Positions 1 to 64,000 of a DNA stretch of 64,000 nucleotides are shown piece by piece. The notes under the pieces were generated by a model that saw only the letters and a program-made list of their open reading frames with translations, was not told where the DNA came from and did not search any database. Position 1 is the first letter of the stretch; every line of letters begins with the position of its first letter. This DNA is from Pseudomonas sp. MAG733B. GTDB taxonomy: Bacteria; Pseudomonadota; Gammaproteobacteria; Pseudomonadales; Pseudomonadaceae. The stretch is from NCBI RefSeq assembly GCF_036884845.1, contig NZ_CP145732.1, positions 3,782,001-3,846,000 on the forward strand. Reading direction: 5' to 3'. The position numbers and the translations under genes are program-made.

Positions 1-624
1 CGTTATGTCTGTCTGAGCGTGACCGATACCGGGGAGGGCATGGACACGATAACGCTGGCATCGGCGATGGATCCGTTTTTTACCACCAAAGGCGTCGGCA
101 AAGGCACGGGCCTCGGGCTGTCGATGGTGCATGGTTTTATCGAACAGATGGGTGGGCGTTTCATCCTCAAGAGCAAGAAAGAAGAAGGCACCACCGCCGA
201 ACTCTGGTTGCCCGTGGCCCGGGCAGGATCGGTGGTCGAATCTGTAGTCAAAGAACCGGACGTACCACAGGTTCCGAGATTGAATGTGCTGGTGGTCGAT
301 GATGACAATCTGGTGTTGACCAGCACTTGTCTTCTGCTGGAAGACCTCGGGCATCGTGTCAGCATCGCCGAGTCCGGCGCGCAGGCGTTGCGGTTGATCG
401 AAAGCGAGCAGCACTTCGATCTGGTCATCACCGATATGGCCATGCCACAAATGAATGGCGCGCAACTGGCACAGGCCATTCGAATCTTGAAGCCAACGAT
501 ACCGATCGTCCTGGCGACCGGTTACGCCGAAAGCCTGGAAGGCTTTGCCGCCAGACTCCCGCGCCTGCCCAAGCCCTTTACTCAAGACAATCTGGTGGAA
601 ATCATTGCCTTGGCAATGAAGTGA
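1..624 (+). CDS. Hybrid sensor histidine kinase/response regulator, C-terminal part
   Basis: The gene is cut by the left window edge; the reading frame is open from base 1. What remains is the end of a histidine-kinase ATPase domain followed by a receiver domain. The ATP-binding G1 box (DTGEGM), F box (DPFFTTK) and G2 box (GKGTGLGLSMV) are all visible in the first 50 residues. A linker leads to a CheY-like receiver from about residue 98, with acidic residues in VVDDDN and the likely phospho-acceptor Asp in VITDMAMPQMNG. The domain order kinase then receiver is typical of hybrid kinases that signal to a separate effector. The input domain and signal lie outside the window. Its 3' end overlaps the convergent antiporter gene by about 23 bases. 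Confidence 0.9.
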   Translation, partial: RYVCLSVTDTGEGMDTITLASAMDPFFTTKGVGKGTGLGLSMVHGFIEQMGGRFILKSKKEEGTTAELWLPVARAGSVVESVVKEPDVPQVPRLNVLVVDDDNLVLTSTCLLLEDLGHRVSIAESGAQALRLIESEQHFDLVITDMAMPQMNGAQLAQAIRILKPTIPIVLATGYAESLEGFAARLPRLPKPFTQDNLVEIIALAMK

Positions 625-1966
625 GCTGACGGCTGTGTCGTTCATAACGCGCCAGCATCGGTTGGGTGCTGATGCCGTGCAGCAGAATGCTCAGCGCCAC
701 CACCGACAGCGTAAGGTCGGTGCATACGGCGGCCACCGCTGGGGGCAGGTCGTGGTTCAAGGCGTAGAACAGGTAGTAAAAGCTACCGATGCCGCGAATC
801 CCGAACCAGCCGATCAACAGTCGTTGCGGGCCAGTCAGCAAACTCCCCCATGGCACGAGGGCAACACTCACGGGGCGAATCACGCAGAACAGCACCAGGG
901 ATATAGCCACCGCGCGCCAGTCCCAGTGGCCAACCAGTACAACTCCGAGCAGGGTTACCAGAAACACCTCCATGGCCCGTTCCACCAGACTGCCGAAGGA
1001 CAGCATGTCGCCCATCATTATTCCGGCAGCGACCTGGGTGTCCTCCAGGTTTTCCACATCGCCATGTACGGCGGCGCCGGGTTCGACGTTTTGGTGACCG
1101 ACCACTGGCTGCACCAGGTGCTCGGCCGGGGTGTGCGAATCTCCCGTTGTTTTGACCTCCGCCCGGCGCAACCCCAGACCGGCAGCGAATACCGACAGAA
1201 AGCCATAGCCATGAACTGATTCGGCGGCGACATACGCCAGCGCAATCAGGGCGAATGTCAGGTAGTCGTTGGGGGAAAGGGTGCTGTCGGCATTGCGGAT
1301 GCGCATCGACAGGATCAAACGGCCGATTCCGCGGCCCATGCAGTAACCGATCAGCAAACCGGCGGGCACGGCCCACAACAGGCGTTTGAGCGCCCAGTCA
1401 TCGAGCCAGGCAAGGGAAGAATCGGGACTCTGTTGCAGAAACAACAAGCCGAGGATGACAAACGGGAAGGCAATGCCGTCGTTGAGCCCGGCCTCACCGG
1501 AGAGGCCAAAACGGACAGGGTCGTCATCCTTGGCATCGTTGACTTGCACCAGCGACGCCAGCACCGGATCGGTGGGCGCCAGAATCGCCCCGATCAGCAA
1601 CGATGGCCCCCACGCCAGCCCGAAGACAAAATGCAGCAACAAACTGACGCCGATGATAGTCAGGACCATCACTGGCCCCGCGAGCCCGTACGCCACTCGC
1701 CACTTGCGGTCCTTGAGCGGCAACCGCAGCTTGAGCCCGCAAACGAAAAGCGAAAACAGCACCGCGACTTCCGTCAGGTGCTCCATCCAGAACGTCGCGT
1801 CGTTGATGTCCAGCCTGAGCCAACCCAATCCTGCCGGACCGATGGCCACCCCCAGCCCCAGACACACAGCCGATGTGGTCACCGGCATCCAGCGCAGGTA
1901 TGACGAAGTCAGTGCCAGTGTCAGCAGCACGGCTCCAAGCACCGCGACCCAGACAATGAAGCTCAT
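602..1966 (-). CDS. Cation:proton antiporter (CPA1/NhaP-type)
   Basis: A 454-residue very hydrophobic protein with about 12 predicted membrane segments, the usual architecture of the CPA1 Na+/H+ exchanger family. The segment GAILAPTDPVLASLVQ matches the conserved unwound helix of these exchangers (APTDPV), and SGEAGLNDGIAFPFV matches the ion-binding helix with its NDG motif. It should exchange monovalent cations for protons across the inner membrane; the exact ion cannot be told. The region around residues 285-320 is hydrophilic and may be a cytoplasmic loop. The Yip1-family gene lies 12 bases upstream on the same strand, so they are probably cotranscribed. Confidence 0.87.
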   Translation of the reverse strand: MSFIVWVAVLGAVLLTLALTSSYLRWMPVTTSAVCLGLGVAIGPAGLGWLRLDINDATFWMEHLTEVAVLFSLFVCGLKLRLPLKDRKWRVAYGLAGPVMVLTIIGVSLLLHFVFGLAWGPSLLIGAILAPTDPVLASLVQVNDAKDDDPVRFGLSGEAGLNDGIAFPFVILGLLFLQQSPDSSLAWLDDWALKRLLWAVPAGLLIGYCMGRGIGRLILSMRIRNADSTLSPNDYLTFALIALAYVAAESVHGYGFLSVFAAGLGLRRAEVKTTGDSHTPAEHLVQPVVGHQNVEPGAAVHGDVENLEDTQVAAGIMMGDMLSFGSLVERAMEVFLVTLLGVVLVGHWDWRAVAISLVLFCVIRPVSVALVPWGSLLTGPQRLLIGWFGIRGIGSFYYLFYALNHDLPPAVAAVCTDLTLSVVALSILLHGISTQPMLARYERHSRQLTSLPRQ

Positions 1967-1978
1967 GGCTTCGGGTCG

Positions 1979-2590
1979 TCAACCGACGGTGGCGCGAATG
2001 TATTCAGGCGTCAGCACGTTAAACCAGACCAGGATCATTTCCACCAGAATGGTGACCAGCACCAGCAACCCGACCCCCCAGACGCAGGCGGAATTGAGCA
2101 GACCCTGTTCCTTGCGTTCGTGCATGAATGTTGGCAAGCCCACGAACAGCAGGAACGTTGAGTAGGCCGAAGCCGCCATCAGCACCAGGATGGCCAGCCA
2201 GCGACTCGGGTACAGACCGGCGATACCGGCCAGAAAAAACGGCGTCACGGTATAGGCGGCAAAGCCGATGCACTGATTGACTGTCGGCCGGGCGTCGAAA
2301 GTGCGCGACATCCAACGGATGAACAGCCCCATCACGGCAACGCCGACCAGAATGCTCACGTACAGCAAGACGCATAGATGCAAGGCGCTTCGGGCGCTGA
2401 GCCGGACGGTTTCGTTTTCCGCCAGGCTCCAGCCGACGTAGGTGGTGCCGATGAACAGGCACACCGGTGGAATCAGGGCGAGCAGGATCAAATGGGCGAG
2501 GTAGTGGCGCGGATGGGCTTCCTCTTCCTTGCGGATATCCGTCCAGGCGAAGTTCGGTTGAGTGAACAGCTTGACGATAGGTGCGGACAT
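1979..2590 (-). CDS. Yip1-family inner-membrane protein
   Basis: A 203-residue protein with five hydrophobic segments and a short hydrophilic N-terminus (residues 1-30) carrying a motif typical of the Yip1/YohC family: an early FTQPNFAW followed by charged residues, then the first membrane helix. Members of this family in bacteria have no established function. It ends 12 bases before the antiporter and is probably in the same transcript, which suggests a membrane or ion-homeostasis setting, but this is inference. ATG at 2590. Confidence 0.75.
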   Translation of the reverse strand: MSAPIVKLFTQPNFAWTDIRKEEEAHPRHYLAHLILLALIPPVCLFIGTTYVGWSLAENETVRLSARSALHLCVLLYVSILVGVAVMGLFIRWMSRTFDARPTVNQCIGFAAYTVTPFFLAGIAGLYPSRWLAILVLMAASAYSTFLLFVGLPTFMHERKEQGLLNSACVWGVGLLVLVTILVEMILVWFNVLTPEYIRATVG

Positions 2591-2610
2591 GGCGACCTCC
2601 AGATATCGAA

Positions 2611-2631
2611 GGGCCCGCCATTACCGGGCCC
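2611..2631. terminator. GC-rich hairpin between the SDR and Yip1 genes
   Basis: A perfect 7-bp stem (GGGCCCG/CGGGCCC) with a 7-base loop lies between two leftward genes. There is no clear T tract on the minus-strand side, so it may be a weak terminator or an RNA-stability element. Confidence 0.4.
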
Positions 2632-2676
2632 ATAAACTGTGGAGCGCCGCAATTGCACCGGGGTTCCATTTTTACG

Positions 2677-3537
2677 TCAGAGAATCGGCTTGCCTCCGGT
2701 TACGCCAAAACGCTGGCCGGTGATGTAGCTGCCTTCATCGGAAGCCAGCAGCACGTAAATCGGCGCCACTTCCACCGGTTGGCCAGGGCGGCCTAACGGG
2801 GTATTGGCCCCAAAGTTCTGCACCGTTTCCTCGGGCATGGTCGAGACGATCAACGGCGTCCAGATCGGCCCCGGAGCCACGCTGTTTACGCGGATGTTCT
2901 TAGGCCCGAGCATTTGCGCCAGACCGGCGCTGAAGTTGGCGATTGCGCCCTTGGTGGTGGCATAGGCGAGCAGGGTGGGATTGGGAAAGTCCGAGTTGAC
3001 CGAACTGGTGTTGATGATCGAACTGCCGGACGGCATGTGCTTCAGCGCAGCCTGACAGATCCTGAAAATGGCGGTGATGTTGACGTCGAAGGTCATTACC
3101 CATTCTTCATCGGGGATGTCTTCGAGAGTTTCATGGGTCATCTGGAATGCGGCGTTGTTCACCAGAATATCGATGCGGCCGAAGCGCTCGACGGTTTTTT
3201 CCACCAGTGCCCGGCAATGCACCTTGTGCGCCAGATCACCGGGCAACAACAGGCATTGGCGGCCGGCCTGTTCGACCCAGCGTGCGGTTTCTTCGGCGTC
3301 TTCCTGTTCGTCGAGGTAGGCAACCGCTACATCGGCGCCTTCACGGGCGAAGGCGATGGCGACCGCGCGGCCAATTCCGCTGTCGGCACCGGTAATCAGG
3401 GCGATCTTGCCATTCAAACGACCCGAGCCCTTGTAGCTCTGCTCGCCGCAATCGGGATACGGGTCCATCTTGCGTTGCGAGCCGGGCACGGGTTGCTGTT
3501 GTTTGGGGAAGGGTGGTTTTGGGTAGTCGTTCATCAT
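2677..3537 (-). CDS. Short-chain dehydrogenase/reductase, YghA-like
   Basis: A 286-residue SDR. It has the long proline/lysine-rich N-terminal extension (residues 1-40, including a PYPDCGEQSYKG block) seen in the YghA / general stress protein 39 group. The Rossmann motif TGADSGIGRA is at about residue 50, NNAAF at about 128, the catalytic Ser in INTSSV and the YxxxK pair in YATTKGA, and a C-terminal TGQRFGVTGG. It should be an NAD(P)H-dependent oxidoreductase of small carbonyls. In Pseudomonas such genes often respond to osmotic or stationary stress, but no promoter evidence is visible here. ATG at 3537 follows a purine-rich GGAGATGG sequence. Confidence 0.85.
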   Translation of the reverse strand: MMNDYPKPPFPKQQQPVPGSQRKMDPYPDCGEQSYKGSGRLNGKIALITGADSGIGRAVAIAFAREGADVAVAYLDEQEDAEETARWVEQAGRQCLLLPGDLAHKVHCRALVEKTVERFGRIDILVNNAAFQMTHETLEDIPDEEWVMTFDVNITAIFRICQAALKHMPSGSSIINTSSVNSDFPNPTLLAYATTKGAIANFSAGLAQMLGPKNIRVNSVAPGPIWTPLIVSTMPEETVQNFGANTPLGRPGQPVEVAPIYVLLASDEGSYITGQRFGVTGGKPIL

Positions 3538-3650
3538 CCATCTCCGTTCTCAAGGTTAAGGAGTCAAAGGGTTGACCCTGGCGTTTTGGCTTGAGTTCGG
3601 TTGGATTTTTGATGTCCTGGACAGGTCTCAAAAAACACAGAAATCCCAAT

Positions 3651-3738
3651 GTGGGAGCGGGCTTGCTCGCGAAGGCGTCGTGTCAGCCGGCATTTTTGCT
3701 GTTTGACACACCGCCTTCGCGAGCAAGCCCGCTCCCAC
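3651..3738. repeat. REP inverted pair (27-bp perfect arms)
   Basis: Bases 3651-3677 (starts GTGGGAGCGGGCTTGCTCGC) are repeated exactly as the reverse complement at 3712-3738, with a 34-base spacer. The sequence is the common Pseudomonas REP type and sits in the intergenic space between the aminotransferase and the SDR genes. Confidence 0.9.
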
Positions 3739-3766
3739 AGGGGATTTCGCTGTTACTGAGGGCTTA

Positions 3767-4921
3767 TCAGGCTTTGAGGTTACGCAAACTACCCTCCATC
3801 CGCGCAATCCCTTCTTCCAGCAACGACCGTGGGCAGCCGAAGTTCAGGCGCACGAACTGTTTGCAGTCGTCGCCAAAGTCCAGACCCGGGCTCAGACCGA
3901 CCTTGGCCTGTTCGAGGAAGAATTGTTGCGGGTTATCCAGCCCCAGCGCCGTGCAGTCGAGCCAGGCCAGGTAAGTGCTTTGCGGCACGTTCATGGTGAC
4001 GCCCGGCAGGCGGGTGCGCACGGCGTCGACCAGATAATCGCGGTTGCTCTGCAAATAATCCTTCAACTCGGCCAGCCACGGTCCGGCTTCGCTGTAGGCG
4101 ACGCGGGTGGCTTCCAGGCCCAGCGGGTTGACGCTGTCGACCATGCCGCAACGGGCGTGGTTGACCTTCTCGCGCAGGTGGCGATCCTGAATGATCATGA
4201 ACGAGGCTTTCAGCCCGGCGATGTTGTAGGCCTTGCTCGCAGACATCAGCGTGATGGTGCGCTGGGCGATCTGCGGGCTCAGGGTTGCCATCGGAATGTG
4301 CTGGCGACCGTCAAAGCACAGCTCGGCATGGATCTCGTCGGAGATGATCCAGGCGTCGTGTTCCAGGCAGATGTCGGCGATGGCTTGCAGTTCTGCCCGA
4401 GGGAACGCCTTGCCCAGCGGGTTATGCGGGTTGCTCAGCAAGAGGGCGCCGCCACCTTGCAGCGATTGGCTCAGGGTATCCAGCGGCGTGACGTAAGTGC
4501 CATCGGCTTGCGGGTCAAAATTCAGCTCGACCTTGTTCAGGCCCCAATGGCCCGGCGCGTGGCGCAGCGGCGGGTAGTTCGGCACCTGCACCACGACATT
4601 CTGTTGCGGCTGGACCAGCGCCTTGAGCGCCATGTTGAAGCCCGACTCGACGCCCGGCAGGAAAATCACCTCCTGCGGCTCGACGCGCCAGGCGAACTTG
4701 TTCCACAGATCGGCAACGATGGCTTCGCGCAGATTGTCCGGGGCCACGCTGTAGCCGACCATCGGGTGTTCCAGACGCTTTTGCAGGGCCTGGATGATCA
4801 TCGGCGGTGCGGCGAAATCCATGTCGGCGACCCACATCGGCAACACGTCCGCCGGGTAGCGGCTCCATTTGGTACTGCCGGTGTTGTGGCGGTCGAACAC
4901 CTGATCAAAATCGAAAGTCAT
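3767..4921 (-). CDS. PatB/MalY-type PLP-dependent aminotransferase / C-S lyase
   Basis: A fold-type I PLP enzyme of about 384 residues from the chosen start (MTFDFDQVF). An early WVADMDF motif is characteristic of the MalY/PatB (cystathionine beta-lyase-like) group. SNPHNPLGK and SDEIHAEL are substrate/PLP contacts, and the PLP lysine lies in SASKAYNIAGLK. Family members cleave C-S bonds of cystathionine or cysteine conjugates, or act as aminotransferases; which one applies here cannot be decided. An in-frame ATG 51 bases upstream exists, but the family normally starts at MxFDFD. No strong Shine-Dalgarno sequence is seen for either start. Confidence 0.85.
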   Translation of the reverse strand: MTFDFDQVFDRHNTGSTKWSRYPADVLPMWVADMDFAAPPMIIQALQKRLEHPMVGYSVAPDNLREAIVADLWNKFAWRVEPQEVIFLPGVESGFNMALKALVQPQQNVVVQVPNYPPLRHAPGHWGLNKVELNFDPQADGTYVTPLDTLSQSLQGGGALLLSNPHNPLGKAFPRAELQAIADICLEHDAWIISDEIHAELCFDGRQHIPMATLSPQIAQRTITLMSASKAYNIAGLKASFMIIQDRHLREKVNHARCGMVDSVNPLGLEATRVAYSEAGPWLAELKDYLQSNRDYLVDAVRTRLPGVTMNVPQSTYLAWLDCTALGLDNPQQFFLEQAKVGLSPGLDFGDDCKQFVRLNFGCPRSLLEEGIARMEGSLRNLKA

Positions 4922-4976
4922 GCGCAGTCTCATAAAAGGCTGGGTTGGAATGCCGACCATGATAATCGCCAATCCC

Positions 4977-5067
4977 CTGTAGGAGCGAGCCTGCTCGCGA
5001 AGCGGAGTGTCCTTCGGCTTTTATGTTGGATGTGCTGACGCCATCGCGAGCAGGCTCGCTCCTACAG
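4977..5067. repeat. REP inverted pair (24-bp perfect arms)
   Basis: Bases 4977-5000 (starting CTGTAGGAGCGAGCCTGCTC) recur as an exact reverse complement at 5044-5067. It is the same repeat family as the element at 3651, and lies between the aminotransferase and the formate dehydrogenase operon. Confidence 0.9.
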
Positions 5068-5099
5068 AGGTAGGCCAAGGCCGACGGTCGGTTGTCATG

Positions 5100-5129
5100 G
5101 TGAATTCGACAGCCTTGTCTAGAATTCAC
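5100..5129. promoter_or_regulatory. Inverted repeat GTGAATTC-N14-GAATTCAC upstream of fdnG
   Basis: An 8-bp perfect inverted repeat (5100-5107 and 5122-5129) with a 14-base spacer lies about 85 bases before the fdnG start, between the REP pair and the operon. The arrangement suits a dimeric regulator binding one face of DNA about two turns apart. No regulator is assigned. Confidence 0.4.
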
Positions 5130-5213
5130 ATGTCGGCAGCCCGTCTGCCGCAACCGTGATTGTCCAGAAGAATCCGGCAAAGCACCGGATCTCCACCTGA
5201 TCAGGAGTGCACG

Positions 5214-8200
5214 ATGGACCTCAGCCGTCGTCAGTTCTTCAAGGTCGCTGGTATCGGCCTTGCGGGCTCGAGCCTGGGCGCGTTGGGCATGGCCCCCACG
5301 TCAGCCTTCGCCGAGCAGGTGCGCCACTTCAAGCTTGCCCACACCCATGAAACCCGCAACACCTGCCCGTATTGCTCGGTCGGCTGTGGGTTGATCATGT
5401 ACAGCCAGGGCGATGACGCGAAGAATGTCGCGCAAAACATCATCCACATCGAAGGCGACGCCGACCACCCGGTCAACCGCGGCACCCTTTGCCCCAAAGG
5501 CGCAGGCTTGCTGGACTTCATTCACAGTCCCGGCCGCCTGCAATACCCGCAGGTACGCAAGCCTGGCAGCACGGAATGGACGCGAATCTCCTGGGATGAA
5601 GCGCTTGATCGCGTCGCCGACCTGATGAAGGCCGACCGCGACGCCAACTTCATCGAGAAGAATGAGCAAGGCCAAACGGTGAACCGCTGGCTGACCACCG
5701 GGTTCCTCGCGGCATCGGCGGCGTCCAACGAAGCGGGCTACATCACCCACAAGGTCATTCGCAGTCTCGGCATGCTGGGGTTTGATAACCAGGCGCGTGT
5801 CTGACACGGCCCGACGGTGGCAAGTCTTGCCCCGACGTACGGCCGTGGTGCCATGACCAACCACTGGACCGATATCGCCAACGCGAATCTGGTTCTGGTG
5901 ATGGGCGGCAACGCAGCAGAAGCGCATCCGTGCGGCTTCAAATGGGTGACCGAAGCCAAGGCGCACAACAAGGCTCGGCTGATCGTGGTCGATCCGCGTT
6001 TTACCCGGACCGCTTCGGTGGCCGACTATTACGCGCCGATTCGTACCGGCACCGACATTGCCTTCATGGGCGGACTGATCAACTACCTGCTGACCGAAGA
6101 CAAGATCCAGCACGAATACGTGCGCAACTACACCGACGTGTCGTTCATCGTCAAAGCCGGCTATGGCTTTGAGGATGGCATTTTCAGTGGCTATGACGCG
6201 GCCAAGCGTCTCTATACCGATAAATCCGGCTGGGGCTATGAACTCGGTGAAGACGGCTTCGCCAAGGTCGACCCGACCCTGCAAGACCCACGCTGCGTCT
6301 ATCAATTGATGAAGCAGCATTACAGCCGCTACAACATCGAACTGGCGAGCCAGATTTGCGGCATGCCGGTCGATGCCATGCAGAAAATCTGGGAGGAAAT
6401 CGCCACTTGCTCGCAACCGGGCAAGACCATGACCATTCTGTATGCGTTGGGCTGGACCCAGCATTCGATCGGCGCGCAGATCATTCGCAGCGCGGCGATG
6501 GTGCAACTGTTGCTGGGCAACGTCGGCATGCCGGGCGGAGGGGTGAATGCCTTGCGCGGGCACTCCAATATCCAGGGGCTGACGGATCTGGGACTGTTGT
6601 CCAACTCATTGCCGGGTTACCTGACGCTACCCGGCGATGCTGAGCAGGATTACGCCGCCTACATCACCAAACGCACGCAGAAACCGTTGCGGCCGGGGCA
6701 GCTGTCCTACTGGCAGAACTACAGCAAGTTCCACGTCAGCCTGATGAAATCCTGGTATGGCGCCAACGCTACGGTCGAGAACAATTGGGCCTACGACTAT
6801 CTGCCGAAACTGGACATCCCCCAATACGACATCCTCAAGGTGTTCGACTTGATGGGCCAGGGCAAGGTCAACGGCTACATGTGCCAGGGCTTCAACCCGA
6901 TTGCCGCACTGCCTGACAAGAACCGGGTGATGGCGGCACTGGCCAAGCTGAAATGGTTGGTGGTGATGGATCCGCTGGCCACCGAGACGTCGGAGTTCTG
7001 GCAGAAGGTCGGTCCGTATAACGACGTGGATAGCGCCGGTATCCAGACCGAAGTGATTCGTCTGCCCACTACCTGTTTCGCTGAAGAGGACGGTTCTCTG
7101 GTCAACAGCAGCCGCTGGCTGCAATGGCACTGGAAAGGTGCCGACGGCCCCGGCGAAGCGCGCACCGACGTGCGGATCATGGCCGAGTTGTTCCTGCGTC
7201 TGCGTGAGCGTTACCAGGCCAAAGGCGGCAAGTTTGCGGATCCGCTGCTCAAGCTGTCGTGGCCGTATAAAATCCCCGACGAGCCTTCGCCAGAAGAACT
7301 GGCCAAGGAAATCAACGGGTCTGCCACCACCGACTTCACCGACGCCACGGGCGCGGCGATCAAGGCCAATGCGCAACTGGCCGGTTTCGGCCAACTCAAG
7401 GATGACGGCAGCACGGCGTCCGGCTGCTGGATTTTCTGTGGCAGCTGGACCGAACTGGGCAACCAGATGGCCCGCCGCGACAACAACGATCCGTTCGGCA
7501 TGCATCAGCATCAGGGTTGGGCCTGGGCCTGGCCGGCCAACCGGCGGATTCTCTACAACCGTGCATCGTCGGACCTGCAAGGCAAACCGTGGGATCCGAA
7601 AAAACGCCTGGTGTGGTGGAACGGCAAGGCCTGGGCCGGCACCGATGTGCCGGACTACAAGGCTGATGTACCGCCGGAAGCGGGGATGAATCCGTTCATC
7701 ATGAACCCCGAAGGCGTGGCGCGATTCTTTGCCGTCGACAAGATGAACGAAGGGCCATTCCCCGAACACTACGAGCCGTTCGAGACGCCCATCGGCATCA
7801 ACCCGCTGCACCCGAACAACAAGCAAGCCACCAGCAACCCGGCGGCGCGGATTTTCGATTCGGTGTGGGACACCCTCGGCGTGGCCAAGGATTACCCGTA
7901 CGCGGCGACCAGCTACCGGCTGACCGAGCATTTCCACTTCTGGAGCAAGCACTGCAAGCTCAACGCGATCATCCAGCCGGAACAATTCGTCGAAATCGGC
8001 GAGGTGCTGGCCAAGGAAAAAGGCATCGTCGCCGGTGATCGGGTTCGGGTCAGCAGCAAGCGCGGCTTCATCGAAGCGGTCGCGGTGGTGACCAAGCGGA
8101 TTCGTCCGCTGCAGGTCAACAATCAGGTGGTGCACCAGATCGGCATTCCGCTGCACTGGGGTTTTACCGGGCTGACGCGGCACGGTTACCTGACCAACAC

Positions 8201-8279
8201 CCTGGTGCCGTTCCTCGGCGATGGCAACACACAGACCCCGGAATCCAAGTCATTCCTGGTCAACGTGGAGAAAGTCTAA
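5214..8279 (+). CDS. fdnG: Formate dehydrogenase alpha subunit, selenocysteine-containing (UGA 5802-5804)
   Basis: This is a molybdenum or tungsten bis-MGD formate dehydrogenase of 1021 residues read through an in-frame UGA. The start at 5214 follows AGGAG (5203-5207) and opens with a twin-arginine signal (SRRQFFK, residues 4-10), so the protein is exported folded. Cys51, Cys54, Cys58 and Cys93 bind a [4Fe-4S] cluster. The UGA is codon 197 in the context NQARV-Sec-HGPTV, the same context as selenocysteine 196 of E. coli FdnG. Downstream sequence (GRGAMTNHW, GGNAAEAHP, GGGVNALRGHSNIQG) follows FdnG/FdoG end to end. It oxidises formate to CO2 in the periplasm and passes electrons to FdnH and FdnI. 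It is the first gene of a run leading to selABC. A gene caller that stops at UGA would split it into two pieces. Confidence 0.97.
5805..5847 (+). promoter_or_regulatory. SECIS-like hairpin downstream of the fdnG UGA
   Basis: Directly after the UGA, CACGGCC (5805-5811) pairs with GGCCGTG (5841-5847). An inner stem GGCAA/TTGCC (5819-5823 and 5827-5831) carries an apical loop with GU. The position, size and GU-containing loop match the bacterial SECIS of fdnG, which SelB binds to decode the UGA. Confidence 0.85.
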
Positions 8280-9215
8280 ATGGCCAGCCAAGACATCATT
8301 GCCCGCTCGGCCACCACCACTGCCGCACCGTCGGTGCGCGGTGTGGAGGAAGTCGCCAAGCTGATCGACACCACCAAGTGCATCGGCTGCAAGGCCTGCC
8401 AGGTCGCCTGCTCGGAATGGAACGAGTTGCGTGACGAAGTGGGTCACAACCTTGGCACCTACGACAACCCGCACGACCTGACCGCCGACACCTGGACGCT
8501 GATGCGCTTCACCGAGCACGAAACCGACGCCGGCAACCTGGAGTGGCTGATCCGCAAGGACGGCTGCATGCATTGCGCCGAACCCGGCTGCCTCGCGGCA
8601 TGTCCCAGCCCCGGCGCGATCATCAAGCACGCCAATGGCATCGTCGATTTCGATCAGGACCATTGCATCGGTTGCGGTTACTGCATCACCGGGTGCCCCT
8701 TCAACATTCCGCGTATTTCGCAAAAGGACCACAAAGCCTACAAATGCACGCTGTGTTCGGACCGCGTCGCAGTGGGGCTGGAGCCGGCCTGCGTGAAAAC
8801 CTGTCCGACCGGCGCCATCGTGTTCGGCACCAAGCAGGACATGAAGGAACACGCCGCCGAGCGCATCGTCGACCTCAAGAGCCGCGGCTTCGACAATGCC
8901 GGCCTGTACGACCCCGAAGGTGTGGGCGGCACCCACGTGATGTACGTGCTGCATCACGCCGACACACCGAAAATTTATGCAGGCCTGCCGGCCGATCCGG
9001 TGATCAGCCCGTTGGTGGGTCTATGGAAAGGCATCAGCAAACCCTTGGCGCTGCTCGCCATGGGTGCGGCGGTGCTGGCCGGTTTCTTCCACTATGTGCG
9101 CATCGGACCGAATCGGGTCGAGGAGGATGAGCACCCGGATCCACCGGATACGTCGGTGCATCAGGTCGATCCGGCAGTGCACACCTTTGATCCACGCGGG
9201 GAGGGCAGGCCATGA
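8280..9215 (+). CDS. fdnH: Formate dehydrogenase beta subunit (iron-sulfur)
   Basis: A 311-residue electron-transfer subunit. Four cysteine clusters are visible in order: [35 protein letters not shown] and CTLCSDR...CVKTC, enough for four [4Fe-4S] clusters as in E. coli FdnH. A single membrane helix near residues 250-275 ([17 protein letters not shown]) anchors it, with the iron-sulfur domain facing the periplasm with FdnG. A hydrophilic proline/aspartate-rich tail follows. The ATG directly abuts the fdnG stop codon and the 3' end overlaps fdnI by 4 bases (ATGA), which indicates translational coupling. Confidence 0.96.
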
Positions 9216-9874
9216 ACAAGACGATCCTGCGCTACACCAGCAACCAGCGCACCAATCACTGGCTGGTGGCGATTCTGTTCTTGATGGCGGGTCTGTCCGG
9301 GCTGGCGCTGTTCCATCCGGCAATGTTCTGGCTGACCAATCTGTTCGGCGGCGGGCCCTGGACACGCATCTTGCACCCGTTCATGGGCGTGCTGATGTTC
9401 GTGTTTTTCCTCGGTCTGGTGTTTAGCTTCTGGCGCGCCAACTTCTTCATCGCCAATGATCGGCTATGGCTAAAGCGCATTGATCGGGTGATGGCCAACA
9501 ATGAGGAAGAAGTCCCACCGGTGGGCAAGTACAACGCCGGGCAGAAGTTGCTGTTCTGGACTTTACTGCTGTGCATGCTGGTGTTGCTGTTCAGCGGACT
9601 GGTGATCTGGCGTGCCTATTTCAGTGCGTATTTCGGCATCACCAGCATTCGCTGGGCGATGCTGCTGCATGCGCTGGCGGGTTTCGTGCTGATCCTGAGC
9701 ATCATCGTGCACATCTACGCCGGCATCTGGATCAAGGGTTCGGTCAGCGCGATGATGCATGGCTGGGTCAGCCGCCCCTGGGCGAAGAAACACCATGAAC
9801 TCTGGTATCGCCAAGTTACCCAGGATGAGATTCGCGACGAAACTCCTAAGCGACCGATCACGAAAAAGGGCTGA
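9212..9874 (+). CDS. fdnI: Formate dehydrogenase gamma subunit, cytochrome b556
   Basis: A 220-residue integral membrane protein with four hydrophobic helices. Histidines suited to haem b ligation are present in the first helix (NHWLVAILF), after the second ([10 protein letters not shown]) and in the last ([20 protein letters not shown]). It should take electrons from FdnH to the quinone pool at the inner membrane. The start overlaps fdnH (ATGA), and fdhE begins 3 bases after its stop, so all four genes form one operon. Confidence 0.95.
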
Positions 9875-9877
9875 CCC

Positions 9878-10804
9878 TTGCCAACCATTCTCGAACCCGG
9901 ACAAATCGAAGCGGCGGCCAGTTCGCCGCCGTTTCTGCACCTGCCGCCGCACAATCTGTTCACCCTGCGCGCACAACGCCTTGAGCAACTGGCCGTGGAT
10001 CACCCGCTGGCTGACTACCTGCTGTTGATCGCAGGCTTGTGCCGGGTGCAGCAGCAGATCCTGGACGATCCGCCGCGGAGCGAACCGCTCGACCCGCAAC
10101 GCATCGAACTGTGCCAGCAACACGGCTTGCCACCGTTTGCGGCGGACAGCCTGACCCGCGAGGACGACTGGCAGCGCTATCTCGACGCCTTGCTGCAACG
10201 CTATGCGATGCCGTCTCAGCCTGCTGTCACCGAAGCATTGGCGACGTTGCGCGGCGCCAGTGCGGGTCAACGTCGTGTCTGGGCCGTGGCGCTAGTCAGC
10301 GGCCAGTATTCGCTGGTGCCGGCGGCGTTGGTGCCGTTCCTCGGTGCAGCCTTGCAGGCAGCCTGGAGCCATTGGCTGCTGAGCACGCCGAATCTGCAAC
10401 TCAAGCCCGGCGACAGCCTCAGCCAATGTCCGTGTTGTGGCTCGCCGGCCATGGCCGGGGTGATTCGGAATCGCGGCAAGCACAACGGTTTGCGCTATCT
10501 GGTCTGTTCGTTGTGTGCCTGCGAATGGCATGTGGTTCGGGTCAAGTGCGTGTACTGCGAGCAAAGCAAAGGCCTGGAATACCTCAGCCTTGAAGATGAT
10601 CGCCATGCGGCCAATCAGGCACCGCTGCGGGCCGAAATGTGCCCGAGCTGCAACAGCTATCTGAAATTGCTCTATCTGGAGAACGATGCCCACGCCGAAG
10701 CACTGTCGGCGGACTTGAGCAGCCTGATGCTCGACATGCGCCTGGCCCAGGACGGCTATCAGCGTTTGGCACCGAATCTGTTGCTGGCTCCGGGAGACGA
10801 ATGA
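9878..10804 (+). CDS. fdhE: Formate dehydrogenase accessory protein FdhE
   Basis: A 308-residue protein matching FdhE, the cytoplasmic rubredoxin-like factor needed to assemble active Tat-exported respiratory formate dehydrogenases. Paired cysteines are seen in CPCCGSPAMAG, CSLCACEW, CVYCEQ and CPSCNSYLK, which form the iron/zinc-binding sites of the family. The chosen start is TTG at 9878, preceded by AAGGG; no ATG in frame gives a family-like N-terminus. It lies between fdnI and selA in one run of genes. Confidence 0.93.
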   Translation: MPTILEPGQIEAAASSPPFLHLPPHNLFTLRAQRLEQLAVDHPLADYLLLIAGLCRVQQQILDDPPRSEPLDPQRIELCQQHGLPPFAADSLTREDDWQRYLDALLQRYAMPSQPAVTEALATLRGASAGQRRVWAVALVSGQYSLVPAALVPFLGAALQAAWSHWLLSTPNLQLKPGDSLSQCPCCGSPAMAGVIRNRGKHNGLRYLVCSLCACEWHVVRVKCVYCEQSKGLEYLSLEDDRHAANQAPLRAEMCPSCNSYLKLLYLENDAHAEALSADLSSLMLDMRLAQDGYQRLAPNLLLAPGDE

Positions 10805-10855
10805 CCACAGCGTCTACACTCTGGCGCGACGGTCTTTCGAATTCAGGAGCGCCAG

Positions 10856-12286
10856 ATGTCTGCCAGCGGTGCCAGCCCTAACCTGCGTTTGCCTTCCATC
10901 GACAGTTTGTTGCGGCACCCGGCGTGCCAGCCTTTGGCCGAACGCTACGGGCGCGATGCGCTTCTGGCAACGTTGCGACAATTGCTCGATGAGTTGCGCG
11001 AAGCTGTACAACTGGGGCTGTTGCAGGCGATTGAAGTCAGCCCTGAAGTGCTGGCGGGGCGGGTCGGTGAGCGTCTACAGGTTCAACACCGCAGCCATGT
11101 ACGCCGGGTGTTCAACCTCACCGGCACCGTGTTGCATACCAACCTCGGGCGAGCGTTATTGCCGGATGAAGCCATAGACGCGGTGCAAATGGCCGCACGC
11201 TATCCGCTGAATCTGGAATTTGACCTGCACAGCGGCAAACGTGGCGACCGCGACGATCTGATCGAGGGTTTGATCCGCGAACTCACCGGCGCCGAAGCGG
11301 TGACCGTGGTCAACAACAATGCCGCCGCAGTGCTGCTGACCCTCAACAGCCTTGGCGCACGCAAGGAAGGCATTATTTCCCGAGGCGAGCTGATCGAAAT
11401 CGGCGGCGCCTTCCGCATCCCCGACATCATGGCCCGCGCCGGGGTAAAGCTGCATGAGGTCGGCACCACCAACCGCACCCATGCCCGCGACTACGAAGCC
11501 GCCATCGGCCCGCGCAGCGGCTTGATCATGCGCGTGCATGCGAGCAACTACAGCATTCAGGGTTTCACCACGAGCGTACCCACCGCCGAACTGGCGCAAT
11601 TGGCCCATCAGCACGGTTTGCCGCTGCTCGAAGACTTGGGCAGCGGCAGCCTGCTGGACCTGACACGCTGGGGTTTGCCCGCCGAGCCGACGGTGCGCCA
11701 GGCGTTGCTCGATGGCGCGGACATCGTCACCTTCAGTGGCGACAAATTGCTCGGCGGCCCGCAGGCCGGGTTGATTGTCGGGCGCAAAGACTTGATCGCC
11801 AAGATCAAGAAGAACCCGCTCAAACGCGCATTGCGGGTCGACAAACTGACCCTCGCCGCCCTGGAAGCGGTGCTGGGTTTGTACCGCAATCCGGATCGAC
11901 TGGCCGAACGTTTGCCGAGTCTGCGTCTGTTGACCCGGCCACAGGCCGATATTCTTGCTCAGGCCGAACGCCTGCAACCGTCGCTGGCCAAGCTGTTGGG
12001 CGAAAACTGGAGCGTCAGCGCGTTGCCCGCGCAAGGGATGATCGGCAGCGGCAGCCAACCGGTGGCGCGTTTGCCGAGTGCCGCGTTGTGCCTGCGCCCG
12101 AATACCAGCAAGCGGTTGCGCGGGCGATCATTGCTGGATCTGGAAGCTGCGTTTCGTGCGCTGCCGATTCCGGTGCTCGGCCGTATCGATGACGACGCCT
12201 TGTGGCTGGATCTGCGGCAACTGGATGACGAACCTGCGTGGCTGGCGCAACTTGATCAATTGCATGTGGAGGGCCGGGCAGGGTGA
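10856..12286 (+). CDS. selA: L-seryl-tRNA(Sec) selenium transferase
   Basis: SelA (476 residues) converts Ser-tRNA(Sec) to Sec-tRNA(Sec) using selenophosphate. The PLP lysine is Lys297 in [13 protein letters not shown], equivalent to Lys295 of E. coli. The N-terminal domain that binds tRNA-Sec and the [13 protein letters not shown] block are present. ATG at 10856 has a CAGGAG ribosome site (10844-10849). Its end overlaps the selB start by 4 bases (GTGA). Having it beside its only visible selenoprotein client, fdnG, indicates a self-contained unit. Confidence 0.97.
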
Positions 12287-14190
12287 TTGTCGGCACGGCG
12301 GGGCACATCGACCACGGCAAGACTGCACTGCTCCAGGCGCTGACCGGGCAGGCCGGTGATCGACGCCGGGAAGAACGTGAGCGGGGGATGACCATCGACC
12401 TCGGTTATCTCTACGCCGCGCTGGAACCGGGCGCGCCTCTGACCGGTTTCATCGACGTGCCCGGTCATGAACGTTTCACCCACAACATGCTCGCCGGGGC
12501 GCAGGGCATCGATCTGGTATTGCTGGTGGTGGCCGCCGATGACGGCGTGATGCCGCAAACCCGGGAACATCTGGCCATCGTCGAACTGCTGGGCATTCCA
12601 CGTGCCGTGGTGGCGATCACCAAGTGCGACCGGGTCGACCCGTCACGGGCGGAAGAGGTGCGCGAGCAGGTCAGCGCATTGTTGGCGCCCGGGCCCTACG
12701 CCGATGCGCCGCTGATTGAACTGTCGAGCGTGACCGGGCAGGGCGTCGACACCTTGCGTCAGACGCTATTGCAAGCTCAACACGAAGTCGCGCAACGCAG
12801 TATTGAGGGTGGTTTTCGGCTGGCGATCGATCGGGCGTTCAGCATGGCCGGCGCGGGTATCGTTGTCACCGGCACGGCGGTGTCCGGGCAGGTTGCAGTG
12901 GGCGAAACGCTTATGCTCGGTCCGCTCGGCAAAACCGTGCGGGTGCGCGGTTTGCACGCGCAGAATCAGGCCGCAGAAGTCGCGGTCGCGGGTCAGCGCG
13001 TGGCGTTGAACCTGAGTGGCGAACGGCTGGCGCTGGAGCAGATTCATCGCGGGCAATGGCTCTCGGCCGAGTGGCTGTACGCGCCGACTCAGCGCCTGGA
13101 TATCGACTTGCGGTTACTGCCGAGCGAACCGCGCGCCTTTGAGCATTTTCAGCCCGTGCATGTGCACATCGGGACCCAGGATGTGTCGGGGCGCGTGGCT
13201 TTGCTGGAAGGCTCTAGCCTGGCGCCGGGTGAGCGGATGTTTGCGCAAATCCTGTTGAACGCGCCGGTGCAAGCGGTGAAGGGCGATCCGTTGATCCTGC
13301 GCGACCAAAGTGCACAACGCACGCTGGGCGGTGGACGGGTGCTTGATCCGTTCGCCCCCAGCCGACATCGACGCAGCGCTGAGCGTTTGGCGCAGCTAAA
13401 GGCATTGGCTGTCAGCAATTGCCTGGAGGATGTGTTGCCACTGTTGTTGGCCAATAGCGAAATCGGGCTTGATCCGCAACGACTTGAGCGCCAGTTCAAT
13501 TATCCGCGGGGGAACTGGGCACTGCCCGATGACGTGCAACTGATCGAAACACGGCAGGCACCGGTCTTGTTCGGCACTGCCCGTTGGCATGCGTTGCAGG
13601 CCGAAGTGGTGCAACACCTGGCGCGTTTTCATGAACTGGAACCGGATCAAATGGGGCCGGATCGCGATCGTTTGCGACGATTCACCGCAAGCGCACTCGA
13701 TCGCTCGACGTTTCTAAGTTTGCTCGACCATTTATTCGCCAGTGGCGCCATCGCCGCCAGCGGCCCGTGGTTGCATTTGCCTAATCACCAAGTGCGCCTG
13801 AGCGAAGCGGACGAAGCCCTCTGGCAAACATTGCAACCCGCGTTCGAGGCGGCGGGGTTCAATCCGCCGTGGGTGCGTGAATTGGGTCACGACGAAGCCG
13901 CTGTGCGTACGCTGCTACGGAAAATGGCCCGGTTGGGCTTGCTGCATCAAGTGGTTCGCGACCTGTTTTACACCGCCTCAACGATTCAGCGTTTGGCGGC
14001 TATGCTGTTGCAACTGGCCGATGACAATCCGGTGATCGAGGTGGCGGCGTTTCGTGATGCGGTGGGCCTGGGCCGCAAGCGCAGCATCCAGATTCTCGAA
14101 TACTTCGACCGCCTCGGCCTGACACGGCGAGTTGGCGACCGTCGGCAGATTCGCCACGACAACGCCCTGGCGCGGCGAACAGAGCTCTGA
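12283..14190 (+). CDS. selB: Selenocysteine-specific elongation factor SelB
   Basis: SelB (635 residues) delivers Sec-tRNA(Sec) to the ribosome at UGA codons preceding a SECIS. The GTPase G1 loop [11 protein letters not shown] is at residues 4-14, with DVPGHERF (G3) and TKCD (G4) following. The C-terminal third contains the winged-helix repeats that bind SECIS RNA. The start is GTG, overlapping the selA stop, so the two are translationally coupled. The tRNA-Sec gene starts 6 bases after its stop codon. Confidence 0.97.
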
Positions 14191-14196
14191 TTTCAA

Positions 14197-14292
14197 GGAA
14201 GGTAATCGCGCCCGGTGGCGCGGCCGGGCTTCAAACCCGGTTGGGGACGGCATCCGTTCCCGGGCAGGTTCGACTCCGGCTACCTTCCGCCA
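14197..14292 (+). tRNA. selC: tRNA-Sec (anticodon UCA)
   Basis: A 96-base tRNA with an 8-bp acceptor stem (GGAAGGTA/TACCTTCC), a long extra arm (GGGGACGG...CCGTTCCC), TCA anticodon at 14231-14233 and an encoded GCCA-3' end. These are hallmarks of bacterial selenocysteine tRNA. Only 6 bases separate it from the selB stop codon, so it may be processed from the sel transcript. Confidence 0.97.
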
Positions 14293-14384
14293 TTACTCCT
14301 CGCGCTGACAAGCGAAAACAGACTTAACGTCTATGCTGGGCTTACCAGCTTCCTACCTTCACAGTGAACTGCCAGGAGAACTCC

Positions 14385-15464
14385 ATGGAGCCCATGCCGC
14401 TGTCAGAGAAGGCCTTGTCCCGCGGGTTGCTTGACGTGCTGATCCGCGCCGGACTGATCGTCGTTCTGGTGCTGTTCTGTTTTGAAATATTCCGCCCGTT
14501 TCGTGACCTGATGCTGTGGTCGGTGATCCTGGCGATCACCTTGTACCCGCTGCAACAAAAACTGAAAGGCCCGTTGGGGCAAAAGGATGGACGCATTGCG
14601 ACCGTGATCGTGCTGGTTGCGATCATCATTCTGATGGTGCCGATTTACCTGCTGGGCACATCGATCGCCGACTCCGTGGAAAACGCCATGAGCGTGGTCA
14701 GGGACGAGGGCGTGCAAATTCCGGCACCGGCGCCGTCCGTGGCTGAATGGCCGCTGGTGGGCAATCAGGTGTTTGCACTTTGGCAGCAAGCGGCCACCGA
14801 TCTTCCCGGGCTCACGGCCAAATACATACCGCAAATCAAGGGTGTCAGCCTCGGCTTGCTGGGCAAACTGGCCGGCGTCGGCATGGGTTTCCTGACCTTC
14901 ATTTTCGCGCTGATCATCGCCGGGATTTTCATGGCTTATGGCGAAGCGGGCAGCCGCGCCTCGGTGCAGATCGCTTCGCGGGTAAGCGGGCCGGAGAAAG
15001 GCGCAAGTGTCGCCGCCTTGTGCACCGCGACCATCCGCGCCGTGGCGCTCGGCGTGGTCGGTATCGCTTTCATACAAATGTTGCTAGTGGGGCTCGGCTT
15101 TGTGTTGAAGGGCGTTCCCGGCGCCGGCCTGCTGGCACTGGCGATCCTGCTGCTGGGCATCATGCAATTGCCCGCGACCCTGATTACCGTACCGGTGATT
15201 GCCTATGTCTTCGCAACGGAAGGTCCCAACACCATCACCATTGTGTTCGCCATTTACGTCTTCGTGGCCGGTCTTGTGGACAACGTGCTCAAGCCGTTGC
15301 TGCTGGGCCGCGGCGTCGACGTGCCGATGCCGGTGGTACTGATCGGCGCCCTCGGCGGGATGGTCACCAGCGGCATAATCGGTTTGTTCATCGGCCCGGT
15401 GGTGCTGGCAGTGGGTTACCAATTGTTCTGGCAGTGGGTGCTGGACCGACCATCGGTGCAATGA
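14385..15464 (+). CDS. AI-2E family transporter (PerM/UPF0118)
   Basis: A 359-residue polytopic membrane protein with roughly eight hydrophobic helices and a soluble segment near residues 75-150. This is the layout of the AI-2E/PerM family, whose members have been linked to AI-2 export or Na+/H+ exchange. The stretch VDNVLKPLLLGRG near the C-terminus is characteristic of the family (DNxxxPxxxG). The ATG at 14385 has CAGGAG 8-13 bases upstream. The substrate is unknown. Confidence 0.85.
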   Translation: MEPMPLSEKALSRGLLDVLIRAGLIVVLVLFCFEIFRPFRDLMLWSVILAITLYPLQQKLKGPLGQKDGRIATVIVLVAIIILMVPIYLLGTSIADSVENAMSVVRDEGVQIPAPAPSVAEWPLVGNQVFALWQQAATDLPGLTAKYIPQIKGVSLGLLGKLAGVGMGFLTFIFALIIAGIFMAYGEAGSRASVQIASRVSGPEKGASVAALCTATIRAVALGVVGIAFIQMLLVGLGFVLKGVPGAGLLALAILLLGIMQLPATLITVPVIAYVFATEGPNTITIVFAIYVFVAGLVDNVLKPLLLGRGVDVPMPVVLIGALGGMVTSGIIGLFIGPVVLAVGYQLFWQWVLDRPSVQ

Positions 15465-15472
15465 GGGATCCA

Positions 15473-15492
15473 GTCCGGTGCCGGAACCGGAC
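15473..15492. terminator. Hairpin between convergent genes
   Basis: A perfect 7-bp stem (GTCCGGT/ACCGGAC) with a 6-base loop lies between the 3' ends of the AI-2E transporter and the convergent LprI/MliC gene. It has no T tract, so terminator activity is uncertain. Confidence 0.35.
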
Positions 15493-15502
15493 GGCATGAA
15501 CA

Positions 15503-16150
15503 TCAGCCAGTCGGCTCAGCCGTACAACTCATACCCGCTGAGCCTGGCTTCTGGAACAACGCTGTATTGCCGTCCTGCCGGAAGCTGTAGCTGCCCTGGA
15601 AATCCTTGCCGATGTATTGGGTGCCGAAATCACTCGGCACCTGGTTCAGCGTGATCGCACTTTTCGCCCAGGTCAGGTAAACGACGCCCGGTTGCGTGGT
15701 AAAGAACGTGGCGGCCAGCAGCGCGTTCAGCCCCGCACAGCGAAACGCCAGGGGGCCTTCGGTGAGTCTGTTGGGGTCTTTGGTCCTGACGATGGCCGAG
15801 CCTTGGCGCAACTGGTGCGCGCGCTTGGCATAACTTCGGATTGTGCACGCCTTGATGTCTGACTCCGAAGCGCACTGATTGCGCTCCTCGACCCAGAACT
15901 GCTGGTCGATCAGGACTTTATCCGGGAGCGGCACTGAGTGTTCATCCGTGAGCGCCAGGCGATAGAGGCGCATCAGTTCGATATCCATCTGCGCCAGTTG
16001 CGAGTCGCGACAGATCAGCTTTTCGACGGAAGCCGTTGCCGTGGCGCAGTCGTAGCTGGTGGTGAAGGATGCAGCGATGGCACAGGTGCTCGTCGCCATG
16101 CCGATGCTGGCAGCGAACACAGTGGTGAAAAAGGCTGTGACCGTTTTCAT
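15503..16150 (-). CDS. Periplasmic protein with LprI-like (DUF1311) and MliC-like domains
   Basis: A 215-residue exported protein. Residues 1-27 form a signal peptide ending near AIA. The middle (about 32-110) has the Cys pattern and CATATASVEKLICRD start of DUF1311/LprI. The C-terminal 80 residues resemble MliC/PliC, the inhibitors of c-type lysozyme (FRCAGLNALLAATF ... GMSCTAEPTG, with an 8-stranded small barrel expected). The likely role is protection of peptidoglycan against host or predator lysozyme. No lipobox cysteine is obvious, so it is probably soluble in the periplasm. The domain assignment rests on motif similarity. Confidence 0.65.
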   Translation of the reverse strand: MKTVTAFFTTVFAASIGMATSTCAIAASFTTSYDCATATASVEKLICRDSQLAQMDIELMRLYRLALTDEHSVPLPDKVLIDQQFWVEERNQCASESDIKACTIRSYAKRAHQLRQGSAIVRTKDPNRLTEGPLAFRCAGLNALLAATFFTTQPGVVYLTWAKSAITLNQVPSDFGTQYIGKDFQGSYSFRQDGNTALFQKPGSAGMSCTAEPTG

Positions 16151-16369
16151 GTAGGTGTCACCCGGATCACCGTAATGCTGTGGGACCTATCGATCCTTTG
16201 AGTAGTCATTCGTTCGCGTTGGGTGTATCGCAGTGTAAGTCAGTGTTCAGAACTTGCCACATCGGCTGACGGCTGGGTGGCAGAAGGCGCTGGCGCAAAC
16301 ACCATGCTAGCTTTTACGGAGCGGGTCCGCGGCAGAGCGGTGATCATTGGCCTGAACTGGAGATTCCAG

Positions 16370-17815
16370 ATGCTGTCCTTGTTCTCTGAACGTCCATTGA
16401 TCTTCGGTCTGGGCTTGATCCTGATCGATATGGTGATGTGGCGTGTCGTCGGTTCCCACCGGTACACCTGGAAAGTGCTCGCGCGGCTGGTCATTTTTTT
16501 GTTGTACAGCGCGCTGTTGTTCCATGAAGGCTTGAGTCCATGGGAGCCGGCGCCCCCGATCGATGACGCACCGCTGCAATTCGCGCACACGGTGCTGCAG
16601 ATCATGTGGTGGTTGTTCGGCGCGCGAACCCTCACGGTGATGATCGGCGCCGTGATGATGTATCGGGTAGGGCACACCGGGCGGCTACTGCAGGACTTGC
16701 TCGGCGCGGTGATTTTCCTGGTCGCGGTCATCGCCGCCCTGGCCTATGTGCTCAATCTGCCTGTCAAGGGGGTTCTGGCGACATCCGGTGCCTTGGCGAT
16801 CATTGTCGGTCTGGCCTTGCAAAGCACGCTTAGCGATGTGTTTTCCGGAATCGTCCTGAACACCACCAAGCCCTATCAAATCGATGACTGGATCGCCATC
16901 GACGGCACCGAAGGGCGGGTGACCGATATCGATTGGCGTGCCACGTTCCTGCAAACGTCCCAGGGCAGCATGATCGTGATTCCCAACTCGATGGCAGCCA
17001 AGGCCAAGATCACCAATTTCAGCCGGCCCAGCGATATGTTCGGGGTCTCGATCAGTTTGCTCATCAGCCCGCTTGTGCGCCCGAACCGGGTGTTCGATGC
17101 GCTTGAAAGGGCTTCGCAGGGCTGCCGCATTCTGCTGACCAAACCGGCCCCCAAAGTGACGATCAAAAGCACCGGTGGCAATGGCGTGGAGTACGAAGTC
17201 AGCGGTTTCGTGGTGTCGATGGATCAGAAACGCACTGTACGCAATCAGCTGTACGATCTGGCGTACCGGCATTTGCAGGCGGCCGGGATCAACTGGTTGT
17301 CGACGGTTGAATCGGGTCTACCCCAGGCGCAGTCAAAACAACGTTCGCTGCTGGACAACACGAGTATTTTCGCGACGACGTTGAGTGAGGAAGAGAAGGA
17401 TGACGTCAGCCAGAACATGACCCGGCAAATCTTTGAGCCGGGCGAAGTCATTTTGCCGGCCGGACAGGTCAGCGAACACCTGTACATCATCGAATCGGGG
17501 GTGGTGACGGTGGCTTTGAGCCGTGCAGGCGTCAAGTTCGAAGCCGGGCGCATGGGGCCGGGCGAGGTGATTGGCGAAGGCGGGATCGTCTCGGGTACGG
17601 CGCTACCGGCGGAGTTCGCCGCCCTGACGTTCTGCCATCTGTACCGGATCGAGAAGGAGTTCTTCAGGCCATGTGTGGAAGCCCGCCATGATATCGGCGT
17701 AGCGATGAAGGCGTTGTTGGAGTTCCGTCTGCAAATTGCCAGGACGATGACGCAGGAAGAAGCGAAGATCATTGAGAAAAAGGGTTTTCTGCAGTGGCTG
17801 CGCAGCCGGATGTGA
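16370..17815 (+). CDS. MscS-type channel with C-terminal cyclic-nucleotide-binding domain
   Basis: About 481 residues from the chosen ATG (16370, GGAG 8-11 bases upstream). The N-terminal part has four membrane helices. The pore-lining helix and beta domain of MscS follow (GVLATSGALAIIVGLALQSTLSDVFSG; then IDGTEGRVTDIDWRATFL). The last 130 residues form a cNMP-binding fold with FEPGEVILPAGQ, EHLYIIESG, and GPGEVIGEGG. This matches the bacterial CNG-like MscS subfamily, where a ligand may gate or modulate the channel. The phosphate-binding cassette is not well conserved (GGIVSGTALPAEFAAL), so ligand binding is uncertain. A longer reading to 16223 lacks a ribosome site. Confidence 0.85.
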   Translation: MLSLFSERPLIFGLGLILIDMVMWRVVGSHRYTWKVLARLVIFLLYSALLFHEGLSPWEPAPPIDDAPLQFAHTVLQIMWWLFGARTLTVMIGAVMMYRVGHTGRLLQDLLGAVIFLVAVIAALAYVLNLPVKGVLATSGALAIIVGLALQSTLSDVFSGIVLNTTKPYQIDDWIAIDGTEGRVTDIDWRATFLQTSQGSMIVIPNSMAAKAKITNFSRPSDMFGVSISLLISPLVRPNRVFDALERASQGCRILLTKPAPKVTIKSTGGNGVEYEVSGFVVSMDQKRTVRNQLYDLAYRHLQAAGINWLSTVESGLPQAQSKQRSLLDNTSIFATTLSEEEKDDVSQNMTRQIFEPGEVILPAGQVSEHLYIIESGVVTVALSRAGVKFEAGRMGPGEVIGEGGIVSGTALPAEFAALTFCHLYRIEKEFFRPCVEARHDIGVAMKALLEFRLQIARTMTQEEAKIIEKKGFLQWLRSRM

Positions 17816-17857
17816 TCGGTAAAGGGCTGCGCGCGGTTGACGTATTGTGAACCCTGT

Positions 17858-17890
17858 AAAAAACGCCGCGTTTGACGCGGCGTTTTTTTT
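17858..17890. terminator. Intrinsic terminator between MscS-like gene and ACAD operon
   Basis: An AAAAAACGCCGCGTTTGACG-type hairpin (stem ACGCCGCG/CGCGGCGT) is flanked by an A tract and a T tract, so it can terminate transcription from both sides. Confidence 0.85.
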
Positions 17891-17899
17891 CGTCAGTTT

Positions 17900-19018
17900 T
17901 CAGAGCGCACGTTGAGTCAACCCGGACCAGAACCCTGTGCTGCCGGCCGCAATCGCCGCCTGGCCAAGGACTTCTGCCCACTGCGCATCACTGCCGAACT
18001 CATCCCGCCAGGACCACAAGCGGCGGGTGTTGAAGTGCAAGGTGTGTTCGTGGGTGAAGCCGATCGCACCGTGAACCTGATGCGCCACTGAAGTGGCGAG
18101 CGTTGCTGCCTCTCCGGCGCAAACCTTGGCCACGGCCACATCAAACGCCAGGCAACTGCCGTTTCCGGATTCGGTTTGCAGGGTCTCGCATGCGCTGCGC
18201 AACGCCACCTGGGTCGCCATGCGCGCGGCGGCGATACTGCCGGCCATTGCAGCCAGTTGCTGCTGAATCGCCTGGAATTTGCCGATTGCCTTGCCGAACT
18301 GCGAGCGGTCATTGGCATAGCTCACAGCCTTGTCCAGGCTCGATTCAAGGGCACCGACCAGCATGCAGGCACGCATCAGCGCACCGAACACCCAGACCGG
18401 TTCAGCCACATCCGCCAATTGCAAATGGCCGACGGCATGCACGGCAGCGTTGGAAAAATGTACGGTATCGCGCTCTTCTCCGGCGAAATTGCTGCCGGTT
18501 TCCACAGCGACCGCCGTCAGATGAAGATCGACCAAGGCAATGCGACCGGGATCGGCTACCACAGCCCAGCGACAACTGCGCGCCCAAGGCACATTGAAGG
18601 CGCGACCTTCGAGATGGCCATCCTCGCTCAACTTGAGCTCACCAAGACGTCCGGCCTGGATCAGCGTGATGGGCCCCTCCGGCACTTGCAGTCCCGCGCG
18701 GGCCAGCAGCAGCGAGGCCACCATGGTTTCGCTCAACGCCAGTGGTGCACTCCAGTAGCCAATGGCCCGCAACACCGGACTCACTTCCAGCCAACTGGCA
18801 CCGCTACCACCCGATTCTTCAGGCACAAGGGCGCCGGGTAAACCTTGGGCCACCACCTGTTGCCACAGGTCGCTGGCCGCGTGACCGGTTTCGAAACGGG
18901 CGAGCAATTGGGGCGTGATCTGTTCGGCGAACAAGCCTTCTACGCTGTCGGCGATCATCGATTGCAGTTCGGACGGGGCGCCGTCGTCGGCGTGTTGAAA
19001 ATTCAAAGCCTGGTTCAT
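17900..19018 (-). CDS. Acyl-CoA dehydrogenase, non-catalytic-type partner subunit (pair 1)
   Basis: A 372-residue acyl-CoA dehydrogenase-fold protein. It keeps the FAD-contact motif RSQFGKAIGKFQAIQ and a C-terminal HGAIGFTHEHTLH block. At the position where IVD-type enzymes carry the catalytic Glu (xxER) it has ALMRACML, so the catalytic base appears missing. The upstream gene has the complementary pattern (Glu present, RxQFG absent). Sizes of 380 and 372 residues and the 4-base overlap resemble the heterotetrameric alpha2beta2 ACADs of sterol side-chain catabolism (FadE28-FadE29 type). Its stop is only 10 bases after the bidirectional terminator. Confidence 0.85.
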   Translation of the reverse strand: MNQALNFQHADDGAPSELQSMIADSVEGLFAEQITPQLLARFETGHAASDLWQQVVAQGLPGALVPEESGGSGASWLEVSPVLRAIGYWSAPLALSETMVASLLLARAGLQVPEGPITLIQAGRLGELKLSEDGHLEGRAFNVPWARSCRWAVVADPGRIALVDLHLTAVAVETGSNFAGEERDTVHFSNAAVHAVGHLQLADVAEPVWVFGALMRACMLVGALESSLDKAVSYANDRSQFGKAIGKFQAIQQQLAAMAGSIAAARMATQVALRSACETLQTESGNGSCLAFDVAVAKVCAGEAATLATSVAHQVHGAIGFTHEHTLHFNTRRLWSWRDEFGSDAQWAEVLGQAAIAAGSTGFWSGLTQRAL

Positions 19019-20157
19019 CGCAGTCCTAAGCCTCTGGCAATAATGCCGCGGAGAATTTCGCGGGTGCCGCCACGCAGGGAAAACGACGGGGCGGTCTGGG
19101 TCAGGTAACGCATCATCTGGTCGAGTCGGGAGTCGGGTTGGCGGACACCGCCAAACAGGTCATGGGCAAGGTCAGGCAGCGATTGCTCAAGCAGGGCCCC
19201 CTGATCCTTGACCAGCGCCGCCGGTGTGGCCGGGTTCTCACCGCGAGCGAGCATGCCGGCGACGCCCAGCGACATTTGCCGCAAAGCCGCGTAACGCGCG
19301 GCGACGCGGCCAAGGCTGACGGCGTGGCGCAGGTTCTGCGGATCGGCTGCGTCGAGCATTTCCAGATACAGTTGGGTGCAGCTCAGATAACGCTCCGGAC
19401 CACTGCGCTCCAGTGCCAGTTCGGCGCCCACCTGTTTCCAGCCGTCGCCGGGCTGGCCGATGAGGAAGTCATCGGGCACGAAGACGTTTTCCAGGAACAC
19501 TTCATTGAAGTCGTGCTCGCCGATCATGTTGTAGATCGGGCGAACCGTGACGCCGGGTGCCTGCAAGTCGACCAGCAGTTGCGACAGCCCCGCGTGACGG
19601 TTGCTTTCATCCTTCGGCCCGGTGCGCAGCAGGGTGACCATGTACTGGCTGCGGTGTGCGCCGGTGGTCCAGACCTTGCTGCCGTTGACCACCCAGCCGC
19701 CATCGACCTTGACGGCACGGGTGCGCACCGAGGCGAGGTCAGAGCCGACGTCCGGCTCACTCATGCCGATGCAGATCATCAGCTCACCACGGGCGATGGC
19801 CGGCAGAAAGCGCGGGGCCAGCACCTCAGGCGAGAACTTCATCAATAGCGGCCCGGACTGGCGTTCGGCGATCCAGTGCGCATTCACCGGCGCGCCGGCC
19901 GCCAGCAACTCTTCCAGCACCACATAACGCTCCAGGGCGCTGCGTTCGTGTCCGCCGTAACGCTTGGGCCACGTCATGCCCAGCCAACCGCGCTCACCCA
20001 GCTTTCGGCTGAACTCGAGGTCGGCGCCGTTCCAGTTTTTGGCGCGTTCGTGGGGTGGGAAGTCTTTCAGCGTTTCGGCGAGAAACTCACGCACTTCGGT
20101 GCGCAAGGCTTGCACCTGCACGCCAAGATGACAGGGCCGAATATCGAGTGCCTGCAT
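19015..20157 (-). CDS. Acyl-CoA dehydrogenase, catalytic-type subunit (pair 1)
   Basis: A 380-residue acyl-CoA dehydrogenase. FAD/substrate motifs include MICIGMSEPDVGSDLAS and the VNGSKVWTTGAH strand. A glutamate in LALERSGPER occupies the place of the catalytic base of the IVD-like group. The C-terminus SLRGGTREILRGIIARGLG lines the active site. It lacks the RxQFG arginine motif, which its downstream partner supplies. The two should form a mixed complex that oxidises a bulky or branched acyl-CoA and gives electrons to ETF. It is divergent from the enoyl-CoA hydratase gene at 20301, with the shared promoter region between them. Confidence 0.87.
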   Translation of the reverse strand: MQALDIRPCHLGVQVQALRTEVREFLAETLKDFPPHERAKNWNGADLEFSRKLGERGWLGMTWPKRYGGHERSALERYVVLEELLAAGAPVNAHWIAERQSGPLLMKFSPEVLAPRFLPAIARGELMICIGMSEPDVGSDLASVRTRAVKVDGGWVVNGSKVWTTGAHRSQYMVTLLRTGPKDESNRHAGLSQLLVDLQAPGVTVRPIYNMIGEHDFNEVFLENVFVPDDFLIGQPGDGWKQVGAELALERSGPERYLSCTQLYLEMLDAADPQNLRHAVSLGRVAARYAALRQMSLGVAGMLARGENPATPAALVKDQGALLEQSLPDLAHDLFGGVRQPDSRLDQMMRYLTQTAPSFSLRGGTREILRGIIARGLGLR

Positions 20158-20300
20158 GGCTTAATGCTCGTGTGAAAAAGGAAAAGGGGTTGAGGTTTTC
20201 TAACTTGCTGAACGCCCAACAAGTAAATAAGCTAACAGCAACCCCGGTGGCGAGCAAGCCGCCGTCAATCCGAAATAAATCCGTTGCTTCTGGAGTCTCC

Positions 20301-21086
20301 ATGTCGACGCACAGCGCTTTTAACCCCGGCCGCGGCCTCACCCTGGACCTGCAAGGTCATGTCGCCACAGTCAGTTTCAATCGACCACCGCTGAATTTCT
20401 TCGATGCCGAACTGATCCAGGATCTGGCCAATACCCTGCAATTTCTCGATGACTTGCCCGAGTGCCGGGTGGTGATTCTTCAGGCCGAAGGCAAGGTGTT
20501 TTGCGCCGGTGCCGACTTTTCCGGGCCAGAGCAGTGCGATCCGCAATACCCACGCCGCGTCTACAAATCCGCCGTGCGTCTGTTTCGCAACCGCAAGCCG
20601 ATGATCTGCGTGGTCGAAGGTGCGGCGATCGGTGGCGGGCTGGGTCTGGCGCTGGTGGCAGACTTTCGGGTGACCAGCGAGAAAGCGCGGTTTTCGGCGA
20701 ACTTCAACCGTTTGGGCATTCATCAGGGGTTCGGGATTTCGGTTACCATGCCGCGCGTGGTCGGCGTGCAGATGGCCTCGTTGCTGATCGCCACCGGGCG
20801 TCGCATCGATGGCCGCGAAGCCGTGCGCATCGGCCTCGCGGATGTGCTGGCAGAACCGGGCCAGGAGCGGCAAAAAGCCCGCGAGCTGGCTGAAGAAATC
20901 GCCGCTTCCGCACCGGCGGCAGTCATGTCGAGTCGCGAAACCCTGCGTATGGGATTGGCCGATGCCATCGACCGGATCATCGATCGCGAAGCCAGCGAGC
21001 AGGAGTGGCAGATTGTCAGTGCCGACTTCGCCGAGGGCACTCGCGCCATGACCGAGCGCCGCACTCCAGTGTTTACAGGACAGTAA
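20301..21086 (+). CDS. Enoyl-CoA hydratase/isomerase (crotonase)
   Basis: A 261-residue crotonase. The oxyanion-hole segment GKVFCAGADFSGPE is at about residues 66-79 and the second, EGAAIGGGLGLALVADFRV, at about 108-126. In the classic hydratase the two catalytic glutamates lie near 144 and 164; here the region reads FNRLGIHQGFGISVT, so at least one is replaced and the reaction could be hydration, isomerisation or C-C cleavage. ATG at 20301 with GGAG 6 bases upstream. The TetR gene starts 10 bases after its stop, so the two are probably cotranscribed. Confidence 0.85.
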   Translation: MSTHSAFNPGRGLTLDLQGHVATVSFNRPPLNFFDAELIQDLANTLQFLDDLPECRVVILQAEGKVFCAGADFSGPEQCDPQYPRRVYKSAVRLFRNRKPMICVVEGAAIGGGLGLALVADFRVTSEKARFSANFNRLGIHQGFGISVTMPRVVGVQMASLLIATGRRIDGREAVRIGLADVLAEPGQERQKARELAEEIAASAPAAVMSSRETLRMGLADAIDRIIDREASEQEWQIVSADFAEGTRAMTERRTPVFTGQ

Positions 21087-21096
21087 GGAATACCCG

Positions 21097-21747
21097 ATGG
21101 AACCCGTTGAAAAAACCGCCCAGCCTGCTTCGCGTCGTACCCAGCCCGAACGTCGCGCCGAAGCCGAGCAGCGATTGCTGATCGCCGCGCGACAGATCGT
21201 CGCGCGCAACGGCTGGGTCGGCATGACGTTGTCACAGGTCGGGGAGGAGGCCGGCTACAGCCGTGGTCTGGCGACTCATCACTTCGGCAACAAGGCCGGG
21301 CTGTTGCGCGCCCTGGCGGGTTTCGTCAATACCAGCTTCATGGCGCTGGTGGCGGACAAGGCCTCGCAGTGGCAACCGGGAATGGATGCGCTCAAGGGTT
21401 TTGTCGGGGTTTATCTGGTGCGCACCGACGGCGACTGGGTCAACACCCGCGCGCTGTTGGCGTTGATGTCTGAAGCGGTGACCCAGGATTCGGAAACCGC
21501 GCAAATACTCGCCGAGTACAACCGCTCGGTGCAGCAGCATCTGGCCGGCTACATTCGCGCCGGTATCGACAACGGCGAGATTCGGGCCAATGTCGACCCG
21601 CTGGCCGGCGCGCTGCTGATCCTGGGGACTTTGCGCGGCACGATGCTGCAAGTCTTGCTCGACCCCACAGACGTCGACCTTGGGGTCTTGCATGAGCAAT
21701 TGCTCGCCTTCATTGAAAACGCGCTGGCGTCCGTGCCAACGACCTGA
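21097..21747 (+). CDS. TetR-family transcriptional regulator
   Basis: A 216-residue repressor-type protein with an N-terminal helix-turn-helix (about residues 25-70, MTLSQVGEEAGYSRGLATHHFGNKAGLL) and a C-terminal ligand domain. The HTH matches TetR, and its neighbours suggest an acyl-CoA ligand. It lies directly downstream of the crotonase and likely controls that operon and the divergent ACAD pair. It converges on the large LuxR gene with only 9 bases between stops. Confidence 0.88.
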   Translation: MEPVEKTAQPASRRTQPERRAEAEQRLLIAARQIVARNGWVGMTLSQVGEEAGYSRGLATHHFGNKAGLLRALAGFVNTSFMALVADKASQWQPGMDALKGFVGVYLVRTDGDWVNTRALLALMSEAVTQDSETAQILAEYNRSVQQHLAGYIRAGIDNGEIRANVDPLAGALLILGTLRGTMLQVLLDPTDVDLGVLHEQLLAFIENALASVPTT

Positions 21748-21756
21748 GTTCGGGGC

Positions 21757-24447
21757 TTACTCCAGCAAGCCCAGGGTCCGTGCGATTGAAACCGCTTCCG
21801 TGCGACTGCTGGCGCCGAGTTTGCTGTTGATCTTGCGCAAGTGCGATTTAACAGTCAGCTCGGACAGGAACATCTTTTCGGCAATCTCACGATTGCGATA
21901 ACCCAACGCCAACATGCGCAGCACCTGCAATTCACGGGCGGACAGGCTGGTTGGCGAGTCTTCCTCGCTCTTCGATTCGATTTCCTTGGCGCCACTGTTG
22001 CGCTGCAGCAACTGGCTGACGAATCCAGAGCGGATGCCCAAGGCCTCTACCTGGCCGTGAAAGGTCACCGACCAGCGTTCCAGCAGTGCCGCCAAAGGTG
22101 CGCCTTCATCAAGGAACGTGCGGACGAAGCCGACATGGCTGGCGAAACGCAGGGCCAGGGTCAGTTGCTCGAGCGCTTCCTTGTGCAGTTTCGCGCCATC
22201 GAGCGCCGTCGCCAGCAACAGGCGCAACTTCAGAGCGCGGCGGTATTGGTGACGTTGCAGGGCGATGTCCATGGCCTGACGCAGGCGTTCGATGGTGCTT
22301 TCGTCACCCTGGGCAATGCACAGGCGCTGACGCGTGATGAACGGTGCGTCGACATCGTTGGCGCTCAGCACCACCCCCGGTTGTTCCCAGTCGCTCAGTT
22401 GTTCGGCGGCGCGCATGGCGTGATCAGCGGTTTCCAGACGGTTTTCCAGGGTCGCGATGCGTGCCCGCTCCAGCCAGGCAGAGCAGAGGATGCGCGTCGA
22501 GCCGGCCACCTGGCCGAACTGGTCGAGATCGGCCAGATAGCGCATCCATGCCGCACGATCACCCTTGAGGTAGGCAATGCGTGCCTGCAACACGTGGGTG
22601 GTGATCAAGGAATCCGGCGCGGCATGTTCCTTGGCGTAAGGCAGCAAAACGTCGAGACATTGCTGCGCCTCTTCCAGTGCGTCGGTTTCATAAAGCACGA
22701 CACAATGGATGGTTTGCAGCACCGGAAAACCCACCGGCGGTGTACCGGCAAAAGACTCGCGACTGCGCTGCACGGCCGTGGTTACACGGGTTAGCGCGCT
22801 GTCCAGCTGACCTTGAGTCAGATCGAGCATGGCTTGCAGTGCATCGGTGGTGTCGCGCAGGTAAGTCGTTTCACGTTGTGCTTCACGCAACCCGGCGCTG
22901 CCGAGCTTTTGCCGGGCCTCATCGTAACGACCGGTGTAAAACAGACCACAGACCTGCACAAAAGCAGTGACCCTAAATTGCAACTTGTGCTCTGGCCCCA
23001 GTTGTTCCAGCAGCTCAGTGCTGGCTGCCAGCGCTTCGGGAATACGGTCGCCGATCAACAGCAGCAACGGATGGACATAGTGGTGTTCCCCCGCGAGCGC
23101 AGGGCTTTCCAATACTTGCAGGGCATCTTTGTGGCGACGGGCATGGAGCAACGCCCACGCGTAGGCAATGCCCAGCCCCGGATGCAACTCGCGAATCTCG
23201 TTCGGAATTCGCGAGAGCCAACGCATCAACAGGCTGGCGTGACCGTTCTCCACCAGTTCGTCGATATGCAGCACCAGTTGCGCGGCGGCTTCATCCAGCA
23301 AGTCGGCGGCGAACAAATGCTCAACGGCCTCGACAGGCTGGCCGTCGGCGAAACACCAGCGCGCTGCATGGCGACGTAGCTGTTCGGACAGGCCCGGATG
23401 TTGTTCCTCAAGCGTTTGCCGAAGGAAATCGGCGAAAAGCGAGTGATAGCGGAACCATTGGCGCTCATTGTCCGTGGCGACGATGAACAGGTTGCTGCGC
23501 TCCAGATCTTCGATCATCGATTTGCTGTCGCTGCGATCGCCGACGGCATCGCACAGGGCCGGACAGAACTGTTCCAGCACGCTGGTTTGCAACAGGAACT
23601 GGCGGCATGGCTCGCTCTGCCGCGCGTACACGTCTTCGGCGAAGTATTCCGCCAACGCAACGTTGGCGCCGCTGAACGAGAAAATGAATGCGGCCGGATC
23701 GCCATGCCATTGCAGGGACAACGTGGCCAGATAGATACCGGAAATCCAGCCTTCGGTGCGCTCATGCAGACTGGCGATTTCTGGTGCGGCGAGGGACAGT
23801 TGACGCTTTTCCCGAAGGTAGCGGGTCGTCTCATCGAGGCTCAAGCGCAATGCTTCGGTGCCGATTTCCAGCAATTCGCCGCGGGCGCGTAGACGGCCCA
23901 GATTGATCGGCGGTGTGGTGCGCGTCGCAATGGCGACCGTGGCGCGGGCGGGCAACGCCTTGAGCAGGTGCTGGAAAAAATCCATGGCCGCTGGATTGTT
24001 GATGGCTTCGAACTCATCCAGCAGCACAGCGAATGACTCGTTTATCGGAGCGATGTGCTCAAGCAACCATTGCTGCGCTTGTGCGGCATCGTCGCTACTC
24101 GGCGCGCCCGCGCTGTCGGCGATCAGGCCAAGATCGCGCAGCCCCGTGTACAGAACGCTGACCAGGCGTGCCACATCGTTGTCCGCCGCGTCGAGATTGC
24201 ACCACAACACCTGCCGCCCTTCAGCGAGGCAGCGTTCGCGGTACTGCTGCAGCAATGCGGTTTTGCCGTAACCGGCACCGGCGTTGATCAGGATCAGGCG
24301 TGCGCTTTCCCGTTGCGCCAGTTGTGCAAGCAGGGCCGAACGTTCCAATTGCCCGGGCAGGCTCGCCGGCGCCAGGAATTTGCTGGCGCGGATGTGCAGT
24401 TTTGCTCCCTGGGCTGGTTCGTTGGAACTACGTTCAAAACCTTCCAT
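21757..24447 (-). CDS. MalT-type LuxR-family ATPase regulator 1
   Basis: An 896-residue signal-transduction ATPase of the MalT class. The Walker A motif AGAGYGKT is at residues 56-63, with a Walker B-like LLDEFEAI near 145. A helical TPR-like sensor region follows (about 350-800), and a C-terminal LuxR HTH (LSARELQVLRMLALGYRNREIAEKMFLSELTVKSHL) lies in the last 65 residues. Such proteins bind an inducer and ATP, oligomerise and activate promoters. The ATG at 24447 has AGGA upstream. It is divergent from the aldehyde dehydrogenase gene at 24604, a likely target. Confidence 0.92.
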   Translation of the reverse strand: MEGFERSSNEPAQGAKLHIRASKFLAPASLPGQLERSALLAQLAQRESARLILINAGAGYGKTALLQQYRERCLAEGRQVLWCNLDAADNDVARLVSVLYTGLRDLGLIADSAGAPSSDDAAQAQQWLLEHIAPINESFAVLLDEFEAINNPAAMDFFQHLLKALPARATVAIATRTTPPINLGRLRARGELLEIGTEALRLSLDETTRYLREKRQLSLAAPEIASLHERTEGWISGIYLATLSLQWHGDPAAFIFSFSGANVALAEYFAEDVYARQSEPCRQFLLQTSVLEQFCPALCDAVGDRSDSKSMIEDLERSNLFIVATDNERQWFRYHSLFADFLRQTLEEQHPGLSEQLRRHAARWCFADGQPVEAVEHLFAADLLDEAAAQLVLHIDELVENGHASLLMRWLSRIPNEIRELHPGLGIAYAWALLHARRHKDALQVLESPALAGEHHYVHPLLLLIGDRIPEALAASTELLEQLGPEHKLQFRVTAFVQVCGLFYTGRYDEARQKLGSAGLREAQRETTYLRDTTDALQAMLDLTQGQLDSALTRVTTAVQRSRESFAGTPPVGFPVLQTIHCVVLYETDALEEAQQCLDVLLPYAKEHAAPDSLITTHVLQARIAYLKGDRAAWMRYLADLDQFGQVAGSTRILCSAWLERARIATLENRLETADHAMRAAEQLSDWEQPGVVLSANDVDAPFITRQRLCIAQGDESTIERLRQAMDIALQRHQYRRALKLRLLLATALDGAKLHKEALEQLTLALRFASHVGFVRTFLDEGAPLAALLERWSVTFHGQVEALGIRSGFVSQLLQRNSGAKEIESKSEEDSPTSLSARELQVLRMLALGYRNREIAEKMFLSELTVKSHLRKINSKLGASSRTEAVSIARTLGLLE

Positions 24448-24603
24448 GCATCCTACCTTTGGTTGTCGTCGTGTCGGGGTGGCGCTTTCTAGTATCGCTC
24501 GTCATGAGCCAGATCCGATCCATGGTGCGAGCCCGCCAGTGTAGCGGCCCGATACCTGATTGACAGCTCCCCGAACCGACCATTGCATGGAAGTCGAAAC
24601 ACC

Positions 24604-26016
24604 ATGAGTGCCAATGAAAACCTGTGTGCTGCCGAGATCCGCGTCATTCTCGACAAACAACGCGCCGCCTGTCTGGCCAACGAGCCGTGGACGGCGGAAC
24701 AACGCTGTGAACTGATCGACCGCGCCATCGGCCTGTTGGTCGACTACCAAGGCGAAATCATCGAAGCCCTGGCCGCGGACTTCGGTCACCGCAGCCCCGA
24801 TTTCTCGCGTCTGTTCGATGTGCTGGGGCCGCTGGCCTCACTGAAGTATACCAAGGCAAAAATCGCCGAATGGATGAAGCCTGACCAGCGAGCCACCGAC
24901 CGTGGCGAGGCGTGGGTGCAGTATCAGCCGTTGGGTGTGGTAGGTATTCTCACGGCCTGGAATTTTCCGGGGAATATGGTCTTCAACGGTCTGGCAGGCG
25001 CATTGGCTGCCGGCAACCGGGTGATGATCAAGGTTTCGGAATACAACCCGAAAACCTCCGAATTGCTCGCGCGGATGTTCCGCTCGGTGTACGCCGAAGA
25101 TGAAGTTGCGATCATTACCGGTGGACCTGAAGTCGGCCAGGCGTTCAGCAGCCAGCCGTTCGACCACCTGCTGTTTACCGGTGCCAGCAGCATCGGCAAG
25201 CACGTCATGCGCGCCGCCGCCGAGAATCTGGTGCCGGTGACGCTGGAACTGGGCGGCAAGTCGCCGGCCATCATTTCCCGCAGCGCTGACTTGAAAACCG
25301 CCGTCAGCAAAATCATCACTGGCAAACTGCACAACGCCGGCCAGATCTGCCTGGCACCGGATTACGTATTCGTTCCTGAAGAACTGCAGGACGCGTTCGT
25401 CGCCACCGTCAAGGAAGTGGTAGCCAAGCTATACCCGACGCTGCTGGAGAATCCGGACTACACCTCGGTCATCAATGCCCGCCATTTCGAGCGCCTGAAC
25501 GAATACCTCGACCAGGCGCGCAATGCTGATGTCGAGTTGATCGAACTGAATCCGGCCAACGAAGATTTCAGCGGCCAGCCGCATCACAAGATCGTCCCGA
25601 CCTTGCTGCGTGATCCGGGCGACGAACTGCTGGTCATGCAAGACGAAATCTTCGGTCCGTTGCTGCCGTTCAAGCCCTACAAGGATTTCGCCGAAGTGGT
25701 GGCCTACATCAACTCGCGCCCGCGTCCGCTGGGCCTGTACTACTTCGGCAACGATGCCACTGAAGAATCTTTCGTCCTCAATCGCACCACCTCCGGCGGT
25801 GTGACGCTCAACGACGTCCTGCGCCACGGCGGTGTCGAGACGCTGCCGTTCGGCGGTGTCGGCCACAGCGGCATGGGCAGCTACCACGGTTTCGACGGTT
25901 TCCGCACCTTCAGCCACGGCAAATCGGTACTGCGCGCCGCCGACGGCCCGGACCTGATGCGCCCGCCCTATGGCGAACAGATGCGTCAGATCGTCGGTTC
26001 GCTGATCAAGCGCTAA
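24604..26016 (+). CDS. Aldehyde dehydrogenase, coniferyl aldehyde dehydrogenase-like
   Basis: A 470-residue NAD(P)-dependent aldehyde dehydrogenase. The active-site Glu lies in TLELGGKSP and the nucleophilic Cys in NAGQICLAPDYVF. The segment GVVGILTAWNFPGNMVFNGLAGALAAGNRVMIK and the overall length match the coniferyl-type group, which act on bulky or fatty aldehydes. ATG at 24604 with GGAAG upstream. It is followed by a zinc alcohol dehydrogenase after 71 bases. Together they would take a primary alcohol to the acid before CoA activation. Confidence 0.9.
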   Translation: MSANENLCAAEIRVILDKQRAACLANEPWTAEQRCELIDRAIGLLVDYQGEIIEALAADFGHRSPDFSRLFDVLGPLASLKYTKAKIAEWMKPDQRATDRGEAWVQYQPLGVVGILTAWNFPGNMVFNGLAGALAAGNRVMIKVSEYNPKTSELLARMFRSVYAEDEVAIITGGPEVGQAFSSQPFDHLLFTGASSIGKHVMRAAAENLVPVTLELGGKSPAIISRSADLKTAVSKIITGKLHNAGQICLAPDYVFVPEELQDAFVATVKEVVAKLYPTLLENPDYTSVINARHFERLNEYLDQARNADVELIELNPANEDFSGQPHHKIVPTLLRDPGDELLVMQDEIFGPLLPFKPYKDFAEVVAYINSRPRPLGLYYFGNDATEESFVLNRTTSGGVTLNDVLRHGGVETLPFGGVGHSGMGSYHGFDGFRTFSHGKSVLRAADGPDLMRPPYGEQMRQIVGSLIKR

Positions 26017-26087
26017 GGCGTTCCCAGTGATGACCCGAGCACCCGCCATCACCAACCGATTCCTGCTTCCAATAAGAGAATAAGAAT

Positions 26088-27173
26088 ATGAAAGCTGCCG
26101 TATTTCACAAACCCGGTACGCCACTGACCATCGAAAACGTCAGCATCAGCAAACCCGGCCCACGGGAAGTGCTGGTGCGTACCGTTGCCGTTGGCGTTTG
26201 CCATTCCGATCTGCATTTCGTCGATGGTGCTTATCCGCATCCGACCCCGGTGGTGCTCGGTCACGAGGCCTCGGGCATCGTCGAACAGGTCGGTTGCGAT
26301 GTGCGCACCGTAAAACCGGGCGATCACGTGGTGACGTGCCTTTCCGCCTATTGCGGGCACTGTGAACATTGCGTCACCGGCCATCTGTCACTGTGCATTT
26401 CGCCCGACACCAAGCGCGGCGCGGACGAAGAACCACGCCTGACCTACGTACAGAAGCCGATGACCCAGTTCATCAACCTGTCGGCCTACGCCGAACAGAT
26501 GCTGGTGCATGAGCACGCACTGGTCGCCATCCGCCGCGACATGCCGCTGGACCGCGCAGCGCTGCTCGGTTGTGCGGTCACCACCGGCACCGGCGCGGTG
26601 TTCAATACCGCCAAGGTTCGCCCGGGTGAAACCGTGGCCGTGATCGGTTGCGGCGGTATCGGCTTGGCTACCATCAACGGTGCGGCGCTGGCCGGTGCCG
26701 GCCGGATCATCGCCATCGACATGCTCGATTCCAAACTGGAACTGGCCCGGCAATTTGGCGCCACCGACGTGGTCAACGCCAAGGACGGTGACGCCGTGAA
26801 AATGGTCCAGGAATTGACCCGTGGTGGTGTGCATCACTCCTTCGAATGCATCGGCTTGAAGCAAACCGCCGAGCAGGCTTTCGCCATGCTGGCTCGCGGC
26901 GGCACGGCCACGATCATCGGCATGATCAAGCCTGGCCTGAAGCTGGAAATCGATCCGCTGGCGTTGCTCCACGAGCGGCGCATCCAGGGTTCGTTCATGG
27001 GTTCCAACCGTTTCCCGGTCGACCTGCCGCGTTTGACCGACTTCTACATGCAGGGCCGGCTCAAGCTCGACGAAATGATTTCGCAGCGCATCAAGCTAGA
27101 GCAAATCAACGAGGCCTTCGATGAACTGCGCCACGGCGAACTCGCACGCTCGGTCATCGTCTTCGACCAGTGA
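26088..27173 (+). CDS. Zinc-dependent alcohol dehydrogenase
   Basis: A 361-residue medium-chain dehydrogenase. The catalytic zinc site includes GVCHSDLHF and the GHEASG motif. The structural zinc has four cysteines in CGHCEHCVTGHLSLC. The nucleotide motif GCGGIGLATINGA ends with an acidic residue (IAIDML), which favours NAD. It is similar to the class III-like group that oxidises primary alcohols. ATG at 26088 is preceded by AAGAGAATAAGAAT. It likely works with the aldehyde dehydrogenase upstream. Confidence 0.9.
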   Translation: MKAAVFHKPGTPLTIENVSISKPGPREVLVRTVAVGVCHSDLHFVDGAYPHPTPVVLGHEASGIVEQVGCDVRTVKPGDHVVTCLSAYCGHCEHCVTGHLSLCISPDTKRGADEEPRLTYVQKPMTQFINLSAYAEQMLVHEHALVAIRRDMPLDRAALLGCAVTTGTGAVFNTAKVRPGETVAVIGCGGIGLATINGAALAGAGRIIAIDMLDSKLELARQFGATDVVNAKDGDAVKMVQELTRGGVHHSFECIGLKQTAEQAFAMLARGGTATIIGMIKPGLKLEIDPLALLHERRIQGSFMGSNRFPVDLPRLTDFYMQGRLKLDEMISQRIKLEQINEAFDELRHGELARSVIVFDQ

Positions 27174-27264
27174 TTGGCCACTGCCGTCGCGGGTACAGCC
27201 CGTGACGGACCCTCACGCCCACAAAGACCGGCCGCACGCCGGCGTATGATTATTGAGGTAGTCG

Positions 27265-28461
27265 ATGGACATCCAGTTCAGCCCTGAGGAAGTCGAATTT
27301 CGCGAAGAGGTCCGCGCCTTTCTACGGGACCAGCTACCGGCGGATATCGCCGCCCGAATCAACCAAGGCAAGAGCGTCTGCAAAGACGATCAGGTGCGCT
27401 GGATGCGCATTCTCAATGACAAGGGCTGGCTGGCTGCAAGCTGGCCGGTGGAGCAGGGCGGCACCGGTTGGGGCGCGGTGCAAAAGCATATTTTCGACGA
27501 AGAGTGCTCAGTGGCGGGCGCACCCAGAATCGTGCCGTTCGGCGTGAACATGGTCGGCCCGGTGATCATCAAGTTCGGCACGCCCGAGCAAAAGGCGCAT
27601 TACCTGCCGCGCATTCTCAATTGCGATGACTGGTGGTGTCAGGGCTATTCCGAACCCGGCGCCGGCTCCGACCTGGCCAGCCTGAAAACCCGTGCCGTGC
27701 GCGATGGCGACCATTATGTGGTCAATGGCCAGAAAACCTGGACCTCCACCGGCCATATGGCCGACTGGATGTTCTGTCTGGTGCGTACCGATGTCGAGGC
27801 GCAGCAGCAACGCGGAATTTCCTTCCTGCTGATCGACATGAAGACTCCCGGCATCACCGTGCGGCCGATCATCACCCTCGAAGGTGGTCACTACGTCAAC
27901 GAAGTGTTCCTCGACAATGTACGCGTGCCGGTGCAGAACCTGGTCGGTCGTGAGAACGAAGGCTGGACCTGCGCCAAATACCTGCTCACCCATGAGCGCA
28001 CGACCATCGCCGGTATCGGCATTGCCAAGGCCATGCTCGCGCGCCTGAAAAAGATCGCCAGTGTCGAGAAGCGCAACGGTAAACCGCTGATCGAGGACCC
28101 GGGCTTTCGCGCACAAATCGCCGACGTCGAAATCCAGTTGATGGCTATCGGCATGAGCAACTTGCGCATCCTCGCTGCGGCCCGCGATGGCGGCGTCCCA
28201 GGTTCGGAAAGCTCGATCCTGAAAATCAAGGGCACCGAGATCCGCCAGGCCATCACTTACCTGTTGACCAAGGCAGCGGGGCCTTATGCCGTGCCGTTGC
28301 TCAAGGACGAGTTGGGTTACGACTTCGATGGCGAGTTGCTGCACAACGCCTACAGCACCACGTCGACCTGCCAGTACCTGGAAATGCGCAAAGCCTCGGT
28401 CTACGGCGGGTCCACGGAAATCCAGAAGAACATCATCGCCAAGATGATTCTCGAACTGTAA
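27265..28461 (+). CDS. Acyl-CoA dehydrogenase, catalytic-type subunit (pair 2)
   Basis: A 398-residue acyl-CoA dehydrogenase. It has WWCQGYSEPGAGSDLAS, a Glu in THERTTIAG at the IVD-type base position, and a C-terminal VYGGSTEIQKNII. It lacks the RxQFG motif in the third domain. The gene 10 bases downstream has [15 protein letters not shown] but no Glu, so the two complement each other as in alpha2beta2 FadE26-FadE27-type enzymes. ATG at 27265 is preceded by GAGG. Confidence 0.9.
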   Translation: MDIQFSPEEVEFREEVRAFLRDQLPADIAARINQGKSVCKDDQVRWMRILNDKGWLAASWPVEQGGTGWGAVQKHIFDEECSVAGAPRIVPFGVNMVGPVIIKFGTPEQKAHYLPRILNCDDWWCQGYSEPGAGSDLASLKTRAVRDGDHYVVNGQKTWTSTGHMADWMFCLVRTDVEAQQQRGISFLLIDMKTPGITVRPIITLEGGHYVNEVFLDNVRVPVQNLVGRENEGWTCAKYLLTHERTTIAGIGIAKAMLARLKKIASVEKRNGKPLIEDPGFRAQIADVEIQLMAIGMSNLRILAAARDGGVPGSESSILKIKGTEIRQAITYLLTKAAGPYAVPLLKDELGYDFDGELLHNAYSTTSTCQYLEMRKASVYGGSTEIQKNIIAKMILEL

Positions 28462-28471
28462 GGGGCAGACC

Positions 28472-29614
28472 ATGGACTTCAAACTTTCAGAAGAGCAGCA
28501 AATGCTGCAAGACACCGCTGCCCGACTGGTTCGCGACACCTACGGTTTCGAGCACCGCGAGCAATTCCGCGAAAGCGCACAAGGCTTCAGCGGCGAGTTC
28601 TGGCAACAGCTGGGCGAACTGGGCCTGACCACGGTGCCGTTTGCCGAGGCCTACGGTGGCTTTGGTGGCAATGGCGTCGATGTGATGCTGGTTGCCCAGG
28701 AACTGGGGCGTGGCCTGTGTCTTGAGCCTTGGTTGCACTCGGTGATTTTCGCCGGTGGGCTGGTCGAGCAGCTCGGCAGTGCGGCGCAGAAAAGCGAACT
28801 GCTGCCGCAGGTTGCCAGTGCGCAGCTGCAATTGGCGGTGGCTGTCGACGAGCCGCAGAGCCATTACCAGTTACACGACGTGCAGACCCGCGCCGTGGCG
28901 GTTAACGGCGGCTGGGCCCTCTCGGGACACAAGTCGCTGGTGGTGGGCGGGCAGAGCGCCGGTCTGATTCTGGTATCGGCGCGCGTCGCCGGCGATGAAC
29001 GCGACGAAGCTGGCATCAGCCTGTTCCTGGTCGATCCGGCGAGTCCGGGGATCAGCATCCGCGAGTACCCGACCATGGATGGCCGCCGAGCCTGTGACCT
29101 GTTCCTCGACAATGTGTTTGTCAGTTGCGCCGCCGTGCTGGGCGCGGACGGCCGGGCACTGGATGCATTGCGCTACCAGCAGGGCCGTGCCATCGCAACC
29201 CAGTGTGCCGAAGCGGTTGGCAGCATGGAGGCCACGTGTGCGTTGACACTCGATTACCTCAAGACCCGCAAGCAATTCGGTCAGGTCATCGGCAAGTTTC
29301 AGGCTCTGCAACACCGCATGGTCGACATGCACATCGAACTGGATCAGGCGACGTCCATGGCCATGCTCGCGGCCTGTGTGGCCGACGAGTCGGACAGTCC
29401 GGAACGTAGCCGCACGCTGGCCGCTGCCAAGTACATCGTTTGCCGTGCCGCGCGTTATGTCGCCGATCAGGGCATCCAGTTGCATGGCGGGATCGGCCTG
29501 ACCTGGGAATACGTCCTCTCTCACCACGCCAAGCACCTGCTGATGGTGGCTCGCCAGTTCGGCGATGACGACCATCACCTGCAGGAATACAGCGCACTCA
29601 TGCAGGCGGTCTGA
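28472..29614 (+). CDS. Acyl-CoA dehydrogenase, non-catalytic-type partner subunit (pair 2)
   Basis: A 380-residue ACAD-fold protein. The place of the catalytic Glu reads [10 protein letters not shown], with no Glu. It keeps [19 protein letters not shown] for FAD binding across the dimer and ends with [15 protein letters not shown]. It starts 10 bases after its partner. It is probably cotranscribed with the upstream ADH/ACAD genes and precedes etfBA, which would accept the electrons. Confidence 0.88.
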
Positions 29615-29735
29615 GTCCGGAGCCAGGGGGGAGGGTGGGCCTACCACCCGAGCCGGGCGGTGTTGGGGGCAGGGATACGCATGCACAATCTTTCTACACC
29701 ACCGGATGCTCAGTCATCGCACTGGTTTGTCATTG

Positions 29736-29760
29736 ACCGGGTCAGCTCCCGGCATTTTTT
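29736..29760 (+). terminator. Leader hairpin with T run before etfB
   Basis: CCGGG/CCCGG with a 6-base loop is followed by CATTTTTT, just before the etfB ribosome site. It could be a weak terminator or attenuator separating the ACAD pair from etfBA. Confidence 0.4.
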
Positions 29761-29771
29761 GGAGTCATCAA

Positions 29772-30520
29772 ATGAAAGTCCTCGTAGCCGTCAAGCGCGT
29801 GGTCGATTTCAACGTCAAGGTTCGCGTCAAGGCGGACCATTCCGGCATCGACCTCGCCAACGTAAAAATGGCCCTGAACCCGTTCTGCGAAATTGCCGTG
29901 GAAGAAGCCGTGCGCCTGAAAGAGCAGGGCATAGCCACTGAGATCGTCGTGGTTTCCGTAGGGCCAACCACGGCTCAAGAGCAATTGCGTACCGCCCTGG
30001 CATTGGGGGCCGACCGCGCGATCCTCATCGAAAGCAACGATGACTTGAACTCGCTGGCCGTGGCCAAGCTGCTCAAGGCCGTTGTCGACCAGGAACAGCC
30101 GCAACTGGTGATCCTCGGCAAACAAGCCATCGACAGCGACAACAACCAGACTGGCCAGATGCTTGCCGCACTCACCGGGTTTGCCCAAGGCACCTTCGCA
30201 TCCAAAGTTGCGATCAGCGGAAACACGGTGAGCGTGACCCGTGAAATCGACAGCGGCTTGCAGACCGTCGCCTTGAGCCTGCCTGCCATCGTCACCACCG
30301 ACCTGCGCCTCAACGAGCCGCGCTATGCGTCGTTGCCGAACATCATGAAGGCCAAGAAAAAGCCGCTGGAAACTGTCACGCCCGCATCGCTCGGGGTGAA
30401 CACGGCGTCCACCGTCACCACCCTGAAAGTAGAAACACCGCCAACCCGCAGCGCCGGGATCAAGGTCAAGTCGGTGGCGGAACTGGTCGAGAAACTCAAG
30501 AACGAGGCGAAGGTAATCTG

Positions 30521-30521
<1 letters not shown>
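29772..30521 (+). CDS. etfB: Electron transfer flavoprotein beta subunit
   Basis: A 249-residue ETF beta subunit. Typical motifs are [16 protein letters not shown] at the N-terminus, [33 protein letters not shown] for AMP/FAD-domain contacts, and a C-terminal stretch ending in SVAELVEKL. It accepts electrons from acyl-CoA dehydrogenases together with EtfA. The TGATG overlap with etfA suggests coupled translation. A paralogue of the housekeeping etfBA of the chromosome is plausible but not shown here. Confidence 0.93.
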
Positions 30522-31450
<929 letters not shown>

Positions 31451-31459
31451 ATCAATCAA

Positions 31460-31483
31460 CCCGCTCAACCGAGCGGGTTTTTT
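31460..31483 (+). terminator. Intrinsic terminator after etfA
   Basis: CCCGCTC/GAGCGGG stem with a 4-base loop and a run of six T. It sits 9 bases after the etfA stop. Confidence 0.9.
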
Positions 31484-31506
31484 GTCCCACGCACAAGGAA
31501 CGCAGC

Positions 31507-32841
31507 ATGAGTCAAGCAGCGGAGCAGTACCTGCCGATAACGTCCGACTATTCAGAACAGCAAACTCGTCTGGTTTACCGCAAAGTGATTTTGCGGTTGT
31601 TGCCTTACCTGTTCCTGGCCTACGCCATCAACACTATCGACCGCTTGAACGTGTCCTTCGCCAAGCTGCGCATGGCTGAAGACATCGCCCTTACAGACGC
31701 GGCCTACGGCATCGGCGCGGGCATTTTCTATCTGGGTTACATCCTCTTCGAGGTGCCGAGCAACGTCTATCTGCAGCGCATCGGCGCCCGCGCCACGCTC
31801 ACGCGGATCATGCTGCTGTGGGGCATGGTGACGGTGGCCACGGCTTTCGTGACCACGGCGAATCAACTGATCTTCGCGCGGTTTTTGCTCGGTGTGGCGG
31901 AAGCCGGGTTTTTTCCCGGCGTCATCCTGTACCTGACTTACTGGTTTCCGGCCGCGCTGCGTGCACGTATCACCGCCGTGTTCCTGATGGCGGCGATGAT
32001 CGCAGGCATCGTCAGCGGACCGCTGGCCGGCACCATCATGAGCCATTTCGATGGCTGGCTGGGACTGCGGGACTGGCAGGTGCTGTTTGTTGTCGAGGGG
32101 ATTCCGGCGATGTTGCTGGGGGTGTTCGGCTGGTTCTGGCTGGTCGATAAACCAGAAGAGGCGCGCTGGCTCACCGCACAGGAAAAACACGTACTCGCTT
32201 CAGCCCTCGCTCAGGGACGACCGGCAGACACTCCCAATGCCAAGCTGACTGAGGTGCTGCGCAATCCTCGCGTGTATATCGCCGGGTTGGTGTTCTTTTG
32301 TATCTACAGCGGTTCGAACACGGTGTCCTATTGGATGCCGACGTTGATTCGCGGCTTTGGCGTTCAGGACCTGAAGACCATCGGCCTGTTGGCCAGCGTG
32401 CCTTACATGTGCGCGTTGGTCGGCATGTACCTGCTGGCGCGCAGTTCCGACAAACGCCTGGAGCGGCGCTGGCACGTGAGCTTGACCCTGCTGCTGAGCG
32501 CGACCTGCTTCTTTCTGCTCGGCCCGTTCCAGGACCACTTGCTGTTTTCGCTGCTGTTCATGAGTGTCGGCGCGGCTGCCGCGTTGTCCGCTTTGTCGTT
32601 GTTCTGGAGTATTCCACCGGCCTTGCTGTCGCCTTCGGCGGCGGCGGTGGGCATTGCGGTCATCAGCTGCATCGGCGGCATGGCCGGTGTGGTCAGTCAG
32701 ATCGTGGTGGGCGCGATCAAATCGGCGACGGGGGATTTGTACCTGGCGTTCGATGTGATCGCCGGCGTGTTGGTGGTGGGCGCCGTGGTGTTGCTGGTGG
32801 GCATTCCTGCCAGGCAATTGACTGAACGCGTTAAGCCGTAA
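31507..32841 (+). CDS. MFS transporter, anion:cation symporter (ACS) type
   Basis: A 444-residue 12-helix major facilitator. [23 protein letters not shown] matches the start of the ACS/tartrate-type subfamily, with the intracellular motif near [13 protein letters not shown]. It should import a small organic anion (sugar acid or carboxylate type), possibly the substrate of the island. ATG at 31507. It lies between the etfA terminator and a convergent MalT-type regulator. Confidence 0.87.
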
Positions 32842-32850
32842 CGCACTGTC

Positions 32851-32882
32851 CGGCCCATCGCGGATTTGCCCGCGATGGGCCG
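32851..32882. terminator. Perfect 12-bp palindromic hairpin between convergent genes
   Basis: CGGCCCATCGCG/CGCGATGGGCCG with an 8-base loop, symmetrically between the MFS and LuxR 3' ends. Probably a bidirectional stop or stability hairpin, although the T tract is poor. Confidence 0.55.
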
Positions 32883-32889
32883 TGAGCGT

Positions 32890-35625
32890 TCAGGAGATCC
32901 AGCCTTTCGCTCGGGCAATCGCCAGGGTTTCGGTGCGTCCCTTGGCATCGAGCTTTGCGTAGATCTTCTGCAAGTGCGATTTCACCGTGAACTCGGAGAG
33001 GAATACTTTCTCGGCGATGTCCTTGTTGCGATGCCCGGCGGCCAGCAGTTGCAGGATCTGGTATTCACGCACCGTCAGTACTTCGTGGGCACCGTTATCG
33101 TTGCGTGCGCCATCCATGTTGCCGCCGATGACACCCAGCTGTTGCAACAGCTTCTCGACGAAGGCCGGTTCGATGCCCAGTTCCTTGCAGCGAGCCTTGC
33201 CGGTTGCGGCCCAGCGTTGCAGCAGTCCGGCCAGTCGATCACCTTCCTCGATGAACGTGGCGAGGAAGCCATCATGGCTGGCCAGGCGCAATGCATCGTT
33301 GAGCGCCAGGAAGGCTTCTTGTGGTTGCTGCAGGCTGTCCAACGCCATCGCCAGAAGGATGTGCAGCTTCAGTTCGCGACGGTGATGTTGCCAGCTCCGT
33401 GCCTGCTCGATCGCCCCACGCAGCGCCTTGACCGCTGCGGCGCCTTCGCCCTGGGCAATGCGCAAACGCTGGCGGGCGATACTGGGAGTATCGACGTCAT
33501 TGGCGAAGCGGATGAACTCGGGGCGATCCCAGTCGCCGGTCAGGTCCGCCGAATTCAGCGCTTGCACGGCCGTGTCCAGACGCTGTTCGAGCAATGCCAC
33601 GCGAGCGCGCTCCAGCCACGCCGAGCATTCGACTCGACGCGAGCCGACCTGCCGGCCAATCTGTTCCAGCTCCACCAGACAGCGCATCCAGGTGGTGCGA
33701 TCACCACGGCTGTAAGCGATTCGCGCAGTCAGCACGTGGGTAACAATCTGGTTCTCTGGAGAGCTGACCTGCTTGGCGAAAAACAGGCTACGCGACAGGT
33801 ATTTCTCTGCTCCTTCAAACTCGCCGCTTTCGTACAACAGCAAGCCGTGGAGGATGTCCATCGACAGCTTGGCTTCGTGCGGCTTGCGCTGGCCGTTGTT
33901 TTGCGGACTGTCCGGCGTGCTCTGCATGCGCACGATGGCGTTGCTCAGGCGCCCCTGGATCAGGTCCAGAATGCTCTCGTTGACGCTGAAGGTATGGCGC
34001 AAAAAGCTCGAATGAATCCGTGGGTCGCGTTGCAGCGCATTCGACAACAGGTTGCGCGCTTCATCGTAACGGCCGCTGGCGACCATGTTCATGGCTACCG
34101 AGCTGGCCAGCACCATGTACAGGTGGACCTCGTCGTCGGGTATGCGTGCGAGTGCTTCGATGCCTCGACGGCAACATTCCTCGCTGTGATCGGTAACGCC
34201 CAGGTGCAGGCAATGCAGGACTTCGGTGACGTAGGCATAGGCAGGTCCCGACTGACGCTCAAGACGTTCGGCAACCTGCATGGCTTCTTTCAAACGAGTC
34301 GTCGTCCCCAGCAACCAGGCACAGACCTGATTGAGTTGCGGGTACTGGTCGCGGGTTTCCAGCGGAATGCGGTCCAGCCAGCGCAGCAGCAGACGCGTGC
34401 GGCCGCTGTCGATCAGCGTATCCAGGTGGGTGTTCAAGCCCTCGGCGGCTTCGTCCAGCAGGCCGGCGCTGAACAGGTGCTCGATGGCCGGAATCGGTTG
34501 CTTCGCCTGGAAAAACCAGCGAGCGGCCGTTTCATGAAGCGTCCTGGCCATGCCCGGATACAAGCGGTCCAGGGCGTGCCGCAAGAAACTGGCAAACAGA
34601 TGATGGTAGCGAAACCACTGTTGCTGACTGTCGACCGGCACCAGGAACAGGTTGGTCCGGTCCAAATGGTCAATCATCGCGCGGCTGTCACTGCGGCCGG
34701 TTACCGCTTCGCAAAGAGGCACGCAGAACTGTTCAAGGACGCTGGTTTGCATCAGGAACACGCGGCAGTCTTCGCTCTGGCGCGCAAGGATGTCCTCGGT
34801 CAGGTACTCGGCCAGCTCAAGGTTGGAGCCGGAAAAGGATGAGATGAACGCGGCATGATCCTCGCGATCCTTGAGCGACAGGCTGGCCAGATAGAGCCCG
34901 GCGATCCAGCCTTCCGTGCGGCGGTACAGGGTTTCCAGTTCATTGTCGTGCAACGGGATTTGTCGCTTTTCGCGAATGAAGGCCATGGCCTCGTCGGGGG
35001 TGAAGCGCAGGTCACTCGGCCGGATTTCCAGCAACTGGCCACGGGCACGAATGCGACCCAGGCCAATGCCCGGCGTCGAGCGCGACGCCATCACCACGAC
35101 GCTGCCCGTGGGCAATTGCTCGACCAGTTGCTGGAGAAAATCCAGGACTTCGGAGTTCTGGATGACTTCAACTTCATCAAGCAGGATGGCAAACGGCGTT
35201 GTACTGGCGGCGATCTGCTCCAGCAGGTCGCCGGCGCTGTGCTGTTCATCGCCCAGCGATTCGGCGGTCACCGGCAGCAAGCCGCGCAGGCCGTTGTCCA
35301 GTAAACCGACAAAACGTTGCAAGTCATTGTCGGCGGCTTCCAGGTTGATCCACAGCACATGTTTGCCGTTCGCCAGACTGCGTTCGCGGTATTGCTGCAT
35401 GAGCGTGGTCTTGCCGAACCCGGCGGCGGCGCGGATGAGGATCAGACGGGCGGTGTCCGCCTCGGCCATTTGCTGCAACAGGCGTGAACGTGAGAGGTGG
35501 CTGTCAGCGGATTTCGGACTGGCGTATTTGATGGAGACACTTCGAGTGACAGACGTCTCGCCCGGGGCAGTTGCGCTGGAAGGGGCGACGGGCATGATCC
35601 CAGGGTTGTCCCAGTGAGCAGGCAT
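32890..35625 (-). CDS. MalT-type LuxR-family ATPase regulator 2
   Basis: About 911 residues from the chosen ATG at 35625, which has TGGAG 9 bases upstream; the frame stays open a further 19 codons. Walker A AAAGFGKT lies at about residue 65, a Walker B-like LLDEVEVI at about 155, then repeat-type helices and a C-terminal LuxR HTH (LTVREYQILQLLAAGHRNKDIAEKVFLSEFTVKSHLQKIY). It resembles regulator 1 closely in layout, so the two are paralogues. It is divergent from the ACAD at 35928, which it may control. Confidence 0.92.
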   Translation of the reverse strand: MPAHWDNPGIMPVAPSSATAPGETSVTRSVSIKYASPKSADSHLSRSRLLQQMAEADTARLILIRAAAGFGKTTLMQQYRERSLANGKHVLWINLEAADNDLQRFVGLLDNGLRGLLPVTAESLGDEQHSAGDLLEQIAASTTPFAILLDEVEVIQNSEVLDFLQQLVEQLPTGSVVVMASRSTPGIGLGRIRARGQLLEIRPSDLRFTPDEAMAFIREKRQIPLHDNELETLYRRTEGWIAGLYLASLSLKDREDHAAFISSFSGSNLELAEYLTEDILARQSEDCRVFLMQTSVLEQFCVPLCEAVTGRSDSRAMIDHLDRTNLFLVPVDSQQQWFRYHHLFASFLRHALDRLYPGMARTLHETAARWFFQAKQPIPAIEHLFSAGLLDEAAEGLNTHLDTLIDSGRTRLLLRWLDRIPLETRDQYPQLNQVCAWLLGTTTRLKEAMQVAERLERQSGPAYAYVTEVLHCLHLGVTDHSEECCRRGIEALARIPDDEVHLYMVLASSVAMNMVASGRYDEARNLLSNALQRDPRIHSSFLRHTFSVNESILDLIQGRLSNAIVRMQSTPDSPQNNGQRKPHEAKLSMDILHGLLLYESGEFEGAEKYLSRSLFFAKQVSSPENQIVTHVLTARIAYSRGDRTTWMRCLVELEQIGRQVGSRRVECSAWLERARVALLEQRLDTAVQALNSADLTGDWDRPEFIRFANDVDTPSIARQRLRIAQGEGAAAVKALRGAIEQARSWQHHRRELKLHILLAMALDSLQQPQEAFLALNDALRLASHDGFLATFIEEGDRLAGLLQRWAATGKARCKELGIEPAFVEKLLQQLGVIGGNMDGARNDNGAHEVLTVREYQILQLLAAGHRNKDIAEKVFLSEFTVKSHLQKIYAKLDAKGRTETLAIARAKGWIS

Positions 35626-35927
35626 TGAGCAAATCTCCATACAGGTCACTTGCCATTTGAACAGGGCGGCAAGGCTGACCATTTTATTATTCTGGGTCCG
35701 AGCATAGTGCCACGGTTGGCCAATGTCCGAGACTTTGGTCTAACGCGTTCCGCCCGGCGCATTGATGTGCCTCGCCCCATTATTGTGCGTTCGTCCCCTT
35801 CTGCAAACCCGCCCCCCCTGTGAGGGTGGCTCTCCTGCCACTCGGCCCGTGCAACGATTGCTGCAACACGATGGAGCGGGCTTTTCCCGTTTTCCCCTGC
35901 AATCGGGCTGTGGTGAAAGGTTACCGG
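35626..35927. promoter_or_regulatory. Divergent intergenic region between LuxR regulator 2 and the single ACAD
   Basis: A 302-base divergent space without a supported gene. It should hold promoters for both neighbours. A G-rich CTGTGAGGGTGGC lies at about 35818-35830. No clear -35/-10 pair was picked out by eye. Confidence 0.35.
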
Positions 35928-37019
35928 ATGGACGTTCAGCGCAAGATCTACCGCGAAGACCATGAAATGTTCCGCACCACCGTGCGGCGCTTTCTGGAGC
36001 GTGAATACCTGCCGGGCCGGGAACACGGCGACGATGTCGATCGCAGTGTCTGGCTGAAGGCTGGGCGCGAGGGATTGCTGTGCGTGATGTTGCCGGCGCA
36101 ATTCGGTGGCGGCGGCGACTTCGGTCATGCGGCGGTGGTTCGTGAGGAGTTCGCCCGGGCCGGTGTCTGCGACGGGGCGTTGTCCCTGCATTCGGACGTT
36201 ATCGCGCCGTGCATTGCCCTGCTGGGCAGTGAAGAACAGCAACGCCGCTGGTTGCCCGGCGTTTGCAGCGGCGAGGCGATTCTGGCACTTGCGGTCGCCG
36301 AGCCTCAGGGCAAATTCAAGAAAACCTTGCCCACTCAGGCTATCCGCAACGGTGATCAGTACGTGATCAACGGCAGCAAGGCCTGTGTCGGCAATGGCAT
36401 GCAGGGCAACCTGATCGTGCTGGCCTGTCGCATCGGGGCGGATGAAGGCCTGAGCCTGATCATGGTCGAAACCGATCGGGCAGGATTGCATCGCTCGCGC
36501 AGCCTGCAAAGTGGCGGACAAGCCAGTGCCGCCGAACTGTTTTTCGACAACGTGCGCGTGCCCCTCGGCAACTTGCTGGGCGAGGCGGGCCGGGGTATGG
36601 AATACCTGAATCAGGCGTGGGGCCAGGAACACCTGCTGCTGGCGATTTTCGCCGCCCGGCGCCTGGAACATTTGCTCCAGCAGACCCTCGCCGATGTGCA
36701 ACAGCCCGATGGCAACGGCGGTTCACGCTGGGATTTGCCGTACACCCGCCTGAAGCTGGCCGGGATCAAGGCGCGAACCGTGGGTTTGCGCATCCTGGTC
36801 GATTACTACCTCGGGGCACGCCTGCGTCACCCGTTGTCCGCCGAGCATTCGGCGATCGCCAATCTCAATGCCAGCGAAACCCTGCGCAAATGCAGCGATG
36901 AGCTCACACGGCTACGCGGCACCGGCGGCGCCTTGCGCACCCACTCCACGGCCAATGCCCTGACCGAACACGGCGGGGCCGGCAAAGCCATGCACGAAAT
37001 CATTGCCCACGCGTTGTGA
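35928..37019 (+). CDS. Acyl-CoA dehydrogenase-like protein, atypical
   Basis: A 363-residue ACAD-family protein, shorter than its neighbours. LAVAEPQGKFKKTLP stands where others have the MTEPGAGSDLQ motif, and the C-terminal GGxxEI block reads GGAGKAMHEIIAHAL. The third-domain motif RxxFG is not seen; the Glu position reads WGQEHLLLA. It may be a degenerate or specialised subunit rather than an independent dehydrogenase. ATG at 35928, followed by an SCPx-type thiolase only 35 bases later, so the two are in one operon. Confidence 0.75.
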   Translation: MDVQRKIYREDHEMFRTTVRRFLEREYLPGREHGDDVDRSVWLKAGREGLLCVMLPAQFGGGGDFGHAAVVREEFARAGVCDGALSLHSDVIAPCIALLGSEEQQRRWLPGVCSGEAILALAVAEPQGKFKKTLPTQAIRNGDQYVINGSKACVGNGMQGNLIVLACRIGADEGLSLIMVETDRAGLHRSRSLQSGGQASAAELFFDNVRVPLGNLLGEAGRGMEYLNQAWGQEHLLLAIFAARRLEHLLQQTLADVQQPDGNGGSRWDLPYTRLKLAGIKARTVGLRILVDYYLGARLRHPLSAEHSAIANLNASETLRKCSDELTRLRGTGGALRTHSTANALTEHGGAGKAMHEIIAHAL

Positions 37020-37054
37020 AATTCCCCATTCCACCGAAAAGCCAGGATCTATCC

Positions 37055-38242
37055 ATGAGTGAAAAAGTGTTAGTAGCCGGAGTCGGCATGATCCCTTTCA
37101 CCAAGCCAGGCGCGAGCCCAAGCTATATCGACATGGGCGCCGAAGCGGTGCGCATGGCCCTGGCCGACGCAGGCCTCAGCTACGACCAGGTGCAGATGGC
37201 GTTCGCCGGTTACGTTTACGGCGACACCACCTGCGGCCAGGCTGTGCTGTATCGCGTGGGCCGTACGGCGATTCCGGTGTTCAACGTCAACAACGCCTGC
37301 GCCACCGGTTCGAGCGCGCTGTACCTGGCGCGTGCCGCCGTCGAGAGCGGGCAGGTCGAATGCGCCCTGGCAGTCGGTTTCGAACAGATGCGTCCGGGGC
37401 CGACCCGTTCCAATTTCGACGACCGTCCGTTGCCCCGTGGCGACTACCTGCCGATCCAGGACGAATTGTGCGGCGATGCCGGTGACATTCCGCGCAACCT
37501 GATCACCTTCGGCGGTGCGGGCCGTGAGCACATGCGCAAGTACGGCACGCAAATGAGCACCTTTGCCGCGATCCGCGCCAAGGCCAGCCGCCATGCCGCC
37601 AACAACCCGTTGGCGCTGTTCAAGAAAGTCGTGACCACCGAAGAGGTGATGAATGACCAGCTCATGTGGGAAGGCGTGATGACCCGCATGATGGCTTGCC
37701 CGCCAACCTGTGGCGCTGCCGCCGCGATCATCTGCTCGCCGGCGTTTGCCCGCAAACATGGCCTGCGCACCGACGTGGCGATCCTCGCCCAATCGCTGGT
37801 GACTGACCCGACGGAGTCGTTCGAGCCGAAAACCATGATCGGTTTCGTCGGTTCGTACATGGCCGAGCGCGCCGCCAACGAAGTCTACGAAAAGGCCGGT
37901 GTTGGCCCGCAAGACATCCGTGTGGTCGAGCTGCATGACTGCTTTGCCCACAACGAATTGCTGACCTACGAATCCCTTGGTCTGTGCCCGGTCGGCGGCG
38001 CCGAGAAATTCGTGCTCGACGGCGACAACACCTACGGCGGGCGAGTGGTGACCAACCCGTCCGGCGGTTTGCTTTGCAAAGGCCATCCGCTGGGCGCTAC
38101 GGGCCTGGCGCAGTGCTACGAGTTGAGCCATCAGCTGCGCGGCACCGCCGGAGCGCGGCAGGTCGAAGGCGTGCAGCACGCGTTGCAGCACAACCTCGGC
38201 CTGGGTGGCGCCTGTGTCGTCACGCTGTTCGGCAGGAACTGA
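37055..38242 (+). CDS. SCPx-type thiolase 1 (lipid-transfer protein family)
   Basis: A 395-residue thiolase. VNNACATGSSALYLARAAVESG puts the nucleophile at Cys82. HDCFAHNELLTYE and GHPLGATGLAQCYEL supply the other catalytic and CoA contacts, and it ends GGACVVTLFGRN like the thiolase domain of animal SCPx (GGAVVVTLY). This is the class that cleaves 3-oxo-2-methylacyl-CoA, releasing propionyl-CoA. ATG at 37055 with AGGA upstream. SDR 1 follows after 58 bases. Paralogues lie at 45972 and 55220. Confidence 0.9.
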   Translation: MSEKVLVAGVGMIPFTKPGASPSYIDMGAEAVRMALADAGLSYDQVQMAFAGYVYGDTTCGQAVLYRVGRTAIPVFNVNNACATGSSALYLARAAVESGQVECALAVGFEQMRPGPTRSNFDDRPLPRGDYLPIQDELCGDAGDIPRNLITFGGAGREHMRKYGTQMSTFAAIRAKASRHAANNPLALFKKVVTTEEVMNDQLMWEGVMTRMMACPPTCGAAAAIICSPAFARKHGLRTDVAILAQSLVTDPTESFEPKTMIGFVGSYMAERAANEVYEKAGVGPQDIRVVELHDCFAHNELLTYESLGLCPVGGAEKFVLDGDNTYGGRVVTNPSGGLLCKGHPLGATGLAQCYELSHQLRGTAGARQVEGVQHALQHNLGLGGACVVTLFGRN

Positions 38243-38300
38243 ATCCCTTTGGCCGCGCGCCGTCGCGGCCTTTTTTCAACACTCAAACAAGAAGAACACC

Positions 38301-39131
38301 ATGGAAAAAACACTCGAAGGTAAAGTCGCCATCGTCACCGGTTCCGGTCGCGGCATCGGTCGCAGCGTGGCGCTGAAATTCGCCGAAAAAGGCGCACGGA
38401 TCATCATCAACGACCTGGACGAAGGTCCGGCCAATGAAGTGATCGCTGAAGTTCGCGCCCTGGGCAGCGATGCCGTCTCCTGCATCGGCAACGTCTCGGC
38501 GCCGGACTTTGGCGATCGCATCGTCAAGACCGCACTGGATGCGTTCGGTCGACTCGACATCATCGTCAACAACGCCGGCTTCACCTGGGACAACGTGATC
38601 CAGAAAATGGGCGATGAGCAGTGGGACGCCATTCTCGACTGCCACCTCAAGGCGCCGTTCCGCATTCTGCGCGCGGCTTACCCGTACTTCCGCGAAGCCA
38701 GCAAGGCCGAGGCCGAAGCCGGGCAGGAAGTGTTCCGCAAAGTGGTGAACATCTCGTCGGTGTCGGGCACCCAGGGTAATGCGGGCCAGGTCAACTATTC
38801 CTCGGCCAAGGCCGGCATCATGGGCATGACCAAGACGCTGGCCAAGGAGTGGGGCCGCATGAAGGTCAACGTCAACTGCGTGGCTTTCGGTTTCATCGAA
38901 ACCCGCCTGACCCAGCCAACCACCGAAGAAAAAACCGTGCAGGTCGAAGGCCGCGACATCAAGGTCGGCGTGCACCCGGATCGCATCCTCGCCGCCAGCC
39001 GTGAAATCGCCCTGGGTCGTCCGGGCACTGCCGAAGAGGCAGCCGGTTCGGTCTACATGTTCTGCATTCCGGAATCCGACTACGTGACTGGCCAGACCAT
39101 CATTTGCGGCGGTGGTCGCGGCGGATTCTAA
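38301..39131 (+). CDS. FabG/MFE2-like short-chain dehydrogenase 1
   Basis: A 276-residue SDR with TGSGRGIGRSVAL at about residue 14, NNAGFTWDN, catalytic Ser in VNISSVSG, YSSAKAGIMG (Tyr and Lys) and ETRLTQPT. The sequence around GFTWDNVIQKM resembles the (3R)-hydroxyacyl-CoA dehydrogenase domain of multifunctional enzyme 2. It should oxidise the 3-hydroxyacyl-CoA made by the hydratase. Follows thiolase 1 in the same operon. A close paralogue is at 48130. Confidence 0.9.
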   Translation: MEKTLEGKVAIVTGSGRGIGRSVALKFAEKGARIIINDLDEGPANEVIAEVRALGSDAVSCIGNVSAPDFGDRIVKTALDAFGRLDIIVNNAGFTWDNVIQKMGDEQWDAILDCHLKAPFRILRAAYPYFREASKAEAEAGQEVFRKVVNISSVSGTQGNAGQVNYSSAKAGIMGMTKTLAKEWGRMKVNVNCVAFGFIETRLTQPTTEEKTVQVEGRDIKVGVHPDRILAASREIALGRPGTAEEAAGSVYMFCIPESDYVTGQTIICGGGRGGF

Positions 39132-39252
39132 GCAACCGACGGGCTCATGACTGCCGCGAACCGGGCTTGGGGGAGGGTACTGCTCCCGGCCTGTCAGCGG
39201 CGGTTCATTTTGCACGCTGCCTCTGTGCACTGGCCATAAGAGAAGGAGTCCA

Positions 39253-39828
39253 ATGATGACTACCACTGCCGAAGATTCACCCGACCGTATTCTGCTGCAT
39301 ACTCGCGAAATCACTTGCAAGGGCTATCAGCGCAGCGATGGCCTGTTCGATATCGAAGGGCGTCTGCAAGACCTGACCAACGAACCGACGGATCTGCCGT
39401 TTCACCACCTGGGCCATGGCGGCACCATTCATGACATGCGCCTGGTGATGACATTCGATGCCGACATGGTCATCCGCCACGTCACCGCACAGACAGCCAC
39501 GGGCGCCAGTCCTTTTTGTGCCGGTGCAGCCCCGGCCTATTCCGCGTTGGTGGGGCTGACGATAGCCTCCGGTTTCAAGCAAAAACTCAAAGCGATTGTC
39601 GGCGGTGCAAATGGCTGCACGCACATGACCGAATTGCTTGAACGCATGGCGTCGACGGCGATGCAGACCATCTTTTCCACCTACCGCACTGAAGCCACCC
39701 GTCGCAGAGCTGCCAGCGCGCAACGGGAAATCGCCGTGCGGCCGTGGGTGATCGGTACGTGCCACGCCTACCGTGAGGATGGCGAAGCAGTAAAACTGCT
39801 GTGGCCGCAGGGATTACCCAAGTCCTGA
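39253..39828 (+). CDS. DUF2889-family protein
   Basis: A 191-residue soluble protein with a beta-rich core: LHTREITCKGYQRSDGLFDIEGRLQD at the start, HDMRLVMTFD in the middle and GCTHMTELLERMASTAMQT. The family DUF2889 has no assigned function; the members I recall sit near acyl-CoA degradation genes. AGGAG precedes ATG 39253 and a second ATG is 3 bases later. It lies 121 bases after SDR 1 and overlaps the LuxR 3 upstream region. Confidence 0.7.
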   Translation: MMTTTAEDSPDRILLHTREITCKGYQRSDGLFDIEGRLQDLTNEPTDLPFHHLGHGGTIHDMRLVMTFDADMVIRHVTAQTATGASPFCAGAAPAYSALVGLTIASGFKQKLKAIVGGANGCTHMTELLERMASTAMQTIFSTYRTEATRRRAASAQREIAVRPWVIGTCHAYREDGEAVKLLWPQGLPKS

Positions 39829-39992
39829 CGAGCGTGCGAATGAACGGTGCGCATTGTCCGGTCGATACCAAAGCCGTATCGGCAAACGACGCGTCTGGCC
39901 TTACAATGCGTAGCGACATTTCATACAGCGCGGAGGGCGCTTTACTCCCTGTTGTTCGTCGCTTGGCCCGTCATTCCGGAAAGTGTCCACCT

Positions 39993-42746
39993 ATGTCTTT
40001 TCCCCCTGTAACTGGCACTGCTTCTTGCCCGTCAGCCGACGCTGACCAGTCCATCGCCGATACCAAGGTTGTGCCGCCGCGCGGGGCCCGGCTCCTGGTG
40101 CCACGCGAGGACTTGCTGGCGCGTTTGCAGGAAGTCCGCCGGCAACGTTGCGTGGTGATTCAGGGGCCTGCCGGGTGTGGCAAGACCAGTACGTTGCTGG
40201 CTTGGCGACGCGAGTTGCTGGCCATGAATTTTGATGTGGCCTGGCTGTCGCTGGCGGCCGAAGACGACGATCTGGAACGTTTCTCTCGTTGCCTGCAAGC
40301 CAGTCTTGCTGAAGTCGTGCCGGAGCGAGTGCGCGATGCCGGCTTCCTGCTGGGTCGCGACAACGACGAGATGGCTGTCGAACATTGGGTGATCACCCTG
40401 GTTCAGGGCATTGCCCAGCATCCGCGAGAGCTGGTGCTGATGCTCGACGACATGCACCACTTGCAAGACCCGCGCATCGTCCAGGCGCTGCAATGGCTAC
40501 TCAATTACGGGCCGGAAAATCTGCATCTGGTGTTCGGTTCCCGCGCCGGCATGCCTTTTCCATTGGCAGGCTTGCGGGCCCGCGCCCAGGTCAGCGAATT
40601 CGATCTGCGCGATCTGCGCTTCAGCCGTGCCGAATCGGAGCATTTCCTGCGTGAGCACCTGGGCACCATCGACCCGCGCGACGCTGCCGTGCTGCACGAA
40701 CTCACCGACGGCTGGGTTGCTGGCCTGCAACTGTTTGCTGTCGATCTCAAGGCCAAGCAAATGACCCGGTTTGACCGGGTGCAGATCCGCGATGCCGACG
40801 CCTTCGCCGAGTATTTCGAACGTGAAGTGCTGGTTCGCCTGGAATCTGAAGATCTGCGCTTGCTGACGAGCGCTTCGATCTGCGAGCGCTTCTGCGCCTC
40901 GTTGTGCGCGACGTTGCTCGGCCAACCCCACGCCATCGCGGGCATGATGACCCAACTGGCGCGGCTCGACGGCGACAATCTGTTCATTACTCAGGTCAAG
41001 AGCCACGACCGCGAAACCTGGTATCGCCTGCATCCGTTGCTGTGCAGCGTATTGCGTGCGCGTCTTGAGGCCAGCCCGCTGCAAGAGCGACAAGCCCTGC
41101 ACGCAGCCGCGCGCGGCTGGTTCAGTGACCATGAACACCTCGATGAAGCGGTGCGCCATGCGGTGCAGGCCGGTGATCCCGAGGCGGCTGCCGATATCGT
41201 CGAGGCCTGCGCCACCGACCTGTTGGCCAAGGGCAACCTCAGCCAGGTTTCAGGGTTGTTGAAGGGGTTGCCGGCGGAACAGACCGCCGAGCGTTTTGGC
41301 TTACAGGTGGTCATGGCGCACCTGCAACTTTATGCGCGCAATTTCCCGGCCTTGCAGCAGACGTTGCAGCATCTGCGAACCCATCACGAAAAACTCGACC
41401 GCAAGCAGCGCCATGCACTCACCGTGTTGCAAGGCAGCCTGGCCATGCAGCAAGACGATTCGGCAGCGATGCTGGCGACATTGCCCGAGCTGCTGGCGAT
41501 CCCCACCGATGCCGACGATTTCTCCTATTCCGGACGCAGCAATACGCTGGCGTGGTTCTACATGTACCAGGGCGAATACGAGAAGGCCCGCGAGGTAATT
41601 GAAGGCGGGGAACGACTGCAGGGTTCGCCCCGACGCAGCCTGCTCGGTCGTTGCATGAGCGGCATGAGTCTGGCGCTCGAAGGCCGCATCACCCAGGCCG
41701 AACACCTCTACCGCGAAGTACTGGAAGAAGCCGAAGCCCATGGCGTCGGTTATCTGGTGGTCAGCACCATGGCCGCGGGCCTGCTGGGTACGGCGCTGTA
41801 CGAACAAGGCGACTATGAAGCGGCCTGCCAGTTGCTGGAGCGGCGTATAAAACTGGTGGAGCGGGTGGCGATTCCCGACACGGTGTTGCAGTGCATGCAG
41901 ACACTGGCCATGGCCCATTGGCTGGCTGGACGACGGGCCGAGGCTTTCACCTGCCTGGAGCGGCTGGAACATCACGCAACCCGCTATGACCTCGGCCGAT
42001 TGCTGGTGTGTGCGCTGCTGTTGCGCATGCGCTGGTTGCAACAGGTCGGTGATGAGTCAGCGGCCGACGTGGCCCTGCAACGCATCCAGCACACGGCGCA
42101 GCAGTATCCTGCGTCGGGTACCGGCACCGCAGCGGAGATTCAGGTAATCGCCCGTCGGTCTCTGATTGAGCGGCAACTTCACACTGGGAACTTCCGCGCC
42201 GCCGCCGAGCGCATGCCGGCACTGATCGAAGTTTCGCAGTGCGACCGACGCTGGCGCCGCGTAGTGCCGATGCGCGTGCAAATGGCTGTCATCGAACAAG
42301 GGTGCGACAGACCGTTAGAGGCTCGCCAACACTTGATCGAAGCACTACGCCAAGGACATCGCCTCGGGTTGTTGCGCAGTGTGCTGGACGCGTGGACGAA
42401 CGTGCCGTCGATGCTTGAAACATTGCTGGCTGATAACGCGCTTGATCCAGTGCTGACGTTCTACGCGCAACGCTTGCTCGACATCGCCCGCAGTGCACAG
42501 GTCAGCAACGAGCAAATCCCAAGCGTTGCGGCGAATCTGCTCAGCGCTCGGGAACTCGACGTGATGGGGCTGGTGGCCCAGGCGCTGCCGAACAAGAAGA
42601 TCGCCCGAGTGTTGAACCTGTCACCGGAAACGGTGAAATGGCACATGAAGAATATTTTCTACAAGCTGGGCGTTACCGGTCGCGACGAGGCGATAGCCAA
42701 AGTGCGCGACCTGGCGCTGAAGCTGCCGGGTAATCCTTCCGTTTGA
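39993..42746 (+). CDS. MalT-type LuxR-family ATPase regulator 3
   Basis: About 917 residues from ATG 39993 (GGAAAG 9 bases upstream); an earlier in-frame start at 39801 has no ribosome site and overlaps DUF2889. Walker A GPAGCGKTST is near residue 55, with LMLDDMHHL as Walker B near 155. The central part is TPR-like; the C-terminal HTH is LSARELDVMGLVAQALPNKKIARVLNLSPETVKWHMKNI. It differs more from regulators 1 and 2 than they do from each other, notably in the HTH (VKWHM). Confidence 0.9.
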   Translation: MSFPPVTGTASCPSADADQSIADTKVVPPRGARLLVPREDLLARLQEVRRQRCVVIQGPAGCGKTSTLLAWRRELLAMNFDVAWLSLAAEDDDLERFSRCLQASLAEVVPERVRDAGFLLGRDNDEMAVEHWVITLVQGIAQHPRELVLMLDDMHHLQDPRIVQALQWLLNYGPENLHLVFGSRAGMPFPLAGLRARAQVSEFDLRDLRFSRAESEHFLREHLGTIDPRDAAVLHELTDGWVAGLQLFAVDLKAKQMTRFDRVQIRDADAFAEYFEREVLVRLESEDLRLLTSASICERFCASLCATLLGQPHAIAGMMTQLARLDGDNLFITQVKSHDRETWYRLHPLLCSVLRARLEASPLQERQALHAAARGWFSDHEHLDEAVRHAVQAGDPEAAADIVEACATDLLAKGNLSQVSGLLKGLPAEQTAERFGLQVVMAHLQLYARNFPALQQTLQHLRTHHEKLDRKQRHALTVLQGSLAMQQDDSAAMLATLPELLAIPTDADDFSYSGRSNTLAWFYMYQGEYEKAREVIEGGERLQGSPRRSLLGRCMSGMSLALEGRITQAEHLYREVLEEAEAHGVGYLVVSTMAAGLLGTALYEQGDYEAACQLLERRIKLVERVAIPDTVLQCMQTLAMAHWLAGRRAEAFTCLERLEHHATRYDLGRLLVCALLLRMRWLQQVGDESAADVALQRIQHTAQQYPASGTGTAAEIQVIARRSLIERQLHTGNFRAAAERMPALIEVSQCDRRWRRVVPMRVQMAVIEQGCDRPLEARQHLIEALRQGHRLGLLRSVLDAWTNVPSMLETLLADNALDPVLTFYAQRLLDIARSAQVSNEQIPSVAANLLSARELDVMGLVAQALPNKKIARVLNLSPETVKWHMKNIFYKLGVTGRDEAIAKVRDLALKLPGNPSV

Positions 42747-42758
42747 TCTTCGTGCGAA

Positions 42759-43550
42759 TCAGCCGTTTCGCAGCGGCCAGCGGTACAGCAGCGGCTGCTT
42801 GCGCATGAACCGCCCGGTGGCGTCCTTGAGATAGCTGGAGGTCACGGCAATCGCTTGCGCATTGGCTTCTTCACCCAATTGACTGTGCAGGCCGTTGCTC
42901 AATGAATGGTCGAGCAAGCGTCTGGTCATGGCGAATGTCGTCCCCGACAGATTCGCCATGTTTTGCGCCAATTCCAATGCCCGAGCCCGGTAGCTGTCGA
43001 CAGGCAGCACTTCGAGGGCGATGCCGAGTTTCAGCGCTTCAGCCGCCGAAACCTCTCGTGCCGAATAGATCAATTCCTTGGCTTTTTGTACGCCGACCAC
43101 ACGGGGCAGGGTCCAGGTTGCGCCCAGATCGGGGACCGCACCGATGCGCGAGAACACCATGCAAAACCGTGCACGATCAGAGGCGACGATGAAGTCCGCC
43201 ATCAGCGCCAGGCTGAACCCGGCGCCATAGGCCACGCCATCCACGGCCGCGATCAGCGGACGCTCAAGCCCGGCAAATGCGGCGGGCAGTTGATTGAGTT
43301 CACTCATGCGCGTGCACATCTGGCTGGCATCGCGGTCATTGCGGGACATGACGTCGACATCGCCACCGGCACAGAAGTCGTCGCCGGCGCCTGTCAGCAC
43401 TACGGCGCGGATGTCGGCGTCGCGGCGAATATCGGAAAGGGCATCGAGCATGGCTGTGCACATGTCCGAATTGAAGGCGTTCTTGCAGGCGGGGCGGGAC
43501 ATGACCAGTGTGGCCACGCCGTCGGTTCTGGTTACTTCGAGCACTGACAT
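42759..43550 (-). CDS. Enoyl-CoA hydratase/isomerase family protein
   Basis: A 263-residue crotonase. GAGDDFCAGGDVDVMSR forms the first oxyanion loop and VDGVAYGAGFSLALMADF the second. FSRIGAVPDLGATWTLPRVVG is the helix where hydratases carry a Glu; here it reads GAVPDLGA, with an Asp. The final basic tail (MRKQPLLYRWPL) is variable. Start chosen at 43550, MSVLEVTRTD. The ACAD gene lies 85 bases upstream on the same strand and would feed it. Confidence 0.85.
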   Translation of the reverse strand: MSVLEVTRTDGVATLVMSRPACKNAFNSDMCTAMLDALSDIRRDADIRAVVLTGAGDDFCAGGDVDVMSRNDRDASQMCTRMSELNQLPAAFAGLERPLIAAVDGVAYGAGFSLALMADFIVASDRARFCMVFSRIGAVPDLGATWTLPRVVGVQKAKELIYSAREVSAAEALKLGIALEVLPVDSYRARALELAQNMANLSGTTFAMTRRLLDHSLSNGLHSQLGEEANAQAIAVTSSYLKDATGRFMRKQPLLYRWPLRNG

Positions 43551-43635
43551 GGGAAATCTCCGATTGTTTTTATTCTGGAGTCTTGTCCTGCGGGGCATGG
43601 CTCACCGAAGGCAAGCCATGCCTCGATCCGCGCGG

Positions 43636-44784
43636 TTACAGCGTGCGCGCGATCAGTTCTTTCATCACTTCGTTGGAGCCGCCATAAATGCGCATCGGCC
43701 GGGTGTTGATGTGCAGCCGCGCGATCGGGTATTCCAGCATATAGCCGTAGCCACCGTGCAGTTGCAGGCACTCGTCAATGATGTTGCAGGCCTGGGTCGA
43801 GGCCCACCACTTGGCCATCGCCGCCGTGGTTGCGTCCAGTTCGTGCCTGATCATCTTGTCCAGGCAATCGTGGACAAAGGTGCGGGCAATGGTGACGGTG
43901 GTCTGCATTTCCGCCAGTTTGAAGCGGGTGTTCTGCATGTCCAGCAGCGGCTTGCCGAACAGTTTGCGGTCGTTGGTGTACTTGATGGTTTCCTCGACCG
44001 CACGCTCCATGGCGCCCAGTGCGTTCATGGCGATGAACATGCGCTCCTCGGGCAATTGCTGCATCAACTGGACGAAGCCTTTGCCTTCTTCCGGGCCGAG
44101 CAAATTGGCTACTGGTACGCGCACGTCATCGAAGAACAGCTCGGAAGTGTCCTGGCCTTTCTGGCCGAGCTTGTCGAGGATGCGTCCACGACGGAAACCC
44201 GGCAGGTCATTGACCTCCAGCACGATGATCGACATGCCCTTGGCGCCCAGGCTCGGGTCGGTCTTGCACACCAGCAGCACCAGGTCGGCAAGGTAGCCGT
44301 TGGTGATGAACGTCTTCGAGCCGTTGATGACGTAGTGGTCACCATCGCGAATGGCTTTGGTCTTGACGTTCTGCAGGTCGGTGCCGGCGCCCGGTTCGGT
44401 CATGGCAATCGCGGCGACCATTTCCCCGGTGGCCATTTTCGGCAGCCACCGCTGTTTTTGCTCTTCGCTGGCGTAGCGCAACAGGTAATGCGCGCAGATC
44501 GCACTGTGCACGTTGGTGCCCAGGCTGGTGGCAACGGCGCGGGCCAGTTCATAGCCGATGATTGCGTTGTGCGCATGGCTGCCGCCGCTGCCGCCGTACT
44601 CTTCCGGAATCGCCGGGCAGAGCATGCCCATCTCGCCGGCCTTCAGCCAGGTTTCACGGTCGACGTGTTTTTGATGGGCCCAACGCTCTTCATGGGGCAC
44701 CAGTTCTTCGGCGGCAAAACGGCGGACCGACGCCTGGAAGATCGCCAGGTCTTCGGTTAGCCACGATGGTCTGTATTCGCTCAT
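43636..44784 (-). CDS. Acyl-CoA dehydrogenase (single, homomeric type)
   Basis: A 382-residue ACAD with all expected motifs: MTEPGAGTDLQNV, VINGSKTFITNGYLAD, a Glu in LPEERMFIAMNALGAME, NDRKLFGKPLLDMQNTRF (the RxxFG motif) and the C-terminal IYGGSNEVMKELIARTL. All catalytic elements are in one chain, so it should act as a homotetramer, unlike the pairs at 17900 and 27265. GAGGA lies 8 bases before ATG 44784. Confidence 0.92.
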   Translation of the reverse strand: MSEYRPSWLTEDLAIFQASVRRFAAEELVPHEERWAHQKHVDRETWLKAGEMGMLCPAIPEEYGGSGGSHAHNAIIGYELARAVATSLGTNVHSAICAHYLLRYASEEQKQRWLPKMATGEMVAAIAMTEPGAGTDLQNVKTKAIRDGDHYVINGSKTFITNGYLADLVLLVCKTDPSLGAKGMSIIVLEVNDLPGFRRGRILDKLGQKGQDTSELFFDDVRVPVANLLGPEEGKGFVQLMQQLPEERMFIAMNALGAMERAVEETIKYTNDRKLFGKPLLDMQNTRFKLAEMQTTVTIARTFVHDCLDKMIRHELDATTAAMAKWWASTQACNIIDECLQLHGGYGYMLEYPIARLHINTRPMRIYGGSNEVMKELIARTL

Positions 44785-45270
44785 TTGAATCCTCGGTAGG
44801 TGAGGGGACGGGGACTCTTGCCATGCTGGGCGCAGCCCGAAATTTCGGCGAGCGCCGAAGGGATGATGCTGTGGAGTAGGTGGGGGATCGTTCGAAGGGA
44901 TGTTTTGGGGGAGTAGTTTTTTGATGGTGTGAATATCCGTTTCTGCGGTAACGGCTACTTATGGTTCCGCCCTTACGGCGAGTCCCTTTGGCAAACGCCC
45001 CGAAGGAACCAAAGGTCTCGCCCCTTACGTACGGCCCCTCGCTGAGGCTCGGCGTTCCTTCGCTCCGGCATTCATCCGGGGGCATCGCCTCCGGTCTGCT
45101 TCGCGACGACCTCCTCTCGATGTGTGCGGCTTCGCCGCACGGCGCTGCGCGCCTAACCCCCGGATGAACGCCTCCACTCAGCCTTCCGATGGGGCGGGTG
45201 GATCAAAAGCGGCAGGCGAGCTAACGCTCGGCCTGTGGAGTGGTGAAAAGCGTGAATGCACCCCGACCCA

Positions 45271-45314
45271 CTGTGGGAGCTGGCTTGCCAGCGATGGCGG
45301 CCTGACAGCCAACC
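45271..45314 (+). repeat. REP-like direct repeat unit 1
   Basis: CTGTGGGAGCTGGCTTGCCAG followed by CGATGGCGGCCTGACAGCC; repeated with changes at 45342-45385 in the same orientation. It is a REP variant different from the GCGAGC type elsewhere in the window. Confidence 0.75.
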
Positions 45315-45341
45315 AATCTCTTTCAGACATATGCCGATCCC

Positions 45342-45385
45342 CTGTGGGAGCCAGCCTGCTGGCGATGACGGTCTGACAGTCGACC
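45342..45385 (+). repeat. REP-like direct repeat unit 2
   Basis: CTGTGGGAGCCAGCCTGCTGG then CGATGACGGTCTGACAGTCG; second copy of the unit at 45271, 71 bases away start to start. Confidence 0.75.
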
Positions 45386-45971
45386 AGAATTTTGCGGATG
45401 CACCAGATCAAAAGATCGCAGCCTCATTGCACTCGACAGCTCCTACACAAAAATGCGCACGAACTTCCGATCAGGTCGGCCGGTAGGCCGCCTCGCGGTG
45501 CTGTTGCGGTAGTCGCCCCCTCGTGAGGCCGAGCGCAGGTTCTGCGCAGTGGGCAACCCGGCAAGGATGCCGGGTTAGCCGCCCCCGGCCATGGATGGCC
45601 GATGGCGGCGGGCCCACGGAGCAGGACCGGAGCGAGGGCATGCCGAGCCACAGCGAGGCACCGAACGAAAGGGGCAAAGCGCTTTGGTTACTTTCGTCTG
45701 GGCCGGCATTCCGGCTCTTCGAAAGTGACCCGCTGTAAGAGCGGAACCATAAGCCGCCGTTACCGCAACAATGGATATGCCCACGATCAAACCCCCAATC
45801 ACCTACCGCTACTCCCTCCAACCGTTCCTTCGAACGCCTCTCGCTATCTCCCCAACTTCATCCCTTCGACGGTCGAAGCGCACTTGTGCGCAAACCTAGG
45901 ATGAATGCCAACGAAAACCAGCCGGCCGGCGGGTACGACAACTGAACGTGTACGCCAAAGGAAATTCATCC

Positions 45972-47156
45972 ATGAGTGAAAAAGCCGTAGTTGCCGGGGT
46001 CGGCATGATTCCCTTCTCGAAGCCGGGTGCAAGCCCCAGCTACACCGACATGGGAGCCGCGGCGGTGCGCCTGGCGCTGAAAGATGCCGGCATCGACTAT
46101 GACAAGGTGCAGATGGCCTTTGCCGGTTATGTCTATGGCGATTCCACCTGCGGCCAGACGGCACTCTATGAAGTGGGGCGCACGGCGATCCCGATCGTCA
46201 ACGTCAACAACAATTGCTCCACCGGTTCTACCGCCTTGTACCTGGCCCGTGCTGCCGTACAGAGCGGTCAGGCCGACTGCGTGCTGGCACTGGGTTTCGA
46301 ACAGATGCAGGCCGGTGCGCTCAAGTCGCACTGGGATGACCGCCCACAGACCCGCGCCAATTTCGTCCACGTCATGGAAGACCTGACCCGCGACGTCGAC
46401 CTGCCGCGTGCCCTGAAAACCTTCGGCGGTGCCGGTCGCGAGCACATGCAGAAGTACGGCACCCGCATGGAAACCTTCGCCGCCATCCGCGCCAAGGCCA
46501 GCCGTCATGCGTCGAACAATCCGCTGGCGTTGTTCAAGAATATCCTGAGTACTGAAGACGTGATGAACGATCAGGTCATGTGGCCGGGCGTAATGACGCG
46601 TCTGATGGCGTGTCCTCCGACCTGCGGCGCGGCGGCGGCGATCATTTGTTCGCCGGCATTCGCCAAGAAGCATGGGCTGCGCAGCGACGTGGTGATCCTC
46701 GCGCAGTCGCTGGTGACCGATCCGGTGGAGTCGTTCGATCCGCCTTCGATGATTGCCTATGCCGGTTTTCACATGACCCAGCGCGGCGCGCAGATGGTCT
46801 ACGAGCAGGCAGGCGTCGGCCCGCAGGACGTGCGTGCCGTCGAACTGCATGACTGCTTCGCCCACAACGAATTGCTGACCTACGAAGGCCTCGGGCTGTG
46901 CGCCGTCGGTGGTGGCGAGCAGTTCGTCCTCGATGGCGACAACACCTACGGCGGCCAGGTGGTGACCAATCCGTCCGGTGGCCTGCTTTCCAAGGGTCAC
47001 CCGTTGGGCGCCACCGGCCTGGCCCAGTGCTACGAGCTGACCCATCAATTGCGCGGTACCGCCGACAAGCGCCAGGTCGAAGACTTGAACATCGCCTTGC
47101 AGCACAACCTCGGCCTGGGTGGCGCCTGCGTCATCACCCTGTACGGACGCAATTGA
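45972..47156 (+). CDS. SCPx-type thiolase 2 (lipid-transfer protein family)
   Basis: A 394-residue thiolase, highly similar to those at 37055 and 55220. VNVNNNCSTGSTALYLA puts the nucleophile at Cys82; HDCFAHNELL, GHPLGATGLAQ and the end GGACVITLYGRN are conserved. It has NNNC before the active-site residue, as in animal SCPx. Start at ATG 45972 with AAGGAA upstream. It opens a five-gene operon with two MaoC genes, SDR 2 and an ACAD. Confidence 0.92.
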   Translation: MSEKAVVAGVGMIPFSKPGASPSYTDMGAAAVRLALKDAGIDYDKVQMAFAGYVYGDSTCGQTALYEVGRTAIPIVNVNNNCSTGSTALYLARAAVQSGQADCVLALGFEQMQAGALKSHWDDRPQTRANFVHVMEDLTRDVDLPRALKTFGGAGREHMQKYGTRMETFAAIRAKASRHASNNPLALFKNILSTEDVMNDQVMWPGVMTRLMACPPTCGAAAAIICSPAFAKKHGLRSDVVILAQSLVTDPVESFDPPSMIAYAGFHMTQRGAQMVYEQAGVGPQDVRAVELHDCFAHNELLTYEGLGLCAVGGGEQFVLDGDNTYGGQVVTNPSGGLLSKGHPLGATGLAQCYELTHQLRGTADKRQVEDLNIALQHNLGLGGACVITLYGRN

Positions 47157-47213
47157 ACTGAACCCCGGCGCGCCCTCGACCGGGCGCGCATAACAACAAG
47201 AGGAGTGAGACAA

Positions 47214-47651
47214 ATGGCTGACAAAAGCCTGATCGGGCACAAGCTCGATACATTCAGCGTCGATGTCGAGAAGGGTCGCCTGCGTTTTTTTGCCAAGGCC
47301 ATTGGCGAAACCGATCCGGTCTACACCAATGAGGCCGCCGCCTTGGCAGCCGGGCATAAGGCGTTGCCCGTGCCACCGACGTTTCTCAAGTGCCTGGAAG
47401 GCGAGGGTCGTGACCTGGCCGCTTTCCTGAAACTGGTGAATTTCGACCTCGGCCGCATCCTGCACGCCGAACAGTCCTTCGTTTTTCACGGCATGGCCTA
47501 CGCCGGTGACGTGCTGACCTTCGACGCACACATTTCCGATGTGTACGAGAAGAAGGGCGGCGCCCTGCAATTCGTGGTCATGGAGTCGCGTGTGACCAAC
47601 CAGGACGGCGTGCACATCGCCGATGTCCGCTCGTCCCTCGTCCAGCGTTGA
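47214..47651 (+). CDS. MaoC-like hotdog protein, non-catalytic (FAS1-type dehydratase N) subunit
   Basis: A 145-residue hotdog-fold protein with the MaoC_dehydrat_N pattern: FFAKAIGETDPVYTNEAAALAAGHKALPVPPTFL. The HGM segment that carries the catalytic His in R-hydratases is replaced by VPPTF, so it likely does not catalyse alone. The gene next door supplies the active hotdog, giving a split hydratase like ChsH1-ChsH2 in mycobacteria. AGGAG precedes ATG 47214. Confidence 0.8.
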   Translation: MADKSLIGHKLDTFSVDVEKGRLRFFAKAIGETDPVYTNEAAALAAGHKALPVPPTFLKCLEGEGRDLAAFLKLVNFDLGRILHAEQSFVFHGMAYAGDVLTFDAHISDVYEKKGGALQFVVMESRVTNQDGVHIADVRSSLVQR

Positions 47652-47661
47652 GGAATTGTCG

Positions 47662-48096
47662 ATGACCCTCTCTAACACCACCCACGCGCAGTTTTCCGAT
47701 ATCCAGATTGGCGACGTGATCCCGTTGCTGAAATTGCAGCCGGTCAACCGCACCACCCTGGCGCTGTACTGCGGCGCTTCGGGCGATCACAACCCGATCC
47801 ACGTTGACATCGATTTTGCGCGCAAGTCGCGCATGCCCGACGTGTTTGCCCACGGCATGTTGTCGGCCGCTTACCTCGGCCGCCTGCTGACCCAATGGGT
47901 ACCGCAGCAGCAAGTACGCAGCCTGTCGATCCGCTTCACCGGCATCACGCATCTGGGGCACATCCCGACCTGCACCGGAACCATCACCGAAAAGTTCGAA
48001 GAGAACGGCGAGAAGCGTGTGCGCCTGGCGATTCGTTGCGGCAACCAGTACGGCGAAGAAAAACTCGCCGGCGAAGCCGTCGTCGCCCTGGCCTGA
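47662..48096 (+). CDS. MaoC-like enoyl-CoA hydratase, catalytic subunit
   Basis: A 144-residue hotdog protein. The R-hydratase motif is intact: YCGASGDHNPIHVDIDFAR followed by FAHGML, giving the Asp and His of hydratase 2. It starts 10 bases after its partner's stop codon (AGGA upstream of ATG 47662). It is expected to hydrate trans-2-enoyl-CoA to (3R)-hydroxyacyl-CoA, which SDR 2 can then oxidise. Confidence 0.88.
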   Translation: MTLSNTTHAQFSDIQIGDVIPLLKLQPVNRTTLALYCGASGDHNPIHVDIDFARKSRMPDVFAHGMLSAAYLGRLLTQWVPQQQVRSLSIRFTGITHLGHIPTCTGTITEKFEENGEKRVRLAIRCGNQYGEEKLAGEAVVALA

Positions 48097-48129
48097 ACTC
48101 CTTACCCCTATTTCGCAGGAAAAAGACAC

Positions 48130-48963
48130 ATGAAAAAGCTTGAAGGCAAAGTTGCTCTGGTTACTGGCTCGGGCCGTGGCATCGGTCGCGAAGTCGCGCT
48201 GCAACTGGCCGCTTACGGCGCCAAAGTCGTGGTCAACGACCTGGACGCCGAACCGGCTGACGAAGTGGTCGCCGAGATCCGCGCCGCTGGCGGTGACGCC
48301 GTGGCTTGCGTCGGCAGCGTCACCGCGCCGGACTTCGCTGACCGTTTTGTGCAGACCGCCGTCAAGAGCTACGGCTCGATCGACATCATCATCAACAACG
48401 CCGGTTTCACCTGGGACAACGTGATCCAGAAGATGAGCGACGAGCAGTGGTACGCGATCATCGACTGCCACCTGACGGCGCCGTTCCGCATCCTGCGCGC
48501 CGCCCAACCGGTGATCAGCGCCCTGGCCAAGAAAGAAGCCGCCGAAGGCCGTGAAGTGCTGCGCAAGGTAGTGAACATCTCCTCCGGCGCGGCGGGCGGC
48601 AACGTCGGCCAGTCCAACTATTCCTCGGGCAAGGCGGGCATTCTGGGCCTGACCAAGACCCTGTCCAAAGAGTGGGGCCGCCTGAAGGTCAACGTCAACG
48701 CCGTGGCTTTCGGCCTGATCGAAACCCGCCTGACCCAGGCCCTGGCGGGCGACGAGAGCAAGACCGTGAACATCGAAGGTCGTGAGATCAAGGTCGGCGT
48801 CCAGCAGGCAATGATCGAAGGCGCCAGCCGCAGCATTGCACTGGGTCGTCCAGGCAAGCCGGAAGAAGCCGCAGGCGCCGTAGTGATGCTCTGCCTGCCG
48901 GAAGCTGACTTCTGCTCCGGGCAGGTCCTGTACTGCGGCGGTGGCCCAGGCTCGAACTTCTAA
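48130..48963 (+). CDS. FabG/MFE2-like short-chain dehydrogenase 2
   Basis: A 277-residue SDR, close to the one at 38301. TGSGRGIGREVAL, NNAGFTWDNVIQKM, VNISSGAAGG and the YSSGKAG pair (Tyr and Lys) are conserved, as is the ETRLTQALAGDE block. It is placed directly after the MaoC pair, so it probably acts on (3R)-hydroxyacyl-CoA. ATG at 48130. Confidence 0.9.
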   Translation: MKKLEGKVALVTGSGRGIGREVALQLAAYGAKVVVNDLDAEPADEVVAEIRAAGGDAVACVGSVTAPDFADRFVQTAVKSYGSIDIIINNAGFTWDNVIQKMSDEQWYAIIDCHLTAPFRILRAAQPVISALAKKEAAEGREVLRKVVNISSGAAGGNVGQSNYSSGKAGILGLTKTLSKEWGRLKVNVNAVAFGLIETRLTQALAGDESKTVNIEGREIKVGVQQAMIEGASRSIALGRPGKPEEAAGAVVMLCLPEADFCSGQVLYCGGGPGSNF

Positions 48964-48984
48964 TTGCGCCCAATGATGTATCGC

Positions 48985-49012
48985 GCCTGTTGACCTTCAA
49001 CGGTCAACAGGC
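48985..49012. terminator. 11-bp perfect hairpin between SDR 2 and the ACAD gene
   Basis: GCCTGTTGACC/GGTCAACAGGC with a 6-base loop, 21 bases after the SDR stop. There is no T tract, so it may set differential mRNA stability inside the operon. Confidence 0.5.
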
Positions 49013-49034
49013 CTCAGAACCCGAGGTATTTGCA

Positions 49035-50177
49035 ATGCTGGAAAACTACCGCTCTCCCTGGATGACCGAAGACCTGGAACCGTTCAATGACATGGTCCAG
49101 CGCTTCGCCAAGGAATACATGGAGCCGAACGAATTGAAGTGGCGCGAGCAGCACCACGCGGACCGTTCAGCTTGGCTCAAGGCTGGCGAACTGGGCCTGA
49201 TCCTGCCCGACGTACCGGAAGAGTACGGCGGTGCCGGTGGCAGCATCGGTCACTACGTTTGTGTGATTCAGGCAATGAACGGCAATGGCAGTGGCTTGGG
49301 CATTGGTCTGAGCCACATCGTCGCGCACTACATCCTTGAATCGGGCACTGAAGCGCAGAAGAAACACTGGCTGCCGAAGATCGGCTCCGGCGAAACCATT
49401 TGCGCCATCGCCATGACCGAGCCGGGTGCCGGTTCCGACCTGCAATCGGTACGCACCCGCGCAGTGAAGCAGGGCGACAAGTACGTCATCAACGGTGCCA
49501 AGACCTTCATCAGCAACGGCCAGACCTGCGACATGGTGCTGGTGATCGCCAAGACCGATATCAGCCAGGGCGCCAAGGGTGTCTCGCTGTTCATGGTCGA
49601 CACCAACACGCCGGGTTTCCGTCGCGGCAAGCTGCTGAGCAAGGTCGGCATGCACGCCCAGGATACTTCGGAGATGTTCTTCGACGACGTCGAAGTGCCA
49701 GCCGACTGCCTGCTCGGCGAAGTCGAAGGTCGCGGTTTCTACACGTTGATGAGCCAGTTGCCGTACGAGCGGGCGCAGATTGGCGTCGGTGCCGTCGCGG
49801 TGATGGAGCGCGCCCTGCGCCTGACCGTGGAATACACCAAGGACCGCAAGGCCTTCGGCAAACCGGTCATTGATTTCCAGAACAGCCGCTTCGTGCTCGC
49901 CGATGTGAAAGCAACCGTGCTGGCGGCGAAAACCTTCATTGACCTGATCGTCCAGCGCTGGATCGACGGCACCCTCGACACCACGCTGGCGTCGATGGGC
50001 AAGTTCTGGTTGACCGAACGCCAGGGCGAAGTGCTCGACCGTTGCCTGCAACTGTTTGGCGGCTACGGCTACATGAACGAATACCCGATCGGACGGATGT
50101 GGGCCGACGCCCGCGTTGCACGCATCTACGGCGGCTCCAACGAGATTCAGCGCGAGGTCGTGGCGCGGTCGCTCTAA
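49035..50177 (+). CDS. Acyl-CoA dehydrogenase (single, homomeric type)
   Basis: A 380-residue ACAD with a complete set of motifs: MTEPGAGSDLQSV, VINGAKTFISNGQ, a Glu in LPYERAQIGVGAVAVME, KDRKAFGKPVIDFQNSRF and the final IYGGSNEIQREVVARSL. Start at ATG 49035 (GAGG upstream). It closes the operon that begins with thiolase 2. It is close to the ACAD at 43636 in sequence. Confidence 0.92.
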   Translation: MLENYRSPWMTEDLEPFNDMVQRFAKEYMEPNELKWREQHHADRSAWLKAGELGLILPDVPEEYGGAGGSIGHYVCVIQAMNGNGSGLGIGLSHIVAHYILESGTEAQKKHWLPKIGSGETICAIAMTEPGAGSDLQSVRTRAVKQGDKYVINGAKTFISNGQTCDMVLVIAKTDISQGAKGVSLFMVDTNTPGFRRGKLLSKVGMHAQDTSEMFFDDVEVPADCLLGEVEGRGFYTLMSQLPYERAQIGVGAVAVMERALRLTVEYTKDRKAFGKPVIDFQNSRFVLADVKATVLAAKTFIDLIVQRWIDGTLDTTLASMGKFWLTERQGEVLDRCLQLFGGYGYMNEYPIGRMWADARVARIYGGSNEIQREVVARSL

Positions 50178-50249
50178 CCGGCGCAGCGCTGTCCGAGGCG
50201 TCGATAGTTCCAAATCGATTGAATAATAAAAAAGCAATTTGGAGTTTTC

Positions 50250-51812
50250 ATGTACATCACTCAAGGGCTGCACCGTCATCTGCAGCAACGCCCCAATGCC
50301 ATCGCGGTCCGTTTCCAGGGCCGCGAGATCACCTATGCCGAGTTCGGCGACCGTGTTGCTCGCCTGGCCGGTGCACTCAAGGGCCTGGATGTCGCCAGCG
50401 GTGATCGCGTGGCGATGCTGGCGTTCAACTGCGCGCGCTTTCTCGAGTATTACCAGGCAGTACCGTGGGCCGATGCCGTAGTCAATCCGGTGAATTTCCG
50501 CTGGAGTGCGGCCGAAATTATCTATTCGCTGGACGACTCGGAAACCACCATCCTGATCGTCGACGATCACCATAAGGAACTCGGCGCCCGGGTGCTTGAA
50601 GAAGCCAAAACCGTACGTCTGGTGATTTATGCCGGCGACGGCGAAACCCCACGCGGCATGCTCAATTACGAGTCGCTGATCGCCATCAGCGAACCGGTGG
50701 AGGACGCGCGTCGCGGTGGTGATTCGCTGCTCGGGATTTTCTATACCGGCGGCACCACCGGCCACCCCAAAGGTGTGATGCTCAGCCACAACAACGTGGC
50801 TTTTTCGGCACTCAATTCCTTGTCCCAGGGTCGCCTCGGCTTAGGCACGGTGTTCCTGCATGCAATGCCGATGTTCCACCTGGCCGACTTCGCCGCGATC
50901 ACCGGGCTGTTCATCACCGGTGGCACCCACGCGATCTTGCAGACCTTCACACCGCAGGGTGTGCTGGAGGCCATTGACCAGGAAAAAGTCAACGAGATTC
51001 TGCTGGCACCGACCATGATCCAGATGCTGCTGGACTGGCGCGAAGCACACGGGCAGGCACTCGACGTCAGTTCGTTACGAATGATTGGTTATGGCGCCTC
51101 GACCATCACCCCGGCACTGCTCGATCGTGCCCGCGCCGTGTTCACCAACGCCAGTTTCTCCCAGGGTTACGGCATGACCGAACTGGCCCCGGTGGCCGCG
51201 ACGCTTCCTGCCGAGTATCACAGCGCCGAGTACCAGGCCAACGGCAAGATGTATTCCGCCGGGATGCCAGCCATCTGCGTGGAAATTCGCATCGTCGACG
51301 CCAATGACAAAGAAGTACCGCGTGGCACCGTAGGCGAAATCATCGTGCGCGGTCCCAACGTGATGCTCGGTTACTGGAAGAAGCCGGAAGCTACCGCCGA
51401 GGCGCTACGCGGTGGCTGGATGCACACCGGTGATGGCGGCTACATGGACGATGACGGTTTCATCTACATCTGTGACCGCCTCAAGGACATGGTGGTCAGC
51501 GGTGGCGAAAACGTTTACTGCGGTGAAGTCGAGGCAGCCATCGGCAGCCATCCGGCCGTGGCGCAAAGCGCAGTGATCGGCATTCCCTGCCAGAAATGGG
51601 GCGAGACCGTTCACGCAGTGATCATCCTCAAGCCCGGTGCCAGCGCTACTCACGAGCAGATCATTGCCCATTGCCGTGAACTGATCGCCGGCTACAAGGT
51701 GCCGCGCAGCGTCGAATTCCGCGAAACACTGCCGCTGACCAGCGTCGGCAAAGTGCTGAAGACCGAACTGCGCAAACCCTTCTGGGAAAACCAGCAACGC
51801 ACGATCGCCTGA
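50250..51812 (+). CDS. Acyl-CoA synthetase (AMP-forming)
   Basis: A 520-residue ANL-superfamily ligase. The P-loop IFYTGGTTGHPKGVMLSH, the adenine motif GYGMTELAP, HTGDGGYMDDDGFIYICDR and the C-terminal catalytic lysine in SVGKVLKTEL are all present. It should activate the carboxylic acid made by the alcohol/aldehyde dehydrogenases to its CoA thioester. ATG at 50250 with GGAG upstream. Confidence 0.92.
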   Translation: MYITQGLHRHLQQRPNAIAVRFQGREITYAEFGDRVARLAGALKGLDVASGDRVAMLAFNCARFLEYYQAVPWADAVVNPVNFRWSAAEIIYSLDDSETTILIVDDHHKELGARVLEEAKTVRLVIYAGDGETPRGMLNYESLIAISEPVEDARRGGDSLLGIFYTGGTTGHPKGVMLSHNNVAFSALNSLSQGRLGLGTVFLHAMPMFHLADFAAITGLFITGGTHAILQTFTPQGVLEAIDQEKVNEILLAPTMIQMLLDWREAHGQALDVSSLRMIGYGASTITPALLDRARAVFTNASFSQGYGMTELAPVAATLPAEYHSAEYQANGKMYSAGMPAICVEIRIVDANDKEVPRGTVGEIIVRGPNVMLGYWKKPEATAEALRGGWMHTGDGGYMDDDGFIYICDRLKDMVVSGGENVYCGEVEAAIGSHPAVAQSAVIGIPCQKWGETVHAVIILKPGASATHEQIIAHCRELIAGYKVPRSVEFRETLPLTSVGKVLKTELRKPFWENQQRTIA

Positions 51813-51921
51813 ACCCAACTGCCGCGCGGTCGGTTCGGCCGCGCCATTTTTTAATACCGGAATCCGTGCCGCATCGTTGAGAACGGTCGGGTTTCCTTGC
51901 GCCAAAACCATCGGAGGACGC

Positions 51922-53742
51922 ATGAGCATTACGAGATTGCGTGGAGCTTGCTACCCACATCTGCTGGCAGTCGCCGTCGCAGCCGCAGTTACCCCACAGG
52001 CTTTTGCCAAGGATTTCAGCATCGGCGAAATCGAAGGCAGTTTCGATTCCGCATTATCGGTCGGCGCCAGCTGGGCCGTTCGCGGCCCCGACCCGGACTT
52101 CATTTCCAACTTCAACTCGCAGGGAACCCGAGGCAATGCGTCGTCGCGGACCAATGACGATAACCGCCTGAATTTCAAGAAGGGCGAAACCTTCTCGAAG
52201 ATCTTCAAGGGGGTGCACGACCTGGAGTTGAAGTACGGCGACAGCGGTGCTTTCGTGCGCGGCAAATACTGGTACGACTTCGAGCTGATGGACGAGAGCC
52301 GTCCGTTCTACGACGTCGATGATCATGGCCGCCAGCGTGCGGCGAAGTCGTCCGGGGCGATGTTCCTCGACAGCTTCGTCTATCACAACTACACCCTCGA
52401 CGATTTGCAGGGCAACGTTCGCCTGGGCAAGCAGGTGGTGAGTTGGGGCGAAAGCACCTTCATCGGCAACTCGATCAACAGCATCAACCCGATCGACGTG
52501 GCAGCGCTGCGTCGTCCCGGCGCCGAGGTCAAGGAAGGGCTGATTCCGGTGAACATGCTGTACGTCTCGCAGGGCCTGTCGGAAAACGTTACCGCCGAAG
52601 CCTTCTATCAGATCGAATGGGCACCGTCGGTGATCGACAACTGCGGCACCTTCTTCGGCAACGACGTGACGCCGGAAGGCTGTAATGACCGCGCCGTGCT
52701 GGCGGGCCTTGATCTGCCGCCCGGCGTGGCCAATAACACCGGCACACCCGGGCTGCTCGACGATGCCTACATTCCGCGCACCAAGACCAAGGATGCCCGT
52801 GACAGCGGCCAGTTCGGCCTGGCGTTGCGCTGGTTCGCCGCAGAGCTGAACGACACCGAGTTCGGTGTTTATGCAATGAATTACCACAGTCGCAACCCAA
52901 GCCTGAACTTTACCCGTGCGACCAGTACGGCCAACGCTGTGGCCGCGATTCGCAGTGCCAGTTACAACGTGGTCTATCCCGAGGACGTGCGCCTGTACGG
53001 CTTGAGTTTCGCCACCAACGTGCTCGGCACTTCGCTGGGCGGCGAGCTGAGTTTTCGGCCGAACATGCCGTTGAACCTCAACGGCGCCGACATCAACCTG
53101 GCCGCCGTGGGCAACGCTGCGTCACCGTTGTTCGTCAGCGGTCAGTCCGCCAATGTCGCCGGGGCAGCCGTCGATGGCTACAAGCGCATGCCGGTGTTGC
53201 AGGCGCAGATGACGGCCACGCAATTCTTCGATCAGGTCCTCGGCGCCGAGCGTCTGACGCTGGTGGGCGAGGTCGGTTACAACCGCATCAACGGCCTGGG
53301 CTCCAGTGACGGTACTGAAGAGCGTTTTGGCCGCAACTCCGTGTTCGGCGCCGGGCAACTGGTCAATCAGGCGGTCTGCGTCGGGCAGAACACGCCGGTT
53401 CCCGGTCAGCCCGGCGCCACCCGCCCGAGCAACCCGCAGCAGGAATGCAACAGCCACGGTTTCTACACCACCGACTCGTGGGGCTACCGCCTGCGCGGGA
53501 AGCTCGAATACCCCAACGTGTTCGCCGGCATCAACCTGTCGCCCAACGTGGCCTGGTCCCATGACGTCGATGGCGTCGGCCCGAACTTCGAGGAAGGCAA
53601 CAAGGCGATCAGCCTCGGCGTGGATGCCGACTACATGAACACCTACACCGCGAGCCTCAGTTACACCGATTACTTCGGCGGAAAGTGGAATACCAACACT
53701 GATCGCGACTATGTCGCCCTCAGCTTCGGCGTGAACTTCTGA
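51922..53742 (+). CDS. DUF1302 outer-membrane porin-like protein
   Basis: A 606-residue exported protein. The chosen start (ATG 51922, GGAGGA upstream) gives a signal peptide ending near AFAK (about residue 29). The body is rich in alternating strands with repeated GxFVRGKYWYDFE-type beta motifs and ends in a C-terminal Phe (GVNF), the usual outer-membrane beta-barrel signature. DUF1302 proteins usually pair with DUF1329, as here; both are found with hydrophobic-compound degradation and export. The role of transporting a hydrophobic substrate or product is inference. Confidence 0.85.
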   Translation: MSITRLRGACYPHLLAVAVAAAVTPQAFAKDFSIGEIEGSFDSALSVGASWAVRGPDPDFISNFNSQGTRGNASSRTNDDNRLNFKKGETFSKIFKGVHDLELKYGDSGAFVRGKYWYDFELMDESRPFYDVDDHGRQRAAKSSGAMFLDSFVYHNYTLDDLQGNVRLGKQVVSWGESTFIGNSINSINPIDVAALRRPGAEVKEGLIPVNMLYVSQGLSENVTAEAFYQIEWAPSVIDNCGTFFGNDVTPEGCNDRAVLAGLDLPPGVANNTGTPGLLDDAYIPRTKTKDARDSGQFGLALRWFAAELNDTEFGVYAMNYHSRNPSLNFTRATSTANAVAAIRSASYNVVYPEDVRLYGLSFATNVLGTSLGGELSFRPNMPLNLNGADINLAAVGNAASPLFVSGQSANVAGAAVDGYKRMPVLQAQMTATQFFDQVLGAERLTLVGEVGYNRINGLGSSDGTEERFGRNSVFGAGQLVNQAVCVGQNTPVPGQPGATRPSNPQQECNSHGFYTTDSWGYRLRGKLEYPNVFAGINLSPNVAWSHDVDGVGPNFEEGNKAISLGVDADYMNTYTASLSYTDYFGGKWNTNTDRDYVALSFGVNF

Positions 53743-53767
53743 CATCCATCAGACGGAGAAAATAAAA

Positions 53768-55135
53768 ATGAAATCCAGCACTCTGATCAAAGCCTGCACA
53801 TTGACCCTGACCCTGATTGCCTCCAGCGTGATGGCGGCCGTTTCCCCGCAAGAAGCGGCGCAATTGGGCACCACGCTCACGCCGCTTGGCGGGGAAAAGG
53901 CCGGCAATGCCAGCGGCACCATTCCCGCCTGGACCGGTGGCCTTAAACCCGGTGCCGCGCCGATGCAGAATGACTTTCTCGGCAACCCGTTCGAAGGCGA
54001 AAAACCACAGTTCGTGATCACGGCCGCCAACGTCGCGCAGTACAAGGACAAGCTCACCGCCGGGCAACTGGCGATGTTCCAGCGCTACCCGGACAGCTAC
54101 AAAATCCCGGTGTACAAGAGCCAGCGCACGGCATCGGCACCGCAAGCGGTGTACGACGCGGTGAAAAAAAGCGCGGTAACCACCGAAGCGGCCAATGACG
54201 GTTATTCGTTGAAGAACTTCGAGCAGTCGCGCTACTACGCGTTCCCGATTCCCAAGAACGGCCTGGAAGTGGTGTGGAACCATCTGACCCGTTCCCACGG
54301 CAACAGCTATATCAATCGCCAGGTCCAGGCTACCCCGCAAGTCAACGGCGATTACACCTTGGTGCAGATCGAAATCGAGACCGGGTTTCCGTGGAAGATG
54401 TCGGACGCCAAGCCAGATGAAAGCGCCAACATTCTGTTCTATGCCAAGCAGACGGTGACTGCGCCGGCGCGTATGGCCGGCAGTGTGCTGTTGATTCACG
54501 AAACCCTTGATCAGGTCAAGGAACCGCGCATGGCCTGGGCCTACAACGCGGGCCAGCGCCGCGTGCGTCGTGCCCCGCAAGTGGCCTATGACGGACCGGG
54601 CACCGCCGCCGACGGGATGCGCGTCGCCGACAACGCCGACATGTACAACGGCGCACCGGATCGCTATGACTGGAAGCTGATCGGCAAGAAGGAAGTCTAC
54701 GTTCCCTACAACAACTACCTGCTGCAATCGCCGAAGCTGAAGTACGCCGACATCATCAAGCCTGGCCATATCAACCAGGACCTGACGCGCTATGAACTGC
54801 ATCGCGTGTGGGAAGTGGAGGGCACCCTCAAGCCTGGCCAACGCCACATTTACGCCAAGCGCCACATGTACATCGACGAGGACACCTGGGCTGCCGTGGA
54901 AATCGACCAGTACGACGGTCGCGGCCAGCTGTGGCGGGTCAGCGAAGGTTACCTGGTCAATGATTACCAGCAGGGCGTCGCCACCTACGCAGCCATGGGC
55001 ATCTATGACCTGATCGCCGGGCGGTATCTGGTGTCGAACCTGGGCAATGAGAACAAGCGTGGCACCGACTACGCCTACCAGCCGACCATGAATGATTTCA
55101 CTCCGGCCGCACTGCGCAACGCCGGTATTCGCTAA
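53768..55135 (+). CDS. DUF1329 periplasmic/outer-membrane-associated protein
   Basis: A 455-residue protein with a signal peptide (residues 1-23, ending VMA). It carries the family's AAQLGTTLTPLGGEKAGNASGTIPAWTGG start and RRAPQVAYDGPGTAADGMR core. DUF1329 members have a lipid-binding fold related to LolA/LolB in structural comparisons I recall. It is the standard partner of DUF1302 and lies 25 bases after it. Together they probably handle a hydrophobic molecule across the outer membrane. Confidence 0.85.
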   Translation: MKSSTLIKACTLTLTLIASSVMAAVSPQEAAQLGTTLTPLGGEKAGNASGTIPAWTGGLKPGAAPMQNDFLGNPFEGEKPQFVITAANVAQYKDKLTAGQLAMFQRYPDSYKIPVYKSQRTASAPQAVYDAVKKSAVTTEAANDGYSLKNFEQSRYYAFPIPKNGLEVVWNHLTRSHGNSYINRQVQATPQVNGDYTLVQIEIETGFPWKMSDAKPDESANILFYAKQTVTAPARMAGSVLLIHETLDQVKEPRMAWAYNAGQRRVRRAPQVAYDGPGTAADGMRVADNADMYNGAPDRYDWKLIGKKEVYVPYNNYLLQSPKLKYADIIKPGHINQDLTRYELHRVWEVEGTLKPGQRHIYAKRHMYIDEDTWAAVEIDQYDGRGQLWRVSEGYLVNDYQQGVATYAAMGIYDLIAGRYLVSNLGNENKRGTDYAYQPTMNDFTPAALRNAGIR

Positions 55136-55151
55136 GCCATCCGAGTCACTG

Positions 55152-55179
55152 CCATTCGTCCTCGCTCGAGGGCGAACGG
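55152..55179. terminator. Imperfect hairpin between DUF1329 and thiolase 3
   Basis: CCATTCGTCCTC pairs with GAGGGCGAACGG across a short loop, with one wobble and one mismatch; a T run (GCTTTTTTAA) starts 12 bases later. Possible internal attenuator. Confidence 0.4.
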
Positions 55180-55219
55180 CTCTTTGTACTGCTTTTTTAA
55201 CTGAATCTGGAGAAAAGTA

Positions 55220-56407
55220 ATGCCGCAAAAACCTTACGTTGCCGGCGTCGGCATGATCCCGTTCGTCAAGCCTGGCACCAGTGGCACCTACATCGAAATG
55301 GGCTCCGAGGCGATTCGCCTGGCCCTGCAAGATGCGGGTCTGGATTACAAACTGGTGCAGCAAGCTTATGCCGGATACGTTTACGGGGACTCCACCAGCG
55401 GTCAGGCGGCCCTTTATGAAGTGGGCATGAGCGGCATTCCGGTGATCAACGTCAACAACAACTGCGCCACTGGCTCCAGCGCACTGTTCCTCGCGCGCCA
55501 GGCCGTGGAAAGCGGTGCGGTCGACTGCGCGCTGGCGTTCGGTTTCGAGCAGATGCAGCCCGGCGCCCTGAAAGGCAACTGGGACGACCGCCCGCGCGCC
55601 ACCACACACATGACCCAGTCGGTGATCGACGAACTGACCGCCGACGTGGATATCCCGAGTGCCCTGCGGATGTTCGGCGGCGCCGGTCGCGAGCACATGC
55701 AGAAGTACGGTACCCAGATGAGCACCTTCGCCGCGATCCGCGCCAAGGCCAGCCGTCACGCGGCCAATAATCCACTGGCGCTGTTCCGCAAAGTGGTGAC
55801 CACCGAAGACGTGATGAACGATCAACTGATCTGGCCCGGGGTGATGACTCGCTTGATGGCGTGCCCACCGACTTGCGGTGCTGCGGCAGCGATCATCTGC
55901 TCCGAAGCTTTCGCCAAGAAACATGGTTTGCGCACCGACGTGGTGATCCTTGCCCAGTCGTTGACCACTGACAAACCGGTTTGCTTCGAGACCCGCTCGA
56001 TGATCGAAGTCGTCGGTTTCGACATGGCCCAACGGGCCGCCCGGGAAGTGTACGAGAAGGCCGGCGTCGACCCGCTGGACATCCGCGTCGCCGAAATGCA
56101 CGACTGCTTTGCCCACAACGAACTGCTGACCTACGAATCCCTGGGCCTGTGCGATGTCGGCGGCGCCGAGCAGTTCATCCTCGACGGTAAAAACACCTAC
56201 GGTGGCCAAGTGGTGACCAACCCGTCCGGTGGCCTGCTGTCAAAGGGGCATCCGTTGGGCGCGACCGGTTTGGCGCAATGCTACGAGCTGACCCATCAAC
56301 TGCGTGGCAGCGCTGACAAGCGTCAGGTGGAAGGCGTCAATGTGGCGCTGGCACACAACCTGGGTCTGGGCGGTGCTTGCGTGGTGACGCTGTACGGCCG
56401 AGCCTGA
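55220..56407 (+). CDS. SCPx-type thiolase 3 (lipid-transfer protein family)
   Basis: A 395-residue thiolase. NVNNNCATGSSALFLARQA (nucleophile Cys82), AGYVYGDSTSGQAALYEVG and the end GGACVVTLYGRA are nearly those of the human SCPx thiolase domain. HDCFAHNELL and GHPLGATG are conserved. It should cleave 3-oxo-2-methyl or other branched 3-oxoacyl-CoA. It is the last gene of the rightward block and is followed by a clear terminator. Confidence 0.92.
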   Translation: MPQKPYVAGVGMIPFVKPGTSGTYIEMGSEAIRLALQDAGLDYKLVQQAYAGYVYGDSTSGQAALYEVGMSGIPVINVNNNCATGSSALFLARQAVESGAVDCALAFGFEQMQPGALKGNWDDRPRATTHMTQSVIDELTADVDIPSALRMFGGAGREHMQKYGTQMSTFAAIRAKASRHAANNPLALFRKVVTTEDVMNDQLIWPGVMTRLMACPPTCGAAAAIICSEAFAKKHGLRTDVVILAQSLTTDKPVCFETRSMIEVVGFDMAQRAAREVYEKAGVDPLDIRVAEMHDCFAHNELLTYESLGLCDVGGAEQFILDGKNTYGGQVVTNPSGGLLSKGHPLGATGLAQCYELTHQLRGSADKRQVEGVNVALAHNLGLGGACVVTLYGRA

Positions 56408-56463
56408 TTCATTCGGCGGGGCATGCCTGACAGGATGCACCGCCTAACCGAGCTCCTTATTTT

Positions 56464-56488
56464 GCCGGGCCTTGCGCCCGGTTTTTTA
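56464..56488 (+). terminator. Intrinsic terminator after thiolase 3
   Basis: CCGGGC/GCCCGG stem with a 5-base loop and six T, about 60 bases after the stop codon. Confidence 0.85.
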
Positions 56489-56503
56489 TGGTTCACCACA
56501 AAC

Positions 56504-56588
56504 CTGTAGGAGCCGAGCTTGCTCGCGATGGCGTCATGTCAATCAACATTAACGTCGCTGACACACCGCCATCGCGAGCAGGCTCCCA
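56504..56588. repeat. REP inverted pair
   Basis: GCTCGCGATGGCG (56521-56533) recurs as its exact reverse complement at 56567-56579, inside longer GTAGGAGCC.../...GGCTCCC arms. It sits between the thiolase terminator and the NYN gene 3' end. Confidence 0.85.
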
Positions 56589-56592
56589 AGCC

Positions 56593-57333
56593 TCAGACAA
56601 GGCGTGCAGTGATTTCCGCCTTGTCTTCCTTTACTCGGGATGGTGGTTTTGGGCACGTCGAACGTAACCCGTCGATGTGTTCCATCAGGCTTTCAGGGAT
56701 GCTTTGCCACATCGGGTCTAGCACAAAATCAATGCCTTCACGCCGGGCCAACTTTGCTGCCGGTACAAAGTCTGCGTCGCCAGCGATCAGCACGATCTGA
56801 TCCACCTGTTTTTTGAATGACAGCGACGCTACGTCAACGCCAATTCTCATATCAACGCCTTTTTGTCGCGTGTCTATGCTGACGTCTTGCTCCGTCAGGT
56901 CTGCGAGCAGGATTTTGCCTTTAAGCAGGTCGGCTATTTTTGCCGCCTTGATGGTCCATTTCGTATCTTTCGACAGGTGTCCAAGCCGCAATGCCACTTT
57001 GCGCTTACTCCGCAGCCGCGCGTGGAGGTCCTTGCGAAACATCGCCTCCCTGGACTTAGAGAAGTCCACGGCTTTCTTGCTGATCGGATTGTGCTGCCTG
57101 GTTTCCAGCGGTGGGCAGTCGTAGAAAAAAATTCGATAAAGCTCTTTGCGATGCCGTTGTTGTAGCGACTGATTTTGCCCATTGGGGCGAGCGACAATTT
57201 TGCTTGATAAGTGGGCCATCGCCCATCGGTGAACAAGGTCTGCGGCACGCTCGGCATTGAATGCGTTTTGGGGTTCGATCCTTCGAAAGCGCTTGATGAA
57301 GTAGGCGCCGTCAACCAGTACTGCTGTGGACAT
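56593..57333 (-). CDS. NYN-domain (PIN-like ribonuclease) protein
   Basis: A 246-residue protein from the chosen start MSTAVLVDG (AGGAAG upstream of ATG 57333). The NYN/LabA core is seen in AVLVDGAYF, a conserved Asp in KGVDMRIGVDVASLS, and VLIAGDADFVPAAKLARREG (Asp residues for metal binding). NYN proteins cut RNA. It has nothing visible to do with the catabolic genes and its base composition looks lower in GC, so it may be an insertion. It lies between REP elements. Confidence 0.85.
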   Translation of the reverse strand: MSTAVLVDGAYFIKRFRRIEPQNAFNAERAADLVHRWAMAHLSSKIVARPNGQNQSLQQRHRKELYRIFFYDCPPLETRQHNPISKKAVDFSKSREAMFRKDLHARLRSKRKVALRLGHLSKDTKWTIKAAKIADLLKGKILLADLTEQDVSIDTRQKGVDMRIGVDVASLSFKKQVDQIVLIAGDADFVPAAKLARREGIDFVLDPMWQSIPESLMEHIDGLRSTCPKPPSRVKEDKAEITARLV

Positions 57334-57598
57334 GCTTTCTTCCTGATAGCAAAACGCCCAAGGTGTCGGCACGTCCTGGATGATTAGGACGGCGTACTGC
57401 CTTGGGCGGGATGGGGGCAGACTAGATGAGGTTGCCGATAGCGTCAACCGCTCCTTTTTTGTGCTTCCGTTTCAGGAACAGGGATGTTTGCTCTCTAACG
57501 GAAACCTCTTGCCGCTGATACTGGCGGTGGAAAGACAATAGATCCCGGGCGAGTTGCCTACAAGACGGCAGTTTCTGCAAAAGATGTAGGCAAAAGCC

Positions 57599-57631
57599 AT
57601 AAAAAACGCCGGCCCTCGATGAGGGCCGGCG
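57599..57631 (-). terminator. Intrinsic terminator for the beta-propeller gene (minus strand)
   Basis: CGCCGGCCCTC/GAGGGCCGGCG (11-bp stem, 3-base loop) followed on the minus strand by a run of six T. It is downstream of the leftward gene at 57706. Confidence 0.9.
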
Positions 57632-57637
57632 TACTCC

Positions 57638-57663
57638 GTAGGAGCGAGCAGGCTCGCTCCTAC
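57638..57663. repeat. Short REP palindrome
   Basis: GTAGGAGCGAGC (57638-57649) paired with GCTCGCTCCTAC (57652-57663), a single compact REP unit just inside the terminator of the beta-propeller gene. Confidence 0.85.
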
Positions 57664-57705
57664 ATGAAGGGACGCGATGAGCGTCAGGACCATCCCTCCA
57701 TCGAG

Positions 57706-59424
57706 TTACTCGCTCTTGGCAACCTGATCAACCTTCTGCATGCGGTTGGTGTCCATCAACACCAAACCAAACGCCATGCCATACATCAGCCGACCCTGTT
57801 TATCGACCTTCATCGGCGCGTACATGCCGTTGAACACCGGGTCGCTGCCGGTCGCGATTTCGAGCACGGTCTTGCCGGTGTCGAGGTCCATGCCGATGTG
57901 GAAACCTTCACCCAATCGGTCGGAATAGAAGCCATTGATCAAGGCCATGTGGCTGCCACCGCTGATCATTGGCACGATCGAGATCGAACCCACATCGGTA
58001 CGGGTCCACAGCGGGTTCCACTGGTCCTTGGCGCTGTCCCACTTGAGCATCGCCACGCCGCTCGGGGCAGGGCGGGTCATGCCGTTGAGCATGGTCACGT
58101 AGTAGCCGGACCGGGACAGCACAGGTTTTTCCACGGCAGGGATGTTGTTGACCACAAAGGCGTGACCGTCATAGACCGCCACCGATTGTTCCGACTGCAC
58201 GGTCGGGATGTTCATACCCATGTCGACTTCACGCTGGTCAGCCACGCGCGGCGACAGGGTGCCAGGCTTTTGCTTCCAGCCCGCCGGAATCTTGTCGCGC
58301 CACATGGCGACCAGGTTCATCTTTTTCGCGCCGTCGGTGAACACCACCAGTTTGTCTTCATCGGGGCCGTAGCCCATCAAGGTTGGGGTGGAACCGGTGC
58401 CGTCGGCGATCTTGATCGAAGTGAAACGCGGCCCGCGCTCGTAAGGGGCTTTCCAGGCACCGCTGGCGTCGTCGGCGTGGATCCTGCCCTGTTTGTCGAC
58501 CACCAGTCGGTACATGTTCTGGTTGGAAGCGACGTACACCGCGCCGCCGTTGACTTCCGGTCCGGTGGCGAACGAGTTGAGGAACAGTTCGTCGCTGCCT
58601 TCCACGCGGTAGCTGTCGATCAGCTTCAGGGTGTTGCGATCGAGGGTAGCGACGGTGCCGCCCATGGTGTTGATCACCAGGTAGCCATTGAGCGTCATGC
58701 CCATGCCGAAGGTGGCATCCATTGGTACGCCGATGCCGTTCTTGGTCTTTTCATTGTTGAACAGTTCTTCTGGCAGCTGCACCTCTTGGGTGAGCTTCAT
58801 ACCCGACTGCGGGTCTTTGTGGTCGTTCTGATCAATGCGGAACACCCGGCGCGCACTGGCGCCGATGAAGGCGTCATCGCGGGTCAACAGCGAATAGATT
58901 GCGCCGCCAACCAGCTGATCGGTGGTGCCGGTCAGCATGCGGTTGGGTTGCGCATTCATGTATTCCAGCAGGCCTTTCTCGTCCTTGACTTCGAGAAACT
59001 TGCGGGTCTCGGCAGCTTGCTGAAGACGTTGTTCAGGCGTGATCGGCTGGTAGTTAGGCAATTTCACCGGCAGGTCGACGCGGGCCACTTCAGTGAACTT
59101 GAAGTCGTCTTCGACCTTCACCTTGCGCAGCGAAAACCCGGCCCAGAACCAGTACATGTCGGTATCGCCGACCTTGTCGGTGTACTGCACCAGGCTGCCC
59201 GATTCGTTGGGCAATACACGGTAGGCGTCCGGCGTCATCTTGTAGGAACCGCGTGGCACGGCAATGCCGGTGCTGTCGGACGCGCCGTCGTTCCAGTGCG
59301 TCTGGTTGTTGTAGGACTGCGCCAGATAAGGGTTGGCCGGTGCGATGTGGCCATTGGCAGTGGCAAATGCCGGGACTGTCAGGCATGTCGCCAGTAGGGC
59401 CCAGTGCGGACGTAGAGCAAACAT
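57706..59424 (-). CDS. Secreted beta-propeller-like protein of unknown function
   Basis: A 572-residue protein from the chosen start MFALRPHWAL at 59424 (AAGGAAG upstream); a longer reading frame has no ribosome site. A signal peptide ends near AFATANG (about residue 22). Repeated strand-turn segments (GGTVATLDRNTLKLIDSY, NGGAVYVASNQNMYRLVVDKQGRI) resemble quinoprotein-like or WD-type propellers, but no PQQ-binding residues can be pointed to. It is divergent from the AMACR gene, so shared control is likely. Role unknown: perhaps a periplasmic dehydrogenase or a binding protein for the island's substrate. Confidence 0.7.
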   Translation of the reverse strand: MFALRPHWALLATCLTVPAFATANGHIAPANPYLAQSYNNQTHWNDGASDSTGIAVPRGSYKMTPDAYRVLPNESGSLVQYTDKVGDTDMYWFWAGFSLRKVKVEDDFKFTEVARVDLPVKLPNYQPITPEQRLQQAAETRKFLEVKDEKGLLEYMNAQPNRMLTGTTDQLVGGAIYSLLTRDDAFIGASARRVFRIDQNDHKDPQSGMKLTQEVQLPEELFNNEKTKNGIGVPMDATFGMGMTLNGYLVINTMGGTVATLDRNTLKLIDSYRVEGSDELFLNSFATGPEVNGGAVYVASNQNMYRLVVDKQGRIHADDASGAWKAPYERGPRFTSIKIADGTGSTPTLMGYGPDEDKLVVFTDGAKKMNLVAMWRDKIPAGWKQKPGTLSPRVADQREVDMGMNIPTVQSEQSVAVYDGHAFVVNNIPAVEKPVLSRSGYYVTMLNGMTRPAPSGVAMLKWDSAKDQWNPLWTRTDVGSISIVPMISGGSHMALINGFYSDRLGEGFHIGMDLDTGKTVLEIATGSDPVFNGMYAPMKVDKQGRLMYGMAFGLVLMDTNRMQKVDQVAKSE

Positions 59425-59497
59425 GTTGTCTTCCTTTGTTTTGTTGTTATTGCCTGCGGAGGAAGATCCAGAGTAGCGATCCTTTTTTCGACCTATA

Positions 59498-59516
59498 GCC
59501 CCCCATGCCGGGGGGC
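59498..59516. promoter_or_regulatory. GC-palindrome between the divergent propeller and AMACR genes
   Basis: GCCCCCC (59498-59504) and GGGGGGC (59510-59516) are perfect inverted arms with 5 bases between. It is placed about midway in the 193-base divergent space, suitable for an operator. Confidence 0.5.
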
Positions 59517-59617
59517 ATGTTCGGGGTGGGTGCTCTGCTAGCGTACTGGCCATGCTTCGCGCATCGCAGGCGATCGCGCCCCCTGTGTCAGCTCACGACG
59601 AACAAGGAAAAAAACAC

Positions 59618-60733
59618 ATGCTGTCAGGTATCAAAATCGTGGAAATCTGTGGCATCGGCCCGGGGCCGTTCTGTGCCATGCACCTGGCCGATCTGGGCGC
59701 AGATGTCATCGCCGTGGAGCGCGCAGAATCCATCTCGATCACCGGCGAAGCCAACGCTCCGGCCAACCCGCTGAACCGGGGCAAACGCTCGGTGGTGGCC
59801 GACCTGAAAAGCCCTGAAGGGCGCGAAGCGGTCCTGAAGCTCATCGAAAGCGCCGACGTCGTGATCGAAGGCATGCGCCCCGGTGTCATGGAGCGACTTG
59901 GCCTCGGTCCGCAGGAATGCCAGGCGCGCAATCCAAGACTGGTTTATGGACGCATGACCGGTTGGGGCCAGAACGGCCCGATGGCCAGCGCCGCCGGCCA
60001 CGACAACAACTACATCGCACTCTCGGGTGCGCTGTACCACAGCGGCACGGCTGGGGAAGCGCCTTCATCGCCGATCACCCTGATCGGCGACATTGGCGGT
60101 GGCGCGTTGTACCTGGCGGTCGGTGTGCTGGCCGGTGTCCTCAGTGCCCGGCAGACCGGCAAGGGCACCGTCGTCGACGCCGCCATCGTCGACGGCTCGG
60201 CGCACATGATGCAGCTGATGATGTCACTGACCCGCCGTGGTCTGCTCAATGAGCAGCGCGGCAAGAGCGTCCACGATGGTTCGCACTTCTACGCCACTTA
60301 TCGCTGCGCCGATGACCAATACGTGGCACTGGGCTCGATGGAGCCGCAGTTCTACGCGCTGCTGCTGCAAAAACTGGGTTTGCAGGACGATCCGCGTTTC
60401 GCCAAACAATGGGATGTGAAGCGTTGGGAAGAGCTGCGTGGGCTGCTGGCCGATACGTTTGCCAGCCAGCCGCGCGCGCACTGGTGCGATCTGCTCGAAG
60501 GCACCGATGTGTGCTTTGCGCCGGTGCTGAGCCCGCGTGAAGCCTCGCAACATCCGCATATGGTCGAACGAGGCGTGTACTTCGAGCGCGACGGAATGCT
60601 GCAAGCCAGCCCGGCACCGCGTTTCGATGGCCAGGTCGCGACGCCGGGGGCGATTCCGACACGCGGCGCGCACACCGCCCAAGTCTTGGCGGCTCTCGAT
60701 AGCAACGACCTCGCCGCCGTCTGGCAGTCGTAG
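59618..60733 (+). CDS. Alpha-methylacyl-CoA racemase (CaiB/BaiF CoA-transferase family)
   Basis: A 371-residue protein. The pattern CGIGPGPFCAMHLADLGADV, RGKRSVVADLK, MTGWGQNGP and AGHDNNYIALSG follows human AMACR and mycobacterial MCR through the length. The catalytic pair is His128 (AGHD) and Asp158 (GDIGGGALY), equivalent to His126 and Asp156 in MCR. It converts 2R- to 2S-methylacyl-CoA so that stereospecific dehydrogenases can act, which fits the SCPx thiolases. ATG at 59618. It ends TAG at 60731 and a regulator fragment follows in the same reading frame. Confidence 0.9.
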   Translation: MLSGIKIVEICGIGPGPFCAMHLADLGADVIAVERAESISITGEANAPANPLNRGKRSVVADLKSPEGREAVLKLIESADVVIEGMRPGVMERLGLGPQECQARNPRLVYGRMTGWGQNGPMASAAGHDNNYIALSGALYHSGTAGEAPSSPITLIGDIGGGALYLAVGVLAGVLSARQTGKGTVVDAAIVDGSAHMMQLMMSLTRRGLLNEQRGKSVHDGSHFYATYRCADDQYVALGSMEPQFYALLLQKLGLQDDPRFAKQWDVKRWEELRGLLADTFASQPRAHWCDLLEGTDVCFAPVLSPREASQHPHMVERGVYFERDGMLQASPAPRFDGQVATPGAIPTRGAHTAQVLAALDSNDLAAVWQS

Positions 60734-61900
60734 TTTCTGGAAATCGCCGAAGCCATTTCCCTGGCCGATAGCCTGTTTGCCCTCGGGCGTTTCAACGACG
60801 CAAGGCGTTGGTTATCGCAGGCCATCGAGCTTGCCGCGCAGCAGGGTGACGACTGCGTCAATCCTGCCTTGACGGCCATGGAAAGCCTCATCGACCTGAC
60901 GCAGGGCTCACTGGCAACGGCGCGTATCCGCCTGGAGTGTTTTTCCACGGGTTGCGCGCTGGTGGGCGTCGAGCAACAAGCGGTTCATGCCCTTGTGCTG
61001 TACGAGAGTGGTTCGCTGGATCAGGCACGGCGGTTGCTCAAGCAAAACCTGCGCGACATCACTGACGACAGTTCAGCGGATACGCTGATCGTCAGCCGAA
61101 TCCTTCTGGCCCGTATCGCTTGGTCGCAAGGTGAAGTTTCCAGCTGTCATGGTCACCTCGCAGCGCTGGAGCAAACCGGGCGTGAGAGGGCATGCCGACG
61201 CATCCAATGCTCGGTCTGGATCGAGCGTGCGCGGATCGCGACGTTGCATGGTCGTATCGATGTCGCCGCCCAGGCGTTGGCTCAAGTGGACCGAAACGCT
61301 GATTGGGGCCAGGCGAATGCGCTCAACTTTGCCAACGATGTCGACACGCCGACCGTCGCACGCGTACGCCTGCACATCGCCCAAGGGCGTTTTGAAGAGG
61401 CGACTCGGGCGCTGCACCCGGCGATTGATCAAGCACAACAGCGCGGACGTTTGCGCCGCAAACTCAAACTGCGCTTGCTCCTGGCTTTAGCCCTCGACGG
61501 CATGGGGCGGCACGCTGCGGCAATGGCGGAATTGAGTGGGGTGTTGCCATTCGCCAGCGAGGAGGGGTGGCGCAGCACCTTTGTCGAAGAGGGTGCTGGC
61601 CTTGCCATGCTGTTGCAACGCTGGGCGTTTCAGGTGAGAGGCGGCGAGTCGGCAATCGTGCCGGGGTTTATTGGCGATCTGCTCAAGCGTTTTCCTGTCA
61701 CGGGCAGCGCAGCCCTTACCGAGCGCGAACATCAGGTTGTCAGGCTGGTCGCACTGGGCCTTCAGATAAGTGCCATCGCCGAAACCTTGCGGCTTTCCGG
61801 GCACACGGTAAAAGCGCACCTGCGCAATATCTATCGCAAGCTCGGTGCCCACGGCCAGGTCGAAGCCGCCGCAATCGCCAGGGCACGAGGGCTACTGGAT
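60734..61900 (+). pseudogene. 5'-truncated MalT/LuxR regulator remnant
   Basis: The frame opens directly after the AMACR TAG and encodes about 390 residues equivalent to the last 40% of the regulators at 21757 and 32890. The first homologous residues (ADSLFALGRFNDARRWLSQA) match the middle of regulator 1 (CGLFYTGRYDEARQKL). The Walker ATPase half is missing. The HTH is intact (LTEREHQVVRLVALGLQISAIAETLRLSGHTVKAHL). A TTG at 60869 or ATG at 60878 could start translation, but no good ribosome site is seen. The frame continues to 62056 over the antisense strand of the next gene, so the original stop may be lost. Likely a deletion remnant. Confidence 0.75.
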
Positions 61901-61915
61901 GAACCGCACAAACCT

Positions 61916-64000
61916 TCACACCAATACTCCCGTCGCCCTGGCGCGCATCACGGCCTGAGCCCGTCGGGTCACCCCCAGTTTGCTGTTGATGTGTTTGATG
62001 TGCGCCTTGACCGTGTTGGTCGAGATGTACAGACGCTCGCTGATCTCCCGGTTTGAGAAGCCTTCGGCCAGCAGCTCCAGCACGGCGAACTCGCGCCCGG
62101 TGAGCTTTTCATGATTCGCGGGACCGATCAGCGGTTTGCCCGGCTGCGACGTCCGCGCTTCGCTGACCAGCAGATTGAACGAACCGGCATTGGGCGACGG
62201 CTGACGGGCAGGTGGCGATTCTTGTGACGCTTGTGTGAGGCCGTCCAGCAGGCGCAGTGCCTTGGCCTGAAGTCCGTGAAAATTCAGACGCCGACATTCG
62301 CGCAACGCTGTCTCCAGACGCCTCGCAGCATCCCGGGTTTGCCCGTTACCGTGTTCGGCAATGGCCAGCAGCATCTGACTGTGCACGGCCAGCGAAGGCT
62401 CATGAATGCTCGTCAGCCGTGCGGCGGAGCCCCGCAAATATTGCTCGATCATCTGCGCCATGAGCAGCGCCTGCTTCCAGTTTTTCTGATGGATCAGGAC
62501 ACTCAAGGTCTGCAGATTGAGTACCCCGCGATAGCTGCTTTCCTGGACATTGGCACACTGCATTCGACGTTCGGCGTCCTGCAGGAAAGCGAAGGCGCGC
62601 TGGAAATCACCCCGGCAGGCACAGACGTCCGAGAGACCCATCAGCGCTTGCAGCAGCGTCAGCCCATGATCGGGAATGACTTGCAGGGCCTGGCTCAGGA
62701 CACACTCGCCACTGTCCACTTCACCTCGTTGCAGATGCAACTTGCCCTGCAGCACCAACAATCGCCCGAGCAACATCACATGCCGATTGCCATCGGCCCG
62801 CAACAGCAAGAGGTTCTCTTGCAACAGACGTTCGGCGAGGTCGCTTTCTCCACAGAGAATCATCAGGCAGATGCGCTGGATGTTGGTCTGCACTTCTCTG
62901 ACCAGGCTGCCCTGGCGTCGGGCCTGTTCGATCGCGAGCATCAGGATCTGTTGAGCTTGAAGGGTTTCGCCCGTGCTCATGGCCAGCCGTGCAAGGATGA
63001 CCGTGCACACGAACGACACAGGCTGATCATCCTCGCCCAGTTGTTCCTGCGCAGCACGGCAATACTCCGTGGCCAGGGTGCAATTGCCCAAAAGGCCATG
63101 GATCGTGCCCCACAACGCTTGCCACACGGCCAGCAAACGGCGGTTCTGTTCTGCCGTGGGTTGTGGCAGGAAGCGACTCAACTGCTCCGTGCAGGTCTGT
63201 GCCTCATCCAGTCGTGTGTTCATCATCAGCGCGCAGGCATTGAGCGCCACCAGTTGCGGCGTACTCAACGACAAGCTCACGGGCAACTGATGGCGCCAGT
63301 CGAGCAGGCGCGACAGATTGCGCTCGGCCAGGAGCCAGCTCGGGTTAAGGCGGGTCATGTAGTTGGCCGCCACGTCCGGGCGGTTGGCACTCAACGCGAG
63401 GTCGATGGCATCCTCGATGTACCCCGACGCGCTCAATCCCCGACAGGCGCGCAGGCGTAATCGGTTCAGTTCGGTCAGGTCGTTCGTTCCCCGTAATGCC
63501 TGCGCCACGGCCGGCAGCATGCAATACCATTGGCCATTGCTGTCCAGTGGCTGGAAGAACGCCTGCGAAAGCAGCAATCGGCGCACGCACGTCTTGTCGT
63601 CAAGTTCCTCCCACAGGTCCGCGCACAGGCTTTCGCTGAACCGTGGCAGATGCGCCAGCCCCCCCAGCAGGCGGCGTTCCTCTGCACTCAGGTGTGACAG
63701 CAATTCTCGCTCGAGGTAGTCGCATAACATCCGCGTATCGGTGAGCAATAAACGTATGCCGGCGCACCAGCCCAGAGTCTGCCGCCAGATAGCCTCAAGG
63801 TCCGCGCCAAACTTCGCCGGTGCAATCAATCGAACGAGATCGTCGGACTCCTCACGGGAAAGGGCGAGGGCCTGGGTATCGAGCTCCCGCAGTTCGCCTT
63901 CAAGCAACAGGCGCGGCAGGTTCCATGCCGGACGTTGCCGGCAACTGACCCACAGTTGAATGGGCGCAGGTGAGTGCAAGAGCAAGTGGTCGATCCACGC
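61916..64000 (-). CDS. MalT-type LuxR-family regulator 4 (partial, 5' end beyond window)
   Basis: The frame is open to the right edge (AWIDHLLLHSPAPIQ), so the Walker A and start are outside. About 695 residues are visible: end of the ATPase domain, a long helical repeat region, and a C-terminal HTH (LTGREFAVLELLAEGFSNREISERLYISTNTVKAHIKHIN). It faces the regulator remnant tail to tail. Sequence is more distant from regulators 1 and 2. Confidence 0.9.
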   Translation of the reverse strand, partial: AWIDHLLLHSPAPIQLWVSCRQRPAWNLPRLLLEGELRELDTQALALSREESDDLVRLIAPAKFGADLEAIWRQTLGWCAGIRLLLTDTRMLCDYLERELLSHLSAEERRLLGGLAHLPRFSESLCADLWEELDDKTCVRRLLLSQAFFQPLDSNGQWYCMLPAVAQALRGTNDLTELNRLRLRACRGLSASGYIEDAIDLALSANRPDVAANYMTRLNPSWLLAERNLSRLLDWRHQLPVSLSLSTPQLVALNACALMMNTRLDEAQTCTEQLSRFLPQPTAEQNRRLLAVWQALWGTIHGLLGNCTLATEYCRAAQEQLGEDDQPVSFVCTVILARLAMSTGETLQAQQILMLAIEQARRQGSLVREVQTNIQRICLMILCGESDLAERLLQENLLLLRADGNRHVMLLGRLLVLQGKLHLQRGEVDSGECVLSQALQVIPDHGLTLLQALMGLSDVCACRGDFQRAFAFLQDAERRMQCANVQESSYRGVLNLQTLSVLIHQKNWKQALLMAQMIEQYLRGSAARLTSIHEPSLAVHSQMLLAIAEHGNGQTRDAARRLETALRECRRLNFHGLQAKALRLLDGLTQASQESPPARQPSPNAGSFNLLVSEARTSQPGKPLIGPANHEKLTGREFAVLELLAEGFSNREISERLYISTNTVKAHIKHINSKLGVTRRAQAVMRARATGVLV

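Follow-up and report, generated by a model that had tools for sequence, protein, structure and literature searches.

The genome of Pseudomonas sp. MAG733B carries, within the 64,000 nucleotides analysed here (the window), a dense island of genes for acyl-CoA oxidation, and the question it raises is which compound these enzymes break down. A preliminary description, made from the sequence alone, saw in the island a bacterial counterpart of peroxisomal 2-methyl-branched acyl-CoA oxidation, and named as its probable substrate a non-steroid, either a branched aliphatic or a terpenoid alcohol. In animals, this oxidation is carried out in peroxisomes by alpha-methylacyl-CoA racemase (AMACR), an acyl-CoA oxidase, MFE-2 and SCPx, and the C27 side-chain step is the route by which C24 bile acids are made. 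The acyclic terpene (Atu/Liu) pathway uses a biotin-dependent carboxylase for the 3-methyl branch; none was found among the window ORFs scanned. Families were assigned by Pfam and NCBIfam scans and PDB sequence searches, and genes of the island were followed through 199 genomes of the genus. The best reading of the island is a module for beta-oxidation of 2-methyl-branched substrates. Each enzyme by itself has precedents in mycobacteria and other organisms that degrade steroids; their linkage is the new part.

Results

Enzymes of the island

The racemase, counted from the ATG at 59618, has both active-site residues expected of it, His at residue 128 and Asp at residue 158. Its top PDB match and nearest solved relative is M. 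tuberculosis MCR (1x74, 353 bits), the top CoA-transferase reaching 134 bits; with His and Asp present, identity as a CoA-transferase of family III was rejected. By sequence the protein is an AMACR, with predicted activity on 2-methylacyl-CoA.

Against the PRK08256 'lipid-transfer protein' model, whose cut-off is 436 bits, the thiolases score 631, 657 and 666. All three end in GGACV(V/I)TL(Y/F)GR and possess the Cys, HDCF and GHP motifs, the nucleophilic Cys being residue 82 in each when counted from the ATGs at 37055, 45972 and 55220. The assignment made previously is upheld at the level of an SCP2-type thiolase. The motifs are whole in all 19 island-type copies compared. In a PDB search restricted to the second thiolase, the top match was an SCP2-thiolase type-1 (416 bits; next family 179), its nearest solved relative, the structure of which is presumably from M. 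smegmatis. A full SCPx protein was rejected: the domain scan matched no SCP2 domain, C-terminally fused or otherwise, in these ORFs of 395–408 aa.

Both acyl-CoA dehydrogenase (ACAD) pairs that had looked heteromeric are of the ChsE4-ChsE5 type by sequence, being encoded by neighbouring genes with the helix-G Glu in one subunit only; Glu247 we take to be the catalytic base of ChsE4. The best PDB matches of the larger subunits are the heteromeric steroid ACADs Tcur3481-3483 and ChsE4-ChsE5, at 200 and 198 bits for pair B (121 bits otherwise) and at 136 and 129 bits for pair A (125 otherwise). Going by the family name, PimC/PimD-type pairs act on other substrates elsewhere. The ACOX_C_alpha1 model gave just short matches, in two window ACADs.

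The MaoC hydratase is indeed split between two genes, the second of which has the hydratase-2 motif, and the two SDRs are close to one another. In the PDB search the best match of SDR 2 is the MFE-2 entry 2et6, with a score inflated by the two SDR domains of that entry, and NCBIfam ranks FabG models first. MFE-2 proper was rejected, dehydrogenase and hydratase lying on separate ORFs and not in one polypeptide. The acyl-CoA synthetase, ADH, ALDH and etfBA of the preliminary description were each recovered by Pfam or NCBIfam. It had overlooked or mis-framed two enoyl-CoA hydratases, three ACADs, a TetR-type and four MalT-type LuxR proteins, an MFS transporter, and DUF1302, DUF1329 and DUF2889 proteins (Table 1).

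Table 1. Features of the island and its immediate flank, in window coordinates
Position	Strand	Feature	Remarks
17900..19018	-	ACAD pair A, small subunit	Without catalytic Glu; no Pfam middle-domain match
19015..20157	-	ACAD pair A, larger subunit	Glu in ER motif, E250; best PDB matches Tcur3483 and ChsE4
20301..21086	+	Enoyl-CoA hydratase (crotonase)	Overlooked previously
21097..21747	+	TetR-type regulator	Family match
21757..24447	-	MalT-like LuxR regulator	Domain match
24583..26016	+	Aldehyde dehydrogenase (ALDH)	Domain/family match
26088..27173	+	Zinc alcohol dehydrogenase (ADH), class III-like	Domain/family match
27265..28461	+	ACAD pair B, catalytic subunit, pimC-like	Glu244 aligned with Glu247 of 4x28_A
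28472..29614	+	ACAD pair B, partner subunit, pimD-like	No Glu at position aligned with Glu247 of 4x28_A
29772..30521	+	etfB, electron transfer flavoprotein beta	Domain/family match
30521..31450	+	etfA, electron transfer flavoprotein alpha	Domain/family match
31507..32841	+	MFS transporter	Nearest models galactonate and HpaX type, both below cut-off
32890..35682	-	MalT-like LuxR regulator	Family match
35928..37019	+	Acyl-CoA dehydrogenase C1	Domain/family match
37055..38242	+	SCP2-type thiolase 1	Cys82 in NNACATGS, HDCF, GHP
38301..39131	+	SDR 1	66% identity to SDR 2
39253..39828	+	DUF2889 protein	Recurs in clusters of this kind
39801..42746	+	MalT-like LuxR regulator	Domain match
42759..43598	-	Enoyl-CoA hydratase (crotonase), second	Overlooked previously
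43636..44784	-	Acyl-CoA dehydrogenase D2	Domain/family match
45972..47156	+	SCP2-type thiolase 2	Cys82; PDB search
47205..47651	+	Hydratase partner subunit	Like FAS1_DH / MFE-2 hydratase N-domain; without hydratase-2 motif
47623..48096	+	MaoC-type hydratase subunit	Motif GDHNPIHVD
48130..48963	+	SDR 2	Best PDB match C. tropicalis MFE-2 dehydrogenase
49035..50177	+	Acyl-CoA dehydrogenase E5	Domain/family match
50250..51812	+	Acyl-CoA synthetase	Domain/family match
51877..53742	+	DUF1302 protein	Same family as AmeA and PP_0765
53768..55135	+	DUF1329 protein	Same family as AmeB and PP_0766
55220..56407	+	SCP2-type thiolase 3	Cys82; PRK08256
59618..60733	+	Alpha-methylacyl-CoA racemase	His128, Asp158; best PDB match MCR
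60869..62056	+	Short MalT-like LuxR protein	Matches to TPR and HTH, none to an ATPase domain

Steroid-ring genes

No steroid-ring genes are visible in the window ORFs scanned, as had been stated, and the whole genome is without orthologues of HsaA, HsaC and KstD: HsaC had no match at E <= 1e-10, the best KstD match was only 39% identical (330 bits), and HsaA reached 138 bits, below the cut-off of 450. Hence, the known ring route looks closed in this strain.

Across the genus the picture is different. At the thresholds used, AMACR (15/199 genomes) and the SCP2-type thiolase (16/199) are both rare, and they occur together in 10 genomes, that is, in 10 of the 15 AMACR genomes against 6 of the 184 others. 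Steroid-ring genes are found in 10 of the 15 AMACR carriers and 16 of the 184 others (p 5e-7, a statistic which, like the other co-occurrence figures, ignores the relatedness of genomes), and the association holds for each of two divergent ring-gene types. Ring genes are absent from 5 of the 15 AMACR genomes and 8 of the 16 thiolase genomes; three genomes combine AMACR and thiolase without ring-gene matches (G000, which is our own strain, G117 and G159), and two AMACR genomes, G074 and G206, have no thiolase at E <= 1e-80. Gene order is kept in the six same-genus regions compared. Ring genes adjoining the module were seen only in G015, where an AMACR lies ~2 kb from the HsaC-like gene and the island orthologues share one region with KstD- and HsaA-like genes and a separate side-chain set of Shy/Sal/ChsH2-type proteins. 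No P450 was found in G000 or G015.

Sulfatases

AMACR or thiolase genes have a sulfatase gene no more than 10 kb away in eleven cases, where about 0.4 would be expected: 6 of 58 PF00884 copies (expected 0.20) and 5 of 50 SdsA-type copies (expected 0.17). These statistics take no account of relatedness, and the eleven placements amount to about five separate ones. They are spread over 10 genomes, the one in our own being the gene G000:C1:3098051-3099577, at 3.10 Mb; this genome has a sister cluster with a sulfatase about 0.7 Mb from the island, and queries for sulfatase, GMC, KstD and HsaC found no match in the joined 204 kb formed by the window, 40 kb upstream and 100 kb downstream. In five of the 15 AMACR genomes (G109, G117, G158, G179 and G201), no sulfatase is listed at this distance or nearer. 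Both families are common (PF00884 in 45/199 genomes, SdsA in 42/199); at the genome level PF00884 is weakly tied to AMACR (7/15 versus 38/184, p 0.03), and SdsA occurs in 10/15 AMACR genomes versus 32/184 others (p 9e-5). Several of the sulfatase-bearing clusters also include a GMC oxidoreductase and ALDH, and AMACR-GMC-ALDH-SdsA clusters occur in G074, G156, G157 and G206.

Discussion

A proposed pathway

Sequence, active-site residues and the joint occurrence of AMACR and thiolase all support the pathway type put forward in the preliminary description (AMACR, heteromeric ACAD, hydratase-2, SDR and SCP2-type thiolase). The choice of substrate made there does not stand as worded: in relatives, ring genes and sulfatases are tied to the module, which favours a bulky branched alcohol in sulfated form, although our own genome, being without ring genes, leaves room for a non-steroid substrate. 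We propose that the module converts sulfated C27-type bile alcohols, or similar 2-methyl-branched alcohols, to CoA esters shortened by propionyl-CoA. A sulfatase would free the alcohol from its sulfate ester, in relatives from within the cluster neighbourhood and in our strain from the sister cluster ~0.7 Mb off. The DUF1302 and DUF1329 proteins may bring in the hydrophobic substrate, ADH and ALDH would make the acid, and the CoA ligase would activate it. AMACR would then set the 2-methyl carbon to the configuration accepted by the next enzyme, a heteromeric ACAD pair which, with EtfBA, would yield the enoyl-CoA; the MaoC heterodimer would hydrate this and an SDR oxidise the product, probably by a 3R route as in MFE-2, before an SCP2-type thiolase releases propionyl-CoA. 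Later rounds could be run by the further ACADs, crotonases and thiolases.

The island probably serves to oxidise a bulky primary alcohol that is methyl-branched at the carbon adjoining its carbinol carbon. For the family as a whole, we infer that sulfated bile alcohols, through their C27 side chain, are the likeliest natural substrate, a tentative choice that may well prove wrong; for our own strain, without ring genes, some other branched alcohol has about the same likelihood. It is somewhat doubtful, though conceivable, that pseudomonads have a specially regulated pathway dedicated to sulfated C27 bile alcohols (for example of fish), in which desulfation, alcohol and aldehyde oxidation, CoA activation, AMACR epimerisation and a single peroxisome-like round freeing propionyl-CoA would end in a C24 bile acyl-CoA for the Shy/Sal and ring pathways.

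Alternative explanations

An acyclic substrate, such as 2-methyl-branched isoprenoids or alkanols (pristanic-type acids, dihydrogenated terpenoid alcohols), is a serious minority possibility, under which the sulfatase links would reflect alkyl-sulfate surfactants or unrelated neighbours. Our own genome, lacking ring-gene orthologues, is compatible with it, and an SdsA-type enzyme is reported to cleave primary alkyl sulfates (PMC5426288); P. laurylsulfatiphila, reported on as an SDS degrader (PMC6107682), has the ADH-side part of the cluster. DUF1302/DUF1329 proteins serve growth on monoterpenes and Tween: an ameB insertion reportedly weakened growth of Castellaniella defragrans on monoterpenes, and PP_0765/PP_0766 of P. 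putida were reportedly required for Tween 20. Against this, AMACR co-occurs with both types of ring genes, steroid ACADs are nearest to the larger ACAD subunits, ring genes and island orthologues lie in one region in G015, and all four genomes with AMACR-GMC-ALDH-SdsA clusters carry ring genes.

That the strain only trims steroid or triterpenoid side chains without touching the nucleus, either for the propionyl- and acetyl-CoA or to supply neighbours that degrade the rings, seems unlikely; G000, G117 and G159, with AMACR and thiolase in genomes without ring-gene matches, would fit, should they use steroids at all. Less probable still is ordinary, broad lipid beta-oxidation by duplicated fatty-acid genes, with the AMACR homologue a CoA-transferase or an unspecific racemase. 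The ACADs, crotonases, SDRs and ligases do belong to common families, NCBIfam matches fall mostly below curated cut-offs, and PimC relatives occur in Burkholderiales, Marinobacter and others, many of the 48 mapped loci having little else of the island; yet the racemase has a whole active site and scores far above CoA-transferases, two rare genes coincide in 10 genomes, and a multi-gene order is conserved.

Were the favoured reading, a sulfated branched alcohol, correct, it would explain how bile alcohol sulfates, or sulfated branched alcohols like them, enter the metabolism of soil and water bacteria; for this substrate class no bacterial gene set was found in the literature searched. A pathway for sulfated C27 bile alcohols would mirror, in catabolism, the final steps by which animals make bile acids. 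The AMACR, SCP2-type thiolase, heteromeric ACADs and regulator set are testable candidates in tractable Pseudomonas strains, and offer a comparison point for peroxisomal branched-chain oxidation.

Comparison with known systems

The peroxisomal counterpart is fair as an analogy: the island shares a racemase, hydratase-2 and SDR, SCP2-type thiolase and propionyl-CoA as expected product, but it has ACAD and ETF in place of the oxidase, hydratase and SDR on separate genes, and thiolases without an SCP2 domain match, and so lacks SCPx and MFE-2 as such. The DUF1302/DUF1329 pair resembles AmeAB and PP_0765/PP_0766, but sits here inside a branched-chain oxidation island. In actinobacterial cholesterol degradation (ChsE4-ChsE5, Hsd4A, FadA5), the heteromeric ChsE4-ChsE5 is reported to act on the C26-oyl-CoA (PMC6678751). 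The island has an ACAD of this kind, but its thiolases are SCP2-type and not FadA5-type, and it differs further in its ADH and ALDH, in a genome without P450, and in the sulfatase neighbours of its relatives. Heteromeric ACAD pairs are also shared with proteobacterial bile-acid side-chain degradation (Scd1AB, Shy, Sal, Scd2AB), in a review of which (PMC8399759) a term search did not find the word 'racemase'. A Shy/Sal system in the window was rejected, the scanned ORFs giving no match to DUF35 or a MaoC-DUF35 protein; in G015 the Shy/Sal-type set is a separate one within the region of the island orthologues, and the three thiolase-like proteins of that steroid region lack, as searched, all three of the Cys, HDC and GHP motifs that the island thiolases retain.

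Gene content and active sites

The genome of Pseudomonas sp. MAG733B is a single contig of 6.65 Mb (C1), in which the window occupies C1:3782001-3846000, and a gene list for the island (17.9-60.7 kb) was obtained with Pfam and NCBIfam. Every gene named in the preliminary description is real, confirming its gene-set observation; two crotonases, three ACADs, regulators and DUF genes, which it had not mentioned, are also present. The AMACR (ATG at 59618) has both of the residues claimed for it, His128 and Asp158, and in a PDB sequence search it scored 353 bits against M. tuberculosis MCR versus 134 for the top CoA-transferase. The three thiolases, described as SCPx-type with Cys82, are 74-76% identical in pairs, and each has its nucleophilic Cys at residue 82 and retains HDCF and GHP; the nearest PDB match of the one thiolase of the three that was searched is SCP2-thiolase type-1. 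The split MaoC hydratase likewise stands, the motif GDHNPIHVD being carried by the MaoC subunit and absent from its partner.

Two heteromeric-looking ACAD pairs had been proposed, and one subunit of each pair does carry the expected Glu. Glu244 of the larger subunit of pair B aligns with Glu247 of 4x28_A, which we take to be catalytic, and the smaller subunit has no Glu there; the subunits of pair A differ in the same way, and there the partner is more reduced. In the PDB sequence search, the heteromeric ACADs 6wy8/6wy9 and 4x28 were clearly the top matches of the larger subunit of pair B (200, 200 and 198 bits; next, 121) and narrowly those of the larger subunit of pair A (136, 136 and 129 bits; next, 125). 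They were not singled out by the smaller subunits: the pimD-like subunit of pair B matched isovaleryl-CoA dehydrogenase first (114 bits; Tcur3481, 104), and the best match of that of pair A was 4n5f, an ACAD (55.9 bits), beside 4x28_D, the ChsE5 side (55.8 bits). Judged from these sequence features, the pathway type, 2-methyl-branched acyl-CoA oxidation, is supported as a prediction.

At locus L050 of P. fluorescens PS862, the small subunit of pair A is represented by its last 85 residues alone (90.6% identical), directly adjoining an enoyl-CoA hydratase; a close match to the large subunit was not found at this locus, and the fragment is apparently a deletion remnant.

Features of the island, its genome and compared loci (window coordinates unless a contig or locus is given)
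Feature	Position	Remarks
Selenocysteine machinery	10856-14292	selA, selB, tRNA-Sec; upstream of island
ACAD pair A	17900..19018 (-), 19015..20157 (-)	
ACAD pair B	27265..28461 (+), 28472..29614 (+)	pimC-like, pimD-like
Predicted protein	57706-59553 (-)	615 aa, good codon use; no Pfam match, no relative among compared loci
Short MalT-type LuxR protein	60869-62056 (+)	395 aa; TPR and HTH, no ATPase domain; immediately 3' of AMACR; relatives of ~41% in loci L050 and L044
DUF1254/DUF1214 proteins	95989-97164, 114069-115382	Flank second cluster (loci L038, L040)
Second cluster	97494-113864	AMACR, pimCD, thiolase, hydratase pair, SDR, ACAD, ligase, DUF1302/1329, DUF2889
PF00884 sulfatase	C1:3098051-3099577	Past SDR end of third cluster; CTAGR motif
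Third cluster	C1:3100593-3125402	Island-type cluster (loci L175, L176)
Pair A small-subunit fragment	L050:2776-3030	P. fluorescens PS862

Further clusters of the island type

The genome holds two more clusters of this kind. The third cluster yielded neither AMACR nor pair A, which the window does contain, and a division of labour between this cluster and the window is possible. The third cluster belongs to a conserved type represented by six fetched same-genus regions, with the order SDR-MaoC-FASdh-thiolase-ACAD, LuxR, AMACR-ECH-ligase-ligase-ACAD-thiolase, DUF1302-DUF1329, LuxR, ALDH-ADH-pimC-pimD. Five of these regions carry AMACR, five the ECH behind it (missing from G055), and four pair A (missing from G055 and MAG733B). 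In G117, G135 and G159 the fetched stretch does not reach all of the ALDH-pimD side; for G117 it is visible in locus L072, and this side also occurs in P. fluorescens C8, Pseudomonas sp. PB120 and P. laurylsulfatiphila (L053, L057, L058). The island is a conserved, multi-copy Pseudomonas island of known enzyme families, with sulfatase neighbours in relatives. Another DUF1254/DUF1214 protein adjoins the cluster of G200 (L190).

Association with steroid-degradation genes

Across the same 199 genus genomes, HsaC-like (E <= 1e-80) and KstD-like (E <= 1e-140) genes occur in the same 26, the thiolase (E <= 1e-80) in 16 and AMACR (at least 45% identity; three genomes with 37-38% matches left out) in 15. 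Ring genes accompany AMACR in 10/15 genomes versus 16/184 without it (p 5e-7, relatedness ignored; 11/18 versus 15/181 with the three included), and the thiolase in 8/16 versus 18/183 (p 2e-4, relatedness ignored); the thiolase itself is found in 10/15 AMACR genomes versus 6/184 others. The ring genes are of two divergent types, one in 14 genomes and the other in 12, with each of which AMACR is enriched (p 0.0016 and 0.0007, relatedness ignored). An HsaC-like protein of at least 52% identity is present in 12 of 15 named genomes, a non-random pick from 80 pimC loci; several of these genomes have pimC without the rest of the island adjoining.

Only in the same-genus genome G015 were ring genes seen beside the module. 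Its joined stretch has orthologues at 82.9-110 kb (MFS 82% identical, EtfA 79%, EtfB 86%, pimD 75%, pimC 70%, ALDH 75%, ACAD 72%, SDR 65%, MaoC 62%, thiolase 64%) and an AMACR (~51%) at 79.4 kb, ~2 kb from an HsaC-like gene at 76.7 kb (270 bits; cut-off 450). A KstD-like gene (579 bits against PRK07843, whose cut-off is 788) and an HsaA-like one (367 bits; cut-off 450) are located at 52.8-55.8 kb; all three fall under the curated cut-offs, hence 'like'. The stretch also encodes MaoC-DUF35 (Shy-type), ChsH2-type and thiolase-like proteins, and therefore a bile-acid-type side-chain set besides the island orthologues. None of three thiolase motifs, as searched, was found in three thiolase-like proteins of G015, versus all in 19/19 island-type thiolases, and 'Sal-type' is for them a label from neighbours and missing motifs. 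In G156 and G157, AMACR and the HsaC-like gene share a contig, >200 kb apart.

In the genome of MAG733B, HsaC had no match at E <= 1e-10, and the best matches were 39% identical for KstD and 138 bits for HsaA. For this strain, without ring-gene orthologues, side-chain-only use and a non-steroid branched alcohol are among the candidate readings. A 2016 survey (PMC4810484) reports no evidence of cholesterol use by Proteobacteria and notes that Cyp125 and Cyp142 are lacking; in agreement with it, a P450 was looked for in the MAG733B genome and not found.

Sulfatase neighbours and candidate substrate

A primary alcohol that is sulfated and 2-methyl-branched is a candidate, unproven, for the island's substrate. 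It would fit a series of steps in which the sulfate is removed, the alcohol is oxidised, the product is activated with CoA and racemised, and one round releases propionyl-CoA. 5alpha-cyprinol 27-sulfate and like bile alcohols have this structure. A bile-acid review (PMC8399759) describes cyprinol sulfate as a bile salt of fish and as a signal. The corresponding C26-oyl-CoA round in actinobacteria is assigned to ChsE4-ChsE5 in PMC6678751.

Searches for PF00884 and SdsA-type sulfatases gave no match in a 204 kb stretch made up of the window, 40 kb upstream of it and 100 kb downstream. At the conserved cluster, four of six genomes, MAG733B among them, have a PF00884 sulfatase (CTAGR motif) 0.4-2.2 kb past the SDR end; none was detected in the flanks retrieved for G117 and G055. 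Related copies occur in G015, 3.4 kb from AMACR, and in G055, 2.0 kb from a thiolase. An SdsA-type alkyl sulfatase is separated from AMACR by 0.25 kb in G015 and by 4.1-4.7 kb in G074, G156, G157 and G206. These last four all have ring genes, and their clusters include DUF1329, DUF1302, GMC oxidoreductase, DUF2889 and ALDH, with thiolases just 32-35% like those of the window. Of 58 PF00884 copies, 6 lie no more than 10 kb from an AMACR or thiolase gene, versus 0.20 expected, and of 50 SdsA copies 5 do, versus 0.17 expected; these eleven represent about five separate placements rather than eleven events. At the genome level, AMACR is weakly associated with PF00884 (7/15 versus 38/184, p 0.03), and its association with SdsA is 10/15 versus 32/184 (p 9e-5).
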